Assembly (NCBI GenBank): GCA_938028465.1 | Contig: CALJAA010000120.1 | Coordinates: forward strand, 1-47,153 | Source: an uncultured Granulosicoccaceae bacterium | GTDB lineage: Bacteria; Pseudomonadota; Gammaproteobacteria; Granulosicoccales; Granulosicoccaceae | Direction of reading: 5' to 3' | Length of the DNA stretch: 47,153 nucleotides | In this document: piece after piece, positions 1 to 47,153 of the stretch | How the letters are laid out: each line of letters begins with the position of its first letter | How positions within the stretch are numbered: the first letter of the stretch is position 1 | Position numbers and translations under genes: made by a program | The notes under the pieces: generated by a model | What the model saw: only the letters and a program-made list of their open reading frames with translations | Told to the model about the DNA's origin: nothing | Databases searched by the model: none

Positions 1-964
1 CCAAAACATCATGAAATTCGTTTCGATCAAAGCCTTCAACATCACTACAGATCATTTCATACTCCACTGGCGCTTCACTTTTAAACCCAGCAGTACACGG
101 CACGGTTAAAAATGAAAAATGGCCGGCATTCTCGACCAATTGCATCTCAGGCGCTTTGGGCAATCGCTTTGCCAATAGTGCGGCGTTAGTTTCCGTTGGT
201 ACAGTGTCGTCAAGCCTGCCCGACCATAACTGTACGTCGGCAGTAACACTAGCAAGTGTTGCCTTCATATACGTAAACCCAAACCCCGGCGCTGCGATAA
301 CTGCCGCACCAATACGAGTGTCAGCACCCCAAGCGCTTTTTGGCAGCTTATCCATACCAGCTGCAAGCATTCCTTTAATACCTCCTTCAGAACAAATGTA
401 CTCAGCGGGTTCGCGCTCGCAATGCGCTTTCGCCTCCGCTAGATCTGGCGTGCCACCTATTAAGCTCAGCGCGGTGTATCCGCCGGCTGAAAATCCATAC
501 ACACCAATGTTGGATACATCGATAGCGTTCTTAAACTGATTAAGCTCTAAGATGTGATCAATCACTCGACTAATATGCCGAGGACGATCGATCATCCACT
601 GATCGATTGTGGAGCTCATATCGCTACCCGTATTGCCAGTGTGCGAAGGTGCTGCAACAATGTAGCCCGAATCTGCCAATGCTTCGGCAGTGGCGGCATG
701 GCCTGCATACCAACCACTAAACCCATGAGAAATAACAATCAGCCCGCCATTGGCCTCACCCAGTGGCGCATCAATCGCTAAGGCGCGATGAAAGCGGGTG
801 TTTGGCTGAGCAGGAATACGTTGCTCCGTCGGGTACCAGAGGCCGACCGTCATGTCGCGATGTCCAGGATCGCTAACCCTAACTTCCTGAAACCCGGCAG
901 CCTCTATACTCAGTGAAGCTAAGGCTAGGGAAACTGCGAAGATGCCATTTAACGTGACGTTCAT
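1..964 (-). CDS. Secreted dienelactone-hydrolase-like alpha/beta hydrolase (3' end cut by window)
   Basis: Reading the minus strand gives an open frame from an ATG at 964 that runs off the window. A second in-frame ATG at 970 is possible, but AGAGGGG lies too close to it and is well spaced for 964. The protein opens with a hydrophobic signal peptide ending near IEAAG, so it is probably periplasmic. It then follows the 'predicted dienelactone hydrolase' pattern: a WYPTE strand, an oxyanion-region HGFSGW, the nucleophile elbow GFSAGG with Ser159, a late Asp in WSGRLDDTVP and a catalytic-type His in NAGHFSF. The family cleaves esters or platelet-activating-factor-like substrates, but the substrate here is unknown. 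It is divergent from an AraC-type regulator, a usual arrangement for a regulator and its target. The 3' end is not visible. Confidence 0.85.
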   Translation of the reverse strand, partial: MNVTLNGIFAVSLALASLSIEAAGFQEVRVSDPGHRDMTVGLWYPTEQRIPAQPNTRFHRALAIDAPLGEANGGLIVISHGFSGWYAGHAATAEALADSGYIVAAPSHTGNTGSDMSSTIDQWMIDRPRHISRVIDHILELNQFKNAIDVSNIGVYGFSAGGYTALSLIGGTPDLAEAKAHCEREPAEYICSEGGIKGMLAAGMDKLPKSAWGADTRIGAAVIAAPGFGFTYMKATLASVTADVQLWSGRLDDTVPTETNAALLAKRLPKAPEMQLVENAGHFSFLTVPCTAGFKSEAPVEYEMICSDVEGFDRNEFHDVL

Positions 965-1088
965 GTTCATACCCCTCTTGTTTGCGTGGCATCATTATCG
1001 GCGCAAGCTGTTGATTTCAAGACCTAAAACACGATCGAGGACGTGCAATATCTTGATAAAGGGCCGCAGCCACCGGTAAGCTCTAGCG

Positions 1089-2135
1089 ATGATCAGCTTG
1101 CCCATCCCATTTGTTGTTACCTTTCTGCTGGTTCTTACGGCCGGGTTTAATCATCACCACTTAAAAGAGACGCCAACCGGGCGCGCCTTTTTAGGCGTGA
1201 TCTACCTCTATGCGCTAACAATGCTATTGGTGGGCTTTCGCTGGTCATTAGATTGGGTGGTGCTGATGCCTGCCGCTGCAACCCTTTTCATTACGAGCTC
1301 GGCGCTACTGTATTTAGCGTTTCGCAGCTTAGGACGCCCAGGCCCTGTTATTTCCATACCGAGGGATCTCACCCATCTAATACCCATCGCTTTGGTCGCG
1401 ACAACAGCCTTGCTCCAACCGATGTTTGCCGAACTTATTCAAATCATTGCGCAGTTGCGGTACGTCGGCTTGATGACAGTTTTGGCTCAACATGCGCCTG
1501 ACTCACTCCAGCTTGTGCGGTTCAGTTGGTTGAAGAACACACAACGCGCATTATGGGCAGCGGTCTTATTTTTACTGGTGAGTGCGTTGGTTGATGCCAG
1601 CATTGCTATCGACTTTGCGTACTTTGAAGGCCACTACTCAGAGTCACTTGTGGGCAGTGTTAACTTGGTGGTTTTACTATTGATGGGGTGGATTGCAGTA
1701 GCCGCCGGGCGTGGGCGTGTTATCGATAATGACAACGACGTTTTGGCCACTGCCGTTACAGAAGCAAGCGCAGCAACAATCAGCAACAGCACTGAAACTG
1801 ACGATGCCGCCCTATTACACCGACTCAATACCTTGTTAATTGATGATGGCATGTACGCCGATGCGGAACTTAATCTACAAAAACTGGCTCGCAAATCTGG
1901 CATACCCGCTCGCAAAATCTCACGCGCGATCAACGCACACACTGGGCAAAATATGTCTCAATGGGTAAATAGCGCTCGAATCGATGCTGCGTGCAAACTA
2001 TTGAACAACGAAAAAACCACAGTGAGCGAAGCCATGTTTGAAGCAGGCTTTATGACTAAATCCAATTTTAATCGAGAGTTTAAGCGCATTAAAGGATGCA
2101 GCCCAAGTGAATGGCGCTGTAGAGCGGCTAGGTGA
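1089..2135 (+). CDS. Membrane-anchored AraC-family transcriptional regulator
   Basis: A 348-residue protein. Residues 1 to about 215 form six or seven hydrophobic stretches, and residues about 245-345 are a C-terminal AraC-type double helix-turn-helix. Recognisable parts are LQKLARKSGIPARKISRAIN, the first helix pair, and AMFEAGFMTKSNFNREFKR, the second, ending in GCSPSEWR. The layout (integral-membrane N-terminus, no arabinose cupin) is a known AraC subgroup thought to sense membrane or periplasmic signals. It is divergent from the secreted hydrolase, with 124 bp between the starts, so that gene and itself are the obvious targets. A GrpB-family gene begins 9 bp after its stop and may be cotranscribed. 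DNA binding is clear; ligand and target are inference. Confidence 0.88.
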   Translation: MISLPIPFVVTFLLVLTAGFNHHHLKETPTGRAFLGVIYLYALTMLLVGFRWSLDWVVLMPAAATLFITSSALLYLAFRSLGRPGPVISIPRDLTHLIPIALVATTALLQPMFAELIQIIAQLRYVGLMTVLAQHAPDSLQLVRFSWLKNTQRALWAAVLFLLVSALVDASIAIDFAYFEGHYSESLVGSVNLVVLLLMGWIAVAAGRGRVIDNDNDVLATAVTEASAATISNSTETDDAALLHRLNTLLIDDGMYADAELNLQKLARKSGIPARKISRAINAHTGQNMSQWVNSARIDAACKLLNNEKTTVSEAMFEAGFMTKSNFNREFKRIKGCSPSEWRCRAAR

Positions 2136-2144
2136 TTAGCCTTT

Positions 2145-2687
2145 ATGAATGATTCAGAATCACTAGCATTAGCTATCAATGAGGATGTTTCACTCCTTAC
2201 TTACGACCCCACCTGGCCTGCAATATTTGAGGCAGAACAACGTAGCCTTAAGTCATTATGTGGGGCTCATCTTATAGCAATAGAACATATAGGCAGCACC
2301 GCTATCCCAGGTATGAGTGCAAAGCCGATAATCGATATCATGGCAAGTGTTGACTCGATGACAGTGGCGGATTCACTACTGAATATACTTTGCGATGCCG
2401 GTTATGACACATCGGCAGAATACAATGCTACTATTGGTAATCGCCGTTGGTTGATGCGCCATAAAGATGGGCATCGAACACATCATTTGCACTTGTTAGA
2501 ACAACACAGCAAAGATTGGATTGATTGCCTGGCATTTCGTGATGCACTTCGATCCAACGGTAATCTCGCCTTAGAGTACCTTCAGCTCAAAAAACGCTTA
2601 CTGTTGCAGTACCCAACTGATCGTGAGGCCTATACCCAAAGTAAATCAGCATTTGTTCGCGACGTATCCGATAATTCTGCTACCTAA
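2145..2687 (+). CDS. GrpB family protein (UPF0157, nucleotidyltransferase-like fold)
   Basis: A 180-residue soluble protein. The GrpB signature sits at residues 48-65: HIGSTAIPGM followed by AKPIIDIM, with GST at 50-52, Lys60 and Asp64. This is the nucleotidyltransferase-type GS...D motif. The HHLHLLE stretch at about residues 117-123 is also typical. Length is normal for the family (about 170-180). Biochemical function of GrpB proteins is poorly known; a nucleotidyl transfer role is inferred from the fold. The ATG lies 9 bp after the AraC regulator stop, suggesting readthrough, although a shared function is not evident. It converges on cobQ, and the 68 bp between them hold only a weak AT-rich hairpin. 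Confidence 0.9.
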   Translation: MNDSESLALAINEDVSLLTYDPTWPAIFEAEQRSLKSLCGAHLIAIEHIGSTAIPGMSAKPIIDIMASVDSMTVADSLLNILCDAGYDTSAEYNATIGNRRWLMRHKDGHRTHHLHLLEQHSKDWIDCLAFRDALRSNGNLALEYLQLKKRLLLQYPTDREAYTQSKSAFVRDVSDNSAT

Positions 2688-2755
2688 GATATTGCTTTTC
2701 ATTCGATGCAACTGCCATGTTATTAGCCTGAATTTTTCAGATGAAAAAGAGCCCA

Positions 2756-4237
2756 TCAAGGATCAATACAAACAATACTCCCCAGCGCAACCAGATTAGT
2801 ACAGGATTCAAGGGTGTCTGCCAATCGATCCAATTCTTGCTCTCTTAGCGCTTCATAATCAAATTCACCATCAACGTTGCTCGCGCCCGCCCACTCTAGG
2901 ATGGAGACCAAGCTCTCTTGCGAATCAAACAAGCCATGGATGTAGCTTGCATGTATTTGATCATCTGCTGAACACGCACCATCATCAACGGTAAAACCAT
3001 CTGAATTTTCAACTCGCGCAAATGCGCGCAGGCCCGAATGGTTTTCAGTGACACCCATATGTATCTCATAACCGTGTACTGGTGTATCACCACTATTAAG
3101 CTTCCCGCTAACGCGCCGCAACGCCTTCGCCTCTGATAGTACGGTAGTGCAATTAAGTAAACCTAGGCCTCTACTTTCACCCGCTTTCCCTTCAACTCCA
3201 TGCGGATCAGCAATGCTCTGCCCTAACATTTGATAACCACCGCAAATACCTAGGACCTTCCCGCCATACCGAAGGTGTTTTTTAATCGCGACATCCCAAC
3301 CTTGCTCTTTTAAATGTTGAAGATCTTGCCTGACCGATTTAGAACCTGGCAGGATGATTAGATCGCAGGGCGGTATATTCCCTTCTGGCGCAACGTATTG
3401 TAGATTAACGTTAGGGTGTAAGCGCAGTGGATCAAAATCAGTATGGTTACTGATTCTTGGGAACACCGGGACGCACACGGTTATCTGTGCATCAGTGGTG
3501 TGTTGCTCAGTGTTAATGGCATCTTCCGCCTCTAGATGAAACGCCTTGATATAAGGCACAATACCCAACACTGGAACACCCGTGCGTTTTTCTAACCACT
3601 CAACGCCGGGCAATAGCAATTTAATATCACCGCGAAAGCGGTTTATATAAAAACCTTTTACTCGTGCCTTCTCAGTTTCACTGAGTAGCTCTAGCGTGCC
3701 GACTAAATGCGCGAACGAACCACCACGATCAATATCAGTTACCAATACCACAGGGCAATCCACTGCTTCAGCGAAACCCATATTGGCAATATCACCTTCA
3801 CGTAGGTTTATCTCAGCTGGGCTTCCCGCACCCTCAACGAGTATCGTCGAATACTGCCGTCGTAACTTGGCGTACGAGTCAAGTACAGCTGCCATGGCTA
3901 TTTTTTTGTATTCATGAAAACCAGTTGCTTCGAAGTTACCAACGGGCTTACCTTGCACAATGATCTGCGCACCCGTATCACTACTAGGCTTAATGAGAAT
4001 TGGGTTCATATGTACTGAGGTTTCAACACCACAGGCCTGGGCTTGCACCGCTTGTGCGCGACCTATCTCACCACCGTCAGCAGTGACCGCACTATTAAGC
4101 GCCATATTTTGCGGTTTAAACGGGGCAACCCTTACGCCACGCCTTAACAATATGCGCCCGAGGCCAGCCACCAACGTGCTTTTACCGGCATCCGATGTAG
4201 TGCCTTGCACCATTAAGGTTCTGGGTTTATTGCTCAT
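2756..4237 (-). CDS. cobQ: Cobyric acid synthase (adenosylcobyric acid synthase)
   Basis: A 493-residue cytoplasmic enzyme that uses glutamine and ATP to amidate four side chains of adenosylcobyrinic acid a,c-diamide in cobalamin synthesis. The N-terminal dethiobiotin-synthetase-like domain has the P-loop GTTSDAGKS at residues 12-20 followed by [10 protein letters not shown], which is diagnostic of CobQ. The C-terminal class-I-type glutamine amidotransferase domain has [11 protein letters not shown] with nucleophile Cys332, and ASYIHGLFD with His434. Length matches the family (480-500). It begins 13 bp after the stop of the ycaQ-like gene and may be translated from the same transcript. No other cobalamin gene is in the window, so the pathway is scattered or depends on salvage elsewhere. 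Confidence 0.96.
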
Positions 4238-4250
4238 GTTGAAAAAGATC

Positions 4251-5447
4251 TTATCTAGCTACCAAACCATTAATGACACAGCAATCAGCGCCACAAAACT
4301 TGCGCAAACGATCAAGCTCTGAATCCAGTGCGCTCCTTCGCCCCTTGCCCAACTTAACACCCGGCTCTAACCATAAGTGATCAACTAATAGTTCATTGCT
4401 CTGCCGATCATGCTTTACTTCAATACGACCAATGATTTGATCAAACTCAAGCACCGGGTAGACGTAATAGCCGTATTGCCGTTTATCCGGCGGCGTATAC
4501 ATCTCAATTCGGTACTCAAAACCAAATAACCTTTCCATGCGGTTGCGATCACGCAGCGCTGGGTCAAACGGATTGAGAATTCGCAGCCTACGTGTGGGCT
4601 CAGGCGGTGATTTGAGCAATGACCTATCTTTCACATGGCAGAGTGCATCGGTGTAATCACCGTTGTACGACTCCACACTAAGAGGAATAAGCTGCTCAGC
4701 GTTTGCGTCGCACCATTGTTTGGTTTCAGCCAACGTGCATGCATCCCAAAAACGCATGATCTCACCAGGGCTTGCCATACCTAAACGCGATAGCGCATTA
4801 CTGCATAACCAATCAATTTGCTCAGCTTCGGTGAGCGCCCCTAAAAGTAGTTCAGCTGGGTAGACTCTATCTGCTAAATCGTAGTACTTAACAAAGTTTC
4901 TTCGATGCGATACCGCTAATACACCCTTAAGCCATAAATAATCCAAAGTGCGTTTATGCGCAGGCTTGCTCCATGTTTTACTTGATGCAGGTTTTGCGAA
5001 CTCATGGTTCTTGAAATCTTTTGACGCAAGCGGCCCATTACTAGCAATGGTTTCGGTTAACTCGCTTTGATCTTTGGCATTCAGCAACCCCTCACGCCAA
5101 CCCGGCTGCTCGTACTGATTTGCTTTACGCGCAAACTGGCGCTGCCAATACGGCAAAATCTGCATCGGCAATAAGCAGGCGTCATGGGAGAAATGCTCAA
5201 ACACGCCACGATGTTTATGCATGAGCGTTTCAAGATGGCTTGGCCGGTATTGATTGCGGCGGCTCCACACGATATGGTCATGCGCCCTTGCTACCACGCG
5301 TATTGGATCTTGCTGCAAAAGCCCCAGCTCACTGATGATACTCCCAGCAGTTGCTGCATCACAATGGCCTGTTGGCGCGGCGCTCAACCCTTGAGAGTGC
5401 AGCCATAACCATCGAGCCTGCTGATTACTGATTTTTTGTGCTGCCAC
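4251..5447 (-). CDS. ycaQ: YcaQ/AlkX-like winged-helix DNA glycosylase (HTH_42 superfamily)
   Basis: A 398-residue protein beginning at a GTG. The HTH_42 family contains Streptomyces AlkZ and E. coli YcaQ (AlkX), monofunctional glycosylases that unhook nitrogen-mustard and other DNA interstrand crosslinks. The family active-site motif is Q-x-Q or Q-x-D; here Q45-Q46-D47 in [12 protein letters not shown] fits the YcaQ (Q-x-D) type. The downstream [12 protein letters not shown] stretch and the C-terminal [14 protein letters not shown] and [17 protein letters not shown] segments are also YcaQ-like. Crosslink repair is inferred from family. Interest in the context: a repair glycosylase lies in the same window as natural-product genes, but it is about 14 kb away and is common in genomes without such clusters. 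Confidence 0.87.
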
Positions 5448-5627
5448 GTGGCTTATCTACGTTATTGATTTGGCGAAGATTTGATGGAAATATCGCTCCA
5501 AGCGGCTAGTTAAAACTGAGACACCAGACTCAATTAAAGCGCCGTTAAAGAACTATCACAATCTCCAAGCCAGATATACTTTACTATCGATAATTAGGGC
5601 CGACAGTACTGTACTCAATACCGCCAA

Positions 5628-6473
5628 ATGAAGAGCAAGGATATCACTGATTTGAAGCACAGCTTTGTCACCATTACTGGTGACGGTGGCTATGAATTAA
5701 GCGCCCGGTATTGGCAGGCGGAAGATGCGCAGGCTGTCATAGTATTACTACACGGTGTTGTAAGCCACAGTGAGTGGATGGAGGCAATTGCCGCCCCGCT
5801 TGCACAACAAGGCATTAGCTGCCTTGCGCTGGACCGACGCGGTGCAGGCCTAAATACGCAAGCCCGTGGAGACGCCCCTTCCACCGATGCCCTACTAAGT
5901 GATTTGCAGGCAGGCATGGATTGGGCAAATCAATTTAAGTTACCTGTTCACCTCTGCGGTTTTTGCTGGGGTGGCAACTACGCCGTAAATTACTTGGCGA
6001 AGTATCAAGCAAATATTGCCAGCATGATTTTTATCGCCCCATCAATATTCCCGGCCGCATCACTCATTGAAAAAACAATTGAAATAGGTGATGCAGGCGA
6101 CGCCACCGAAGAGCCAATTATGCCGATCGAACAATTTACCGACGGCCCAATGTTCGAATCGTTTATCCAACCAGACCCGCATCGCTTACGCAAAGTCTCT
6201 ACGAGAATGAACAGTTGCATACAAACGTTTGCGCGCGGCATTTGGATGAAGTTTTTAAAGCTTAAGCACCCTTGCCTACTCATATTGGGTGAGAAAGATG
6301 CTGTCGTCGATAACGTCGCAACACGGCAAGTATTCGACCGCCTAAAAGTAGACCACAAATCATGCTTAATGCTGGATGCCTGCCATGGCATACAATTTGA
6401 CATGCCGGATGATGCAGCACGTGCAATTACTCAATGGGTACACACACGCAATCAGCCACCAGACGCTGTTTGA
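5628..6473 (+). CDS. Alpha/beta hydrolase with cysteine nucleophile elbow
   Basis: A 281-residue soluble enzyme with no signal peptide. The fold is seen in LLHGVVSHSEWM (oxyanion region, about residue 40), LALDRRGAG, the nucleophile elbow HLCGFCWGGN with Cys113 where most lipases have Ser, LILGEKDAVVD with Asp224, and DACHGIQFD with His253. A Cys-His-Asp triad is typical of dienelactone hydrolases, although the HGV...DRRGAG part resembles monoacylglycerol-lipase-like hydrolases. It heads a + strand set with the flavoprotein (68 bp downstream) and the SDR. A TATACT at 5575-5580 could be a -10 element, but no convincing -35 lies upstream. Substrate unknown; the context suggests hydrolysis of a lactone, ester or thioester in the island's pathway. 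Confidence 0.86.
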   Translation: MKSKDITDLKHSFVTITGDGGYELSARYWQAEDAQAVIVLLHGVVSHSEWMEAIAAPLAQQGISCLALDRRGAGLNTQARGDAPSTDALLSDLQAGMDWANQFKLPVHLCGFCWGGNYAVNYLAKYQANIASMIFIAPSIFPAASLIEKTIEIGDAGDATEEPIMPIEQFTDGPMFESFIQPDPHRLRKVSTRMNSCIQTFARGIWMKFLKLKHPCLLILGEKDAVVDNVATRQVFDRLKVDHKSCLMLDACHGIQFDMPDDAARAITQWVHTRNQPPDAV

Positions 6474-6541
6474 GCACCTCAAACGGTTTACAATGATGAC
6501 GCAAACCAAGCTAACGAATAAGTAAACGGGATAGTAGTGAA

Positions 6542-8272
6542 ATGAAGCAATACAAAACCTATACAACCGATGTGCTTATTGTTGGCGGTGGTGGAGCTGC
6601 AACAGCTGCAACGATAGCCGCGCACGAAGCGGGTGCTAAAACCATGCTAGCTGTTAAAGGCAAGTTCGGTGTACCGGGTGTTCGTGGTGCCGGGGCAACC
6701 TCTAACCCGATTGGCGACTACTGGACTATTCGTACCATTGGCCCTAAGGGCGGTTTTTTTAACCCACCCGATGCCGTGCTGGCTGACATGATACAAATCG
6801 GATTAGGCATGACCGACCCTGATATGTGCGAAATCTTCGTCGAAGAAGCGCCCATGGCTATTGCACGGTTACGCGAAATGGGCATGGCGTTTCAAAATCG
6901 CATGCTGGCCACTATGCCCGCTCACGAAAGCAACAAAACTAATAATATTGTCGCCATTCAAAAAGCGATTATTGAAGGCACGAAAACCGAAGTCATAGAG
7001 GGTGCAAACCTCACTGATCTCATCGTTGAGAATGGTGTTTGTCATGGCGCTGTGGGTGTTGACGACGAAGGCGAACCGTTTATCGTACGCTGCGGAGCAG
7101 TGGTTATCGCCACCGGTGGTTGCGGCCAACTTTATCAATATAGCTTTAACCCGCCAGGCAACACCGGCGATGGTTATGCGATGGCACTACGCGCAGGTGC
7201 AGACCTTACCAACATGGAATTTATGCAGCAAGGTATTGCTACAACATGGCCACAGCAAGGCATGGTGATGTTGTACGAAATGAAGGAGCCGTATCGCCTA
7301 CTTAATCGAGATGGCACGGCATTTTTAGAAAACTACCTTCCTGAAGGCATTGATGTAGACACCGTGTGTCAGCAGAAGTCTTCACACTGGCCCGTGAGTT
7401 GCCGTGATGATTCAATTCATCTTGATCGAGCGATTAAAGCAGAAGGTTTGAAGAATGATGATCTACCGTTTGGTAAACATGCGCCAGTCTACTTAGATAT
7501 GTCTCGTGCTGAGCGTGGCTTCTTACCCGAGCTCTTCCCTGCCTTTATGCTTGAAAAAGGCATCGACATAACAAAAGACCTACTGCAAGTACAAAACCAT
7601 CATCACACCAGTAATGGCGGCATCTGCATCAACACCCATGGCGAATCCAGCGTAACCGGTTTACTCGCTTGCGGTGAAGCTGCCGCTTGGCAAGGCGCAG
7701 ATCGGCTAGGTGGCACAATGTTAGGTGGTTCCCAAGTATTTGGCTGGCGCGCCGGCGCGCAGGCCGCAGTCATTGCTCTACAAGCTGGCACTGATGCCAA
7801 CTTAACAGACACCACCGAACGTGTATTAGAGCCACTAGTGCAAGCGGCATCTCGCACCGGTGAAAATACAGTCGAAAAACTACACAAAGAATTACAAACC
7901 CACATGTGGGAAGCGATCATTGTTGATAAAGACGAAACAGCCCTAGAGGCGGCACGTCAACATCTGGCCAGAATCACCGACCAACTAGAAAACGATACCG
8001 CTATCACCAATCCCATGGATCACGCAGGCATGGCGGAGCTACGCAATATGCTGTGTGTGGGCGAGCTAATCACGGAAGCATCGAGCATGCGTACGGAAAG
8101 CCGTGGCAGCTTTTACCGTAATGACTTTCCAACACGAGATGACAAAAACTGGTTAACCAATGTCGTGGCATCAATGGATAACAATAAGTTGACGTTGCGT
8201 AAAGAATGGTTAGCCGAAAAACACGGCTGGGTTGACCAACCTGGCGATGTTCGACTAACACCTTGGGGCTAA
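6542..8272 (+). CDS. FAD-dependent oxidoreductase of the fumarate reductase/succinate dehydrogenase flavoprotein family
   Basis: A 576-residue flavoprotein. The N-terminal dinucleotide-binding motif LIVGGGGAATAATIAAHEAG is at residues 12-31. The middle has VIATGGCGQLY, and the FrdA/NadB-like signature HHTSNGGI (His354, His355) runs on to GLLACGEAAA and ADRLGGTMLGG near residues 354-395. The C-terminal helical region ends like SdhA/AprA proteins (ASSMRTESRGSFYRNDFP). Length fits soluble or membrane-associated FrdA-type subunits, but no iron-sulfur or membrane-anchor subunit is next door. It is therefore not a respiratory succinate dehydrogenase; an alkene reductase or dehydrogenase acting on a small acid is more likely (inference). 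It ends 2 bp before the SDR start, so the two are translationally coupled. Confidence 0.9.
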   Translation: MKQYKTYTTDVLIVGGGGAATAATIAAHEAGAKTMLAVKGKFGVPGVRGAGATSNPIGDYWTIRTIGPKGGFFNPPDAVLADMIQIGLGMTDPDMCEIFVEEAPMAIARLREMGMAFQNRMLATMPAHESNKTNNIVAIQKAIIEGTKTEVIEGANLTDLIVENGVCHGAVGVDDEGEPFIVRCGAVVIATGGCGQLYQYSFNPPGNTGDGYAMALRAGADLTNMEFMQQGIATTWPQQGMVMLYEMKEPYRLLNRDGTAFLENYLPEGIDVDTVCQQKSSHWPVSCRDDSIHLDRAIKAEGLKNDDLPFGKHAPVYLDMSRAERGFLPELFPAFMLEKGIDITKDLLQVQNHHHTSNGGICINTHGESSVTGLLACGEAAAWQGADRLGGTMLGGSQVFGWRAGAQAAVIALQAGTDANLTDTTERVLEPLVQAASRTGENTVEKLHKELQTHMWEAIIVDKDETALEAARQHLARITDQLENDTAITNPMDHAGMAELRNMLCVGELITEASSMRTESRGSFYRNDFPTRDDKNWLTNVVASMDNNKLTLRKEWLAEKHGWVDQPGDVRLTPWG

Positions 8273-8274
8273 TC

Positions 8275-9051
8275 ATGAGCGAAGAGCAACGAGTTGCATT
8301 GGTCGCTGGTGGCAGCAGTGGTATCGGATACGCCATTTGCGAACGTCTGGCAAAAGAGGGCTATAGGGTGGTGGCGGCGGCCCGCACAGTTGATAAGCTC
8401 GACAAACTCAAAAACGATCTCGAAAAAAACAATCACACCATCTCTTGTTTTGAGTGTGACATTGGCGATGCTAAATCAGTAGACGAGCTCATCAAACAAG
8501 TCATGGCTGAGCACGGCCGTATAGATGTGTTGGTTAATTCTGCCGGTACCAGTTATGTCGCTCCTGTCGCCCTATCTAACTTGCAAAAGTGTCAAGAGGT
8601 ACTGCAGATCAATTTGATGGGCGCGTTTATCTTGTCGCGCGCTGTCGTGCGCATAATGATCAGACAAAAATACGGACGCATCGTACACATCGGCTCTATC
8701 TCCGGCGAGATCGGCTCGGCTTATAACGCAATATACGCTGCGTCAAAAGCGGGCGTAGCTGGCTTGGTTAAGTCTCTTGCTTTAGAAGTTGCACAAATCG
8801 GTATAACAGTAAATGCGGTACAACCCGGAACAGTGCATACCGAATTATTTGAGCAAACGCATGGCGCGCGCGCGAAAATAAAAGGCATCAGCCTAGAAGA
8901 ACAAAAACAACACATGGCAGAAACCACTCCTACCCGGCGCTTAGTTGAAGTGTCAGAGATTGCAGGCGCAGTGGCTTATTTAATCAGTGATGATGCGATA
9001 TCGGTTAACGGGCATTTGTTAACCGTGGATGGTGGGCGGGTTGTTTCTTAG
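8275..9051 (+). CDS. Short-chain dehydrogenase/reductase (SDR, FabG-like)
   Basis: A classical SDR of 258 residues from the ATG at 8275, 2 bp after the flavoprotein stop. A frame from a TTG at 8263 overlaps that gene and is less likely. Motifs: cofactor loop AGGSSGIG at residues 11-18 (Ala replaces the usual Thr), CDIGD at the acidic position after strand 4, LVNSAGTS (NAG variant), catalytic Ser141 in HIGSISGE, and Tyr154-x3-Lys158 in YAASK, ending with LTVDGGRVVS. The arginine-containing AAARTVDK after strand 2 suggests NADPH. It would reduce or oxidise a carbonyl/hydroxyl group; with the ACP and ligase opposite, a FabG-like reduction of a carrier-bound ketone is possible. It is the last gene of the + strand arm before the palindromic repeat. 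Confidence 0.92.
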   Translation: MSEEQRVALVAGGSSGIGYAICERLAKEGYRVVAAARTVDKLDKLKNDLEKNNHTISCFECDIGDAKSVDELIKQVMAEHGRIDVLVNSAGTSYVAPVALSNLQKCQEVLQINLMGAFILSRAVVRIMIRQKYGRIVHIGSISGEIGSAYNAIYAASKAGVAGLVKSLALEVAQIGITVNAVQPGTVHTELFEQTHGARAKIKGISLEEQKQHMAETTPTRRLVEVSEIAGAVAYLISDDAISVNGHLLTVDGGRVVS

Positions 9052-9057
9052 GCGCTA

Positions 9058-9123
9058 GTCATTCCCGCGTAGGCGGGAACCCATGTTCAATCATGCATGG
9101 ATCCCCGCCTACGCGGGGATGAC
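9058..9123. repeat. REP-like palindromic repeat between convergent genes
   Basis: An imperfect inverted repeat. The left arm GTCATTCCCGCGTAGGCGGG pairs with the right arm CCCCGCCTACGCGGGGATGAC around a short centre rich in CATG. It lies 6 bp after the SDR stop and 19 bp before the convergent UbiD-family stop. The sequence is of the widespread proteobacterial 'GTCATcCCCGCG.AGGCGGG' kind. A partial copy closes the window. It could fold into a strong hairpin in RNA and protect or end both transcripts. Confidence 0.85.
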
Positions 9124-9142
9124 CAGATGCGCGCGGGCAACG

Positions 9143-10528
9143 CTACTTACCCAACGCCCGATCAATTATCCCTTTTATATCCATCGTCTCTTCCAAGCCC
9201 GTTGGCAGTTTATTTTTTTTAGGCGCTTCACTGTATTTACCATAGCTACTGGCATCAATGCCCCACTTAGTGGTTCTGCCTTTTGTCTCTGATGGATCAA
9301 GTTCGTTACCTAATTGATCAGGTAGTGTCAGTACGTCCCTATCTGCTTGCACTTGAACGGAAATCGCATTTTGCGTTTGCTTGGCATTACTAATATCAAC
9401 GCTATCGTCAAACATCACAACGTGTTTTACAAAACGTTGTTCTTTTAGGATGGTTGTCATAATGTCGTGCGCTGATGCATCCTTGATATCAGTACTCACC
9501 GCAATGTAAGCCGTCATGGCAGTCGGCAAAAACACTCTGTTTACACAGCTAAATTGTTCTAACAACGATTTTTGTAAGTGAACCTGCACCGCAACACCCG
9601 TCATGGTTAGGTGTTCTAATTGAGCGGGAATAATATCTTGGAATATTGGGTCATTACGATGCGATAGTGATTGCACTATAAATAGCGGGCGATCCGCCAC
9701 CTCCGATACATAACCAAACGCTTCACCGTAGGGCCCTTCTGGCGTGGCATCACTTTTAGATAAGCTACCTTCAAGAACCAACTCGGCATTAGCCGGTATC
9801 AGCAATTGCTCATCATGCAAACCTTTAACAACGGGCAATGCGCTGCCGCATAAGCCTCCGATTACTTCCATCTCATCTAGCGCTAAGCCACCAGCAGCTA
9901 ATGCACCTAGGGACCACAACGGACTAGCGCCAATAAACACGGCTATGGGGGTGTCTTCGCCATTGGCAATATTGTGTTTATGAATGCGATCCAAATGCCC
10001 AGCAGGAGTGGCATATAGTGCCAGCTGATTTTTACCGCATATCATTAAGCGATGAAAACTGATATTTAAACTGCCACTAATGGGGTCTCTTGCAACAACG
10101 TGCGCTGCACTAATGTAGGGATGGGTTTCTGACTCTGTATAACGAATAGCAGGCAGCAGGCTTAAATCAACGTCGCCGCCCTGCACGGTATTTTCTCTCA
10201 CTGGGCCATCGTTTAATACGGCAGGTGCAATGAGATTGTCATACGCTTGCGCAAGCCGTTCTTCTAATTCTGGTACCGTCCAACCTTTTGATTTAGCGAT
10301 ACGATTTAGGGATGCGCATACGTTTTGCACCACGGGCATGTTGGTATGTTCAACATCGGTAAACTCAATTACGGGCATTCGCATCTTGCTAACCAAGGTT
10401 TGGTTTATTGCGGCTAGCTGCCAATCCCCTTTAAGAGGATCATTGATTTGTAAGTATTCGCGTTTGGAGTGCTCTTGGAGATACGCGATAAAGCTGCGTA
10501 AGTCATCGCAGCTACTGCTTGTACTCAA
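9143..10528 (-). CDS. UbiD-family (prenylated-FMN) decarboxylase
   Basis: A 461-residue enzyme of the UbiD superfamily, which uses prenylated FMN and a divalent metal for reversible decarboxylation of aromatic or alpha,beta-unsaturated acids. Seen: the N-terminal CDDLRSFIAYLQEH, then ISAAHVVARDP and SFHRLMICGKNQLAL near the prFMN site, IAVFIGASP, and the diagnostic TPEGPYGEAFGY with Glu264 and Glu269. The start is a TTG that shares TTGA with the ligase stop (4 bp overlap), preceded by AGGGTG; no nearby in-frame ATG exists. No UbiX flavin prenyltransferase is in the window. It is somewhat short against E. coli UbiD (about 490) but like other family members. The overlap with an acyl ligase and ACP suggests a dedicated pathway rather than ubiquinone synthesis. 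Confidence 0.92.
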   Translation of the reverse strand: MSTSSSCDDLRSFIAYLQEHSKREYLQINDPLKGDWQLAAINQTLVSKMRMPVIEFTDVEHTNMPVVQNVCASLNRIAKSKGWTVPELEERLAQAYDNLIAPAVLNDGPVRENTVQGGDVDLSLLPAIRYTESETHPYISAAHVVARDPISGSLNISFHRLMICGKNQLALYATPAGHLDRIHKHNIANGEDTPIAVFIGASPLWSLGALAAGGLALDEMEVIGGLCGSALPVVKGLHDEQLLIPANAELVLEGSLSKSDATPEGPYGEAFGYVSEVADRPLFIVQSLSHRNDPIFQDIIPAQLEHLTMTGVAVQVHLQKSLLEQFSCVNRVFLPTAMTAYIAVSTDIKDASAHDIMTTILKEQRFVKHVVMFDDSVDISNAKQTQNAISVQVQADRDVLTLPDQLGNELDPSETKGRTTKWGIDASSYGKYSEAPKKNKLPTGLEETMDIKGIIDRALGK

Positions 10529-12063
10529 GACACCCTACCAGGTGCATCGTCTGCAGCACTAATGAGTTGCTGCTTGTCAGTTTTGCCATTGGCTTTTAAT
10601 GGAAACACAGACCAACAATGATATTGCTTTGGCGCACGGGCAAACGCAACATGATCTAAACAATGCTTACGCACGTTCTCAAGCGTTTCAGGGTTTTCAT
10701 CTGACAAGATAAGGTGCGCTTCAACGCGTTGACCGTAGAGCGGATCAGGTATGCCAACAACAGCAGCGTCAACAACATTCGGGCTAAGGTTAAGCACGGC
10801 TTCTAGTTCTTCAGGAAAAATTCGCTCACCCGCTGATTTAATCATGGCCTGTATACGGCCTCTGATAAACACATCGCCTTCTTCATCGATATAGGCCAAA
10901 TCACCCGTGTGCAAGCGGCCTTGCTCATCGACAGCACGAGCCGTGTTCTCTGGATCGTTCCAATAGCCGTGCATGATCGTTGGGCCTGCAACCACTAGCT
11001 CGCCTGCTTCACCTTGTGGCACAGGATTACCGGCATCATCCAGAAACTCAACAAGCAAACCTTCAGCGACGTTACCCACAGAATCAGCTTTGGTATCTAT
11101 TTTGTCTGGATGCAACGCCGTGATACGAGGTGACGCTTCGGTTTGCCCATAACTGATGTGCACTTCGATATTAGGTTGCCCAGCACGAATTTGCGCAAGA
11201 CGTTCAGTTGCACAGGTGCCACCCGTGACCCCTATCCAGCGTAAGTTCGGGAGATCGGCTTCTAAAAAACCACCACGCTCAATGAGTGCAGTGATATGAA
11301 ACGGCACACCTGAAAAACCAGTAACACCAGTATCGATTAACTTTTTTGTTACCAATTTAGGAAACATAAAGCTATTCATAAAATGAATACCCGCACCACG
11401 TAGGTGCATGGTGACCAATATCATCAAGCCATGTATGTAGTGTAGCGGCACAACCATTAAGTAGCTGTCAGTCGGTACCGTGTTATAGGCATCGCCAGCC
11501 ATCTTCGCCACTGAAATCAAATTGGTATGCGTAAGGCATACACCTTTAGGCTTACCCGTACTACCGGACGTATAAACGATCGTAGCAATAGCATCAGGAT
11601 CGCCTTTGCGCGCATCCGATAACGCTTGACTAACCGTAGCCGTACCGCTGAGCTCGTTTGGCTCTAATGAACACAAGGTGAGCAGGTCAAGTATCTTGAT
11701 TTCACTACGACTCTTTACGTTGTCGCTGAGTTTTGAATTTGTTAGCTTTTCAGTTGCTACGATCAATGATGGTTTTGCATCATCAATAATCTGATCAATA
11801 CCTTCAGGTGGTGTTTGCTCATTTAAATAAACAGCAATACCTTCGCACTGCAAAATAGCCCAATACAGAGCCACCGCATCAATACTGTTTTCCGACAACA
11901 AACAAACGCGATCGCCTGTGCGAACGCCTTGGTCATGTAGCCGCTGCGCAATGTGCACGCTGGCATTCCAAAGATGTTGAAAATCAGCGGAGCGTTTATC
12001 GTCGCCCAGCGCTAGATTACCCGGGTGTTGTGTTGCAACCGATTGGAGTACTTGATATAGCAT
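10525..12063 (-). CDS. AMP-forming acyl-CoA/acyl-ACP ligase
   Basis: A 512-residue member of the ANL adenylate-forming superfamily. Core motifs: IVYTSGSTGKPKGV (ATP loop), HISYGQTEASPR (A5), HTGDLAYIDEEGDVFIRGR (A7-A8), IKSAGERIFPEELE, and the C-terminal PLKANGKTDKQQL with the adenylation-step Lys. It would activate a carboxylic acid as acyl-AMP and pass it to CoA or to the neighbouring carrier protein. The ACP gene ends 6 bp upstream and the decarboxylase overlaps its 3' end, so the three are almost surely one operon. That makes the ACP a reasonable acceptor (inference). The substrate cannot be read from the sequence; the MenE-like size and the enolase-family neighbour allow an aromatic or succinyl-type acid. 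Confidence 0.9.
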   Translation of the reverse strand: MLYQVLQSVATQHPGNLALGDDKRSADFQHLWNASVHIAQRLHDQGVRTGDRVCLLSENSIDAVALYWAILQCEGIAVYLNEQTPPEGIDQIIDDAKPSLIVATEKLTNSKLSDNVKSRSEIKILDLLTLCSLEPNELSGTATVSQALSDARKGDPDAIATIVYTSGSTGKPKGVCLTHTNLISVAKMAGDAYNTVPTDSYLMVVPLHYIHGLMILVTMHLRGAGIHFMNSFMFPKLVTKKLIDTGVTGFSGVPFHITALIERGGFLEADLPNLRWIGVTGGTCATERLAQIRAGQPNIEVHISYGQTEASPRITALHPDKIDTKADSVGNVAEGLLVEFLDDAGNPVPQGEAGELVVAGPTIMHGYWNDPENTARAVDEQGRLHTGDLAYIDEEGDVFIRGRIQAMIKSAGERIFPEELEAVLNLSPNVVDAAVVGIPDPLYGQRVEAHLILSDENPETLENVRKHCLDHVAFARAPKQYHCWSVFPLKANGKTDKQQLISAADDAPGRVS

Positions 12064-12069
12064 CAGTGC

Positions 12070-12312
12070 TTAAGCACTCGATGCCATTTTTTCAACGTAT
12101 TCGGTGATGGCAGTCAGCGTGGCAAAATTTTCAGGCGTTAAGTCGTCCGTATCTACTATGAAGCCGTATTTCTCTTCGCTCCACAAAACGAGTTCCATCA
12201 TCGCAACACTATCTAGGATTTCGTCTTCTAATAAATTCTGATCCGCTTCAAAATCAGGCACATTAGGCTTGAGTGTTTTTATGAATTCGTAAATTTCAGC
12301 TTGCTTGCTCAT
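12070..12312 (-). CDS. Stand-alone acyl carrier protein
   Basis: An 80-residue acidic helical protein with one phosphopantetheine attachment site: Ser35 in EILDSVAMMELV, the D-S-[VL] pattern of carrier proteins. The rest (LTPENFATLTAITEYVEKM) matches helix III and the closing helix of ACPs, and it resembles DltC or amino-acyl carriers more than FabD-type AcpP. It sits between the enolase-family gene and the AMP ligase, which probably loads it. The Sfp-type transferase at 35265 is the only phosphopantetheinyl transferase in the window and could activate it. A housekeeping fatty-acid ACP is unlikely because no fab gene is near. Confidence 0.88.
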   Translation of the reverse strand: MSKQAEIYEFIKTLKPNVPDFEADQNLLEDEILDSVAMMELVLWSEEKYGFIVDTDDLTPENFATLTAITEYVEKMASSA

Positions 12313-12380
12313 AAGTTTAAATGTCTTTTTGCTTCATGTTAGTGGTGTTTGTTAGTAGCCCAGCTTTAACAATTCAATGG

Positions 12381-13508
12381 TTAGCTAATCATAATAGTAC
12401 GGCTGCCTTGAACCAGTTCAGCAACGGCCTGCGGTTTAAGTTTGAACGTATTTAGTGGTCCGTCACCCTGCACTAACTCTACTGGGTCAATCCCCAAGAA
12501 AAATCGATTTTGGCCTAATCCCTCGACATAATCAAAGCCTGTGCTTCTTGATAATAGCAATTCGGATGCCTGAGTCAGAATACCAGTTTCTCCTACCATT
12601 GAGCCACTGACAAGCCCGATTCCGTTGGCCAGGGCTAGATCCCGAATGATTCGTGTGGCGCGGATTCCGCCGTGTTTGCCGATCCGCAAGTTATAGATCT
12701 GAAATCCACCACTTTTTTGCCACCGCTGGGCATCCTCAATACTGCAGACACTCTCGTCTGCTGCAAATGGGATATTGAATTCATCGAATAAGGATTGCTG
12801 GATATCAGCGTAGCTATTCTCTGTGTGACTAAACGGTTGCTCTATTGATTGCAAGGCGGTGCTGCCGGCACACGCTTGTAGCAGCTGCCTCATGCGACTA
12901 ACATCGAACAAGCCATTGGCATCAACACGAATAGGGACCTTGCCATTGAGATGCGAATCAAGCAGTTGGATGCGCTCTATGTCGTCATCTAGGCCAATTT
13001 TAAGCTTCACAACCGTGGCTTTTTTTAACCTAGCATCAATGGCCCTTGGGCGAAGCTTTTCGGTAGTAGCATCAAAACCAATCGTCACGCAACGACCAAG
13101 CGGACGATCATTAACCGGGCCCATAGCCCGATCCCAATCTACACCGTGCGTTTGGTTGAGTACATCCCACATCGCCATTTCGACCCCACCAAACAGTGCT
13201 GTATGTCGTTGGTATAAAGGAAGCTGTTTATCAATCCATTGTTCGAGTTCATTTTGATTGAAAATTTGTGCACCCGCCAAAGATTGAATCAGCGCTTGGG
13301 GTTCACTTGAAGATTCATCCAAAATGGCTTCAATAGTTTCGCCTGTAACATAGGGACGTGGAAGGATTTCTCCCCAACCCTGCGCACCCGCTTCAGTAGT
13401 GAGTTTGACCAAAATGGTATCGCTAACCTCACGCGCCGCACGGGCATGCTCAAACGCATTGTTAAGAGGCAGCTGCATGCGGATGAATTCGACGGACTGG
13501 ATGATCAT
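12381..13508 (-). CDS. Enolase-superfamily enzyme, muconate-lactonizing/OSBS/dipeptide-epimerase subgroup
   Basis: A 375-residue protein with the two-domain enolase fold: a capping domain (residues 1 to about 120) and a barrel. Catalytic pattern of the MLE subgroup: K168-x-K170 in VVKLKIG, metal ligands Asp196 (RVDANG), Glu223 (SIEQP) and Asp251 (AADES), and the second base Lys278 in NLRIGKHGG. Members do cycloisomerisation, o-succinylbenzoate synthesis, N-succinylamino-acid racemisation or dipeptide epimerisation, and these cannot be told apart by eye. It is first in the operon with ACP, ligase and UbiD-type decarboxylase. MenC-like and MenE-like enzymes side by side recall menaquinone synthesis, but no other men gene is present. 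The ATG at 13508 has no clear ribosome binding site. Confidence 0.9.
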   Translation of the reverse strand: MIIQSVEFIRMQLPLNNAFEHARAAREVSDTILVKLTTEAGAQGWGEILPRPYVTGETIEAILDESSSEPQALIQSLAGAQIFNQNELEQWIDKQLPLYQRHTALFGGVEMAMWDVLNQTHGVDWDRAMGPVNDRPLGRCVTIGFDATTEKLRPRAIDARLKKATVVKLKIGLDDDIERIQLLDSHLNGKVPIRVDANGLFDVSRMRQLLQACAGSTALQSIEQPFSHTENSYADIQQSLFDEFNIPFAADESVCSIEDAQRWQKSGGFQIYNLRIGKHGGIRATRIIRDLALANGIGLVSGSMVGETGILTQASELLLSRSTGFDYVEGLGQNRFFLGIDPVELVQGDGPLNTFKLKPQAVAELVQGSRTIMIS

Positions 13509-13725
13509 GAGGTTGAAATGAGCTGGCTACAAGGCGACCCTATTTATGCTGCTTATTGTATCCCCCACGATGCTAATCGTCTTGATAATTCTCCCCAAGC
13601 CAAGCGTAAATCACAATTTTTGATAAGCAGGTTCACATTTTACAGTGCCATTATCGTGGGTTCGCGGGCTAGTATTCTGGTAGTCTCTGTCATCAACTGA
13701 TCTTATTAAAAACCCAACAGACACA

Positions 13726-14889
13726 ATGCCGGCTCTTACCACCACTGAACGAAAGCGTGGCGCCATCATCGGTGCTGCCGTTGCAGATGCTGCCTCAATG
13801 GGTTTCCATTGGCTTTACGATCAGTCAAGAATACTCACACTTGCGCCCAGCAACCCAGAATTTAGGCAACCTAACAAAGCTGACTATGCCGGTACTGCTG
13901 GCTACTTTGCGCACGCTCAAAAAAACGCAGGCGATTTATCTCAGTATGGCGAACAACACACCACCATGCTAAAAGCGCTTGCACAAAATAACGGCTGCTA
14001 CGATCAGTCAATATATGAAACCGCTTTTGTCGAATGCTTTGGTTATGGAGGCAGCTATTCCGGCTATATCGATCACCCCACTCGCGATACGCTAAATAGT
14101 TTCATTATTGAAGATAATAATGCAGTCGCCCGCGCCCTTGCTATTCCGTTTGACGGAACCGATACGCTGAAACGTAAGCTTATGACCAAAATACTGGGCA
14201 ATGCAAAACAGTTCAACGGGCAAACGTTAAGAAAAGAAATTGAAAAAGCAATACGTCTAACCGACGATGAAGATCATCTCGTCGAGCACGCAATGAAAAT
14301 GCTGGAACAATGGGAAAGCGAGCCTGGCTACCACGGTGCTGACGATACACAATTGCCTGCCCTATCCAAGTTGCCAGCGCTGGTCGCACTGTATGCACAA
14401 CAAGAGGGCTTACACGAGGTCGTTGAATCTGCCGTTCGTGTTACCAATAACAACGACGACGCAGTCGCGTATGGCCAAGCCAGTGCCAACATGATTGAAG
14501 CTGCCATCATTTCGGGTGAACTAAGTCTGGCCGTTGATGCTGCTAAGCAGGAACAAACTGGGCTAGCGGCACCATTTGTTGAACAAGCGCTTTCTTCGCT
14601 CGACAAGAGTACACCCGCTGTAACTGCCGAATGGGGTATGGCCTGTCAGTTGTCGATCGGGTTTCCAAGCGCGATACACAACATTGCTACGTCCCACTCA
14701 TTTACACAAGCTATTCAGCAAAATATTTATGCCGGTGGTGATTCCTGTGGCCGTTCTATATTGATCGGTGCAGTGATGGGTGCTTGTTTTGGAGTCGGCA
14801 CTGAGAATGGCATACCAGAGCAATGGATCCACCAGCTGAGCGATGCCGACACTCTTTTAACGTTGGTTGATCAATTGTTAAAGGCTTAA
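13726..14889 (+). CDS. ADP-ribosylglycohydrolase-family protein with atypical metal site
   Basis: A 387-residue, all-helical protein. The start (KRGAIIGAAVADAASMGFHW) and end (GGDSCGRSILIGAVMGACFG, residues 337-356) place it in the ADP-ribosylglycohydrolase/J1-crystallin family. In active DraG and ARH enzymes the first motif is GDALG-like and the last is GGDTDS-like, with Asp residues binding two Mg ions. Here the last motif keeps only Asp339 (GGD-SCGR), and the first reads ADAASMG. Hydrolysis of ADP-ribose-protein bonds is therefore doubtful; a related N- or O-glycoside or a non-catalytic role is possible. It is divergent from the enolase-family gene (217 bp apart) and precedes the CDGSH gene by 116 bp. 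Confidence 0.82.
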   Translation: MPALTTTERKRGAIIGAAVADAASMGFHWLYDQSRILTLAPSNPEFRQPNKADYAGTAGYFAHAQKNAGDLSQYGEQHTTMLKALAQNNGCYDQSIYETAFVECFGYGGSYSGYIDHPTRDTLNSFIIEDNNAVARALAIPFDGTDTLKRKLMTKILGNAKQFNGQTLRKEIEKAIRLTDDEDHLVEHAMKMLEQWESEPGYHGADDTQLPALSKLPALVALYAQQEGLHEVVESAVRVTNNNDDAVAYGQASANMIEAAIISGELSLAVDAAKQEQTGLAAPFVEQALSSLDKSTPAVTAEWGMACQLSIGFPSAIHNIATSHSFTQAIQQNIYAGGDSCGRSILIGAVMGACFGVGTENGIPEQWIHQLSDADTLLTLVDQLLKA

Positions 14890-15005
14890 CGTGTCTTACA
14901 CCATTCAACCCCAAGTATAGATTAGTAAAACGTTGCACATACAGATACTCAAACACGGACGCTTGGTTTAACCTTACGCTACCACTCAATTTGACGAGGA
15001 ATGTT

Positions 15006-15248
15006 ATGAAACCAGTTATTGCAGAAAAAAAGCCAGCCGTTGTTTCTCTTACGGAAGGTGAGAAATATTTCTTTTGCACCTGTGGGCAATCAAGCAAGCA
15101 ACCCTTTTGTGATGGCTCTCATAAGGGCAGCGAGTTTACGCCAATGGCTTTTACCGCTGACAAGAGTGGCGATGCCTATCTTTGTCAGTGCAAGCACAGC
15201 GCAAAAAAGCCGTATTGCGATGGAACCCATAAAAAACTAGAAGACTAA
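15006..15248 (+). CDS. Dual CDGSH iron-sulfur domain protein
   Basis: An 80-residue protein from the ATG at 15006, which has GAGGA 5 bp upstream; a TTG frame from 14991 would swallow that site. Two CDGSH motifs are plain: CTCGQSSKQPFCDGSH and CQCKHSAKKPYCDGTH. Each gives the three Cys and one His that hold a 2Fe-2S cluster in mitoNEET-type proteins. Small bacterial dual CDGSH proteins are thought to take part in electron transfer or cluster handling; the partner is unknown. It ends 3 bp before the next gene, a secreted protein with no obvious link to iron-sulfur chemistry, so coupling may be only transcriptional. Confidence 0.93.
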   Translation: MKPVIAEKKPAVVSLTEGEKYFFCTCGQSSKQPFCDGSHKGSEFTPMAFTADKSGDAYLCQCKHSAKKPYCDGTHKKLED

Positions 15249-15251
15249 GCC

Positions 15252-16964
15252 ATGGCTAGTCGTTTGGTTAGACGTGCTGTACGAAACGCTAAGCAAGGCA
15301 TTCCACAATCGCCGGTTGCGTTACTTAGGGTTGCAATGCTGGGGGCCGTATTACTTGGTTCACCAGCAACGGTGATAGCTGATATCGGCACTATCAATTC
15401 TGATTTGTGCGTCAAACTTAATCAACGTACTAGCCGTATCATGGTGAAAGCGGTAGCAAAACCTCCCTATAAACGTCTATTTAAGGAGCCTGGTTTTGGC
15501 ACTCGCGTGATGCGAATCAGCAACAATGGTTTAGGCGTGGTCACCAAGCCCGCTAGTAACGCATCTAACGCTTGGAATGCAGATGAGAGCCGAATGATGC
15601 TGCATAACTACGATAGTAACGGTAACCACAGCGCTACTCTTCTCGATGGCCATAGTTATGACGTTATAGGCACACTGACACTCCCAGAACTTGCCTCTGA
15701 AAACATCCATTGGAGCCATCAGGACCCGAACATCCTTTTTTATATGCCCAATACCGAAGACGGTGCTGGCATGTTAAGCCAGATCAACATCGCTACAGGC
15801 AAACGCACGGCACTAAAAGACTTCGCACCCTATTGCAAAAAACGAGGGCTATCGGCGCGGGGTGGCCTGTTGCCACCACCCTCCATTGATGATGATCTAT
15901 TTGGCTTTCGCTGTGGCGTAAAAGCCAGCAAATCACTCGCAATATCATATCGAGTCAGCAGCGATAAAGTTCACACACTTCGTACGGGTACCGACACAGA
16001 GTGGCCAACTGACAGCACGCCTACCCCCCTGCCAAACAATGGCAATATTATGCTGAATCAAATGATACTCAACAGCGAGCTAAAGCCTAGTGGCAAACGA
16101 CTAGACATAGCCGATAAAAATGCGCCGTCAGCTCATGGTTCAACAAATGAAAATAAAAACACATTTTTTCAATCTGCCACGAAAAGATCACCACGCGGTT
16201 GTAACAATGACATCTGGAATGGTGCAGGCTTAATCGTTAAACACGATATCGAAAATAACAGCTGCACATCGCTTGTCACTCAAACAAAAGGCTGGCCATC
16301 AACACCTGACGGTGTAGAGCTAGTAGCCAACGCTTATCAAAACCCTCGATGGCTTGGCATGGCGAACGTGGGCTATGACGATCTAGATTGGTTTACCCAA
16401 AAGCGTGGCGCACCACTGTTGTTTTCAGAGATCATCATGGTGGATACGGATAAAACAGAACCCGAACCATGCCGGGTTGCCCATATGCGTACCTACGGTC
16501 AGCAGGCAAAGAATGCCAGCTACGACTTATCAATTAGCAAACCCAGCTTAAGCTTAAGCCCTATGGCCACTCGTATGCTATTCAGTTCAGATTGGTACGA
16601 TTCAGGCGCTGTGGATACCTACGTTGTACTGCTGCCAGCGTATACCCAGTTAAAACTAGATGGTATCTGGGTAGATAAAGAGGACGCCAATATTAAAACA
16701 CAGTTTAAACAGCTGGCTGAACAGATCAGTTTTATTCGCACGATGCCTCACCCGGTTAGTGGTGAATCAATAACATTGGTGGGTAGTGGTAACATCGTCT
16801 CAGAAAAAATCGAGCTAAGCTATCAGTACGAAATTGATGCTGACCGAGCTGTTAAGGGTACCTGTAGAGGCAACCAATCTAAGGATAGAAACAGTGTCAC
16901 ACTGGATTGCTTAAACGATATAAACGAATATCCCATCACATTTGAAATGCTTAGGCCTAAGTAA
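15252..16964 (+). CDS. Secreted protein of unknown function, beta-propeller-like
   Basis: I do not recognise this 570-residue protein. It starts with a long basic n-region and a hydrophobic segment (VALLRVAMLGAVLLGSPATV) ending in VIADIG, so it is probably exported. The body has repeated short strands with W, D and N-rich turns (NAWNADESRMMLHNYDSNG; NIHWSHQDPNILFYM; INIATGKRTALKDF; LSLSPMATRMLFSSDWYDSG) that read like blades of a TolB/WD40-type beta propeller. The cysteines are spread widely (for example YCKKRG, FRCGVK, RGCNND, NSCTS, EPCRVA) and may form periplasmic disulfides. No catalytic motif is evident. It follows the CDGSH gene by 3 bp. A sugar-lyase-like or binding propeller is a guess only. 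Confidence 0.75.
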   Translation: MASRLVRRAVRNAKQGIPQSPVALLRVAMLGAVLLGSPATVIADIGTINSDLCVKLNQRTSRIMVKAVAKPPYKRLFKEPGFGTRVMRISNNGLGVVTKPASNASNAWNADESRMMLHNYDSNGNHSATLLDGHSYDVIGTLTLPELASENIHWSHQDPNILFYMPNTEDGAGMLSQINIATGKRTALKDFAPYCKKRGLSARGGLLPPPSIDDDLFGFRCGVKASKSLAISYRVSSDKVHTLRTGTDTEWPTDSTPTPLPNNGNIMLNQMILNSELKPSGKRLDIADKNAPSAHGSTNENKNTFFQSATKRSPRGCNNDIWNGAGLIVKHDIENNSCTSLVTQTKGWPSTPDGVELVANAYQNPRWLGMANVGYDDLDWFTQKRGAPLLFSEIIMVDTDKTEPEPCRVAHMRTYGQQAKNASYDLSISKPSLSLSPMATRMLFSSDWYDSGAVDTYVVLLPAYTQLKLDGIWVDKEDANIKTQFKQLAEQISFIRTMPHPVSGESITLVGSGNIVSEKIELSYQYEIDADRAVKGTCRGNQSKDRNSVTLDCLNDINEYPITFEMLRPK

Positions 16965-17180
16965 GCCCACTGGAAATGAACACTGAATCCGTAGGCAAAT
17001 TGGTAGGGCCAGCGCAGTGCAACCATCGGATTAGGCAAACGTCGAATCCTCGCCAAATGTCTGAAAAACAGCAGTTAGCGTGAATACTGCTAAGTCGATC
17101 CTAGATTTCAAACCAGAATAACCTAGAGATTCCTATTTCGTGTAGGCTTCGTTGGGGTTATTTGAACAAGGGTATTTGGG

Positions 17181-17759
17181 ATGTCAATGCAGCTGCACCG
17201 GTGTCGGGCACTTATAAACTTCGCCAACGTGTTTGCCAAAACAATCGTGCTATCAATTGTGCTATTAAGTGTTCTGGTAGGGACGGCTCAAGCTGATGAG
17301 CTTCCAAGACCAACTGGGCAAATTCTCCTGGAAATCGTTGGTAATATCACCCATCACAACGCAACAACCGTGATTGATGGCCAATCCGAACTGGTCGCCT
17401 CTTTCGACCTTGAGCTACTTGAATCGCTCCCCTCTGTCACCATCAAAACCGATACACCCTGGACGGACAATGTTTCAGAATTTACAGGCGTACGCATGGA
17501 CGTATTGTTAAAGTCTGTTGGTGCTAAATCCGGGCATCTGTCTCTGGAGGCACTAGACGACTACAGAGTCGAGGTAGTGGATGAAATGTTCGACAAGTAC
17601 CCGATTGTTTTAGCTTATAAGCTCAATGGAAAGTACATGAGTGTGAGGGATTTGGGCCCACTTTGGGTTATGTACCCTTTGGATGATTTTCCCGAACTCA
17701 ATAATGAACAATCAAGAGCGCGTTGCGTTTGGCAATTGACGAGAATCTCAGTTCTATAG
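17181..17759 (+). CDS. Periplasmic sulfite-oxidase-fold protein lacking the cofactor cysteine
   Basis: A 192-residue protein with a signal peptide (residues 1 to about 38, ending in GTAQADE). The rest resembles the molybdopterin-binding oxidoreductase domain of the sulfite oxidase fold: GQILLEIVGNI, FDLELLESLPSVTI, a WTDNVSEFTGVRMDVLLKSVG loop-helix, and LAYKLNGKYMSVRDLGPLWVMYPLDD. Working enzymes bind the molybdenum cofactor through a conserved Cys, which I do not see in the equivalent part; the only mature Cys is near the C-terminus (RARCVW). It ends 13 bp before a sensor kinase with a periplasmic domain, so a sensory role (ligand binding and signalling to the kinase) is more likely than catalysis. 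This pairing with a downstream histidine kinase occurs in other proteobacteria, from memory. Confidence 0.78.
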   Translation: MSMQLHRCRALINFANVFAKTIVLSIVLLSVLVGTAQADELPRPTGQILLEIVGNITHHNATTVIDGQSELVASFDLELLESLPSVTIKTDTPWTDNVSEFTGVRMDVLLKSVGAKSGHLSLEALDDYRVEVVDEMFDKYPIVLAYKLNGKYMSVRDLGPLWVMYPLDDFPELNNEQSRARCVWQLTRISVL

Positions 17760-17772
17760 ACGGTACAAAGAT

Positions 17773-19659
17773 GTGAATAGTCGCAAATCTGTTTACTTTC
17801 TGATGATTGCAGCATTAGTGTGCGCAATCAGTTTGCTTCTGGTTATGGCAAACATCAATCAAGCCCGGCTTCAACTTCAGAACTCCAAGGAAGGCGCATT
17901 CAATTATGTCCTTCAAGCCGAACGATCTTTTGATCGATTGCATCTGGCAATTGATGAGTATATCGAAACGGACTCAACCGATCAAAAACAACTGTTGTGG
18001 CCTAAGCTGCAGTTGCGATTCGATATTATCTGGAGCGTATTTAAGGTCTTCGATATACATTTACCTGAAAGTCAGCGCCTTGCATCGGCCGATCAATTCA
18101 CAGAAAAAACCAAATTATTTTTAACGAGCAACGATCCTCTATTCATCAGCAACACCATCCCTGAGGATCATCAACTTCATACTGTTACCGGAGCGCTGAC
18201 TCAACTCTCTACAGAGCTGCACGCTGTAGGCAACGAAGTGTTCGCACAATTTAACGTTTTTAGAGATAGCATTTCAGACCGCATGGAGAACCTATATCGA
18301 TACTTCTGGATCTCCGCGCTTTTATTATTGACTACTGGCATAGCACTGGTGGCCCAGCTGTTCAGGCTGATAAATCATTCAATGCAGCTCTTTGATGAAG
18401 CCCAACGCTCCAAGGCACGATTATCGAACGTCATTGAAGAGCTACGAAGCGGTAAGCGCGAACAGAAAGCGAAGGACAGCTTTATTGCAGCAGCGAGCCA
18501 CGATTTAAGGCAACCATTACACGCACTGGGGCTTTTTGTCAGCGCTTTGGAAAAAAATGTAAAGAAACCAGAAGGCCCGATTATATTAGATAAAATTAAG
18601 CAATCAACTGATGCTTTAAGTAGTTTGTTTAACAGTTTGTTGGATATTTCACGCCTTGATGCAGGTGTGGTTGAAGTTATGCCTCGACACTTTTGTTGTG
18701 CGGAGCTTTTTAAAAGCCTAGAAGAAGAATTTAGCGAAATTGCGGCGCACCGAAAGCTTGAATTTAGTATCGAACGCTCTGTAGAAGTTGCCTATACCGA
18801 TAACGTACTACTAGGCCGAATACTTCGAAACTTGATTGACAATGCGGTAGTGCATACCAAAGAAGGAAAAGTAGAAATTTCTTGCAACCGAAAGAACGAC
18901 AAAGTTCATATAACCGTTTCTGACACGGGGCCTGGCATCCCATCTGATGAGCACGAGGATATATTCTCAGAATACTACCAACTCGGCAATCCGGAACGTG
19001 ACCGTTCCAAAGGCCTTGGCTTGGGCCTGTCGATCGTAAGGCGGCTATCTGATTTGTTAGGCATAAAGGTGACAATCGATTCTGCTGTGGGCGCCGGAAC
19101 GCGTATCGAATTACAAGTACCAGCAGGTTCCGCCGAGAAAGTCGCATTACTAAAAAATCAAGATTTCGATATTTCGGTTAGAGACTTTCAGGGCGCTACG
19201 CTTCTGGTCATCGATGATGAAAAGGCGGTTCGAGAAGGCATGGAATGTATGTTGAGCAACGTGAATTGCTCGGTGATAACAGCAGAGTCTGGTAAGGCTG
19301 CGCACAACATCGTCGTGGAACGAAATATAAAACCAGCAGTGATCATCGCCGACTATCGTTTGCGTGAAGGTGAAACCGGCGATACTGCCGTGGAGATGAT
19401 TAGAGATGAATTTAACGATGACATACCAGCGCTGATAATTACCGGTGATACATCACCCGAGCGAGTACGCGACGCAACCGCCAGTGGGATGAAATTGCTG
19501 CACAAACCGGTGCTACCAGATGAGTTAGTAAAGGTGATAGAAGAATTTTTACAAAAAACACACGATAGCGCCGTATGGGCACCGTATACAGAAAATAGTG
19601 ATGCTGACCCTGAACACCTTGGTAGCAAAATCGAAAAAAAAACTACTGAAATTAGCTAA
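17773..19659 (+). CDS. Hybrid sensor histidine kinase with C-terminal receiver domain
   Basis: A 628-residue membrane protein beginning at a GTG. TM1 lies at about residues 8-27, a periplasmic helical region at 28-172, and TM2 at about 175-197. A short coiled linker leads to the kinase core: His243 in AASHDLRQPLHALGLF (HisKA), N box LRNLIDNAVVHT, G1 SDTGPGIP and G2 GLGLGLSIV. The receiver domain (about 472-595) has VIDDE, phospho-acceptor Asp527 in IADYRL and Lys578 in LLHKPV. The DLRQPLHALGLF variant is common in hybrid kinases that have a soluble partner regulator; none is adjacent. It is probably coupled to the upstream sulfite-oxidase-fold sensor. Its stop overlaps the stop of the convergent hydrolase at the end of the NRPS cluster. 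Confidence 0.94.
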   Translation: MNSRKSVYFLMIAALVCAISLLLVMANINQARLQLQNSKEGAFNYVLQAERSFDRLHLAIDEYIETDSTDQKQLLWPKLQLRFDIIWSVFKVFDIHLPESQRLASADQFTEKTKLFLTSNDPLFISNTIPEDHQLHTVTGALTQLSTELHAVGNEVFAQFNVFRDSISDRMENLYRYFWISALLLLTTGIALVAQLFRLINHSMQLFDEAQRSKARLSNVIEELRSGKREQKAKDSFIAAASHDLRQPLHALGLFVSALEKNVKKPEGPIILDKIKQSTDALSSLFNSLLDISRLDAGVVEVMPRHFCCAELFKSLEEEFSEIAAHRKLEFSIERSVEVAYTDNVLLGRILRNLIDNAVVHTKEGKVEISCNRKNDKVHITVSDTGPGIPSDEHEDIFSEYYQLGNPERDRSKGLGLGLSIVRRLSDLLGIKVTIDSAVGAGTRIELQVPAGSAEKVALLKNQDFDISVRDFQGATLLVIDDEKAVREGMECMLSNVNCSVITAESGKAAHNIVVERNIKPAVIIADYRLREGETGDTAVEMIRDEFNDDIPALIITGDTSPERVRDATASGMKLLHKPVLPDELVKVIEEFLQKTHDSAVWAPYTENSDADPEHLGSKIEKKTTEIS

Positions 19660-20498
19660 AAAGACCGCTTAGCCCAATCTACAATATCCTGCTGCATTTC
19701 ATCGCGATGGTGCTGCAACATATTTAAGTGATCAGTTACCGGAAAATAATTTGTGCTAACCTTTCCTTCAAAATCGAAATCACTAAAAATGTCCCAAAAC
19801 TGTTGGCGATAATTGTAATAGCCAGTAACACCACCGGTATATATAAAGTGCATCAACACGCCACGTTGTGCAAGTGTTTGTATGTTCTCACCGGATTGCT
19901 CGCGAGACCATTCTGTGTAAGCCGTGTTGTTAGCTAATACCGAACCTTGTACGGCCTGCCCTTCTTCAGGCGGTTGTGATTTAGCTTTGAATCGATTTAA
20001 CAAACGCTTCCAACGCGATGGCTGTATGGAACGGCGCAGCAAGTGTTGAAAAACATAATTGATATAAAAGCGTTTAGTGCGATAACCCACGCCATCAATA
20101 TTAAGCAGCCCAACAACGCGTTCATCAGCAAGGGCTTTTATCGCGGTATCGTTAGCTCCAGAACACAAGCCAACGAGGATAAACGTTTGAAGGCCATAAT
20201 TTTTTTGCATGAACTCCATCGCTTTGTCGAGATCCTGCGACACAATTTCTCTATCATCTAGTGTGGCAGAACCGGTCATGCTGTCACCTAAGCCTGACAA
20301 ATCCATCCGAAGCGATGCAAAGTTTACCTTCGCAAGCCGCCTTGCAAGATCAGTGTTAAGACGGTTCGGCCCTACTCTATGCAAAAAACCGGCATTAAGT
20401 AAAATTACACATGGCTTACCCGAAATCAAAGACCCTTCGGGGATATTGGTCAAACCGATAAGATTAGTGGCTGGGTCAATGTTATGTGCAGATTCCAT
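19656..20498 (-). CDS. Stand-alone alpha/beta hydrolase with Cys nucleophile, last gene of the NRPS arm
   Basis: A 280-residue enzyme from the ATG at 20498; a TTG at 20501 adds one residue. AAGGGATAGG lies upstream, and the NRPS stop is only 4 bp away, so the two are coupled. Fold motifs: VILLNAGFLHRVGPNRL (oxyanion region), LRMDLSGLGDS, the elbow LVGLCSGAND with Cys112, and a late VTDHLNML with His257. The NAG..HR.GP.R and GLC..A pattern recalls 'hydrolase 1' of exosortase-A-associated loci, which occurs beside a second hydrolase. Here the second hydrolase is fused to the NRPS immediately upstream. Likely job: release, transfer or editing of the carrier-bound peptide (inference). The stop codon overlaps that of the sensor kinase. 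Confidence 0.87.
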   Translation of the reverse strand: MESAHNIDPATNLIGLTNIPEGSLISGKPCVILLNAGFLHRVGPNRLNTDLARRLAKVNFASLRMDLSGLGDSMTGSATLDDREIVSQDLDKAMEFMQKNYGLQTFILVGLCSGANDTAIKALADERVVGLLNIDGVGYRTKRFYINYVFQHLLRRSIQPSRWKRLLNRFKAKSQPPEEGQAVQGSVLANNTAYTEWSREQSGENIQTLAQRGVLMHFIYTGGVTGYYNYRQQFWDIFSDFDFEGKVSTNYFPVTDHLNMLQHHRDEMQQDIVDWAKRSF

Positions 20499-20502
20499 CA
20501 AC

Positions 20503-23500
20503 CTATCCCTTGATTAACGATATGATTTTGCTGATGGCCGGCTGTAAAAAAGCCAGATACCCTGCCTGATCAAAATCAGACCATAGATCAAAATCTTCAA
20601 TGTGACTATGCACGACACCATCTTCACTGATCAATACACCGACATCCGTTTCAGACAACGTCGCTGCATCTCCGCTTGTGACTAAATGCAATTGCACAGC
20701 GTTGCTTTTTTTGTAGATGCTGACGAGCGGCACGATATCAACCGCTGTAAGGCCATCAATAAGTTGCTCTGAATAGGTATAACCAAAGCGCTCCCATTTA
20801 TTGGATTTTCGTTGAACGTAACGGTAACGATCTAAGTTACGCATAGCGTATTGATGAAGCTCATCAAGATAATTTAGGTAATCAGCACCTGAGCAGACTG
20901 GGTCAAGCATAACGATCTTGTCAATATTTTCTAGGCCAGCATCCAACATCAGCGGCGCACCCAAACGTGCACCAACTAGTGTGATCGTGTCACATCCGCT
21001 TTGCGCTCTAAGAAATTGTGCAGCCGTTTTGACGTTACTACGCCAAATATCAAGCGACACCTCAGCAGGCGTACCTTCAGAATCGCCGAACCCCGTCCAA
21101 TCAAAACGCAACACATGATACCCAAGTCTGGCTAGCTCTACTGCTAACATCTGGAAACCACGATGCAGTCGCATGTACTCATGCCCTATCGACGGACACA
21201 GCAATATTGCTTGTTGTTTGATATCACTACCCGGGATATGCATCATGCCAAACAGGCGTTGATCCTCATCACCAAAAAACGAAGGCTCCATTAGATCAAC
21301 ATCAATTTGAGCCGCGTCATCGGCGAAAGCATCTGCAGGATTAAGGTAAGCCGCTATTTGAGCCAAGTTGGCTGACAACAACATGCGCGGCAATACCATC
21401 TTGTCGAATTCACGAAACAGCCTGGCGTTGAAACGCATGCCAGACAATGAACTACCGCCACTGGAGACAAAATTATCGTGGATAGATGGGTCACTACCGC
21501 CGAGCGTTTTTTGCCATACAGCGGCAACTGTTTTTTCAGTTTGCGTACGCGGTGCTACTCGTTCGCTTGCAACTGATATGGTTGGATCGGGTAAATCTTT
21601 ACGGCTAATTTTTCCGTTGGGTAAACGCGGGAAATCATCGAGCTCTTGTAACACCTGAGGCACCATGTAGTCTGGCATACGTTCTTTCAGGTACTCTAGT
21701 AGCTCGACATGATTAACCGTGTGACCCTGCTTAACACGATAATAAGCATGCAGTTTGTTATCACCCGGCGCATTAACCAACACAGCTCTTATGCCATCAA
21801 AGCGTGCCAAGGTTTGTTCGATCTCAACCGGCTCGATACGAAAACCACGTATCTTTAATTGCGCATCTTTTCGGCCGCGGTGTTCGATCACCCCATTGGG
21901 CAAGTACCGCCCCAAGTCACCGGTTAAATAAAGCTTGCCATCACCAAATGGATTATCGATAAATTTTTCTTGATTTAGGCCCTCTTCCTCGCCGAAGTAA
22001 CCCAAGGACAAGCCCTTACCTGTTACACCTAACTCACCAATAGCACCTGATGGCATCAGTTGCTGGCTTGAACTCAATACGTAAACTTGGCAACCCGTTA
22101 TGGGACGCCCTACCGGCATATTGGCTGCTAAATTTTCAGCGTTAACTTCAATGCCGGTCACGTCAGCACTGACTTCAGTAGACCCATAAAGATTAAGCAA
22201 CGTGCAGCCAGGCATAGCACCAAGAAACTGCTCAGCAATGTTTCGCGTTAGCGGCTCACCACTTACAACACACAATTTAATCGCTGTTAAGCGTGTATCG
22301 ATACTCTCAACACTATCCAAGAGCACAGATAAGTACGATGGCAATAAGAGCACGCGAGTAACGCCAAATTGCTCAAGAGAATCAACAAACTGATGGGCGT
22401 TTTTTACAATCTCGTCTGACAAAATAACCGTTGGGATACCTTGTAGTAAACCACCAAACAACTCCCATATTGAATCGACAAAGCTTAATGATGTTTTTTG
22501 GCAAACCACATCAGATGGTTCAAAGGGATAGGTATCCCACATCCAGCTAAACCGATTAAGCGTGGCGCTGTGCGAGCCGACCACTCCTTTTGCTACGCCT
22601 GTTGAGCCCGAGGTGAACATCACATAAGCACCCTTTTGAGGCGCGAGGATTCTATCAGATGCTATTGGTGATGCAGCTATAGCCTCCCACTGTGTATCAA
22701 GCTCGACTACTTGTAGATCACTACTGTCATATGCGCTGGGTGTTTGGCTATTGGTAAGAATGATCTTAGCACCAGAGCTAGCTAGCATATTGTTTTGGCG
22801 GTTAGCTGGGTAAGTTGGATCAATTGGAACAAATAGCGCTCCCGCCATCATTGTGCCCAGCATGGCAGTATAGACATCGATGGAGCGCTGGAGAATAACA
22901 GCAACCGTATCGCCTGGTTTCACTTTATGGTGAATTAAATAATCACGCACATGTGAAGCCGAGCTTGTTAGCTCTTGATAACTTAGCTGGTTTTTACTAT
23001 CGCTAACCGCAGGCGCGTCAGGAGTTTTATCAGCTTGCTGCAAAAATACCGAATGCAGAGTGTCATTTAATTTTGCTGCTGATGCGTCAACAGCTGTTTG
23101 ATTAAACTCAGTTAACAATAAGGTTCGATCTTCATCGTCAAGCATGACGATGTCTGCCAAGGTGGCTTGCTCTGGATGTTTAATATTGGCAAGGCTCTGT
23201 AGCACTGTAAGGTAATGTTTCAACAACTGCCGCGCACTTTGCTCGGGCAGTACCGAGCTACTATGCATGATCAAGAAATTCAGCTCTTGGCCTTCGAATA
23301 TATGGATCAACAGTGGTAAAGGGCTATTTTCGTGTACAGATACGTTGTTAAATTGAATAGGCGGATCGCCCAAAGCGCCTAAGTTAGGGAAAGTTTGAAA
23401 TACCAACAACGCTTCAAATAAATTAGCACCGGCTGGCAACTCGCTAGCAATATGGATATCAGCCATCGATATTTTATCGTTTTGTGTAAGTTCGGCCTTT

Positions 23501-24471
23501 TCCTTTTGCGCATCCGATAACCATTTATTGACAGTTGTGCTGTTTGCACACTGCAAACGTAACGGCAAACCACTGGCAAACATACCGAAAGTGCGATCAT
23601 GATTTCGTATGTTATTACTGCGCCCGTTCAATGTAACACCCACGACAACATCATCAGTGTTGTTATAGCGTGCAAGGGTTAGCCCCCACGCTGCCTCAAC
23701 CAACACACTAAATGTGGTTCTTGCCGTACGGGCAAGTTCATTGAGCTTTTTAGCCGTTAGTGCATCGAGCGACAAACGGAAATGATTATCTGTGTGGTAT
23801 GTATTGTCTTCTGGTACGACCCTAGTTAACTGCAGACTAGTGGATTGTTCAAAACCACTTAATTTATCAGCCCAATAAGCGCCCGAGCGTTCATTTTTAT
23901 TGGACTTTTGTTCGGCGGCATAATCACTGTACTTACCCGGTGGCGGGAGATCTATTGGCTTACCTTCAAGCAACGACCCATAGATAGTTTGTAATTCGTT
24001 AAAGAATAATACGCTAGACCACCCATCAAATATCAAATGATGGATGTCGAATATTAACTCGCAGCTAGCATCACCTAGCTGCGCTAGCGTTACGCGCAAT
24101 AGCGGTGCTTGATCAAGTGCAAACTTTTCTTGCATGCTTTGAGAGGCAAGCTCATCAAGCTTTGCCTGTTGAGCTTCGCTTGTTAGCTCACGCAAATCGT
24201 GCTCGCGCAAGGAGAATTCCAATTGGCCTCTAACAATCACTGCAGGCTCGTCGAGGCCTTCGTGCAGAAACAGACAACGCAAGCTCTCATGCCTGTTAAC
24301 AAGTTGTTGCAGGGATTGGCGAAACCGATCAAGATCAAGCGGACCGGTGATGCTATCGCGCGACTGCGTCCGATACAGAGCATCTGACTCAGATAGAAGC
24401 ATCTGGTACAGCAGCCCCTTCTGCGCTTCAGTGAGCGGATAGACGGCCGCGACGTTATCTAATTTTTCCAT
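20503..24471 (-). CDS. NRPS module C-A(beta-Ala)-T with fused C-terminal alpha/beta-hydrolase domain
   Basis: A 1322-residue synthetase. Condensation domain (about 8-440) with intact His144-His145-LIF-Asp149-Gly. Adenylation domain (about 470-950) with FTSGSTGVAKG, NLYGSTE, YLTGDLGR and the final NGKISRKDL lysine. Carrier domain with Ser1008 in SSGGSSLSGM. Aligned to GrsA, the specificity code is V-D-W-L-V-S-L-A-D-K, two conservative changes from the beta-alanine code VDWVISLADK (from memory). Val at position 235 in place of Asp fits a beta-amino acid. Residues about 1050-1322 are an alpha/beta-hydrolase domain (RFDWTGFGDSEG; LVGARLGAPL), not a normal thioesterase: Arg1169 sits at the nucleophile position. 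It probably acts third, after the two-module enzyme, and is coupled to the Cys hydrolase downstream. The ATG has only a weak upstream ribosome binding site. Confidence 0.93.
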   Translation of the reverse strand: MEKLDNVAAVYPLTEAQKGLLYQMLLSESDALYRTQSRDSITGPLDLDRFRQSLQQLVNRHESLRCLFLHEGLDEPAVIVRGQLEFSLREHDLRELTSEAQQAKLDELASQSMQEKFALDQAPLLRVTLAQLGDASCELIFDIHHLIFDGWSSVLFFNELQTIYGSLLEGKPIDLPPPGKYSDYAAEQKSNKNERSGAYWADKLSGFEQSTSLQLTRVVPEDNTYHTDNHFRLSLDALTAKKLNELARTARTTFSVLVEAAWGLTLARYNNTDDVVVGVTLNGRSNNIRNHDRTFGMFASGLPLRLQCANSTTVNKWLSDAQKEKAELTQNDKISMADIHIASELPAGANLFEALLVFQTFPNLGALGDPPIQFNNVSVHENSPLPLLIHIFEGQELNFLIMHSSSVLPEQSARQLLKHYLTVLQSLANIKHPEQATLADIVMLDDEDRTLLLTEFNQTAVDASAAKLNDTLHSVFLQQADKTPDAPAVSDSKNQLSYQELTSSASHVRDYLIHHKVKPGDTVAVILQRSIDVYTAMLGTMMAGALFVPIDPTYPANRQNNMLASSGAKIILTNSQTPSAYDSSDLQVVELDTQWEAIAASPIASDRILAPQKGAYVMFTSGSTGVAKGVVGSHSATLNRFSWMWDTYPFEPSDVVCQKTSLSFVDSIWELFGGLLQGIPTVILSDEIVKNAHQFVDSLEQFGVTRVLLLPSYLSVLLDSVESIDTRLTAIKLCVVSGEPLTRNIAEQFLGAMPGCTLLNLYGSTEVSADVTGIEVNAENLAANMPVGRPITGCQVYVLSSSQQLMPSGAIGELGVTGKGLSLGYFGEEEGLNQEKFIDNPFGDGKLYLTGDLGRYLPNGVIEHRGRKDAQLKIRGFRIEPVEIEQTLARFDGIRAVLVNAPGDNKLHAYYRVKQGHTVNHVELLEYLKERMPDYMVPQVLQELDDFPRLPNGKISRKDLPDPTISVASERVAPRTQTEKTVAAVWQKTLGGSDPSIHDNFVSSGGSSLSGMRFNARLFREFDKMVLPRMLLSANLAQIAAYLNPADAFADDAAQIDVDLMEPSFFGDEDQRLFGMMHIPGSDIKQQAILLCPSIGHEYMRLHRGFQMLAVELARLGYHVLRFDWTGFGDSEGTPAEVSLDIWRSNVKTAAQFLRAQSGCDTITLVGARLGAPLMLDAGLENIDKIVMLDPVCSGADYLNYLDELHQYAMRNLDRYRYVQRKSNKWERFGYTYSEQLIDGLTAVDIVPLVSIYKKSNAVQLHLVTSGDAATLSETDVGVLISEDGVVHSHIEDFDLWSDFDQAGYLAFLQPAISKIISLIKG

Positions 24472-24552
24472 GTATTTTCAACGTCGAGCAAGGTTAATGG
24501 GCGTCGTTGTACCCACAAAACTGCCATAGGACAATCTAGCTATAGTCCATGC

Positions 24553-24558
24553 ATTATA
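24553..24558 (-). promoter_or_regulatory. Candidate -10 box for the third-module NRPS gene
   Basis: On the minus strand this is TATAAT, an exact sigma-70 -10 match, about 82 bp upstream of the NRPS start at 24471. I find no good TTGACA-like -35 at 16-18 bp spacing, so the promoter would be weak or activator-dependent. The 142-bp gap between this gene and the lipoprotein upstream suggests an independent start of transcription. Confidence 0.35.
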
Positions 24559-24613
24559 GAAGCAAAATGGCATTTGCCGTTAACTACTGGTATCTGTGCA
24601 GCTTTAGTGAGTA

Positions 24614-25513
24614 CTAAGGGCGACTAAGCTGCTCAAGCAAAAAAGTCCGGATAATCTCCTGTATTTCCGGTTGCTCCCATAGCTCATGCCGATTTCGTAA
24701 CGGCTCATAATCAACTACATATGACAAGCTTCCATTGTTTGTAGTCATGAACTCCCCGCAATCTCCTTGATGATAACGGGACGTGTACCAAGGGTCTCGA
24801 TCTGAAACTAAAGTTAGCACCGCCTCCGACTCGGGTGCATTAATACCTTGGAATTCGGGCCAACCCGCTTGGCACACCCAAGCCTCTGCTACGCGGGCTT
24901 TGAGTAAACCCGCCGGGGTTTCAAGATTCGTATAGGTGGTAGCCACAGCAGCACCTTCACTAAACCCGACAAGCATGATGTTGTTTTTGTCAGCCCATGT
25001 GAACTCAGCGGCCTTTTTAATGGAGTAACCCGCATCAAATTGTCGAATAGCTAACGTTGGACGAAAAAGCCCTGATTCATTAGTACTGGGGTTACACGAT
25101 TGCGGATAAAACTCGCGTGCAAAGCTATTTGGTGCGATAACAACAAAACCGTTTTGGGCCAACCAGTTGATCCTGAAACTGCTGCCAGACCAAAAACCAC
25201 TACAACCGTGCAGGTAGATCACCACGGGATAGGTTTGATCTGGCACTACCTCACCTGATTCAAGTGCGCTTACAGTGGTTCGAACTACGCCACCATCCCT
25301 GGTTGGTATGCTAACCAACGACGCTTGCCACGTTAGCTCCATTTCGCTGGGAGATTGATAAAGTAGCTGTTCAGGCGTAAGGTTTGGACCATTAGGTGTG
25401 CCAGCTTTACCACCACCAGTACTACAGGCTACGCTAAACAACGAGAGCAACAGCACCGCTAAACAGTGACGCAGATACCTTTGTTTACGTATATTAAAAA
25501 TTCTCGTTGGCAC
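24614..25513 (-). CDS. Lipoprotein alpha/beta hydrolase (dienelactone hydrolase/esterase-like)
   Basis: A 299-residue protein from a GTG with GAGG 7-8 bp upstream. The N-terminus is a lipoprotein signal: basic residues, then LLLSLFSVAC with lipidated Cys30 followed by STGGGK. Asp is not at +2, so outer-membrane sorting is expected. Hydrolase motifs: VVIYLHGCSGFWSG, VIAPNSFAREF, elbow LVGFSEGAAV with Ser185, LVSDRDPWY as the acid region, and RNRHELWEQ with a candidate His. This is the secreted dienelactone-hydrolase-like type. It is divergent from the flippase (about 50 bp between starts) and upstream of the third-module NRPS. In the cluster it could trim or transesterify the exported product at the cell surface, but this is inference. 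Confidence 0.86.
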   Translation of the reverse strand: MPTRIFNIRKQRYLRHCLAVLLLSLFSVACSTGGGKAGTPNGPNLTPEQLLYQSPSEMELTWQASLVSIPTRDGGVVRTTVSALESGEVVPDQTYPVVIYLHGCSGFWSGSSFRINWLAQNGFVVIAPNSFAREFYPQSCNPSTNESGLFRPTLAIRQFDAGYSIKKAAEFTWADKNNIMLVGFSEGAAVATTYTNLETPAGLLKARVAEAWVCQAGWPEFQGINAPESEAVLTLVSDRDPWYTSRYHQGDCGEFMTTNNGSLSYVVDYEPLRNRHELWEQPEIQEIIRTFLLEQLSRP

Positions 25514-25568
25514 TGATTATCCTCGGTAAACTATTCGGATTTTGTGATTTCTACTAATTTAATTGCTC

Positions 25569-27038
25569 GTGTCATCAACCAACATCATTACCCATATTAG
25601 GCACTATGCCACCGCAGGCGTAGTTTCCGCTGTGGTTGGTTTTTTGACGTTCCCGATTATGACACGAAATCTGTCGGTCGATGACTACGGCATCGTAGGA
25701 CTAATTACTGCGAGTATTGCCTTATTTGTCGCCTTCGGCAAGCTTGGTATGCAGCATTCGATTGTCCGGTATTACGCTGAGGCAATGCAAAACAAACGTT
25801 ATAACTTAATCACCTTTCAATCAACGGTAGTGAGCTTATTTCTTATTTTATCGCTTATCACAATGGCGATTTGGCTTTTTGCTGGAACTTTCGTACTGCC
25901 TCACGTCATCGAAAACAAGAACATAACAAAGTACTTCTGGATCGCCTCGCTATTCATCCTGCTACGCATGGTGGGCAGCGTCACTTGGAATATGCTGCGC
26001 GCACGACAACATAGTGCTGATGTCAGTTACAGCACCATGCTTGGCCGCGGTAGTTATCTACTGATGTTGTTACTGTTGCTGGCGTTTAAACAAGTAAGTT
26101 TAACTTTTGTACTAATTGCTTTTGTGCTAGCAGAGTTAGCTGCTGTGCTGTATGCAGCCTACGCATTTAAACCGTTCTGGTCTTATCGAGCTTCTGCATT
26201 TTCGCCTGATCTTACGAAGAGGCTTTTACGATTTGGTTTACCCTTGATGGCACTTGAGTCTTTGTCTTTACTGCTACGCATGATAGATAGATACATGATT
26301 GGTGCGGTATTAGGTGACAACGAACTAGGCTTATATTCCGCATCTTATAACTTAGTTTCGTATCTTGAGATCATTTTTATCGCCAGTTTAGCCGGTGCAG
26401 TGCGCCCGATGTATACGCAAATATGGGAAAGCGAAGGGCCACAAGCGACTAAGGCTTTTTTGTCTAAGTCGCTGCACAATTATTGGATGCTAGGCATACC
26501 TTGCATCACCGTGTTTATCCTACTCGCACCTGATTTGCTGATTTTTTTAGCAAGTGATCGTTACAGCGCAGGCACAGCAATCATCCCTTACATCGCCTGC
26601 GTTTTTCTACTCGATGGTGCTTTGATTTTTCTGTCCGCTGGCGTGTATTTTCTTGGATCAACCAAAACCTTTTTGGCTTGGGGGCTTTTGGCAGGATTCA
26701 TTAATGTGTTGGGAAATTATTTTGCGATACCTCACTTTGGTATCGAGGGCGCGGCCAGCGTCACTTTATGCTCATTTATTATTTTTACAACTGGCGTGGT
26801 CAATAACGCCTTGCGCTTACTGACGTTTAACTTATCATGGAAAAAGCCGGCTCTGATACTGATTGCATCAGTGGCAGCCTCTGTGGTGTTCAATCGAGCC
26901 TTCGTAGATAACGGTTTTGTCAACATGGCCATAAAAGGCATGCTAGCAAGTATCTGCCTATTGATAGTATTATTGCTGATCGACAAAGATTTAAAAAACT
27001 GGTTGCATAGTCAAGTTACTACTCGACTGAAACGCTAA
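25569..27038 (+). CDS. Wzx-like polysaccharide/lipid-linked oligosaccharide flippase
   Basis: About 489 residues from a GTG at 25569; a TTG at 25563 is the other candidate and neither has a clear ribosome binding site. Twelve to fourteen hydrophobic helices are spread over the full length, with the opening of the MVF/RfbX family: HYATAGVVSAVVGFLTFPIM followed by TRNLSVDDYGIVGL. Also typical are KLGMQHSIVRYYAE and a mid-protein SLLLRMIDRYMIGAVLG. Relatives move lipid-linked glycans or lipid II across the inner membrane. It is the only + strand gene between two NRPS genes, and its stop overlaps the stop of the two-module NRPS (CTAA shared). A peptide or glycolipid made by the cluster is a possible cargo; no glycosyltransferase is nearby. 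Confidence 0.88.
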   Translation: MSSTNIITHIRHYATAGVVSAVVGFLTFPIMTRNLSVDDYGIVGLITASIALFVAFGKLGMQHSIVRYYAEAMQNKRYNLITFQSTVVSLFLILSLITMAIWLFAGTFVLPHVIENKNITKYFWIASLFILLRMVGSVTWNMLRARQHSADVSYSTMLGRGSYLLMLLLLLAFKQVSLTFVLIAFVLAELAAVLYAAYAFKPFWSYRASAFSPDLTKRLLRFGLPLMALESLSLLLRMIDRYMIGAVLGDNELGLYSASYNLVSYLEIIFIASLAGAVRPMYTQIWESEGPQATKAFLSKSLHNYWMLGIPCITVFILLAPDLLIFLASDRYSAGTAIIPYIACVFLLDGALIFLSAGVYFLGSTKTFLAWGLLAGFINVLGNYFAIPHFGIEGAASVTLCSFIIFTTGVVNNALRLLTFNLSWKKPALILIASVAASVVFNRAFVDNGFVNMAIKGMLASICLLIVLLLIDKDLKNWLHSQVTTRLKR

Positions 27039-30000
27039 CTTCCTCCGCCTTTAAGCATTGCCGCAATTCTCGCCATATCGTCTTGGGAATGTTGGGGCTC
27101 TTGTTCCACCCCTTGCGCAGCTGATTCCGCTGCTGCTTGTTCAGCTGTCTGAACTTGAGCACCAACAGCAACATCCGATGCTTGGGCACACAAGCGGATC
27201 GTACCAAGATCAAATATTTCAACAATCGAAAGCGTTATACCCCGATCAGTGGACAAGGACATGATTTGCATAGCCGAAATGGAGTTACCACCCAGGTCAA
27301 AGAAATTAGAATTAACACTGAGCTGGTCTCGCCCTAGCGCCGTCTCCCATATTTCGCTCAAGGCTTTTTCGGTGTCGGTCGCCGGTTGGTTTTCAGGTAA
27401 ATCAAATACATCAATATTGGCAGCAGCCGCCAGATTAGCAGAGCTTGCATGTGGGTCTGGCAATGCCTTGCGATCGATCTTACCGTTCGGCATACGCGGC
27501 ATAGAGTCGATAAACATAAAAGTTGACGGCACCATGTATATCGGTAATTTCTCCCGCAGCAACTCACGCAAAATTAGCTCGTTTGGCGTGACATCCGCAT
27601 AGCTGGTATCTGGCACCATATAGGCAGCTAAAAACTCATTGTCTTGCTGCTTGATTAGTTTTACTACAGCGTGATCTATACCATCAGCCTCACTTAAAAC
27701 CGATTCTATTTCGCCTAACTCGATTCTAAATCCTCGTAACTTAACTTGGCTATCGATACGACCAAGGCATTCCAATTTGCCGTCCTCTGTCCAACGGGCA
27801 AGATCTCCAGTGCGATACACGCGCTCACCCGGATGCATGGGATGCTCAATAAATTTCTCGGCGGTAAGCTCTTCACGATTCACATAACCTAATGTTACGC
27901 CGTCACCTGCGATACAAAGCTCACCCGGAATGGATAGTGGGCATAAATTATTGCCACCATCAAGTATTAAAATTTGTGTATTGGCTATGGGTTTACCAAT
28001 ACTGATCAGGCCCTCAGCATCCGTTATCTGGTCGCAGGTGGACCAAACAGTTGTTTCAGTTGGCCCATACATATTCCATAAGCTGCTGACTTTGGGTATC
28101 AACGCAGCGGCCAAGTCCCGCGGCAAAGCCTCACCCCCCACCAATGCTTTAAACTCAGGCACATCGCCAGCAATGCCGTTCCAATCTGCTGCCAATAGCA
28201 AACGCCACGTGGTAGGTGTGGCTTGCATGACCGTTATTCCCTGCTCTTTAATACGCGCAGCTAACTTGCGGCCGTCAAAGGTCAGATCACGTAACGCGAA
28301 GTCAACACTTGCGCCTGTGATTAGCGGTAAAAACATTTCCAGCACGGCGATATCAAACGAGACGGTTGTTACTGCAAGTAATTTATCGTGCTCGTGCAGG
28401 CCCGGTGTCTCCTGCATTGAATAAAGAAAATTCACCATATTCCATCGGGTAATCTTCACGCCCTTAGGCTTACCAGTTGTGCCAGAGGTATAGATGACAT
28501 AGGCCAAGTCTTCACCACTAGGCGACACCGGTTTTAGCCTATGAGCTTGTTCACTCTTCGCGTGCCTTGAAATGCCATCCCACTCGACATCAAGCGTTAA
28601 TACCGGCGCTGCGTGATCACCTCCCGCAGCCTCAACATCGCTGTTGGTAATTAACAAGGCGACATCAGCGTCAGACAAAATACTATCGATGCGATCTTGT
28701 GGGTAATCTGGGTCAAGTGGTATATAAGCCGCGCCCGCTCGCTGAACCGCAAGTAGTGAGACGAGAAGTTCTGCATCTCGAATCAAGCAAACTGCTACAA
28801 GATCATTCGTACCAATACCACGAGATTGCATATGTGCCGCGAGCACATCGGCATGCTCTGTTAGCTGCTGATAGGTCAGTGATACATCGCCAAAACTTGC
28901 TGCTAGTTTATCTGGATGCAGCAGAGCTTGCTGCCAAACTAAATCAGCAACGTGATGCTCTTGTGGGTAGTCGCGCTGCGTTTGATTGAATGATTCAGTC
29001 ATTTGCTGGATCTCTTCAAAGCTCATCATGTCAATATCAGACACCGTGGCGGATGTATCTAACAAGGTGATTGAGTTAATAATATTAGTAAAGTGCGAAA
29101 TAATTTGCTCAACGGCATTGTCGTCAAACATCTCTTCGATATACATCACTTGTATTTCGAGTAGCTCTTCAGGAAATACCTCAACAGTCATTGGCGTTGG
29201 GCTATTTTCATGTACTCGTCTATCATGCACCTCTAAGGTAAAATCATCAGAAAGCGTTAGCTGGGGCGCATTTTGAAACACCAACAACGAATCAAACATC
29301 GGTGCATTGGCTGGCATTTCGCTCGCCTTTTGGATGTCAGTCAAACTTGAATTTTCGTGCTGTATCAACGCGAGTTGATCTTGCTGAATGGCTTGAACCC
29401 AATCGTATAACGTTGTCGAGCTTTCAAATTTAATGCGCATTGGCAATGAATTAACAAACATGCCTACGGTCGTTTCGTAGTTATCGATGCCAGATGAGCG
29501 GCCAGTAACCGCAAAACCGAACATAACATCATTGGTATCATTGTATTTTGATAAAAGTAAAGCCCACGCGGCTTGCACAATACTATTTGGAGTTACTCTG
29601 CATTTTCTAGAAAAATCATATAAGCGCTCAGTAGACTCTTGATCCACCGCCACCCTGATATTGCCTCTGGCGTATAAGTCTGCTGCTTTGTCAGTTTTCT
29701 TTGATATCGGTGTCGGTAATTTGAAGCCTTGTAATTTGTTGCTCCAAAACGTCTGTATCGATTCACTATTTTGTGAAGCTAGATACGCTACATGATCTTT
29801 AAACTTACCAGCATCCAGCATGTGTGGAGTGTTACCTCTAACAAATGCCTCGTAAGCCAGCAAGGCTTCGTTGGCTATCACCGCTAGCGACCAACCGTCC
29901 ATCAAGATATGGTGCCACTCAAAAATTAAATGAGACAGCTGCTTATTGATCAAGCCCAAATGCACTCGCATCATTGGCTGTTGATCTATCTGAACGGATT

Positions 30001-33000
30001 GCTGAATTGCCTTTGCAGCTATTGCATCACAGCCGGCAACAGCATCAGTTACGCTTTTGTCAGTGAAGTCATGAACATCAATTGATATAGATGCTGTTTT
30101 TGAAACAACCTGAATGGGTTCTTGCAGGCCTTCGTGTAAGACAACACTTCGAAGCATGTCATGACGCTCTATGACAAGGTTCCACGCTTTATTAAATAAC
30201 CCGGCATCCATTTCACCGTGAAGATCACAGCGGATTTGTGCTAGGTAGAGAGGCGCTTGCGTACCTTGCAACAATAAGTGAAAGAGTATGCCCTTTTGCG
30301 CACTAGTCAGAGGAAACGCATCAACAATGTTGTCGGCTCCACCTAGTGACGGCAAACGGCGCGCTAATTCTTCACGTGATAACGATTCGTCATCGCTCGC
30401 AAGGCTACCAGCATCAGAGCTTGGCCCAGCTGAATCTGTTTGCTCAAGCAGATGCAAAAGCGGATTATTATCGATTTCGATAGCGATCTCAGCGACATTC
30501 CCTATCTCGAGAATCTCTTTCAGTGACAAGGCAATACCGAGCTTTCTGGCACCAACCATAATACGCATTGCCGCAATCGAATTGCCGCCAAGGTTAAAAA
30601 AATCAGCGTGAATATTGACATCCTTAAGGCCTAGTGTCGTTTTCCAAAGTGCGACTAGTTTTTCTTCCGTCGGTGTTCTGGGAATGGTTGAGCCTGAATC
30701 ATCAATCTCAATTTTTGGTATCAACAAGCCAAGTGCATTACGATTAATCTTGCCATTTGATAGCAACGGTACCTGCATGATGCGCACCGGCTGAGGCACC
30801 ATGTAGTCTGGCAAGCGTTGCCGTAAATTGTTTAACAAGCCTTGTTCGTCTACCTCCTCACCGGCTGCAGCAACATAAAAACCATAAAGCTGATCATTTT
30901 CGCCAACAAACAGGACAGCTGAACTGACGTTGTCGTACTCGAGCATCGCATTTTCAATTTCGGCTGACTCGATACGATGACCACGTATCTTCAGCTGTGC
31001 ATCAAGCCTACCGTAGTGCTCAATTAGACCTTTATCATTAAAGCGTCCAAGGTCACCGGTTTTAAACAACAAGCCATCCGCAAACGGGTTGGCAACAAAT
31101 TTTTCGCTGTTTAAGTCATTCCGCTCAAAATAACCGCCCGACAAGCCAGCGCCAGCAATACAAATTTCACCTACTGAGCCACTTGGCAATAGTTTCATTT
31201 GATCATCTACAATGTAGATGTTGACGCCATCGATTGGGCGCCCAATAGGCATTTTGATTGCTAGCTTATCGTGCGTGACTACATCGGCTGTGACATCAGC
31301 CGTGACTTCCGTAGACCCATAAAGATTAAGTAGTTGGCAATGCCCTAATTTGTGCAAAAAGCTACGCGCAACGTGTAGCGGCAAAGGCTCACCACTGACG
31401 ATGCAGTATTCAAGAGTTCTGAGGCGGTTCGCAACATCAACCTCACTATCTAATACAACCGATAAAAAAGATGGAACCACCACTAAGCGGCTAATGCGCT
31501 CAGATTCAAGCACATTTACAAATGCAAAAATATCCAACACTGTTTCATCTGAAATGACGACAACCGGCACACCTTGCAACAGTGGACCAAAGAGCTCCCA
31601 TATCGAATCAACAAAACTCAACGCGGTTTTTTGGCAACACACTTCGTCAGTCTGAAATGGATAATGGCGCCACATCCATCCAAAGCGGTTGAGGGTCGCG
31701 GCATGAGTACCAATCACACCTTTTGGTAACCCTGTGCTGCCTGATGTATACATGATGTACAAGGCATCACTGGCGGCATCAGGAGAGCATGCAGAAAATC
31801 CGGTGGCGCTGCTGGTTGGCAAGCTATCAGTAAACACTAGCTGTGCATCACCAACGTTATATTGCGGATCAGTGGCTTGGTTACTAAGCACCAATTTAGC
31901 GCGTGAGTCTTCAACCATATAAGACAAACGATCAGCTGGATAAGTTGGGTCTAATGGCACCATGACGGCGCCTGCCTTCATCACACCCAACATCGCTGGG
32001 TACATCGCTAAGGATCGTTTAAAACAAATACCGATAGCATCACCTGGCTTAATGCCCTGCGCTACCAAAAAAGCCGCGATGGCGTTCGATTGATCATCAA
32101 GTTGTGCATAGCTAAGTTGCGCAGTTGAATCCTTTATTGCAATCGCCTGCGGCGTACGCTTGGCTTGCAGCGCAAAATGAGCATGTAAGGTATCAGGTTG
32201 GATCGCATTGGGCTTTGGCCCCGTGCCATTTTCTAGTAAGGCCAATCGAGCTTGATCATCAACGATCTCGAATGCACTGACGGCTTGATCAGGATCCTCC
32301 AACAATGCGTTTAACACCGTGCAGAAAGTATCAGAGTAGGTTTGTTGATATTGCTTGTTAAAGACGCTGGCGGCAAGATCTACAGAAAGCGTAAATTCAC
32401 CGTCACCTGAAAAATCGTTAACGTTTAAATCGAGCTGCGAGTTGGAATCTGAATATCCAGCGTAGTGCCAAACCACATCCACAGGCATATCAGCAAAGTG
32501 TGTAATTTGGGATGTCAGTACATTAACGCTTGAAGCATAAGCTGATTGACTCTCTTTAGTTTGAACGCCTGGTTCGATATGCGAAAACGACTTCATGGCC
32601 TCGCGCATAATTTGCCGAGCAATATCCCTAAAGCTGTCAGAATACGTCAGCGATAAATCTAGAAACCCAATCGCCGTAAACATACCTAAAGTTTCACGAT
32701 CGCTCGGTGTTTGTCTGCCGTGCGCAGGAAACCCCAGGTGGAGTTCGGTTTTACGGTGCAGCCTATAGCCCGTGACCATCATGGTGGTAGCCATTAGTGA
32801 AAACAGCGACATATCACGGCCAATGGATTTAAAACCAGGCTGCTTTAAGGTTTCGTCAATCGCCTGCCTTTGCGCGTGAGTAAGCACTATCGGGGTGCGC
32901 ACCTTTGCATGTGAATGATCAAACGGTTTTCCAAAATAGACTGGCTCTTCTACTTCGCGTGCAGATTTTTCACGCCAATAGTTGCTTATTCTGTTTCGAC

Positions 33001-33580
33001 GATCACTCCCATCTAGCTCACGTTGCGCTTCTAAAAATTCGTAATAGGAAGGAATCTGGCAATCGTTGGAACTATCAGCGGTCATGGATCGATCAGCTTG
33101 GCTATAGATACACGATAGTTTTTTCAACAGTAGTTCGATATTAAAACCATCGGTGCTGATGTGATGCTGACACCAGTAGAAAACATGCGTGTTATCGGGT
33201 AATGAAACTAACGCACCATCAAACATTTTCTTGCGCGGATCGATTGGCACAGCACAACGATTAGCAATCCATTGATCCAAATCGTCAGGGTTGGCCATAG
33301 TCACTAGCTCGCAATCAGCTTTGATCGTTGGCACACGTTGTTGCGAAGGATGATCTGTCTCTTCGTCTACGATCACGCTTTGCAAGTTATCTGATGCCTG
33401 CACTAGGGTTTCTAGCGCCGTCGTAAAGCGCTGTATATTTAGATCACCTTTTATTGTGTAAGTAACTAGTAGGTTATATAACGGAACATCTTGAGCTACC
33501 GATTGCGCTAACCAAACTAGATGCTGAGCACGGCTCAGAGGTTGAGATGTATTCATCTTGGTATTCACTTTGGTATTCAC
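27035..33580 (-). CDS. Two-module NRPS: C-A(beta-Ala)-T-C-A(Gly)-T
   Basis: A 2181-residue synthetase. Domains: C1 (about 12-430; His139-His140-IST-Asp144-Gly), A1 (about 465-960), T1 (Ser1001 in LGGNSIAA), C2 (about 1085-1520; His1223-His1224-ILM-Asp1228-Gly), A2 (about 1545-2040; YTSGTTGKPKG) and T2 (Ser2100 in LGGNSISA). The codes aligned to GrsA are VDWVISLADK for A1, identical to the beta-alanine code I remember, and DILQVGMVWK for A2, one step from the glycine code DILQLGLIWK. No epimerase, methyltransferase or thioesterase. The first domain is a C domain, so an acyl or aminoacyl donor is expected. The Ala/Gln/Glu-rich tail ending MARIAAMLKGGGS may dock to the third module. The GTG start overlaps the GH3 stop; GTG 33568 and ATG 33556 are alternatives. 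Confidence 0.95.
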   Translation of the reverse strand: MNTKVNTKMNTSQPLSRAQHLVWLAQSVAQDVPLYNLLVTYTIKGDLNIQRFTTALETLVQASDNLQSVIVDEETDHPSQQRVPTIKADCELVTMANPDDLDQWIANRCAVPIDPRKKMFDGALVSLPDNTHVFYWCQHHISTDGFNIELLLKKLSCIYSQADRSMTADSSNDCQIPSYYEFLEAQRELDGSDRRNRISNYWREKSAREVEEPVYFGKPFDHSHAKVRTPIVLTHAQRQAIDETLKQPGFKSIGRDMSLFSLMATTMMVTGYRLHRKTELHLGFPAHGRQTPSDRETLGMFTAIGFLDLSLTYSDSFRDIARQIMREAMKSFSHIEPGVQTKESQSAYASSVNVLTSQITHFADMPVDVVWHYAGYSDSNSQLDLNVNDFSGDGEFTLSVDLAASVFNKQYQQTYSDTFCTVLNALLEDPDQAVSAFEIVDDQARLALLENGTGPKPNAIQPDTLHAHFALQAKRTPQAIAIKDSTAQLSYAQLDDQSNAIAAFLVAQGIKPGDAIGICFKRSLAMYPAMLGVMKAGAVMVPLDPTYPADRLSYMVEDSRAKLVLSNQATDPQYNVGDAQLVFTDSLPTSSATGFSACSPDAASDALYIMYTSGSTGLPKGVIGTHAATLNRFGWMWRHYPFQTDEVCCQKTALSFVDSIWELFGPLLQGVPVVVISDETVLDIFAFVNVLESERISRLVVVPSFLSVVLDSEVDVANRLRTLEYCIVSGEPLPLHVARSFLHKLGHCQLLNLYGSTEVTADVTADVVTHDKLAIKMPIGRPIDGVNIYIVDDQMKLLPSGSVGEICIAGAGLSGGYFERNDLNSEKFVANPFADGLLFKTGDLGRFNDKGLIEHYGRLDAQLKIRGHRIESAEIENAMLEYDNVSSAVLFVGENDQLYGFYVAAAGEEVDEQGLLNNLRQRLPDYMVPQPVRIMQVPLLSNGKINRNALGLLIPKIEIDDSGSTIPRTPTEEKLVALWKTTLGLKDVNIHADFFNLGGNSIAAMRIMVGARKLGIALSLKEILEIGNVAEIAIEIDNNPLLHLLEQTDSAGPSSDAGSLASDDESLSREELARRLPSLGGADNIVDAFPLTSAQKGILFHLLLQGTQAPLYLAQIRCDLHGEMDAGLFNKAWNLVIERHDMLRSVVLHEGLQEPIQVVSKTASISIDVHDFTDKSVTDAVAGCDAIAAKAIQQSVQIDQQPMMRVHLGLINKQLSHLIFEWHHILMDGWSLAVIANEALLAYEAFVRGNTPHMLDAGKFKDHVAYLASQNSESIQTFWSNKLQGFKLPTPISKKTDKAADLYARGNIRVAVDQESTERLYDFSRKCRVTPNSIVQAAWALLLSKYNDTNDVMFGFAVTGRSSGIDNYETTVGMFVNSLPMRIKFESSTTLYDWVQAIQQDQLALIQHENSSLTDIQKASEMPANAPMFDSLLVFQNAPQLTLSDDFTLEVHDRRVHENSPTPMTVEVFPEELLEIQVMYIEEMFDDNAVEQIISHFTNIINSITLLDTSATVSDIDMMSFEEIQQMTESFNQTQRDYPQEHHVADLVWQQALLHPDKLAASFGDVSLTYQQLTEHADVLAAHMQSRGIGTNDLVAVCLIRDAELLVSLLAVQRAGAAYIPLDPDYPQDRIDSILSDADVALLITNSDVEAAGGDHAAPVLTLDVEWDGISRHAKSEQAHRLKPVSPSGEDLAYVIYTSGTTGKPKGVKITRWNMVNFLYSMQETPGLHEHDKLLAVTTVSFDIAVLEMFLPLITGASVDFALRDLTFDGRKLAARIKEQGITVMQATPTTWRLLLAADWNGIAGDVPEFKALVGGEALPRDLAAALIPKVSSLWNMYGPTETTVWSTCDQITDAEGLISIGKPIANTQILILDGGNNLCPLSIPGELCIAGDGVTLGYVNREELTAEKFIEHPMHPGERVYRTGDLARWTEDGKLECLGRIDSQVKLRGFRIELGEIESVLSEADGIDHAVVKLIKQQDNEFLAAYMVPDTSYADVTPNELILRELLREKLPIYMVPSTFMFIDSMPRMPNGKIDRKALPDPHASSANLAAAANIDVFDLPENQPATDTEKALSEIWETALGRDQLSVNSNFFDLGGNSISAMQIMSLSTDRGITLSIVEIFDLGTIRLCAQASDVAVGAQVQTAEQAAAESAAQGVEQEPQHSQDDMARIAAMLKGGGS

Positions 33581-35232
33581 TCAGCGTTGTTGTTGAGGAG
33601 ACGGGCAGATTTGATTTGATCATGACAATCCAATCGACTAGTCAGCACCTCAGATTTAACTTGTTCATCACTCACTCCCGCAGCCTTTGTGCTTACCCGG
33701 GCACTACGTAACGCGCCTTGATCAACTCTATAAGCTTCAATAGCGCCTAAACGGCCGGAGTGGCACTTGTCGGCGTATTCGCTATTAGCACGTTTTAAGG
33801 CGTCATCAAAAGTATGACACCAAGCTTGCGCTTGATCATCGCTACTGTTTAAAAAATCCAACATCAGGGAGTAATGAGGGTCTTCACCGCTGGAGGGATA
33901 ACATAAAAACTCCACCGGGCTAATTCCAGTTTGGCTAGCGGCTTCAGCAGCCGCTTGCAGCACATGTTTCTCGGTTAGTTTTTCGCCAGTGATGCTAGAT
34001 GTTTTACCAAAACGATATAAGAATTCGATGGTTGGCACGGTATCGATGAAGCCAGTTACTTGTACACAATCACCCATTCGATAACGATAGAGCCCCCCAC
34101 CAGTAGTTACCACTAACTCATAGCGCTTGCCCTTTTCTAGCTGCCAAGCGAAATGAGTTTTTGCATTAGGGGTTTCTACATCTGCCTCTTCAATAAATTC
34201 ATAAAAATGCGTGGTGTAGGCCAAGGCACCGCCACTAACGGAATCTTTAACCGGTATGGCCATCATGCATTCGCTTGATTGGGTAATGTAATCGCGTACG
34301 GGTAGATCATTCAGAAACGGCGCAAGTTGTTCAAAGTAAGGTTGCACAATATTGGAACGCCAACACACAACTAGTTTTAGCATCGGCCAGATGTCTTGCA
34401 AATGAGGTGTAACGTTTTTATCAAGTGCTGTTTCAAGCCTGTTAGCCGCACCTTCATCAACACGTAAGTAAGATTCAAGTGTTTGCTTACCCTCTACGTT
34501 CAAGCACGCCAACACATGATCATCATTTGTACCCCAATGGCCAGATTGCAAGCCTTTTATCAGTTGTGCAGAATGCGTTTGGATAACGCGGCAAAATTGC
34601 AATAAAGTGCTGGGATTTAGGCACATAATACAATGTAAGTCTGATTGCATCAGCAATCGTGCTATCGCGTAAAGCCGCGCGTCAAGATCATCAACTAGGC
34701 GTAATTCAGTAGGCAATGGCCATCGGGCAATGGTATTCATGCCACGCCCGCGACGCGACCAAAAACTGGATTCGGAACACACCTCAATACCTGATTGATC
34801 GGGTTCCGGTTGGCTGGCATCAATAAAATTACTAACTAAGGTGCCCGTCGCAACCTCTGGGTAATCGCGGTAGATCATGCCCCAAAAAATGGCAAACGCC
34901 CCAACCTTTTGCCTCATCAGTGCAGGTGTTACGGGTATTAATTTGGGTTTTGATGTTGATCCACTGGTTTTAAAAAACGCGAGCGTGCGATCAGCGGTAA
35001 GGCTATTAGCATTGGCCTCTATCCGATCCACCCATGGACGAAGGTCTTCATAGTTTGCTACTGGCACCTGATCAACATATTCTTCAGCCGATGCGACGTT
35101 GCTGGCGTTTAGTGAGCCTGCATAGTCGGACGACACAAAGCTTTGTAGAATTGTGGCCAGCACTTCACGCTGACACCGCTCTAATGCTGGTGTATTGTCA
35201 TTAAAAAAATCAAGATGAGGATTTGAAGTCAA
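33577..35232 (-). CDS. GH3-family acyl-acid amido synthetase
   Basis: A 551-residue member of the GH3 (auxin-responsive promoter) branch of adenylating enzymes. In plants these form acyl-AMP and join jasmonate, auxin or benzoates to amino acids. Motifs: FFKTSGSTSKPKLIPVT (ATP loop), a middle RDYITQSSECMMAIP, TTGGGLYRYRMGDCVQVTGF (the GH3-typical Y-R-Y-x-x-G-D) and SSITGEKLTEKHVL with the hinge region. The start is a TTG preceded by AGGGAAAG, with no nearby ATG. It overlaps the two-module NRPS by 4 bp, so they are coupled. It could make the acyl cap, form an acyl-amino acid that enters the first C domain, or amidate the finished chain; the order of genes favours an early step (inference). Confidence 0.9.
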   Translation of the reverse strand: MTSNPHLDFFNDNTPALERCQREVLATILQSFVSSDYAGSLNASNVASAEEYVDQVPVANYEDLRPWVDRIEANANSLTADRTLAFFKTSGSTSKPKLIPVTPALMRQKVGAFAIFWGMIYRDYPEVATGTLVSNFIDASQPEPDQSGIEVCSESSFWSRRGRGMNTIARWPLPTELRLVDDLDARLYAIARLLMQSDLHCIMCLNPSTLLQFCRVIQTHSAQLIKGLQSGHWGTNDDHVLACLNVEGKQTLESYLRVDEGAANRLETALDKNVTPHLQDIWPMLKLVVCWRSNIVQPYFEQLAPFLNDLPVRDYITQSSECMMAIPVKDSVSGGALAYTTHFYEFIEEADVETPNAKTHFAWQLEKGKRYELVVTTGGGLYRYRMGDCVQVTGFIDTVPTIEFLYRFGKTSSITGEKLTEKHVLQAAAEAASQTGISPVEFLCYPSSGEDPHYSLMLDFLNSSDDQAQAWCHTFDDALKRANSEYADKCHSGRLGAIEAYRVDQGALRSARVSTKAAGVSDEQVKSEVLTSRLDCHDQIKSARLLNNNAE

Positions 35233-35264
35233 CGCTTTCCCTGGGCTTAAACTAAACTAGTGTT

Positions 35265-36038
35265 ATGGATCAGCACCACACTCAGGCCCCAAACCAGTTG
35301 CCACCCGCCATGCCACCTACTAACAATCATGTGCATGTTTGGCTGATGTTCCATGACAAACTACCTGTACCACAACAGCTGAGTAAAAGCCTGATACTGA
35401 GCGAGCAAGAACTATCGCGCCAACAACGCTTTGTCACACCAGAGCTGCAGTACCGATTTCAATGCAGACGCGAGATGTTAAGGCGTAGCTTGACAGTATA
35501 CCGACCTGATATCCGTGAGTCAGAATGGATTTTTACCACCAACCAGTACGGCAAGCCACAAGTCCATCCCACACAGAGCCAGAACACCCCGCACTTCAAT
35601 TTATCGCACACGAATGGCCTGACCGTACTGGTTATCTCAGAATCTGAGGAGTGCGGCATTGATATAGAAAACACTTCTGTGCGCAGGCCCACAAGTTTTC
35701 TGGATATCGCTGATCGGTTTTTTACTGAGCCTGAGTCAGCACAAATTAAGCAAGGCTCAACCGATGTTCAAATCCAACGATTCTTCGATTTTTGGACGCT
35801 CAAGGAGGCTTACATGAAAGCCGTTGGCAAGGGATTGAGTTTGGGGCTGGATCGCTTTCAGTTTGATATTGATACCGACGAAGACATTGCCATTGATTTT
35901 CCGCCACCGGCAATTGATCAGCCACACAATTGGGTGTTCCACCAGGAAACTATAGATCAAACTATGCGCCTAGCCATAGCTATACGTTCCGGAGCCACTG
36001 ATCGGATCACCTGTGAGTATTTGCCATACCCAACTTAG
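35265..36038 (+). CDS. Sfp-type 4'-phosphopantetheinyl transferase
   Basis: A 257-residue enzyme that moves phosphopantetheine from CoA to the Ser of carrier proteins. Sfp-family signatures: NLSHTNGLTVLVIS, the Mg-binding GIDIENT with Asp133 and Glu135, and WTLKEAYMKAVGKGL (residues 177-191) with the Glu and Lys of the third motif. Length is typical (220-260). It is divergent from the GH3/NRPS operon with only 32 bp between the starts, so its promoter must lie inside the neighbouring coding sequence or be shared. It is expected to activate the three NRPS carrier domains and possibly the stand-alone ACP at 12070. The proline-rich first 25 residues are likely disordered. Confidence 0.94.
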   Translation: MDQHHTQAPNQLPPAMPPTNNHVHVWLMFHDKLPVPQQLSKSLILSEQELSRQQRFVTPELQYRFQCRREMLRRSLTVYRPDIRESEWIFTTNQYGKPQVHPTQSQNTPHFNLSHTNGLTVLVISESEECGIDIENTSVRRPTSFLDIADRFFTEPESAQIKQGSTDVQIQRFFDFWTLKEAYMKAVGKGLSLGLDRFQFDIDTDEDIAIDFPPPAIDQPHNWVFHQETIDQTMRLAIAIRSGATDRITCEYLPYPT

Positions 36039-36334
36039 GGGCAATACTGATCAAAAAGCGATCGAAATTGGCCACTATATGGAGCCCGAAAGAGCCCAAA
36101 AGTACGAATTTCCAATCGCCACAAGTGGCATAAACGCTAGTGCCGCCCTACTTTTTTTGTGAGCTAGTTCAGTTTTTCGGAACTTCTCGGTCGTATTACC
36201 AAAAAAACATTGTCAATTGAGCTAATTCACAGCGATTTTGTACACGACTAAGGTGCAAAATAGCCGCAACAGTCAATTGATCGACGATCGTCTTAGTTTC
36301 CCTCGGGCCCCTGCACGTTATCGACTTAATCGGG
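36039..36334. other. Intergenic region between the PPTase and the YVTN/cytochrome fusion
   Basis: At 296 bp this is the longest non-coding stretch. It holds a candidate terminator for the transferase (36125-36158) and a pair of near-identical 11-mers, GAGCTAGTTCA (36161-36171) and GAGCTAATTCA (36219-36229), 58 bp apart, which could be regulator sites for the downstream gene. I see no clear sigma-70 pair; TTGTCA near 36210 has no good -10 partner. Short open frames reading into the next gene are shadows. Confidence 0.5.
36125..36158 (+). terminator. Candidate rho-independent terminator after the PPTase
   Basis: GTGGCA and TGCCGC can form a six-pair stem (one G-T pair) around a ten-base loop, followed by CCTAC and seven T residues. 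The stem is short and the spacing to the T run is imperfect, so this is a moderate candidate 87 bp after the transferase stop. Confidence 0.42.
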
Positions 36335-39300
36335 ATGAACACATTGAATATAAATTACCATGCATTGAAGCAGTCGCTTGCTGCCTTTACAGCTATTGGC
36401 TTGCTGACTTTTGCCGGCGTCGCCAGCGCCGCACCTTCTTGGTCGATGGATATGGCCTACGAAGATCGAGCTGGAAACGATCGTGTATTTGTCGCTAATC
36501 CTGATCAGGATACGGTCTCGGTTATTGACGCCGTGAACGGCAACCGCATAACAGAAGTGGCCGTCGGCGATGATCCAAGAAGCGTTGCACTTGATGGTAA
36601 CGGCTCTCTTTGGGTGGTCAACAAAAATGGCCCTAGTATCTCTATTATCGATACCACTACTTTGGCTGTTACTAACACTATCCCTGGGCCAATCGGTAGT
36701 CGGCCACACGGTATCGTTATCGATACCGACAATGACCGTGCGTATCTAGTACTTGAAGCCAGTGGTATTGTGATGCAACTGGACACCACCAATGGTGCAT
36801 TGCTCGCGTCCGCAAACGTAGGCCTTAACCCACGCGAAATTTCGATCAATGACGCCGGTACGACTGTTTACCTGCCGCGTTTCATAACTAGCCCTGTTGC
36901 TGGGGAGAGCGGCCTTAATCCCGTGAATGGTGGTGGCGAAGTTATTATGCTTTCGACCAACGGCTTAACCGCTGCAGGTTCAATTACAATCCCATTTAAC
37001 CAAGCAGCTAGCGGTACTGATAACAACACCAGTGCGCGCGGCCTACCTAACTACCTACGCTCAATGGCAATTTCGCCAAACGGTACAAATGCCTTTCTAC
37101 CAGCCAAAATCGACAACATCCATCGCGGCACAATGCGTGACGGACAAGCTCGCGGATTCAATATCTGGACTCGCGGTATCGTGGCTAACATCAACCTAAA
37201 CAACAACACCGAAAACTTAGGCAACCGCATCGAATTTGCTAACAACAGTGCTCCAACCGCTGTTGCTTACGGCCCTAACGGCAACACTATTTATGTCGTA
37301 CATCGTGGTAGTCGCGCTTTTGAAGCGATCAACGCAAGCAACGGCAATATTCTTTTTGAAACCACATTAGAGTTTGCACCATCGGGTGTCATCGCCTCCC
37401 CCGACGGCAACCGTGTATATGTACATAACTGGTTAAGCCGCTCACTAAGCATTATTGATACAAGCGCCATCACTGCTGGCGGTAATGCAGCTAGCGTAAT
37501 CAACACGGTTGACTTAACTGCTGGCGAGGTACTCAGTGCTCAAGTACTACTGGGTAAGCAGTTATTCCACGATTCAGCAGACCCTCGTTTATCGGGTGGT
37601 CGTTATCTCAGTTGTGCTCAATGCCACGACGAAGGTGGGCATGATGGCCGTACTTATGATTTCAGTGATGTTGGCGAAGGCTTAAGAAACACGACCGAAA
37701 TGCGCGGCCGTGGAAACATGGAAGACGGCTTAGTCCACTGGACAGCAAATTTCGACGAAATTCAGGACTTCGAGCACGCTCTACGCGAACTCTTTGGCGG
37801 CACAGGCTTAATGAGCAACGCTGACTTTAACGCCACCTCAACTGCTATCGATCCGAACGGTTTAAAAACTGGCCGCAGCGCACCACTGGATGCATTGGTA
37901 GCCTTTGTCGATACGCTCGACGATCATGGCAGTAGCCCGTTCAGGCAAAATAATGGCGCACTCACTGCGCAAGCCGTTGCTGGCCGCCAAGTATTTGAAG
38001 ACTACAGCTGTGCAACTTGCCACTCAGGCACGAGCTTCACTAACAGCCCGCTCGGTGGTAGCCACAACATCGGTACTGTCGATGCACAAACGGGTGGCCG
38101 TTTTGGTCAACCACTGATTAACGGTGGCCTCGATACGCCAACCTTGCAAGGCTTATGGAATGGTGGCCCCTACTTACATGACGGTGCAGCCTTAACAGTT
38201 GCCGCTGCTACTCAAGCACACACGCAAAATATGCCTGTATCGCTTAGTGCCATGACTGGCGCGGAGTTAGCTGATTTGTCGGCGTATCTATTACAAATCG
38301 ACGATTCAGAACCTGCTCCTGCCGATCCATCTGTACCACCAGGCACGCCTGATGTGTTCAGCACATTAGCTTCGATCAATATCGATGGCAACATGGGCGA
38401 TTGGCCTGCAGACTCAATGCTTGTGGATGACCCACAAGACACATCTGACGGCGCTGCGAACCAACTGGATTATGAAACACTTTGGATGGCCAATGACGCA
38501 CAAAACCTTTACATTCGGTATCGCAATCACCAGCCCAACAATGTTCAACAAACTTGGGGCTATGAGCAAGCCATTGATGTTGATGGCCCAGCTACAGGGT
38601 ATCGTCCTCCAAACAACACCATCCCGATTGGCGTGGACTTTTTAATTGAGCAAAACGCTATCTATCGTTACACCGGTACCGGTGCAAACTGGTCATGGGC
38701 ATGGGTTGCTGCATTATCGTTTGAGCTAAATGGACGTGATGCTGAGTTGGCAGTACCACGCGCCCTTCTCGGCGATCCAAATGACTTCGATTTCTTCTTC
38801 TATGCCGATAACAGTGCTATTGGCGGCAACGCAGTTGATTTTGTTCCTAACTCAACGACCAATACGAGTGCTCAGCTTGATACTCGATTTTTCGCTTATG
38901 AATTTTCCGGCGATAGTGAACCACCCGTGGTAGATCCACCTATTGATCCGCCTATCGACCCACCTATTGATCCGCCTGAGAATAACGATCCGTTTGTCTT
39001 CCACAATCCAGTGAATGCACTTGCAGTGAATGGCAACCTTGATGATTGGGCAGCGCTTGAGTTCTTCCCATCAGACCCCAACGACATATCAGGCACTGGT
39101 AATCAAATTGATTTCTTGACCGCGGCAGCTGCACACGATGCGAACAACTTCTACATTGCCTGGACCAACGACGGTGCCGCTCAAGTGAGTTGGGGTAACG
39201 GTATCTATGTTGATGCAGACACTGACTTCAATACTGGCTTCCGGGGTTTTGCCAATGAGTCACCCATCGGTATCGATTTTCTTGTAGAGGCCAACTCTGT

Positions 39301-39610
39301 TTATGCCTACAGCGGTAATGGCACTAGCTGGGCATGGCAGTTTGTTGGTAACACCAACCCCGTCACTGCTGGTAGTTCGATGGAGCTGCAAATCCCAGCT
39401 AATTTGTTGGGTAACCCTACTACGTTCGATTTATTCTTCTATGGCGATAGTTCTGCAATAGGCGGCAACGGAATCGACTTTTACCCTAATGCGGTAACGG
39501 ATGGCAATGCTGCAATTACTGCGCGCCGTTTACGTTACTCGACAGATGCCACGCTGGCAGTTTCGCTAGTCGATGATCAGCTGGTTAACCAACTTTCGGG
39601 TCAGGAGTAA
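36335..39610 (+). CDS. Periplasmic fusion: YVTN beta-propeller, di-heme cytochrome c peroxidase-like domain, two CBM9/DOMON-like domains
   Basis: A 1091-residue exported protein with a signal peptide ending VASAAP near residue 33. Residues about 45-400 are a YVTN-type propeller (VFVANPDQDTVSVIDAVNG; NRVYVHNWLSRSLSIID). Residues about 405-655 are MauG/CcpA-like with two heme sites, C427-AQ-C430-H431 and C559-AT-C562-H563. Residues about 670-865 and 884-1070 are two related beta-sandwich modules that share the pattern IDGNMGDWP/VNGNLDDWA, IGVDFLIEQN/IGIDFLVEAN and FFYADNSAIGGN/FFYGDSSAIGGN; they recall CBM9 or DOMON-like ligand- or heme-binding domains. A PPID linker separates them. The partner is the CxxCH lipoprotein 3 bp downstream. 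Likely role: periplasmic electron transfer or peroxide chemistry on a surface substrate; the exact reaction is unknown. Confidence 0.86.
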   Translation: MNTLNINYHALKQSLAAFTAIGLLTFAGVASAAPSWSMDMAYEDRAGNDRVFVANPDQDTVSVIDAVNGNRITEVAVGDDPRSVALDGNGSLWVVNKNGPSISIIDTTTLAVTNTIPGPIGSRPHGIVIDTDNDRAYLVLEASGIVMQLDTTNGALLASANVGLNPREISINDAGTTVYLPRFITSPVAGESGLNPVNGGGEVIMLSTNGLTAAGSITIPFNQAASGTDNNTSARGLPNYLRSMAISPNGTNAFLPAKIDNIHRGTMRDGQARGFNIWTRGIVANINLNNNTENLGNRIEFANNSAPTAVAYGPNGNTIYVVHRGSRAFEAINASNGNILFETTLEFAPSGVIASPDGNRVYVHNWLSRSLSIIDTSAITAGGNAASVINTVDLTAGEVLSAQVLLGKQLFHDSADPRLSGGRYLSCAQCHDEGGHDGRTYDFSDVGEGLRNTTEMRGRGNMEDGLVHWTANFDEIQDFEHALRELFGGTGLMSNADFNATSTAIDPNGLKTGRSAPLDALVAFVDTLDDHGSSPFRQNNGALTAQAVAGRQVFEDYSCATCHSGTSFTNSPLGGSHNIGTVDAQTGGRFGQPLINGGLDTPTLQGLWNGGPYLHDGAALTVAAATQAHTQNMPVSLSAMTGAELADLSAYLLQIDDSEPAPADPSVPPGTPDVFSTLASINIDGNMGDWPADSMLVDDPQDTSDGAANQLDYETLWMANDAQNLYIRYRNHQPNNVQQTWGYEQAIDVDGPATGYRPPNNTIPIGVDFLIEQNAIYRYTGTGANWSWAWVAALSFELNGRDAELAVPRALLGDPNDFDFFFYADNSAIGGNAVDFVPNSTTNTSAQLDTRFFAYEFSGDSEPPVVDPPIDPPIDPPIDPPENNDPFVFHNPVNALAVNGNLDDWAALEFFPSDPNDISGTGNQIDFLTAAAAHDANNFYIAWTNDGAAQVSWGNGIYVDADTDFNTGFRGFANESPIGIDFLVEANSVYAYSGNGTSWAWQFVGNTNPVTAGSSMELQIPANLLGNPTTFDLFFYGDSSAIGGNGIDFYPNAVTDGNAAITARRLRYSTDATLAVSLVDDQLVNQLSGQE
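38933..38977 (+). repeat. Short in-frame tandem repeat encoding a D-P-P-I linker
   Basis: Almost four copies of a 12-bp unit (GAT CCA CCT ATT with synonymous changes) encode DPPIDPPIDPPIDPP between the two beta-sandwich modules of the fusion protein. Codon differences between copies show it is not a fresh slippage product. Such Pro-rich spacers keep domains apart. Confidence 0.85.
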
Positions 39611-39613
39611 GAC

Positions 39614-40183
39614 ATGCCAATTTTAAAACTAAGTACTACAACTCGCGCATGGGCCCTACTATTCGTGGCTGCCGGTTTTATCAGTGCTTGCAACAGTGGC
39701 GGTGATAGCAACGGCAACACGTCAGCACCTGCTGGTACACCAGGCAGTAGCCCGGAATCAAGCTTATCGTTTGCGCACTCGGCTGATACAAATATTCCAA
39801 GCCCTGCACAACCTAATGGCGGTGTACTACAAACAAGCTTGGCCGGGCAAACCGCTAGCACACAAGCCTTTGAAGAATTACAGGTGAAGGTGTTTTCACC
39901 AATGTGCTCTGGCTGCCATATCGGTGGCGGCTCAACTCAACCATCTATTATGGATTTTACGTCTGCTGATGCAAGCTACGCTGCCTTGGTTAATAAACCC
40001 AGTACGCGTCAACCTAACAAAATGTTAGTAGCACCGGGCAGTTCTTCACAGAGCTACTTGATTAATTCACTAAATGGTACTCAGGTTAGCGGTTCGCGTA
40101 TGCCAATGCGTGCAGCTCCACTTAATGATGACCTGATGACGGCTGTACAACTTTGGATTGATCAAGGCGCTAAGCGTAACTAA
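39614..40183 (+). CDS. Lipoprotein with single CxxCH heme site (cytochrome c-like)
   Basis: A 189-residue protein. The signal is lipoprotein-like: AAGFISAC with Cys26, followed by NSGGDSNGNTS, a flexible Gly/Ser/Pro-rich spacer to about residue 80. The folded part has one c-type heme site, C98-SG-C101-H102 in SPMCSGCHIGGG, and a later SGSRMPMRAAPL with Met residues that could be the sixth ligand, ending ALQLWIDQGAKRN-like (here VQLWIDQGAKRN), the closing pattern of many mono-heme domains fused to outer-membrane proteins. It begins 3 bp after the fusion protein and is probably its outer-membrane-anchored electron partner. It ends just before a strong hairpin. Confidence 0.88.
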   Translation: MPILKLSTTTRAWALLFVAAGFISACNSGGDSNGNTSAPAGTPGSSPESSLSFAHSADTNIPSPAQPNGGVLQTSLAGQTASTQAFEELQVKVFSPMCSGCHIGGGSTQPSIMDFTSADASYAALVNKPSTRQPNKMLVAPGSSSQSYLINSLNGTQVSGSRMPMRAAPLNDDLMTAVQLWIDQGAKRN

Positions 40184-40196
40184 CAAACGATAACTT

Positions 40197-40216
40197 GGGG
40201 CGGCACTCGCCGCCCC
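40197..40216 (+). terminator. Strong GC hairpin between convergent genes
   Basis: GGGGCGGC and GCCGCCCC form a perfect eight-pair stem around ACTC, 13 bp after the cytochrome lipoprotein stop and 9 bp before the convergent peroxidase stop. ATCAACATTTTA follows on the + strand, so the T run is poor, but position and stem strength make it a likely terminator for the + strand operon and perhaps for both. Confidence 0.7.
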
Positions 40217-40225
40217 ATCAACATT

Positions 40226-42244
40226 TTACTTCGTCAAAAACATATTGGCTTGTATGTCACTATGTTCTACATCAGAGTTATTAACGATGATGTCCGCCAA
40301 AGTTTGTTTATAAGTCAGCCCCGCCTTATGCAATTGACCTAAATTTCGCTGCAATGAACGGTTCCAAAGATAAAAATTGGAATCGCCGTTTCGCAACGCC
40401 TCGAATTGTGCTTTCCACATAGCATGCTGCAACTCACCCAGCTCACTACCGATCAAATGTGGCTCCGACACCATCCCTACAAATGCATCGATTTGATCAA
40501 CTGAGCTGTATATAGCTTTTAAGCGTGCGGCTAGCGTCGTACGTCGTAAACCGGTGACAGCTTCTGTCTCCGCAGCATTTGAACCAAGCTCAAGTAACTC
40601 ACCATTTTTATTTCGAAGTTCAATAAACTCCATAATACTAGGATCATTGATGGAATCACCAAGATCTATTTCTGGGTCATCAATTGGAAATTCTTCAGTA
40701 TCCTCACCAGTGAGTTCTTTAAATGACTGAACTGGCTTCAGTCCATAGGCAGCTCTTAAGGTGTTGTAGTCAGGAATACCGTGATCTCTAGCTCTGAAGA
40801 TATCTAATAAGCCTACGTCTGACACCAACAAAAAACACTGGGGCATATCCGGGCCATCAAGGCAAGCATCAGGATCTGCAATATTTGGATTAGGAATTTG
40901 AAATAAGACACTACGCAATTGGTTGTCGATAGTTTCGTCATTTTTATATTGGGGTTCACCTCCAAGCCCGGCGGCTATTGCACCTACTCCTAGTTTTTCT
41001 ACAAGCTGTGGGTTGGCAAACGCGACATTCAATGGGACCGCCAACTCAACTTCTTCTTCAGTTTGTTCCACTTCAATACCCAACTGTTTAAAGGCGTCTA
41101 ATTGGAGTGCTGAAAAACGCATTGCAGGTACTACCATTTCAATCTCGCCATGAATCATACTGTGAGCGCGATATCCAACCGTCGCAAACTCATGAGTAAC
41201 GCTGGCATCAACACCCGGTTTATACCCATTTGGCATATCAATGAGCACCCCTACTGCCGGTAGAAATTCATTGTAGGTAATGTACTGTTGGGTTGCGATA
41301 ACCAACTGCCTTGCTAATTCAAATTTACGCTGCTCTGATAATTCAGTTGGTAGTAAATCAACGATTCGATTATGCTCACGTGCAAATAAAGTTTGAACTG
41401 TTGTCAGAGCGATATTTTCATTTGCACGTTTATCGCCAGTGATAACCACAACATCATCAGCATTAGGAATTGCGCGCAGCATGCCAACGCGCTCAATCGT
41501 TGGCGCTGAAGCGGCATCACCCCGATAACTAGCTGGTGGCAGATGTCCTGTTAAAGTCAGCATTAACTTGGCGCCATTGTTACTCATATCACCATCCACC
41601 GACCCTTCACGTAACCATTCAAGCCTCTGATCGGTACCACCGTAAACCGCCCATCCATCAATATAGCTACTAACCGTATTGACATGGTCGCGAGGTTTGT
41701 TGCCACCTGTACCAAGTGCACTGGCGCTACGGGTTACGCTAATATTTTCAGCACTGTTGGTAAAAAATTCCAATGGATCTGATTCATCAAAGGCAACCTC
41801 AACTTTCTCTGTGCCTGCCTCACGCAACCCGATCGTATGATCAATAAATTGCCCCCAGTTATAAGCCCACTGGGTAACAGAATTTTCGGAGAACAGATTT
41901 TGGGAGCCATCAGCAAAAATTCGATTACTGATATAACGCAGTTCAGGTGCATCCACTAACGCCCCCACGCCATCAGCGTATACAGCTGGCGTTATACGAC
42001 GATAATTGTCACCACTTGCACCCTGAGCGGGCTTGTTTAGATTATTCCCGCTTCCATCAAGAGAATACATCCCGCCTTCGTGACTGCCTTTGCGATATGG
42101 GTGCAAAGGACTGTTGTTAGCGCGACCCGATCCCTTTTTCGAATTCGCGATAGGCTCACTCGTATGCAGAGATTCCGCGCAGACTATTAGTGGTGTTACT
42201 AAAAACGTAATAACTACAGTTTTGCTAACTAATGATTTTTTCAT
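40226..42244 (-). CDS. Secreted animal-type heme peroxidase (peroxinectin-like)
   Basis: A 672-residue protein from the ATG at 42244. The longer frame from a GTG at 42286 lies inside a terminator hairpin and has no signal peptide. MKKSLVSKTVVITFL to VCAES is a standard signal peptide. The domain is the cyclooxygenase/myeloperoxidase-like family: distal His136 in WGQFIDHTIG, the catalytic-Arg helix TLFAREHNRIVDLL, proximal His361 in GYRAHSMIHGE, and DIFRARDHGIPDYNTLR. It also keeps RRITPAVYADG near the N-terminus. Bacterial members oxidise halides, phenols or matrix components and may attack competitors. A terminator separates it from the EF-hand gene upstream, so it probably has its own promoter in the roughly 20 bp left or relies on readthrough. 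Confidence 0.92.
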   Translation of the reverse strand: MKKSLVSKTVVITFLVTPLIVCAESLHTSEPIANSKKGSGRANNSPLHPYRKGSHEGGMYSLDGSGNNLNKPAQGASGDNYRRITPAVYADGVGALVDAPELRYISNRIFADGSQNLFSENSVTQWAYNWGQFIDHTIGLREAGTEKVEVAFDESDPLEFFTNSAENISVTRSASALGTGGNKPRDHVNTVSSYIDGWAVYGGTDQRLEWLREGSVDGDMSNNGAKLMLTLTGHLPPASYRGDAASAPTIERVGMLRAIPNADDVVVITGDKRANENIALTTVQTLFAREHNRIVDLLPTELSEQRKFELARQLVIATQQYITYNEFLPAVGVLIDMPNGYKPGVDASVTHEFATVGYRAHSMIHGEIEMVVPAMRFSALQLDAFKQLGIEVEQTEEEVELAVPLNVAFANPQLVEKLGVGAIAAGLGGEPQYKNDETIDNQLRSVLFQIPNPNIADPDACLDGPDMPQCFLLVSDVGLLDIFRARDHGIPDYNTLRAAYGLKPVQSFKELTGEDTEEFPIDDPEIDLGDSINDPSIMEFIELRNKNGELLELGSNAAETEAVTGLRRTTLAARLKAIYSSVDQIDAFVGMVSEPHLIGSELGELQHAMWKAQFEALRNGDSNFYLWNRSLQRNLGQLHKAGLTYKQTLADIIVNNSDVEHSDIQANMFLTK

Positions 42245-42261
42245 GGCATTATTCAAATAAG

Positions 42262-42298
42262 AAAAAGCCGGTATTGTCTTAAACACGCATACCGGCTT
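42262..42298 (-). terminator. Rho-independent terminator after the EF-hand gene
   Basis: On the minus strand AAGCCGGTAT pairs perfectly with ATACCGGCTT (ten pairs) around a 14-base loop, followed by TTTTTC. It lies about 52 bp after the EF-hand stop and 18 bp before the peroxidase start, a textbook intrinsic terminator. It may also act as an attenuator for the peroxidase, since it ends so close to that start. Confidence 0.85.
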
Positions 42299-42349
42299 AG
42301 TTGAAAGGAAATAGCGCTATTCAGCGCAACGGGTAATCCTAGCTTTGGA

Positions 42350-42844
42350 TTAGCTTCGGTTACCTCGCTTACCCTCTTTCTTACCGCCATGGCCACGGTT
42401 ACCTTTTGATTCCTTGCGGCTTTCACGTACTTCTTCAAAACCTGCGCTTTCCTCGGCACTAACCTCACCGTCTTGATTAACATCAAGCTGCGCGTCTAGT
42501 GCGTCACGCCTGCTGTCATGTGCAGCTCGGCGTTCAGCGCGTGAGAGCTCACCGTCTCCATCCGTATCAAATGCCGCTACTCTGGCTGCCTTACGATCAG
42601 CTTTTAATGTAGCGCGTTCTTCACGAGAAAGCTCACCGTCTCCATCGACATCGTACTGACTAAGTATTTCGGCTTTTTGCGCTTCTCTAGCTGCGTTTAT
42701 TTCGTCAGCTGAGATCACACCATCGCCGTTGCCATCTACCAAATTATCTAACATGGCGGCGTTAGCGCTGAACGACAATAGGCAGCCTAGAAATAGCGGA
42801 GCGAGTTTGAATGTTGTAGCCTTATTTTTATATTGCTTGATCAT
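42350..42844 (-). CDS. Secreted four-EF-hand calcium-binding protein
   Basis: A 164-residue exported protein; the signal peptide ends FSANAA near residue 30, and AGGG sits 8 bp before the ATG. Four EF-hand loops follow the D-x-[DN]-x-D-G rule: DGNGDGVISADE (37-48), DVDGDGELSREE (65-76), DTDGDGELSRAE (93-104) and DVNQDGEVSAEE (121-132). The tail is basic, rich in Lys, Arg and Gly. Such calvin-like small bacterial proteins buffer or sense calcium in the periplasm or outside. It is downstream of a BaeSR-like two-component system and upstream of a secreted heme peroxidase, an enzyme family that often binds calcium, so it may be part of the regulated output (inference). Confidence 0.93.
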   Translation of the reverse strand: MIKQYKNKATTFKLAPLFLGCLLSFSANAAMLDNLVDGNGDGVISADEINAAREAQKAEILSQYDVDGDGELSREERATLKADRKAARVAAFDTDGDGELSRAERRAAHDSRRDALDAQLDVNQDGEVSAEESAGFEEVRESRKESKGNRGHGGKKEGKRGNRS

Positions 42845-42956
42845 AATATTTACCCTGTATGTAGATTAGCGCCGTCAAACACAATGTTTTCCGATCCGCT
42901 TGCATACAGACTATCGACCCTAATCGTGCAAATAATGTGTAAGAAGGTGGGAAGCT

Positions 42957-43634
42957 TTATGACTCTTCAACAAACTCAAATTTATAGCCAATGCCATACA
43001 CGGAATGTATGCAGTCAACAGCATCATTTACAGCACTGAGCTTTTGACGCAGCTTTTTTATGTGGCTATCAATGGTTCGGTCACTGACTACTCGTCCATC
43101 TGGGTAAATACGCCCCATCAACTGAGCACGGCCAAATATTTGGCCAGGCTTATCGCTCATCACCTTAAGTAGTTGCAACTCAACTGCCGTGAGTGTCGTC
43201 TCCTGCCCATCAATGGTGGCACTAGCTGTGGTTTCGTTTAAAACGAAACGGGAATCAATCTTTGCAGTATTTGATCTTGTAAAGCGCCGCAACACCGTTT
43301 TCACTCGAGCGACGACTTCACGCGGGCTATAAGGCTTACAGATGTAATCGTCTGCACCAATCTCTAAACCTAGTAGTCTGTCGATTTCCTCCACTCTGGC
43401 TGTGATCATAATGATAGGCACATCAGATGTTTTACGCAGCTCACGACAGATGCTTAAACCATCTGCGCCCGGCAACATAAGATCAAGCAGTATTAAATCG
43501 GGCTCATTACCCTTAAGACTTTCAAGTGCGATCGCGCCATCACCATATACGCTGGTGGTATAGCCTTCTTTAACTAGATAGTTTTCAAGTAGTGATGCTA
43601 ACTTTGGTTCATCTTCAACAATGGCTACATGCAT
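42957..43634 (-). CDS. OmpR/BaeR-like response regulator
   Basis: A 226-residue regulator from the ATG at 43634, which has AGGAAG just upstream; a frame starting at 43703 overlaps the kinase and adds a Cys-rich tail unlike any receiver. Receiver: VEDEP at 7-10, phospho-acceptor Asp51 in LLDLMLPG, Lys100 in DYICKPYSPRE. The C-terminal winged helix (about 130-222) has LTAVELQLLKVMSDKPGQIF, GRIYPDGRVVSDRTIDSHIK and YGIGYKF, as in OmpR-family DNA binders; the ISDRTIDSHIKKLR style is BaeR-like. It is 43 bp after the kinase gene and 112 bp before the EF-hand gene. Targets could include its own operon, the EF-hand protein and the peroxidase. Confidence 0.95.
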   Translation of the reverse strand: MHVAIVEDEPKLASLLENYLVKEGYTTSVYGDGAIALESLKGNEPDLILLDLMLPGADGLSICRELRKTSDVPIIMITARVEEIDRLLGLEIGADDYICKPYSPREVVARVKTVLRRFTRSNTAKIDSRFVLNETTASATIDGQETTLTAVELQLLKVMSDKPGQIFGRAQLMGRIYPDGRVVSDRTIDSHIKKLRQKLSAVNDAVDCIHSVYGIGYKFEFVEES

Positions 43635-43677
43635 GTCACTTCCTGATTGGCTAAACAATGTGGTTTTTGCAGCGCAG

Positions 43678-45057
43678 CTAAACTGGCAAATGCACAGAAA
43701 CACCCAAACCGCCAGATGCTGAGTGATACGCCGCTACTCGGCCGTTATGCGCTTCAGCTATTTTTGCAACGACGGTTAGCCCAAGGCCTGACCCACCGCC
43801 ACTTCGGTTCCTGGACTCATCCGTTCGGTATAAGGAATCAAATAAACGCGGCAGCTGATCATCAGTCACCCCAGGGCTCGAATCAGCCCAATCTAAGACG
43901 ATAAATTCAGCTTCCTGCTTTAAACTGATATCCAGCGAGCCTCCTGCATCTGTATAGCGAAGTGAATTTTGTAGTAGGTTATCAACTAATTGAACAAGCC
44001 GTTGCGCATCTCCTCGTATTATCACTGGAGAGTCACTACCTTGCAAAGACAGCGTTAACCCGCGCTTCGCGACAAGGGCTTTATTTTCCCGTAGTCGCTT
44101 TTTCAATAGCGCTGCTATATCGATCGACTCCATTTTATAATTGAGCGCACCCAAATCCGACAGAGATAAATCGTGAAGATCATTAATTAACCGGCTTAAA
44201 CGCATGGATTCAGCATGAAGTGATGCTATAGCCTGCTCGTTTAGTGGGGTGACGCCATCTTGAATCGATTCCAGTTCACCTTGTAACACCGCAACAGGTG
44301 TTCGCAATTCGTGCGATATCTCAGCAGTCCACTGTTGACGTGTGTTGAGGTTTTTTTCTAGCGTCAAAGCCATCTGATTTATGTTTCGCGACAGATCGCC
44401 GATTTCATCGCGGCTACCGGTATCAATACGATGCTGATATTCACCCGCTGTGATGTTCTCAACGGCCTTGTTGACCTTTAAGATGGGCTTAACAATACGA
44501 GAGGCTAAGAAGTTAGCCAATAAAATAGACAGTATCGACATTGCAACAGCTGCATAGGCGTAACTACGTTTTTGCTGCTGGGAAAATACTTGTTCTATCT
44601 CACCCGTTACGCCTTTTGGCTCACGAGTACCCAAGTAGCCAACGATTTTTTCTTCAACAGTTATCGGTAATAGTATTAACTTTTTGTTTGGAATCGTTAA
44701 ACCATCAATCGATTGTTTGTTTTCATCCAATAACAGTATTCTCGGTGGTGGCCCACCTAACGGCCTATCTTTTTGACCGCGAGACTCTCCTCTTTTGTCT
44801 CTGCGGCCATCGCGGAGGCCAGAACGAAGTATCTCTCGCATTGCTCTTGGATTGTCTCTGATCCAATCCCAACTTTGATTTGCAGCAAAATGTTCAGAAA
44901 GCTCATCTAGCACTGGCAACATGCGCCGCTTTTCATTTTTAGCAACGAAGTTAGAAAACCCACGGTCAAAGCTCCAGCTGTTGATCCCAGCCATTAAGGC
45001 AATAAGCAACATGCTGAACAATAAAAACATTAAAAAAAGTTGGTTTCGAAGGCGCAT
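43678..45057 (-). CDS. BaeS-like sensor histidine kinase
   Basis: A 459-residue kinase. TM1 at about residues 7-28, a periplasmic domain at about 29-165 with a very basic and Gly-rich insert (GRRDKRGESRGQKDRPLGG), then TM2 near 168-188. HAMP follows (RIVKPILKVNKAVENITAGE), then HisKA with His249 in AEISHELRTPVAVL, N box VDNLLQNSLRYTD, a divergent G1 (WADSSPGV in place of D-x-G-x-G) and G2 GGGSGLGLTVV. It is the first gene of the operon with its regulator. BaeS-type kinases answer envelope stress and toxic compounds such as indole or metals; the signal here is unknown. It is divergent from the P450 gene with 106 bp between starts. Confidence 0.94.
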   Translation of the reverse strand: MRLRNQLFLMFLLFSMLLIALMAGINSWSFDRGFSNFVAKNEKRRMLPVLDELSEHFAANQSWDWIRDNPRAMREILRSGLRDGRRDKRGESRGQKDRPLGGPPPRILLLDENKQSIDGLTIPNKKLILLPITVEEKIVGYLGTREPKGVTGEIEQVFSQQQKRSYAYAAVAMSILSILLANFLASRIVKPILKVNKAVENITAGEYQHRIDTGSRDEIGDLSRNINQMALTLEKNLNTRQQWTAEISHELRTPVAVLQGELESIQDGVTPLNEQAIASLHAESMRLSRLINDLHDLSLSDLGALNYKMESIDIAALLKKRLRENKALVAKRGLTLSLQGSDSPVIIRGDAQRLVQLVDNLLQNSLRYTDAGGSLDISLKQEAEFIVLDWADSSPGVTDDQLPRLFDSLYRTDESRNRSGGGSGLGLTVVAKIAEAHNGRVAAYHSASGGLGVSVHLPV

Positions 45058-45163
45058 AGCTTATACCGAATTTCCAGCAATTCTAGAGCCTTAGCGGCCG
45101 TATCTCTACAATTATCCGGTATTTCCTTATTGTTTGCACAAATGGCGTTATGCTTAAGCCATC

Positions 45164-46360
45164 ATGATATTTGATCTGACATCGCCACCCGTTGGTTTTA
45201 CTAACGACCCCTACCCGGTGTACCGCAAGCTACTTGAACATTCACCTGTTCTTGCGCAAGCAGACGGTAGTTACCTCGTGTCAAGCTATGCCTTACTGGA
45301 TAGCATCTACAAAGACACCACTCGCTTTTCATCCGATAAGCAAGCCATTTTTGGTCCAAAATACGGTGCTTCACCACTGTATGAGCATCACACCACTTCA
45401 CTGGTTTTTAACGATCCGCCGTTACACACTCGCGTTCGCAAAGTATTGGCAGGTGCCATGACACCCAGCGCAATTGCCCGTATGGAAACAGGTTTAGTTG
45501 AATTAGTGGATGCGCTACTAGATGATTTACCTAACCACGCCTCTGACGGTGAAGTTGATTTGATTGAGCACTTTGCGTCAAAAATCCCCATCAATGTGAT
45601 TGGTAATTTGTTTGATATGCCATTTGAAGATCGCGGCCCACTCCGTGATTGGTCGTTAGCGATATTAGGTGCACTCGAACCCACGCTAACACCTGAGCAA
45701 GAACAACAAGGCAATAGTGCGGTTACCGATTTTACTGCCTACTTAGCAACGCTTGCAGAGGAACGTCGCAAACACCCTGGTGACCCTGATACCGATGTGC
45801 TTACTCGATTGATGTTTAGCGATAAGGGCGAGTTGAGTGAAGCCGAGCTGCTGCAAAATTGCATTTTTATTCTGAACGCTGGCCACGAGACCACCACTAA
45901 TTTAATTGGCAATGCCTTAGGTTGTTTGCACCATAATCCAGCCGAGCTTACGCGCTTAATAGCGTCACCAGAATTAATCACTACCGGGGTTGACGAGTTT
46001 TTGCGTTATGAAAGCCCTAATCAGCTCGGCAATCGATTAACCACATGCGATGTTGAACTAAATCACACCGCCATAAAAGCAGGTACCAATTTGCATTTGA
46101 TGATCGGTGCTGCTAATCGCGACCCTGAAATGTTTGACAAGCCAGATAAACTGCAGCTAGAGCGAAAGCCCAACCGTCACTTAGCCTTCGCAGGCGGCCC
46201 TCACTCTTGCATCGGGCTTAATCTTGCGCGAATGGAAGGCCGAATTGCTATAGGGCGATTTATTCAACGGTTTCCAAACTTTGCGTTGCTCTCTAGTACA
46301 CGATCAAACCGATTACGATTTCGTGGATATACCAATTTGGCTGCTAAATTAAATTCATAG
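45164..46360 (+). CDS. Cytochrome P450 (class I bacterial, CYP107-like layout)
   Basis: A 398-residue soluble P450. Motifs: I-helix oxygen-binding LNAGHETTTN (Ala239-Gly240-x-Glu-Thr-Thr), K-helix E-x-x-R in DEFLRYESPNQ, and heme loop FAGGPHSCIGLNLARMEG with ligand Cys349. No membrane anchor, so it needs a separate ferredoxin and reductase, which are not in the window. It would insert oxygen into a small lipophilic substrate. The RraA-family gene follows after 60 bp. The C-terminal part ends with YTNLAAKLNS. Substrate cannot be told; tailoring of the NRPS product 10 kb away is possible but unsupported by spacing or shared operon. Confidence 0.95.
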   Translation: MIFDLTSPPVGFTNDPYPVYRKLLEHSPVLAQADGSYLVSSYALLDSIYKDTTRFSSDKQAIFGPKYGASPLYEHHTTSLVFNDPPLHTRVRKVLAGAMTPSAIARMETGLVELVDALLDDLPNHASDGEVDLIEHFASKIPINVIGNLFDMPFEDRGPLRDWSLAILGALEPTLTPEQEQQGNSAVTDFTAYLATLAEERRKHPGDPDTDVLTRLMFSDKGELSEAELLQNCIFILNAGHETTTNLIGNALGCLHHNPAELTRLIASPELITTGVDEFLRYESPNQLGNRLTTCDVELNHTAIKAGTNLHLMIGAANRDPEMFDKPDKLQLERKPNRHLAFAGGPHSCIGLNLARMEGRIAIGRFIQRFPNFALLSSTRSNRLRFRGYTNLAAKLNS

Positions 46361-46420
46361 ACAAATCCGAATCGAAATCTAATAATGAAAGCCGCGTGAC
46401 AAAACCTAACGAGAATCATT

Positions 46421-47116
46421 ATGATTGAAGAACCTCCCAAGCTAACCATTAAAAAACCCTCAAGGCGCCCTACGGCTACGCAGATCAACGCCTTTCAACA
46501 GGTTCCCACTGGTTTTGTGGTTGATGCTATGGATGGTAAAGGCGCCCTACACTCCAACATTAAACCCATCGGCAATGATCAAAAGCAGCACTGCGCAGCG
46601 CCGGCACTAACGGTTGATAATAGGCCTGGCGACATACTAGCCTTAATTGCCGCATTAAGTTTTATTCAGCCAGGTGACTTTGTCGTGTCGGCGTTTTGCG
46701 GTTATCAAAGTTGTGCCGCATTCGGTGATCGTGTGTCGGGCATGATAAAAAACAATCAGGCTACTGCCATTGTTTCCGACGGCCCCATTAGAGATGTGAC
46801 AGGGGTGATTGATGTTCAACTACCTGTTTGGTGCACTGGCATTAACCCAAACTCACCCGTTGCGCAAGGGCCAGGCAGTATTGGTTTACCTGTTCAGATA
46901 GGTGGTATTGAAGTTGAAACTGGCGACATGATCATTGCCGATATTGATGGCGTTGTGGTGGTGCCATTTGAAAAGCTGGATGCTGTCATTGAACGGCTAG
47001 AATTTATTAAAAAAATTGAAACTGAGCTGGATCAAGAAGTCGCCGACGGCCTAACCCAGCTACCCGCTATAGCTGAGTTATTGGAAAGTGACCAAGTTCG
47101 TTATGTCGAGGATTAA
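46421..47116 (+). CDS. RraA-family protein (aldolase/HMG-like or RNase E inhibitor-like fold)
   Basis: A 231-residue protein of the RraA/demethylmenaquinone-methyltransferase-like family. Seen: SAFCGYQSCAAFGDRVSGMI and SDGPIRDVTGVIDV, containing the family active-site pattern G-D-x-x-x-G ... D-G-x-x-R-D, then DMIIADIDGVVVVPFEKLDAVI, typical of the C-terminal part. Family members are mostly 4-hydroxy-4-methyl-2-oxoglutarate or oxaloacetate-type metal aldolases/decarboxylases; true RraA is shorter (about 160) and inhibits RNase E. The extra length and the R-D pair favour the aldolase-like branch. The ATG follows the P450 by 60 bp. A palindromic repeat begins within 20 bp of its stop. Confidence 0.9.
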   Translation: MIEEPPKLTIKKPSRRPTATQINAFQQVPTGFVVDAMDGKGALHSNIKPIGNDQKQHCAAPALTVDNRPGDILALIAALSFIQPGDFVVSAFCGYQSCAAFGDRVSGMIKNNQATAIVSDGPIRDVTGVIDVQLPVWCTGINPNSPVAQGPGSIGLPVQIGGIEVETGDMIIADIDGVVVVPFEKLDAVIERLEFIKKIETELDQEVADGLTQLPAIAELLESDQVRYVED

Positions 47117-47117
47117 G

Positions 47118-47153
47118 TGTCATCCCGCAGAGCTTGTCATCCCCGCGAAGGCG
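47118..47153. repeat. Partial copy of the REP-like palindrome at the window end
   Basis: GTGTCATCCCGCAGAGC followed by GTCATCCCCGCGAAGGCG (47136-47153) matches the left arm of the repeat at 9058 with one or two changes. The element is cut by the window edge, and it again lies immediately behind a + strand stop codon. Confidence 0.75.

Follow-up and report, generated by a model that had tools for sequence, protein, structure and literature searches.

A nonribosomal peptide synthetase (NRPS) encoded in a stretch of 47,153 nucleotides from an uncultured Granulosicoccaceae bacterium (hereafter, the window) ends in a hydrolase domain, denoted hydR, that harbors an arginine at the position of the nucleophile, and the adjacent gene encodes a stand-alone hydrolase, hydC, with a cysteine at that position; the arginine was missed in the first-pass annotation of this DNA. 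Judging from the sequence, the most likely product is an N-acyl-beta-Ala-Gly-beta-Ala chain that would be freed or transferred by the hydR/hydC pair. The genes concerned, a starter block and an NRPS block, span about 30 kb (5628-36038), and they appear about equally likely to form one biosynthetic unit or not.

The NRPS block and its predicted monomers

The NRPS block consists of seven genes that the first-pass annotation had delimited as a cluster at positions 19656..36038. This anatomy is borne out, all seven being open reading frames with Pfam matches, but the left boundary is not: the cluster apparently begins some 14 kb to the left of it, close to 5628. On the minus strand, NRPS_A (27035..33580), which by its Pfam domains, adenylation codes and motifs is a predicted C-A(beta-Ala)-T-C-A(Gly)-T protein with a divergent first C domain, and NRPS_B (20503..24471), by the same evidence C-A(beta-Ala)-T-hydR, are accompanied by hydC (19656..20501), by a lipoprotein, a DLH-type esterase (24614..25513; Pfam, with a lipobox recognized by eye), and by a GH3 acyl-acid amido synthetase (33577..35232; Pfam), the 3' end of whose gene overlaps the start of NRPS_A by 4 bases. 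The plus strand encodes a flippase of the MOP superfamily (25563..27038; Polysacc_synt in Pfam, HfsF-like) and a 4'-phosphopantetheinyl transferase of the HetI/Sfp type (35265..36038; Pfam). The seven genes are collinear in a second Granulosicoccaceae genome, G005, with orthologues 70-78% identical (70% for the lipoprotein, 71% for the flippase and 75% for the transferase), and because these orthologues keep the gene order and have adenylation codes matching those of the window, a chance reading is ruled out.

All three C domains contain the intact HHxxxDG motif and all three T domains the carrier serine (GGNS, GGNS and GGSS), as had been annotated. Anchoring on the core motifs gives the adenylation codes VDWVISLADK, DILQLGMVWK and VDWLVSLADK; for the two VDW codes, automatic alignment differs at position 299, where it yields L and I instead of I and V, and agrees at the nine other positions. 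These codes support the previously proposed monomers, beta-Ala, Gly and beta-Ala. In particular, the middle domain is firmly predicted to activate glycine, its code being nearly identical to DILQLGMIWK, which is given for Gly-activating domains in an excerpt of PMC12283262. In the VDW codes, the amino-binding aspartate is moved from position 235 to 236 and a serine occupies position 301, an arrangement that fits a beta-amino acid. We take VDWVISLADK to be a beta-Ala code, although our literature search did not find it described as such. The VinN adenylation domain, as presented in an excerpt of PMC11253843, parallels the VDW codes in Ser301, yet keeps the aspartate at 235.

In a tree of the C domains, the first domain of NRPS_A stands far apart from the second and third on a long branch, and long branches may join falsely. 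Because of this divergence and the presence of an AMP ligase and a free acyl carrier protein (ACP) in the cluster, the earlier suggestion that the product is acylated or capped gains support. Whether it would consist of non-chiral units throughout, as also suggested, depends on the nature of the starter acid and of any acceptor. Our literature search revealed no counterpart of an acylated beta-Ala-Gly-beta-Ala product and no matching pathway. Linear NRPSs with a C-terminal thioesterase, of the EntF/surfactin type, likewise consist of C-A-T modules whose C and T motifs are intact; in the window, by contrast, the terminal hydrolase domain has an arginine rather than serine or cysteine, and the cysteine resides on a separate protein. 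Related arrangements occur in sister Granulosicoccaceae clusters (L029-L033), in which a Pro-type free-standing adenylase lies beside C-A(Gly)-T-hydR and hydC, and one of which (L031) encodes an acyl-CoA dehydrogenase as well as a free carrier. These clusters differ from the window in having a single Gly module, and their starter, judged by the adenylase code, is presumably pyrrole-2-carboxylate derived from proline.

The arginine and cysteine hydrolases

The arginine of hydR (20506..21294, minus strand) lies in a GARLG elbow and the cysteine of hydC in the elbow GLCSG; the match of hydC to Hydrolase_4, at 23.2 bits, is below the cut-off of 27. The combination of an arginine-containing hydR with a cysteine-containing hydC was found in 30 of the 30 loci examined in the class, both partners being sought on stop-to-stop pieces, where the arginine partner of locus L115 has the elbow GLRLG. 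Within the order, the arginine is present in all 25 hydR sequences and the cysteine in 21 of the 23 stand-alone hydC sequences, the exceptions coming from G024 and G012. Moreover, natural tandem hydR-hydC fusions occur in G021, G013, L098 and L113. When sequences were aligned on a natural tandem fusion, single hydR rows fell on the hydC half. The AlphaFold2 model of hydC has a pLDDT of 81 and the predicted model of hydR, built separately, a pLDDT of 84; the PDB matches listed for both are ordinary alpha/beta hydrolases. Having lost its nucleophile, hydR probably acts as a partner for docking or activation. Nothing on such a pair was found in our literature search.

By sequence similarity, hydR and hydC are distant relatives of the exosortase A-associated hydrolases 2 and 1, respectively, proteins of hypothetical function. 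At E up to 0.001, hydC matches a single NCBIfam model, TIGR03100 (exosortase A hydrolase 1), at 63 bits and below the cut-off of 168.45, and the best of the 6 matches listed for hydR is TIGR03101 (hydrolase 2), at 84.8 bits and below the cut-off of 202.75. In the exosortase cluster of G001, hydrolases 1 and 2 show the same pairing, with the cysteine (1) and the arginine (2) in the same positions, on a contig that also encodes a TIGR03099 decarboxylase, an AMP ligase and an exosortase; the window hydR, unlike hydrolase 2, is joined to an NRPS carrier in a single protein. A permissive census with TIGR03100, which is not a count of pairs, produced matches in 30 of 48 genomes, 29 of the 30 below the cut-off, and in 4 of 14 control genomes. 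The words hydrolase, ligase and decarboxylase are absent from the main text of Haft 2006 (PMC1569441) by a term search, and the phrase 'exosortase A system-associated' was not found in our literature search.

These relationships point to an alternative, in our view unlikely, in which the peptide is never free: hydR and hydC would move it to a sugar or a lipid-linked glycan that the flippase translocates, resulting in cell-surface decoration. The distant kinship with the exosortase A-associated hydrolases, the Polysacc_synt/HfsF-type flippase inside the cluster, and another flippase in G004/L036, in the vicinity of a pair made up of A-T-hydR and hydC, speak for this reading, and a cysteine nucleophile suits acyl transfer. 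However, no glycosyltransferase was detected among the window proteins scanned, and only G000, G005 and G004 have a flippase 10 kb or less from the pair, many of the contigs being short. Furthermore, just 3 of the 23 order genomes with an observed pair (G000, G001 and G022) have an exosortase, which also leaves a general dependence of the pair on exosortase unsupported. No exosortase gene linked to the cluster was found, the G000 copy being on another contig (C35), and none was matched in G005, a 90% complete genome with the same cluster.

Returning to the pair as a release device, we tentatively propose, at somewhat less than even credence, that hydR and hydC represent a new machine for release or transfer from carrier proteins, in which an arginine hydrolase, in many cases joined to the carrier, offers the chain to a matched cysteine hydrolase. 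Such a machine would serve polysaccharide clusters of the exosortase type as well as the NRPS lines of Granulosicoccaceae and of further gammaproteobacteria, and would explain hydrolases 1 and 2.

The putative starter-acid block and the GH3 enzyme

To the left of the NRPS genes, three plus-strand genes encode an alpha/beta hydrolase with Pfam support and a cysteine elbow, GFCWG (5628..6473; 71% identity in G005 and 48% in G016), a FAD_binding_2/succinate-dehydrogenase-like flavoprotein, P0011 (6542..8272; E up to 1e-60 in G000, G005 and G016), and an SDR oxidoreductase (8263..9051; 77% and 65%, respectively, in G005 and G016). These are followed on the minus strand by a UbiD-family decarboxylase (9143..10528; 81% and 51%), whose gene shares 4 bases with the end of the ligase gene, the AMP-forming acid ligase, a proposed ACP loader (10525..12063; 88%, 52% and, in L061, 48%), the free ACP of 80 amino acids (12070..12312), overlooked in the first-pass annotation, and an MR_MLE enolase-superfamily enzyme with the KxK, D-E-D and Lys residues present (12381..13508; 79%, 41% and, in L061, 36%). 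The ACP gene lies between the enolase and ligase genes in the window, G005, G016 and L061, and the best NCBIfam matches of its product are AsbD/AmcB-type carriers, at 38-39 bits and below the cut-offs.

The GH3 enzyme scores 155.1 bits against PF03321 (gathering cut-off 23.6) and 71.1 bits against the OlsH model NF052613, below its curated cut-off of 620. It belongs to the same family as the lyso-ornithine lipid synthetase OlsH and the plant GH3 enzyme JAR1, and the three nucleotide-binding motifs, taken from an excerpt of PMC12493201, are recognizable in it; unlike those enzymes, it is linked to UbiD, MR_MLE, ACP and ligase genes. A plasmid search returned 8 records, all with less than 30% identity. 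Strong GH3 matches (E<1e-179) occur in the same 3 of 48 order genomes as P0011 (G000, G005 and G016). In G016, the GH3, enolase, ACP, ligase and UbiD genes are contiguous, adjoined by the SDR, FAD enzyme and cysteine hydrolase genes, and the GH3-enolase-ACP-ligase set is found again in L061. Because G016 has the block and GH3 with no NRPS beside them, the starter-acid block belongs with GH3, which accompanies this block and not the peptide line.

The same evidence could mean that the left block (5628-13508) and GH3 constitute a separate small-acid pathway beside an independent NRPS, with GH3 coupling a free amino acid to the product of that pathway. The spacer between the two blocks (13726-19659), which encodes an ADP-ribosylglycohydrolase, a 192-aa protein and a hybrid kinase, all three missing from the G005 locus, is compatible with this view. 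We nevertheless consider it rather unlikely: the NRPS genes stand between the left block and GH3 in both the window and G005, GH3 in the window even overlapping NRPS_A, and the block provides the ligase and the ACP needed by the starter C domain, no other free carrier being seen in the cluster.

Several observations bear on the starter acid itself. The adenylation code of the ligase, IHMSLTSPRK, has no known counterpart to our knowledge. The best PDB match of the UbiD protein is 6h6v (173.9 bits), which we take to be a furandicarboxylate decarboxylase; this match is too thin to name a furan or pyrrole acid. Among the PDB matches of the MR_MLE enzyme are N-acylamino acid racemases as well as dipeptide epimerases, so that it possibly handles N-acyl amino acids. 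A menaquinone-like pathway was considered in view of the TPP enzyme, ECH protein, MenC-like enolase and MenE-like ligase of G016, which resemble a Men set, and was rejected: the TPP and ECH proteins match PRK08199 and PRK06144 above the cut-offs, not MenD/MenB, the window enolase and ligase match menC and menE only below the cut-offs, and no TPP or ECH protein was detected among the window proteins scanned.

A putative route from starter acid to released peptide

In the pathway we favor, the FAD enzyme, SDR, UbiD and MR_MLE enzyme would produce or trim the starter acid, which the AMP ligase would then activate and attach to the free ACP. From there the starter would pass to the divergent first C domain of NRPS_A, which couples it to beta-Ala, after which Gly and the second beta-Ala would be added, so that the completed chain comes to rest on the last T domain, beside hydR. 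In this scheme, hydC would then bind hydR and receive the chain on its cysteine, with subsequent hydrolysis or transfer to an acceptor, and the flippase may export the product. GH3, placed on the starter-acid side because of its genetic linkage, would make an amide there. Taken as a whole, with a ligase/ACP starter, beta-Ala-Gly-beta-Ala assembly and release by hydR/hydC, this pathway is in our estimate evenly poised between right and wrong. Quite improbable is an ordinary NRPS yielding a free acyl tripeptide, with hydC as a type II editing thioesterase, one of the stand-alone thioesterases that often accompany NRPSs, and the nucleophile-less hydR as a decayed, functionless one, because decay would not leave the arginine constant in every class locus and order sequence (30/30 and 25/25), and the pair is tandem-fused in several genomes.

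Bacteria of the genus Granulosicoccus are repeatedly found in communities on the surface of algae. If the favored pathway is correct, it would define a two-protein way of ending a nonribosomal peptide, and a widespread hydrolase pair named solely by its association with exosortase would acquire a testable role.

A paired arginine and cysteine hydrolase at the chain end

The most interesting feature of the cluster, in our judgment, is a putative release pair that the first-pass annotation overlooked. The C-terminal hydrolase domain of the second NRPS, NRPS_B (20503-24471, minus strand), here called hydR, has Arg in place of Ser or Cys at the nucleophile elbow (GARLG) and, judging from its sequence, is no normal thioesterase; the adjoining gene encodes hydC, a stand-alone hydrolase (19656-20501, minus strand) with the elbow GLCSG. 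Within the order, all 25 hydR-type partners, drawn from 23 genomes, carry the Arg, and 21 of the 23 stand-alone hydC partners carry the Cys; in the other two it is replaced by Gly (G024) or Ser (G012). Two genomes, G021 and G013, encode the two domains in tandem on a single chain, the Arg one preceding the Cys one. Of 369 genomes of the class, 49 gave matches to the Cys-partner profile (E-values up to 1e-20), and in all 30 loci fetched from these (one per genome, the window and G031 included) the Arg partner adjoins the Cys partner or is fused to it, adjacency to hydC being no criterion in the Arg-partner search. The Arg is present in 30/30 loci, a count that is not fully independent because the recogniser profile was made from 15 Arg proteins, and the Cys likewise in 30/30, which is partly built in because the search profile was made from Cys proteins. 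An A domain shares the reading frame of hydR in six of the 30 loci, which include a flank of 1.5 kb only. The AlphaFold2 models of both partners (pLDDT 81 and 84) are alpha/beta hydrolases; among the PDB matches listed, lipases and feruloyl esterases stand near the top and add no functional hint. At another locus (L036:7140-13558), the neighbours of A-T-hydR and hydC include an HfsF-like flippase and an EctB diaminobutyrate transaminase that scores 604 bits, above the cut-off; the A-domain code there is DIEHITAVTK.

Among named families, the Cys partner best matches exosortase A-associated hydrolase 1 (63 bits against a cut-off of 168.45), and the Arg partner exosortase A-associated hydrolase 2 (84.8 bits against 202.75). 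The same split is seen in the exosortase cluster of G001 (L076:4723-12609): at the nucleophile position, its hydrolase 1 (258.6 bits, above the cut-off) carries Cys, and its hydrolase 2 (149.6 bits, below the cut-off) carries Arg. Adjoining these hydrolases is a TIGR03099 decarboxylase (514.4 bits, above the cut-off), and the contig also encodes an exosortase. Exosortases were detected in five of the 48 genomes of the order, just three of which (G001, G022 and G000, the window's own genome) belong to the 23 where the pair was seen, and none was found in G005, a carrier of the window's cluster; thus, the pair is present outside exosortase systems. One exosortase gene (238 bits) lies outside the window in its own genome (G000:C35).

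The assembly line and its predicted monomers

The window is an entire contig of a 4.10 Mb assembly (223 contigs, 88.8% complete), and its near kin are Granulosicoccaceae. The seven genes originally named (19656-36038: hydC, NRPS_B, lipoprotein esterase, flippase, NRPS_A, GH3 and PPTase) are where they had been placed and in the families assigned, with hydC under the Pfam threshold (23.2 bits against a cut-off of 27); as also claimed, HHxxxDG is intact in all three C domains and the Ser is kept in all three T domains. A contig from another uncultured Granulosicoccaceae bacterium, placed in the window's genus (G005, CALGND010000114.1), preserves the cluster gene order, the seven genes being 70-78% identical to those of the window and the A codes the same.

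Anchored on the core motifs, the codes of the two modules of NRPS_A (27035-33580, minus strand) read VDWVISLADK (A1) and DILQLGMVWK (A2), and that of NRPS_B reads VDWLVSLADK (A3). Automatic alignment places L (A1) and I (A3) at position 299, not I and V, with the other letters identical, which we take as a one-column slip. Overall, the observations of the first-pass annotation were confirmed, and its interpretation, a beta-Ala-Gly-beta-Ala backbone, is partly supported. VDWVISLADK would denote beta-alanine, a meaning not found in the literature searched; the amino-binding Asp, displaced by one position, and Ser at 301 fit a beta-amino acid. Ser301 has a parallel in VinN, where the Asp itself stays at 235 (PMC11253843). 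Codes of the DILQLG type denote glycine, and A2 is accordingly read as a predicted glycine domain. The near-identical code DILQLGMIWK is published for domains that activate Gly (PMC12283262).

Several other genes accompany the cluster. Between its two blocks (13726-19659) are genes for an ADP-ribosylglycohydrolase, a 570-aa protein without a Pfam match, a 192-aa protein and a hybrid histidine kinase; the 570-aa protein is the only one of them with a G005-locus counterpart (55%). To the right (36335-42844) are a MauG-like cytochrome protein, a 189-aa protein, an animal-type haem peroxidase and an EF-hand protein; G005 keeps the last of these and the following genes (regulator, kinase, P450), and the 18 kb fetched from that genome showed none of the first three. 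Outside the window, its own genome has a further NRPS-like frame (G000:C104) with A-domain pieces and a weakly scoring C-domain end (22.6 bits, below the cut-off).

The putative starter block and GH3

The cluster does not begin where the first-pass annotation had it start, more of its genes being found to the left: a Cys alpha/beta hydrolase (5628-6473), a succinate-dehydrogenase-like FAD enzyme (6542-8272), an SDR (8263-9051), a UbiD decarboxylase (9143-10528), an AMP-forming ligase (10525-12063) and an MR_MLE enolase-family enzyme (12381-13508), with a free 80-aa acyl carrier protein (ACP; 12070-12312) between ligase and enolase that the carrier families AsbD and AmcB match at 38-39 bits, under their cut-offs. 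GH3 belongs with this block because it runs with the block genes in two other genomes and co-occurs with the FAD enzyme. In G016 (Granulosicoccus sp. MAG-44, JAHDGK010000012.1, placed in the window's genus), GH3 (51% identity) forms one run with enolase, ACP, ligase and UbiD, the SDR, FAD enzyme and hydrolase lying alongside, and no NRPS-like match was found in 40 kb around the run, the ligase itself excepted; in L061 (Gammaproteobacteria bacterium KW1-S05_53), GH3, enolase, ACP and ligase keep the same order, the three larger proteins being 36-48% identical. Among the 48 genomes of the order, strong GH3 matches (E < 1e-179) came from G000, G005 and G016, weak ones (25-28% identity) from G058, G020 and G060, and FAD enzyme matches (E up to 1e-60) from exactly the first three. 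The block has the appearance of a route by which a starter acid would be produced, activated and tethered. The nucleotide-binding motifs of GH3 are recognisable, and it may cap or modify the starter. A bacterial GH3, OlsH, is reported to make N-acyl ornithine (PMC12493201); the window protein is no OlsH by score (71.1 bits against a cut-off of 620). An Omnitrophota MAG and three planctomycetes of the Rhodopirellula group (L063, L068, L069, L071) also have GH3 next to an MR_MLE enzyme (24-31% identity to the window enolase) and an alpha/beta hydrolase, whose nucleophile is Cys in the former and Ser in the latter.

Chain start and proposed product

In the C-domain tree, a long branch of 3.18 (support 100/100) separates C1 of NRPS_A and its G005 orthologue from C2 and C3; the latter two cluster with the C domain of a G032 beta-Ala module. 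The tool warned of false joining of long branches. Because both a ligase and a free ACP belong to the cluster, it is simplest to suppose that C1 would receive its acyl group from this ACP. The separate-starter plan is apparently shared by sister clusters of the same family. Each of L029-L033 has C-A(Gly)-T-hydrolase, hydC and a separate adenylase with the proline-type code DLFY[LIM]ALVCK; L031, the locus scanned, encodes a free carrier together with an acyl-CoA dehydrogenase that matches PigA and the prolyl-carrier dehydrogenase RedW below cut-offs, and in L032 and L033, as in L031, a 91-aa ORF adjoins the adenylase. These features suggest pyrrole-2-carboxyl-glycine products. In G032 (L023, L024), Gly and then beta-Ala codes (DILQLGMVWK, VDWVLSLGDK) occur in a line ending in hydR and hydC, near a 645-aa AMP-binding protein, an acyltransferase and an MFS transporter.

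Literature searches found no relevant published system combining these features. The domains, codes, ACP, hydrolase pairing and conservation are evident from sequence. We propose that a starter acid, assembled in an order of steps that we infer and carried by the ACP, would be extended by beta-Ala, Gly and beta-Ala. Export of the product, or of a product-bearing glycan, may be the role of the flippase; this is weakly indicated, since a flippase lies within 10 kb of a pair in G000, G005 and G004 only. The chain would be released or transferred by hydR and hydC, conceivably as a complex in which hydR is the docking or activating partner and hydC supplies the Cys.
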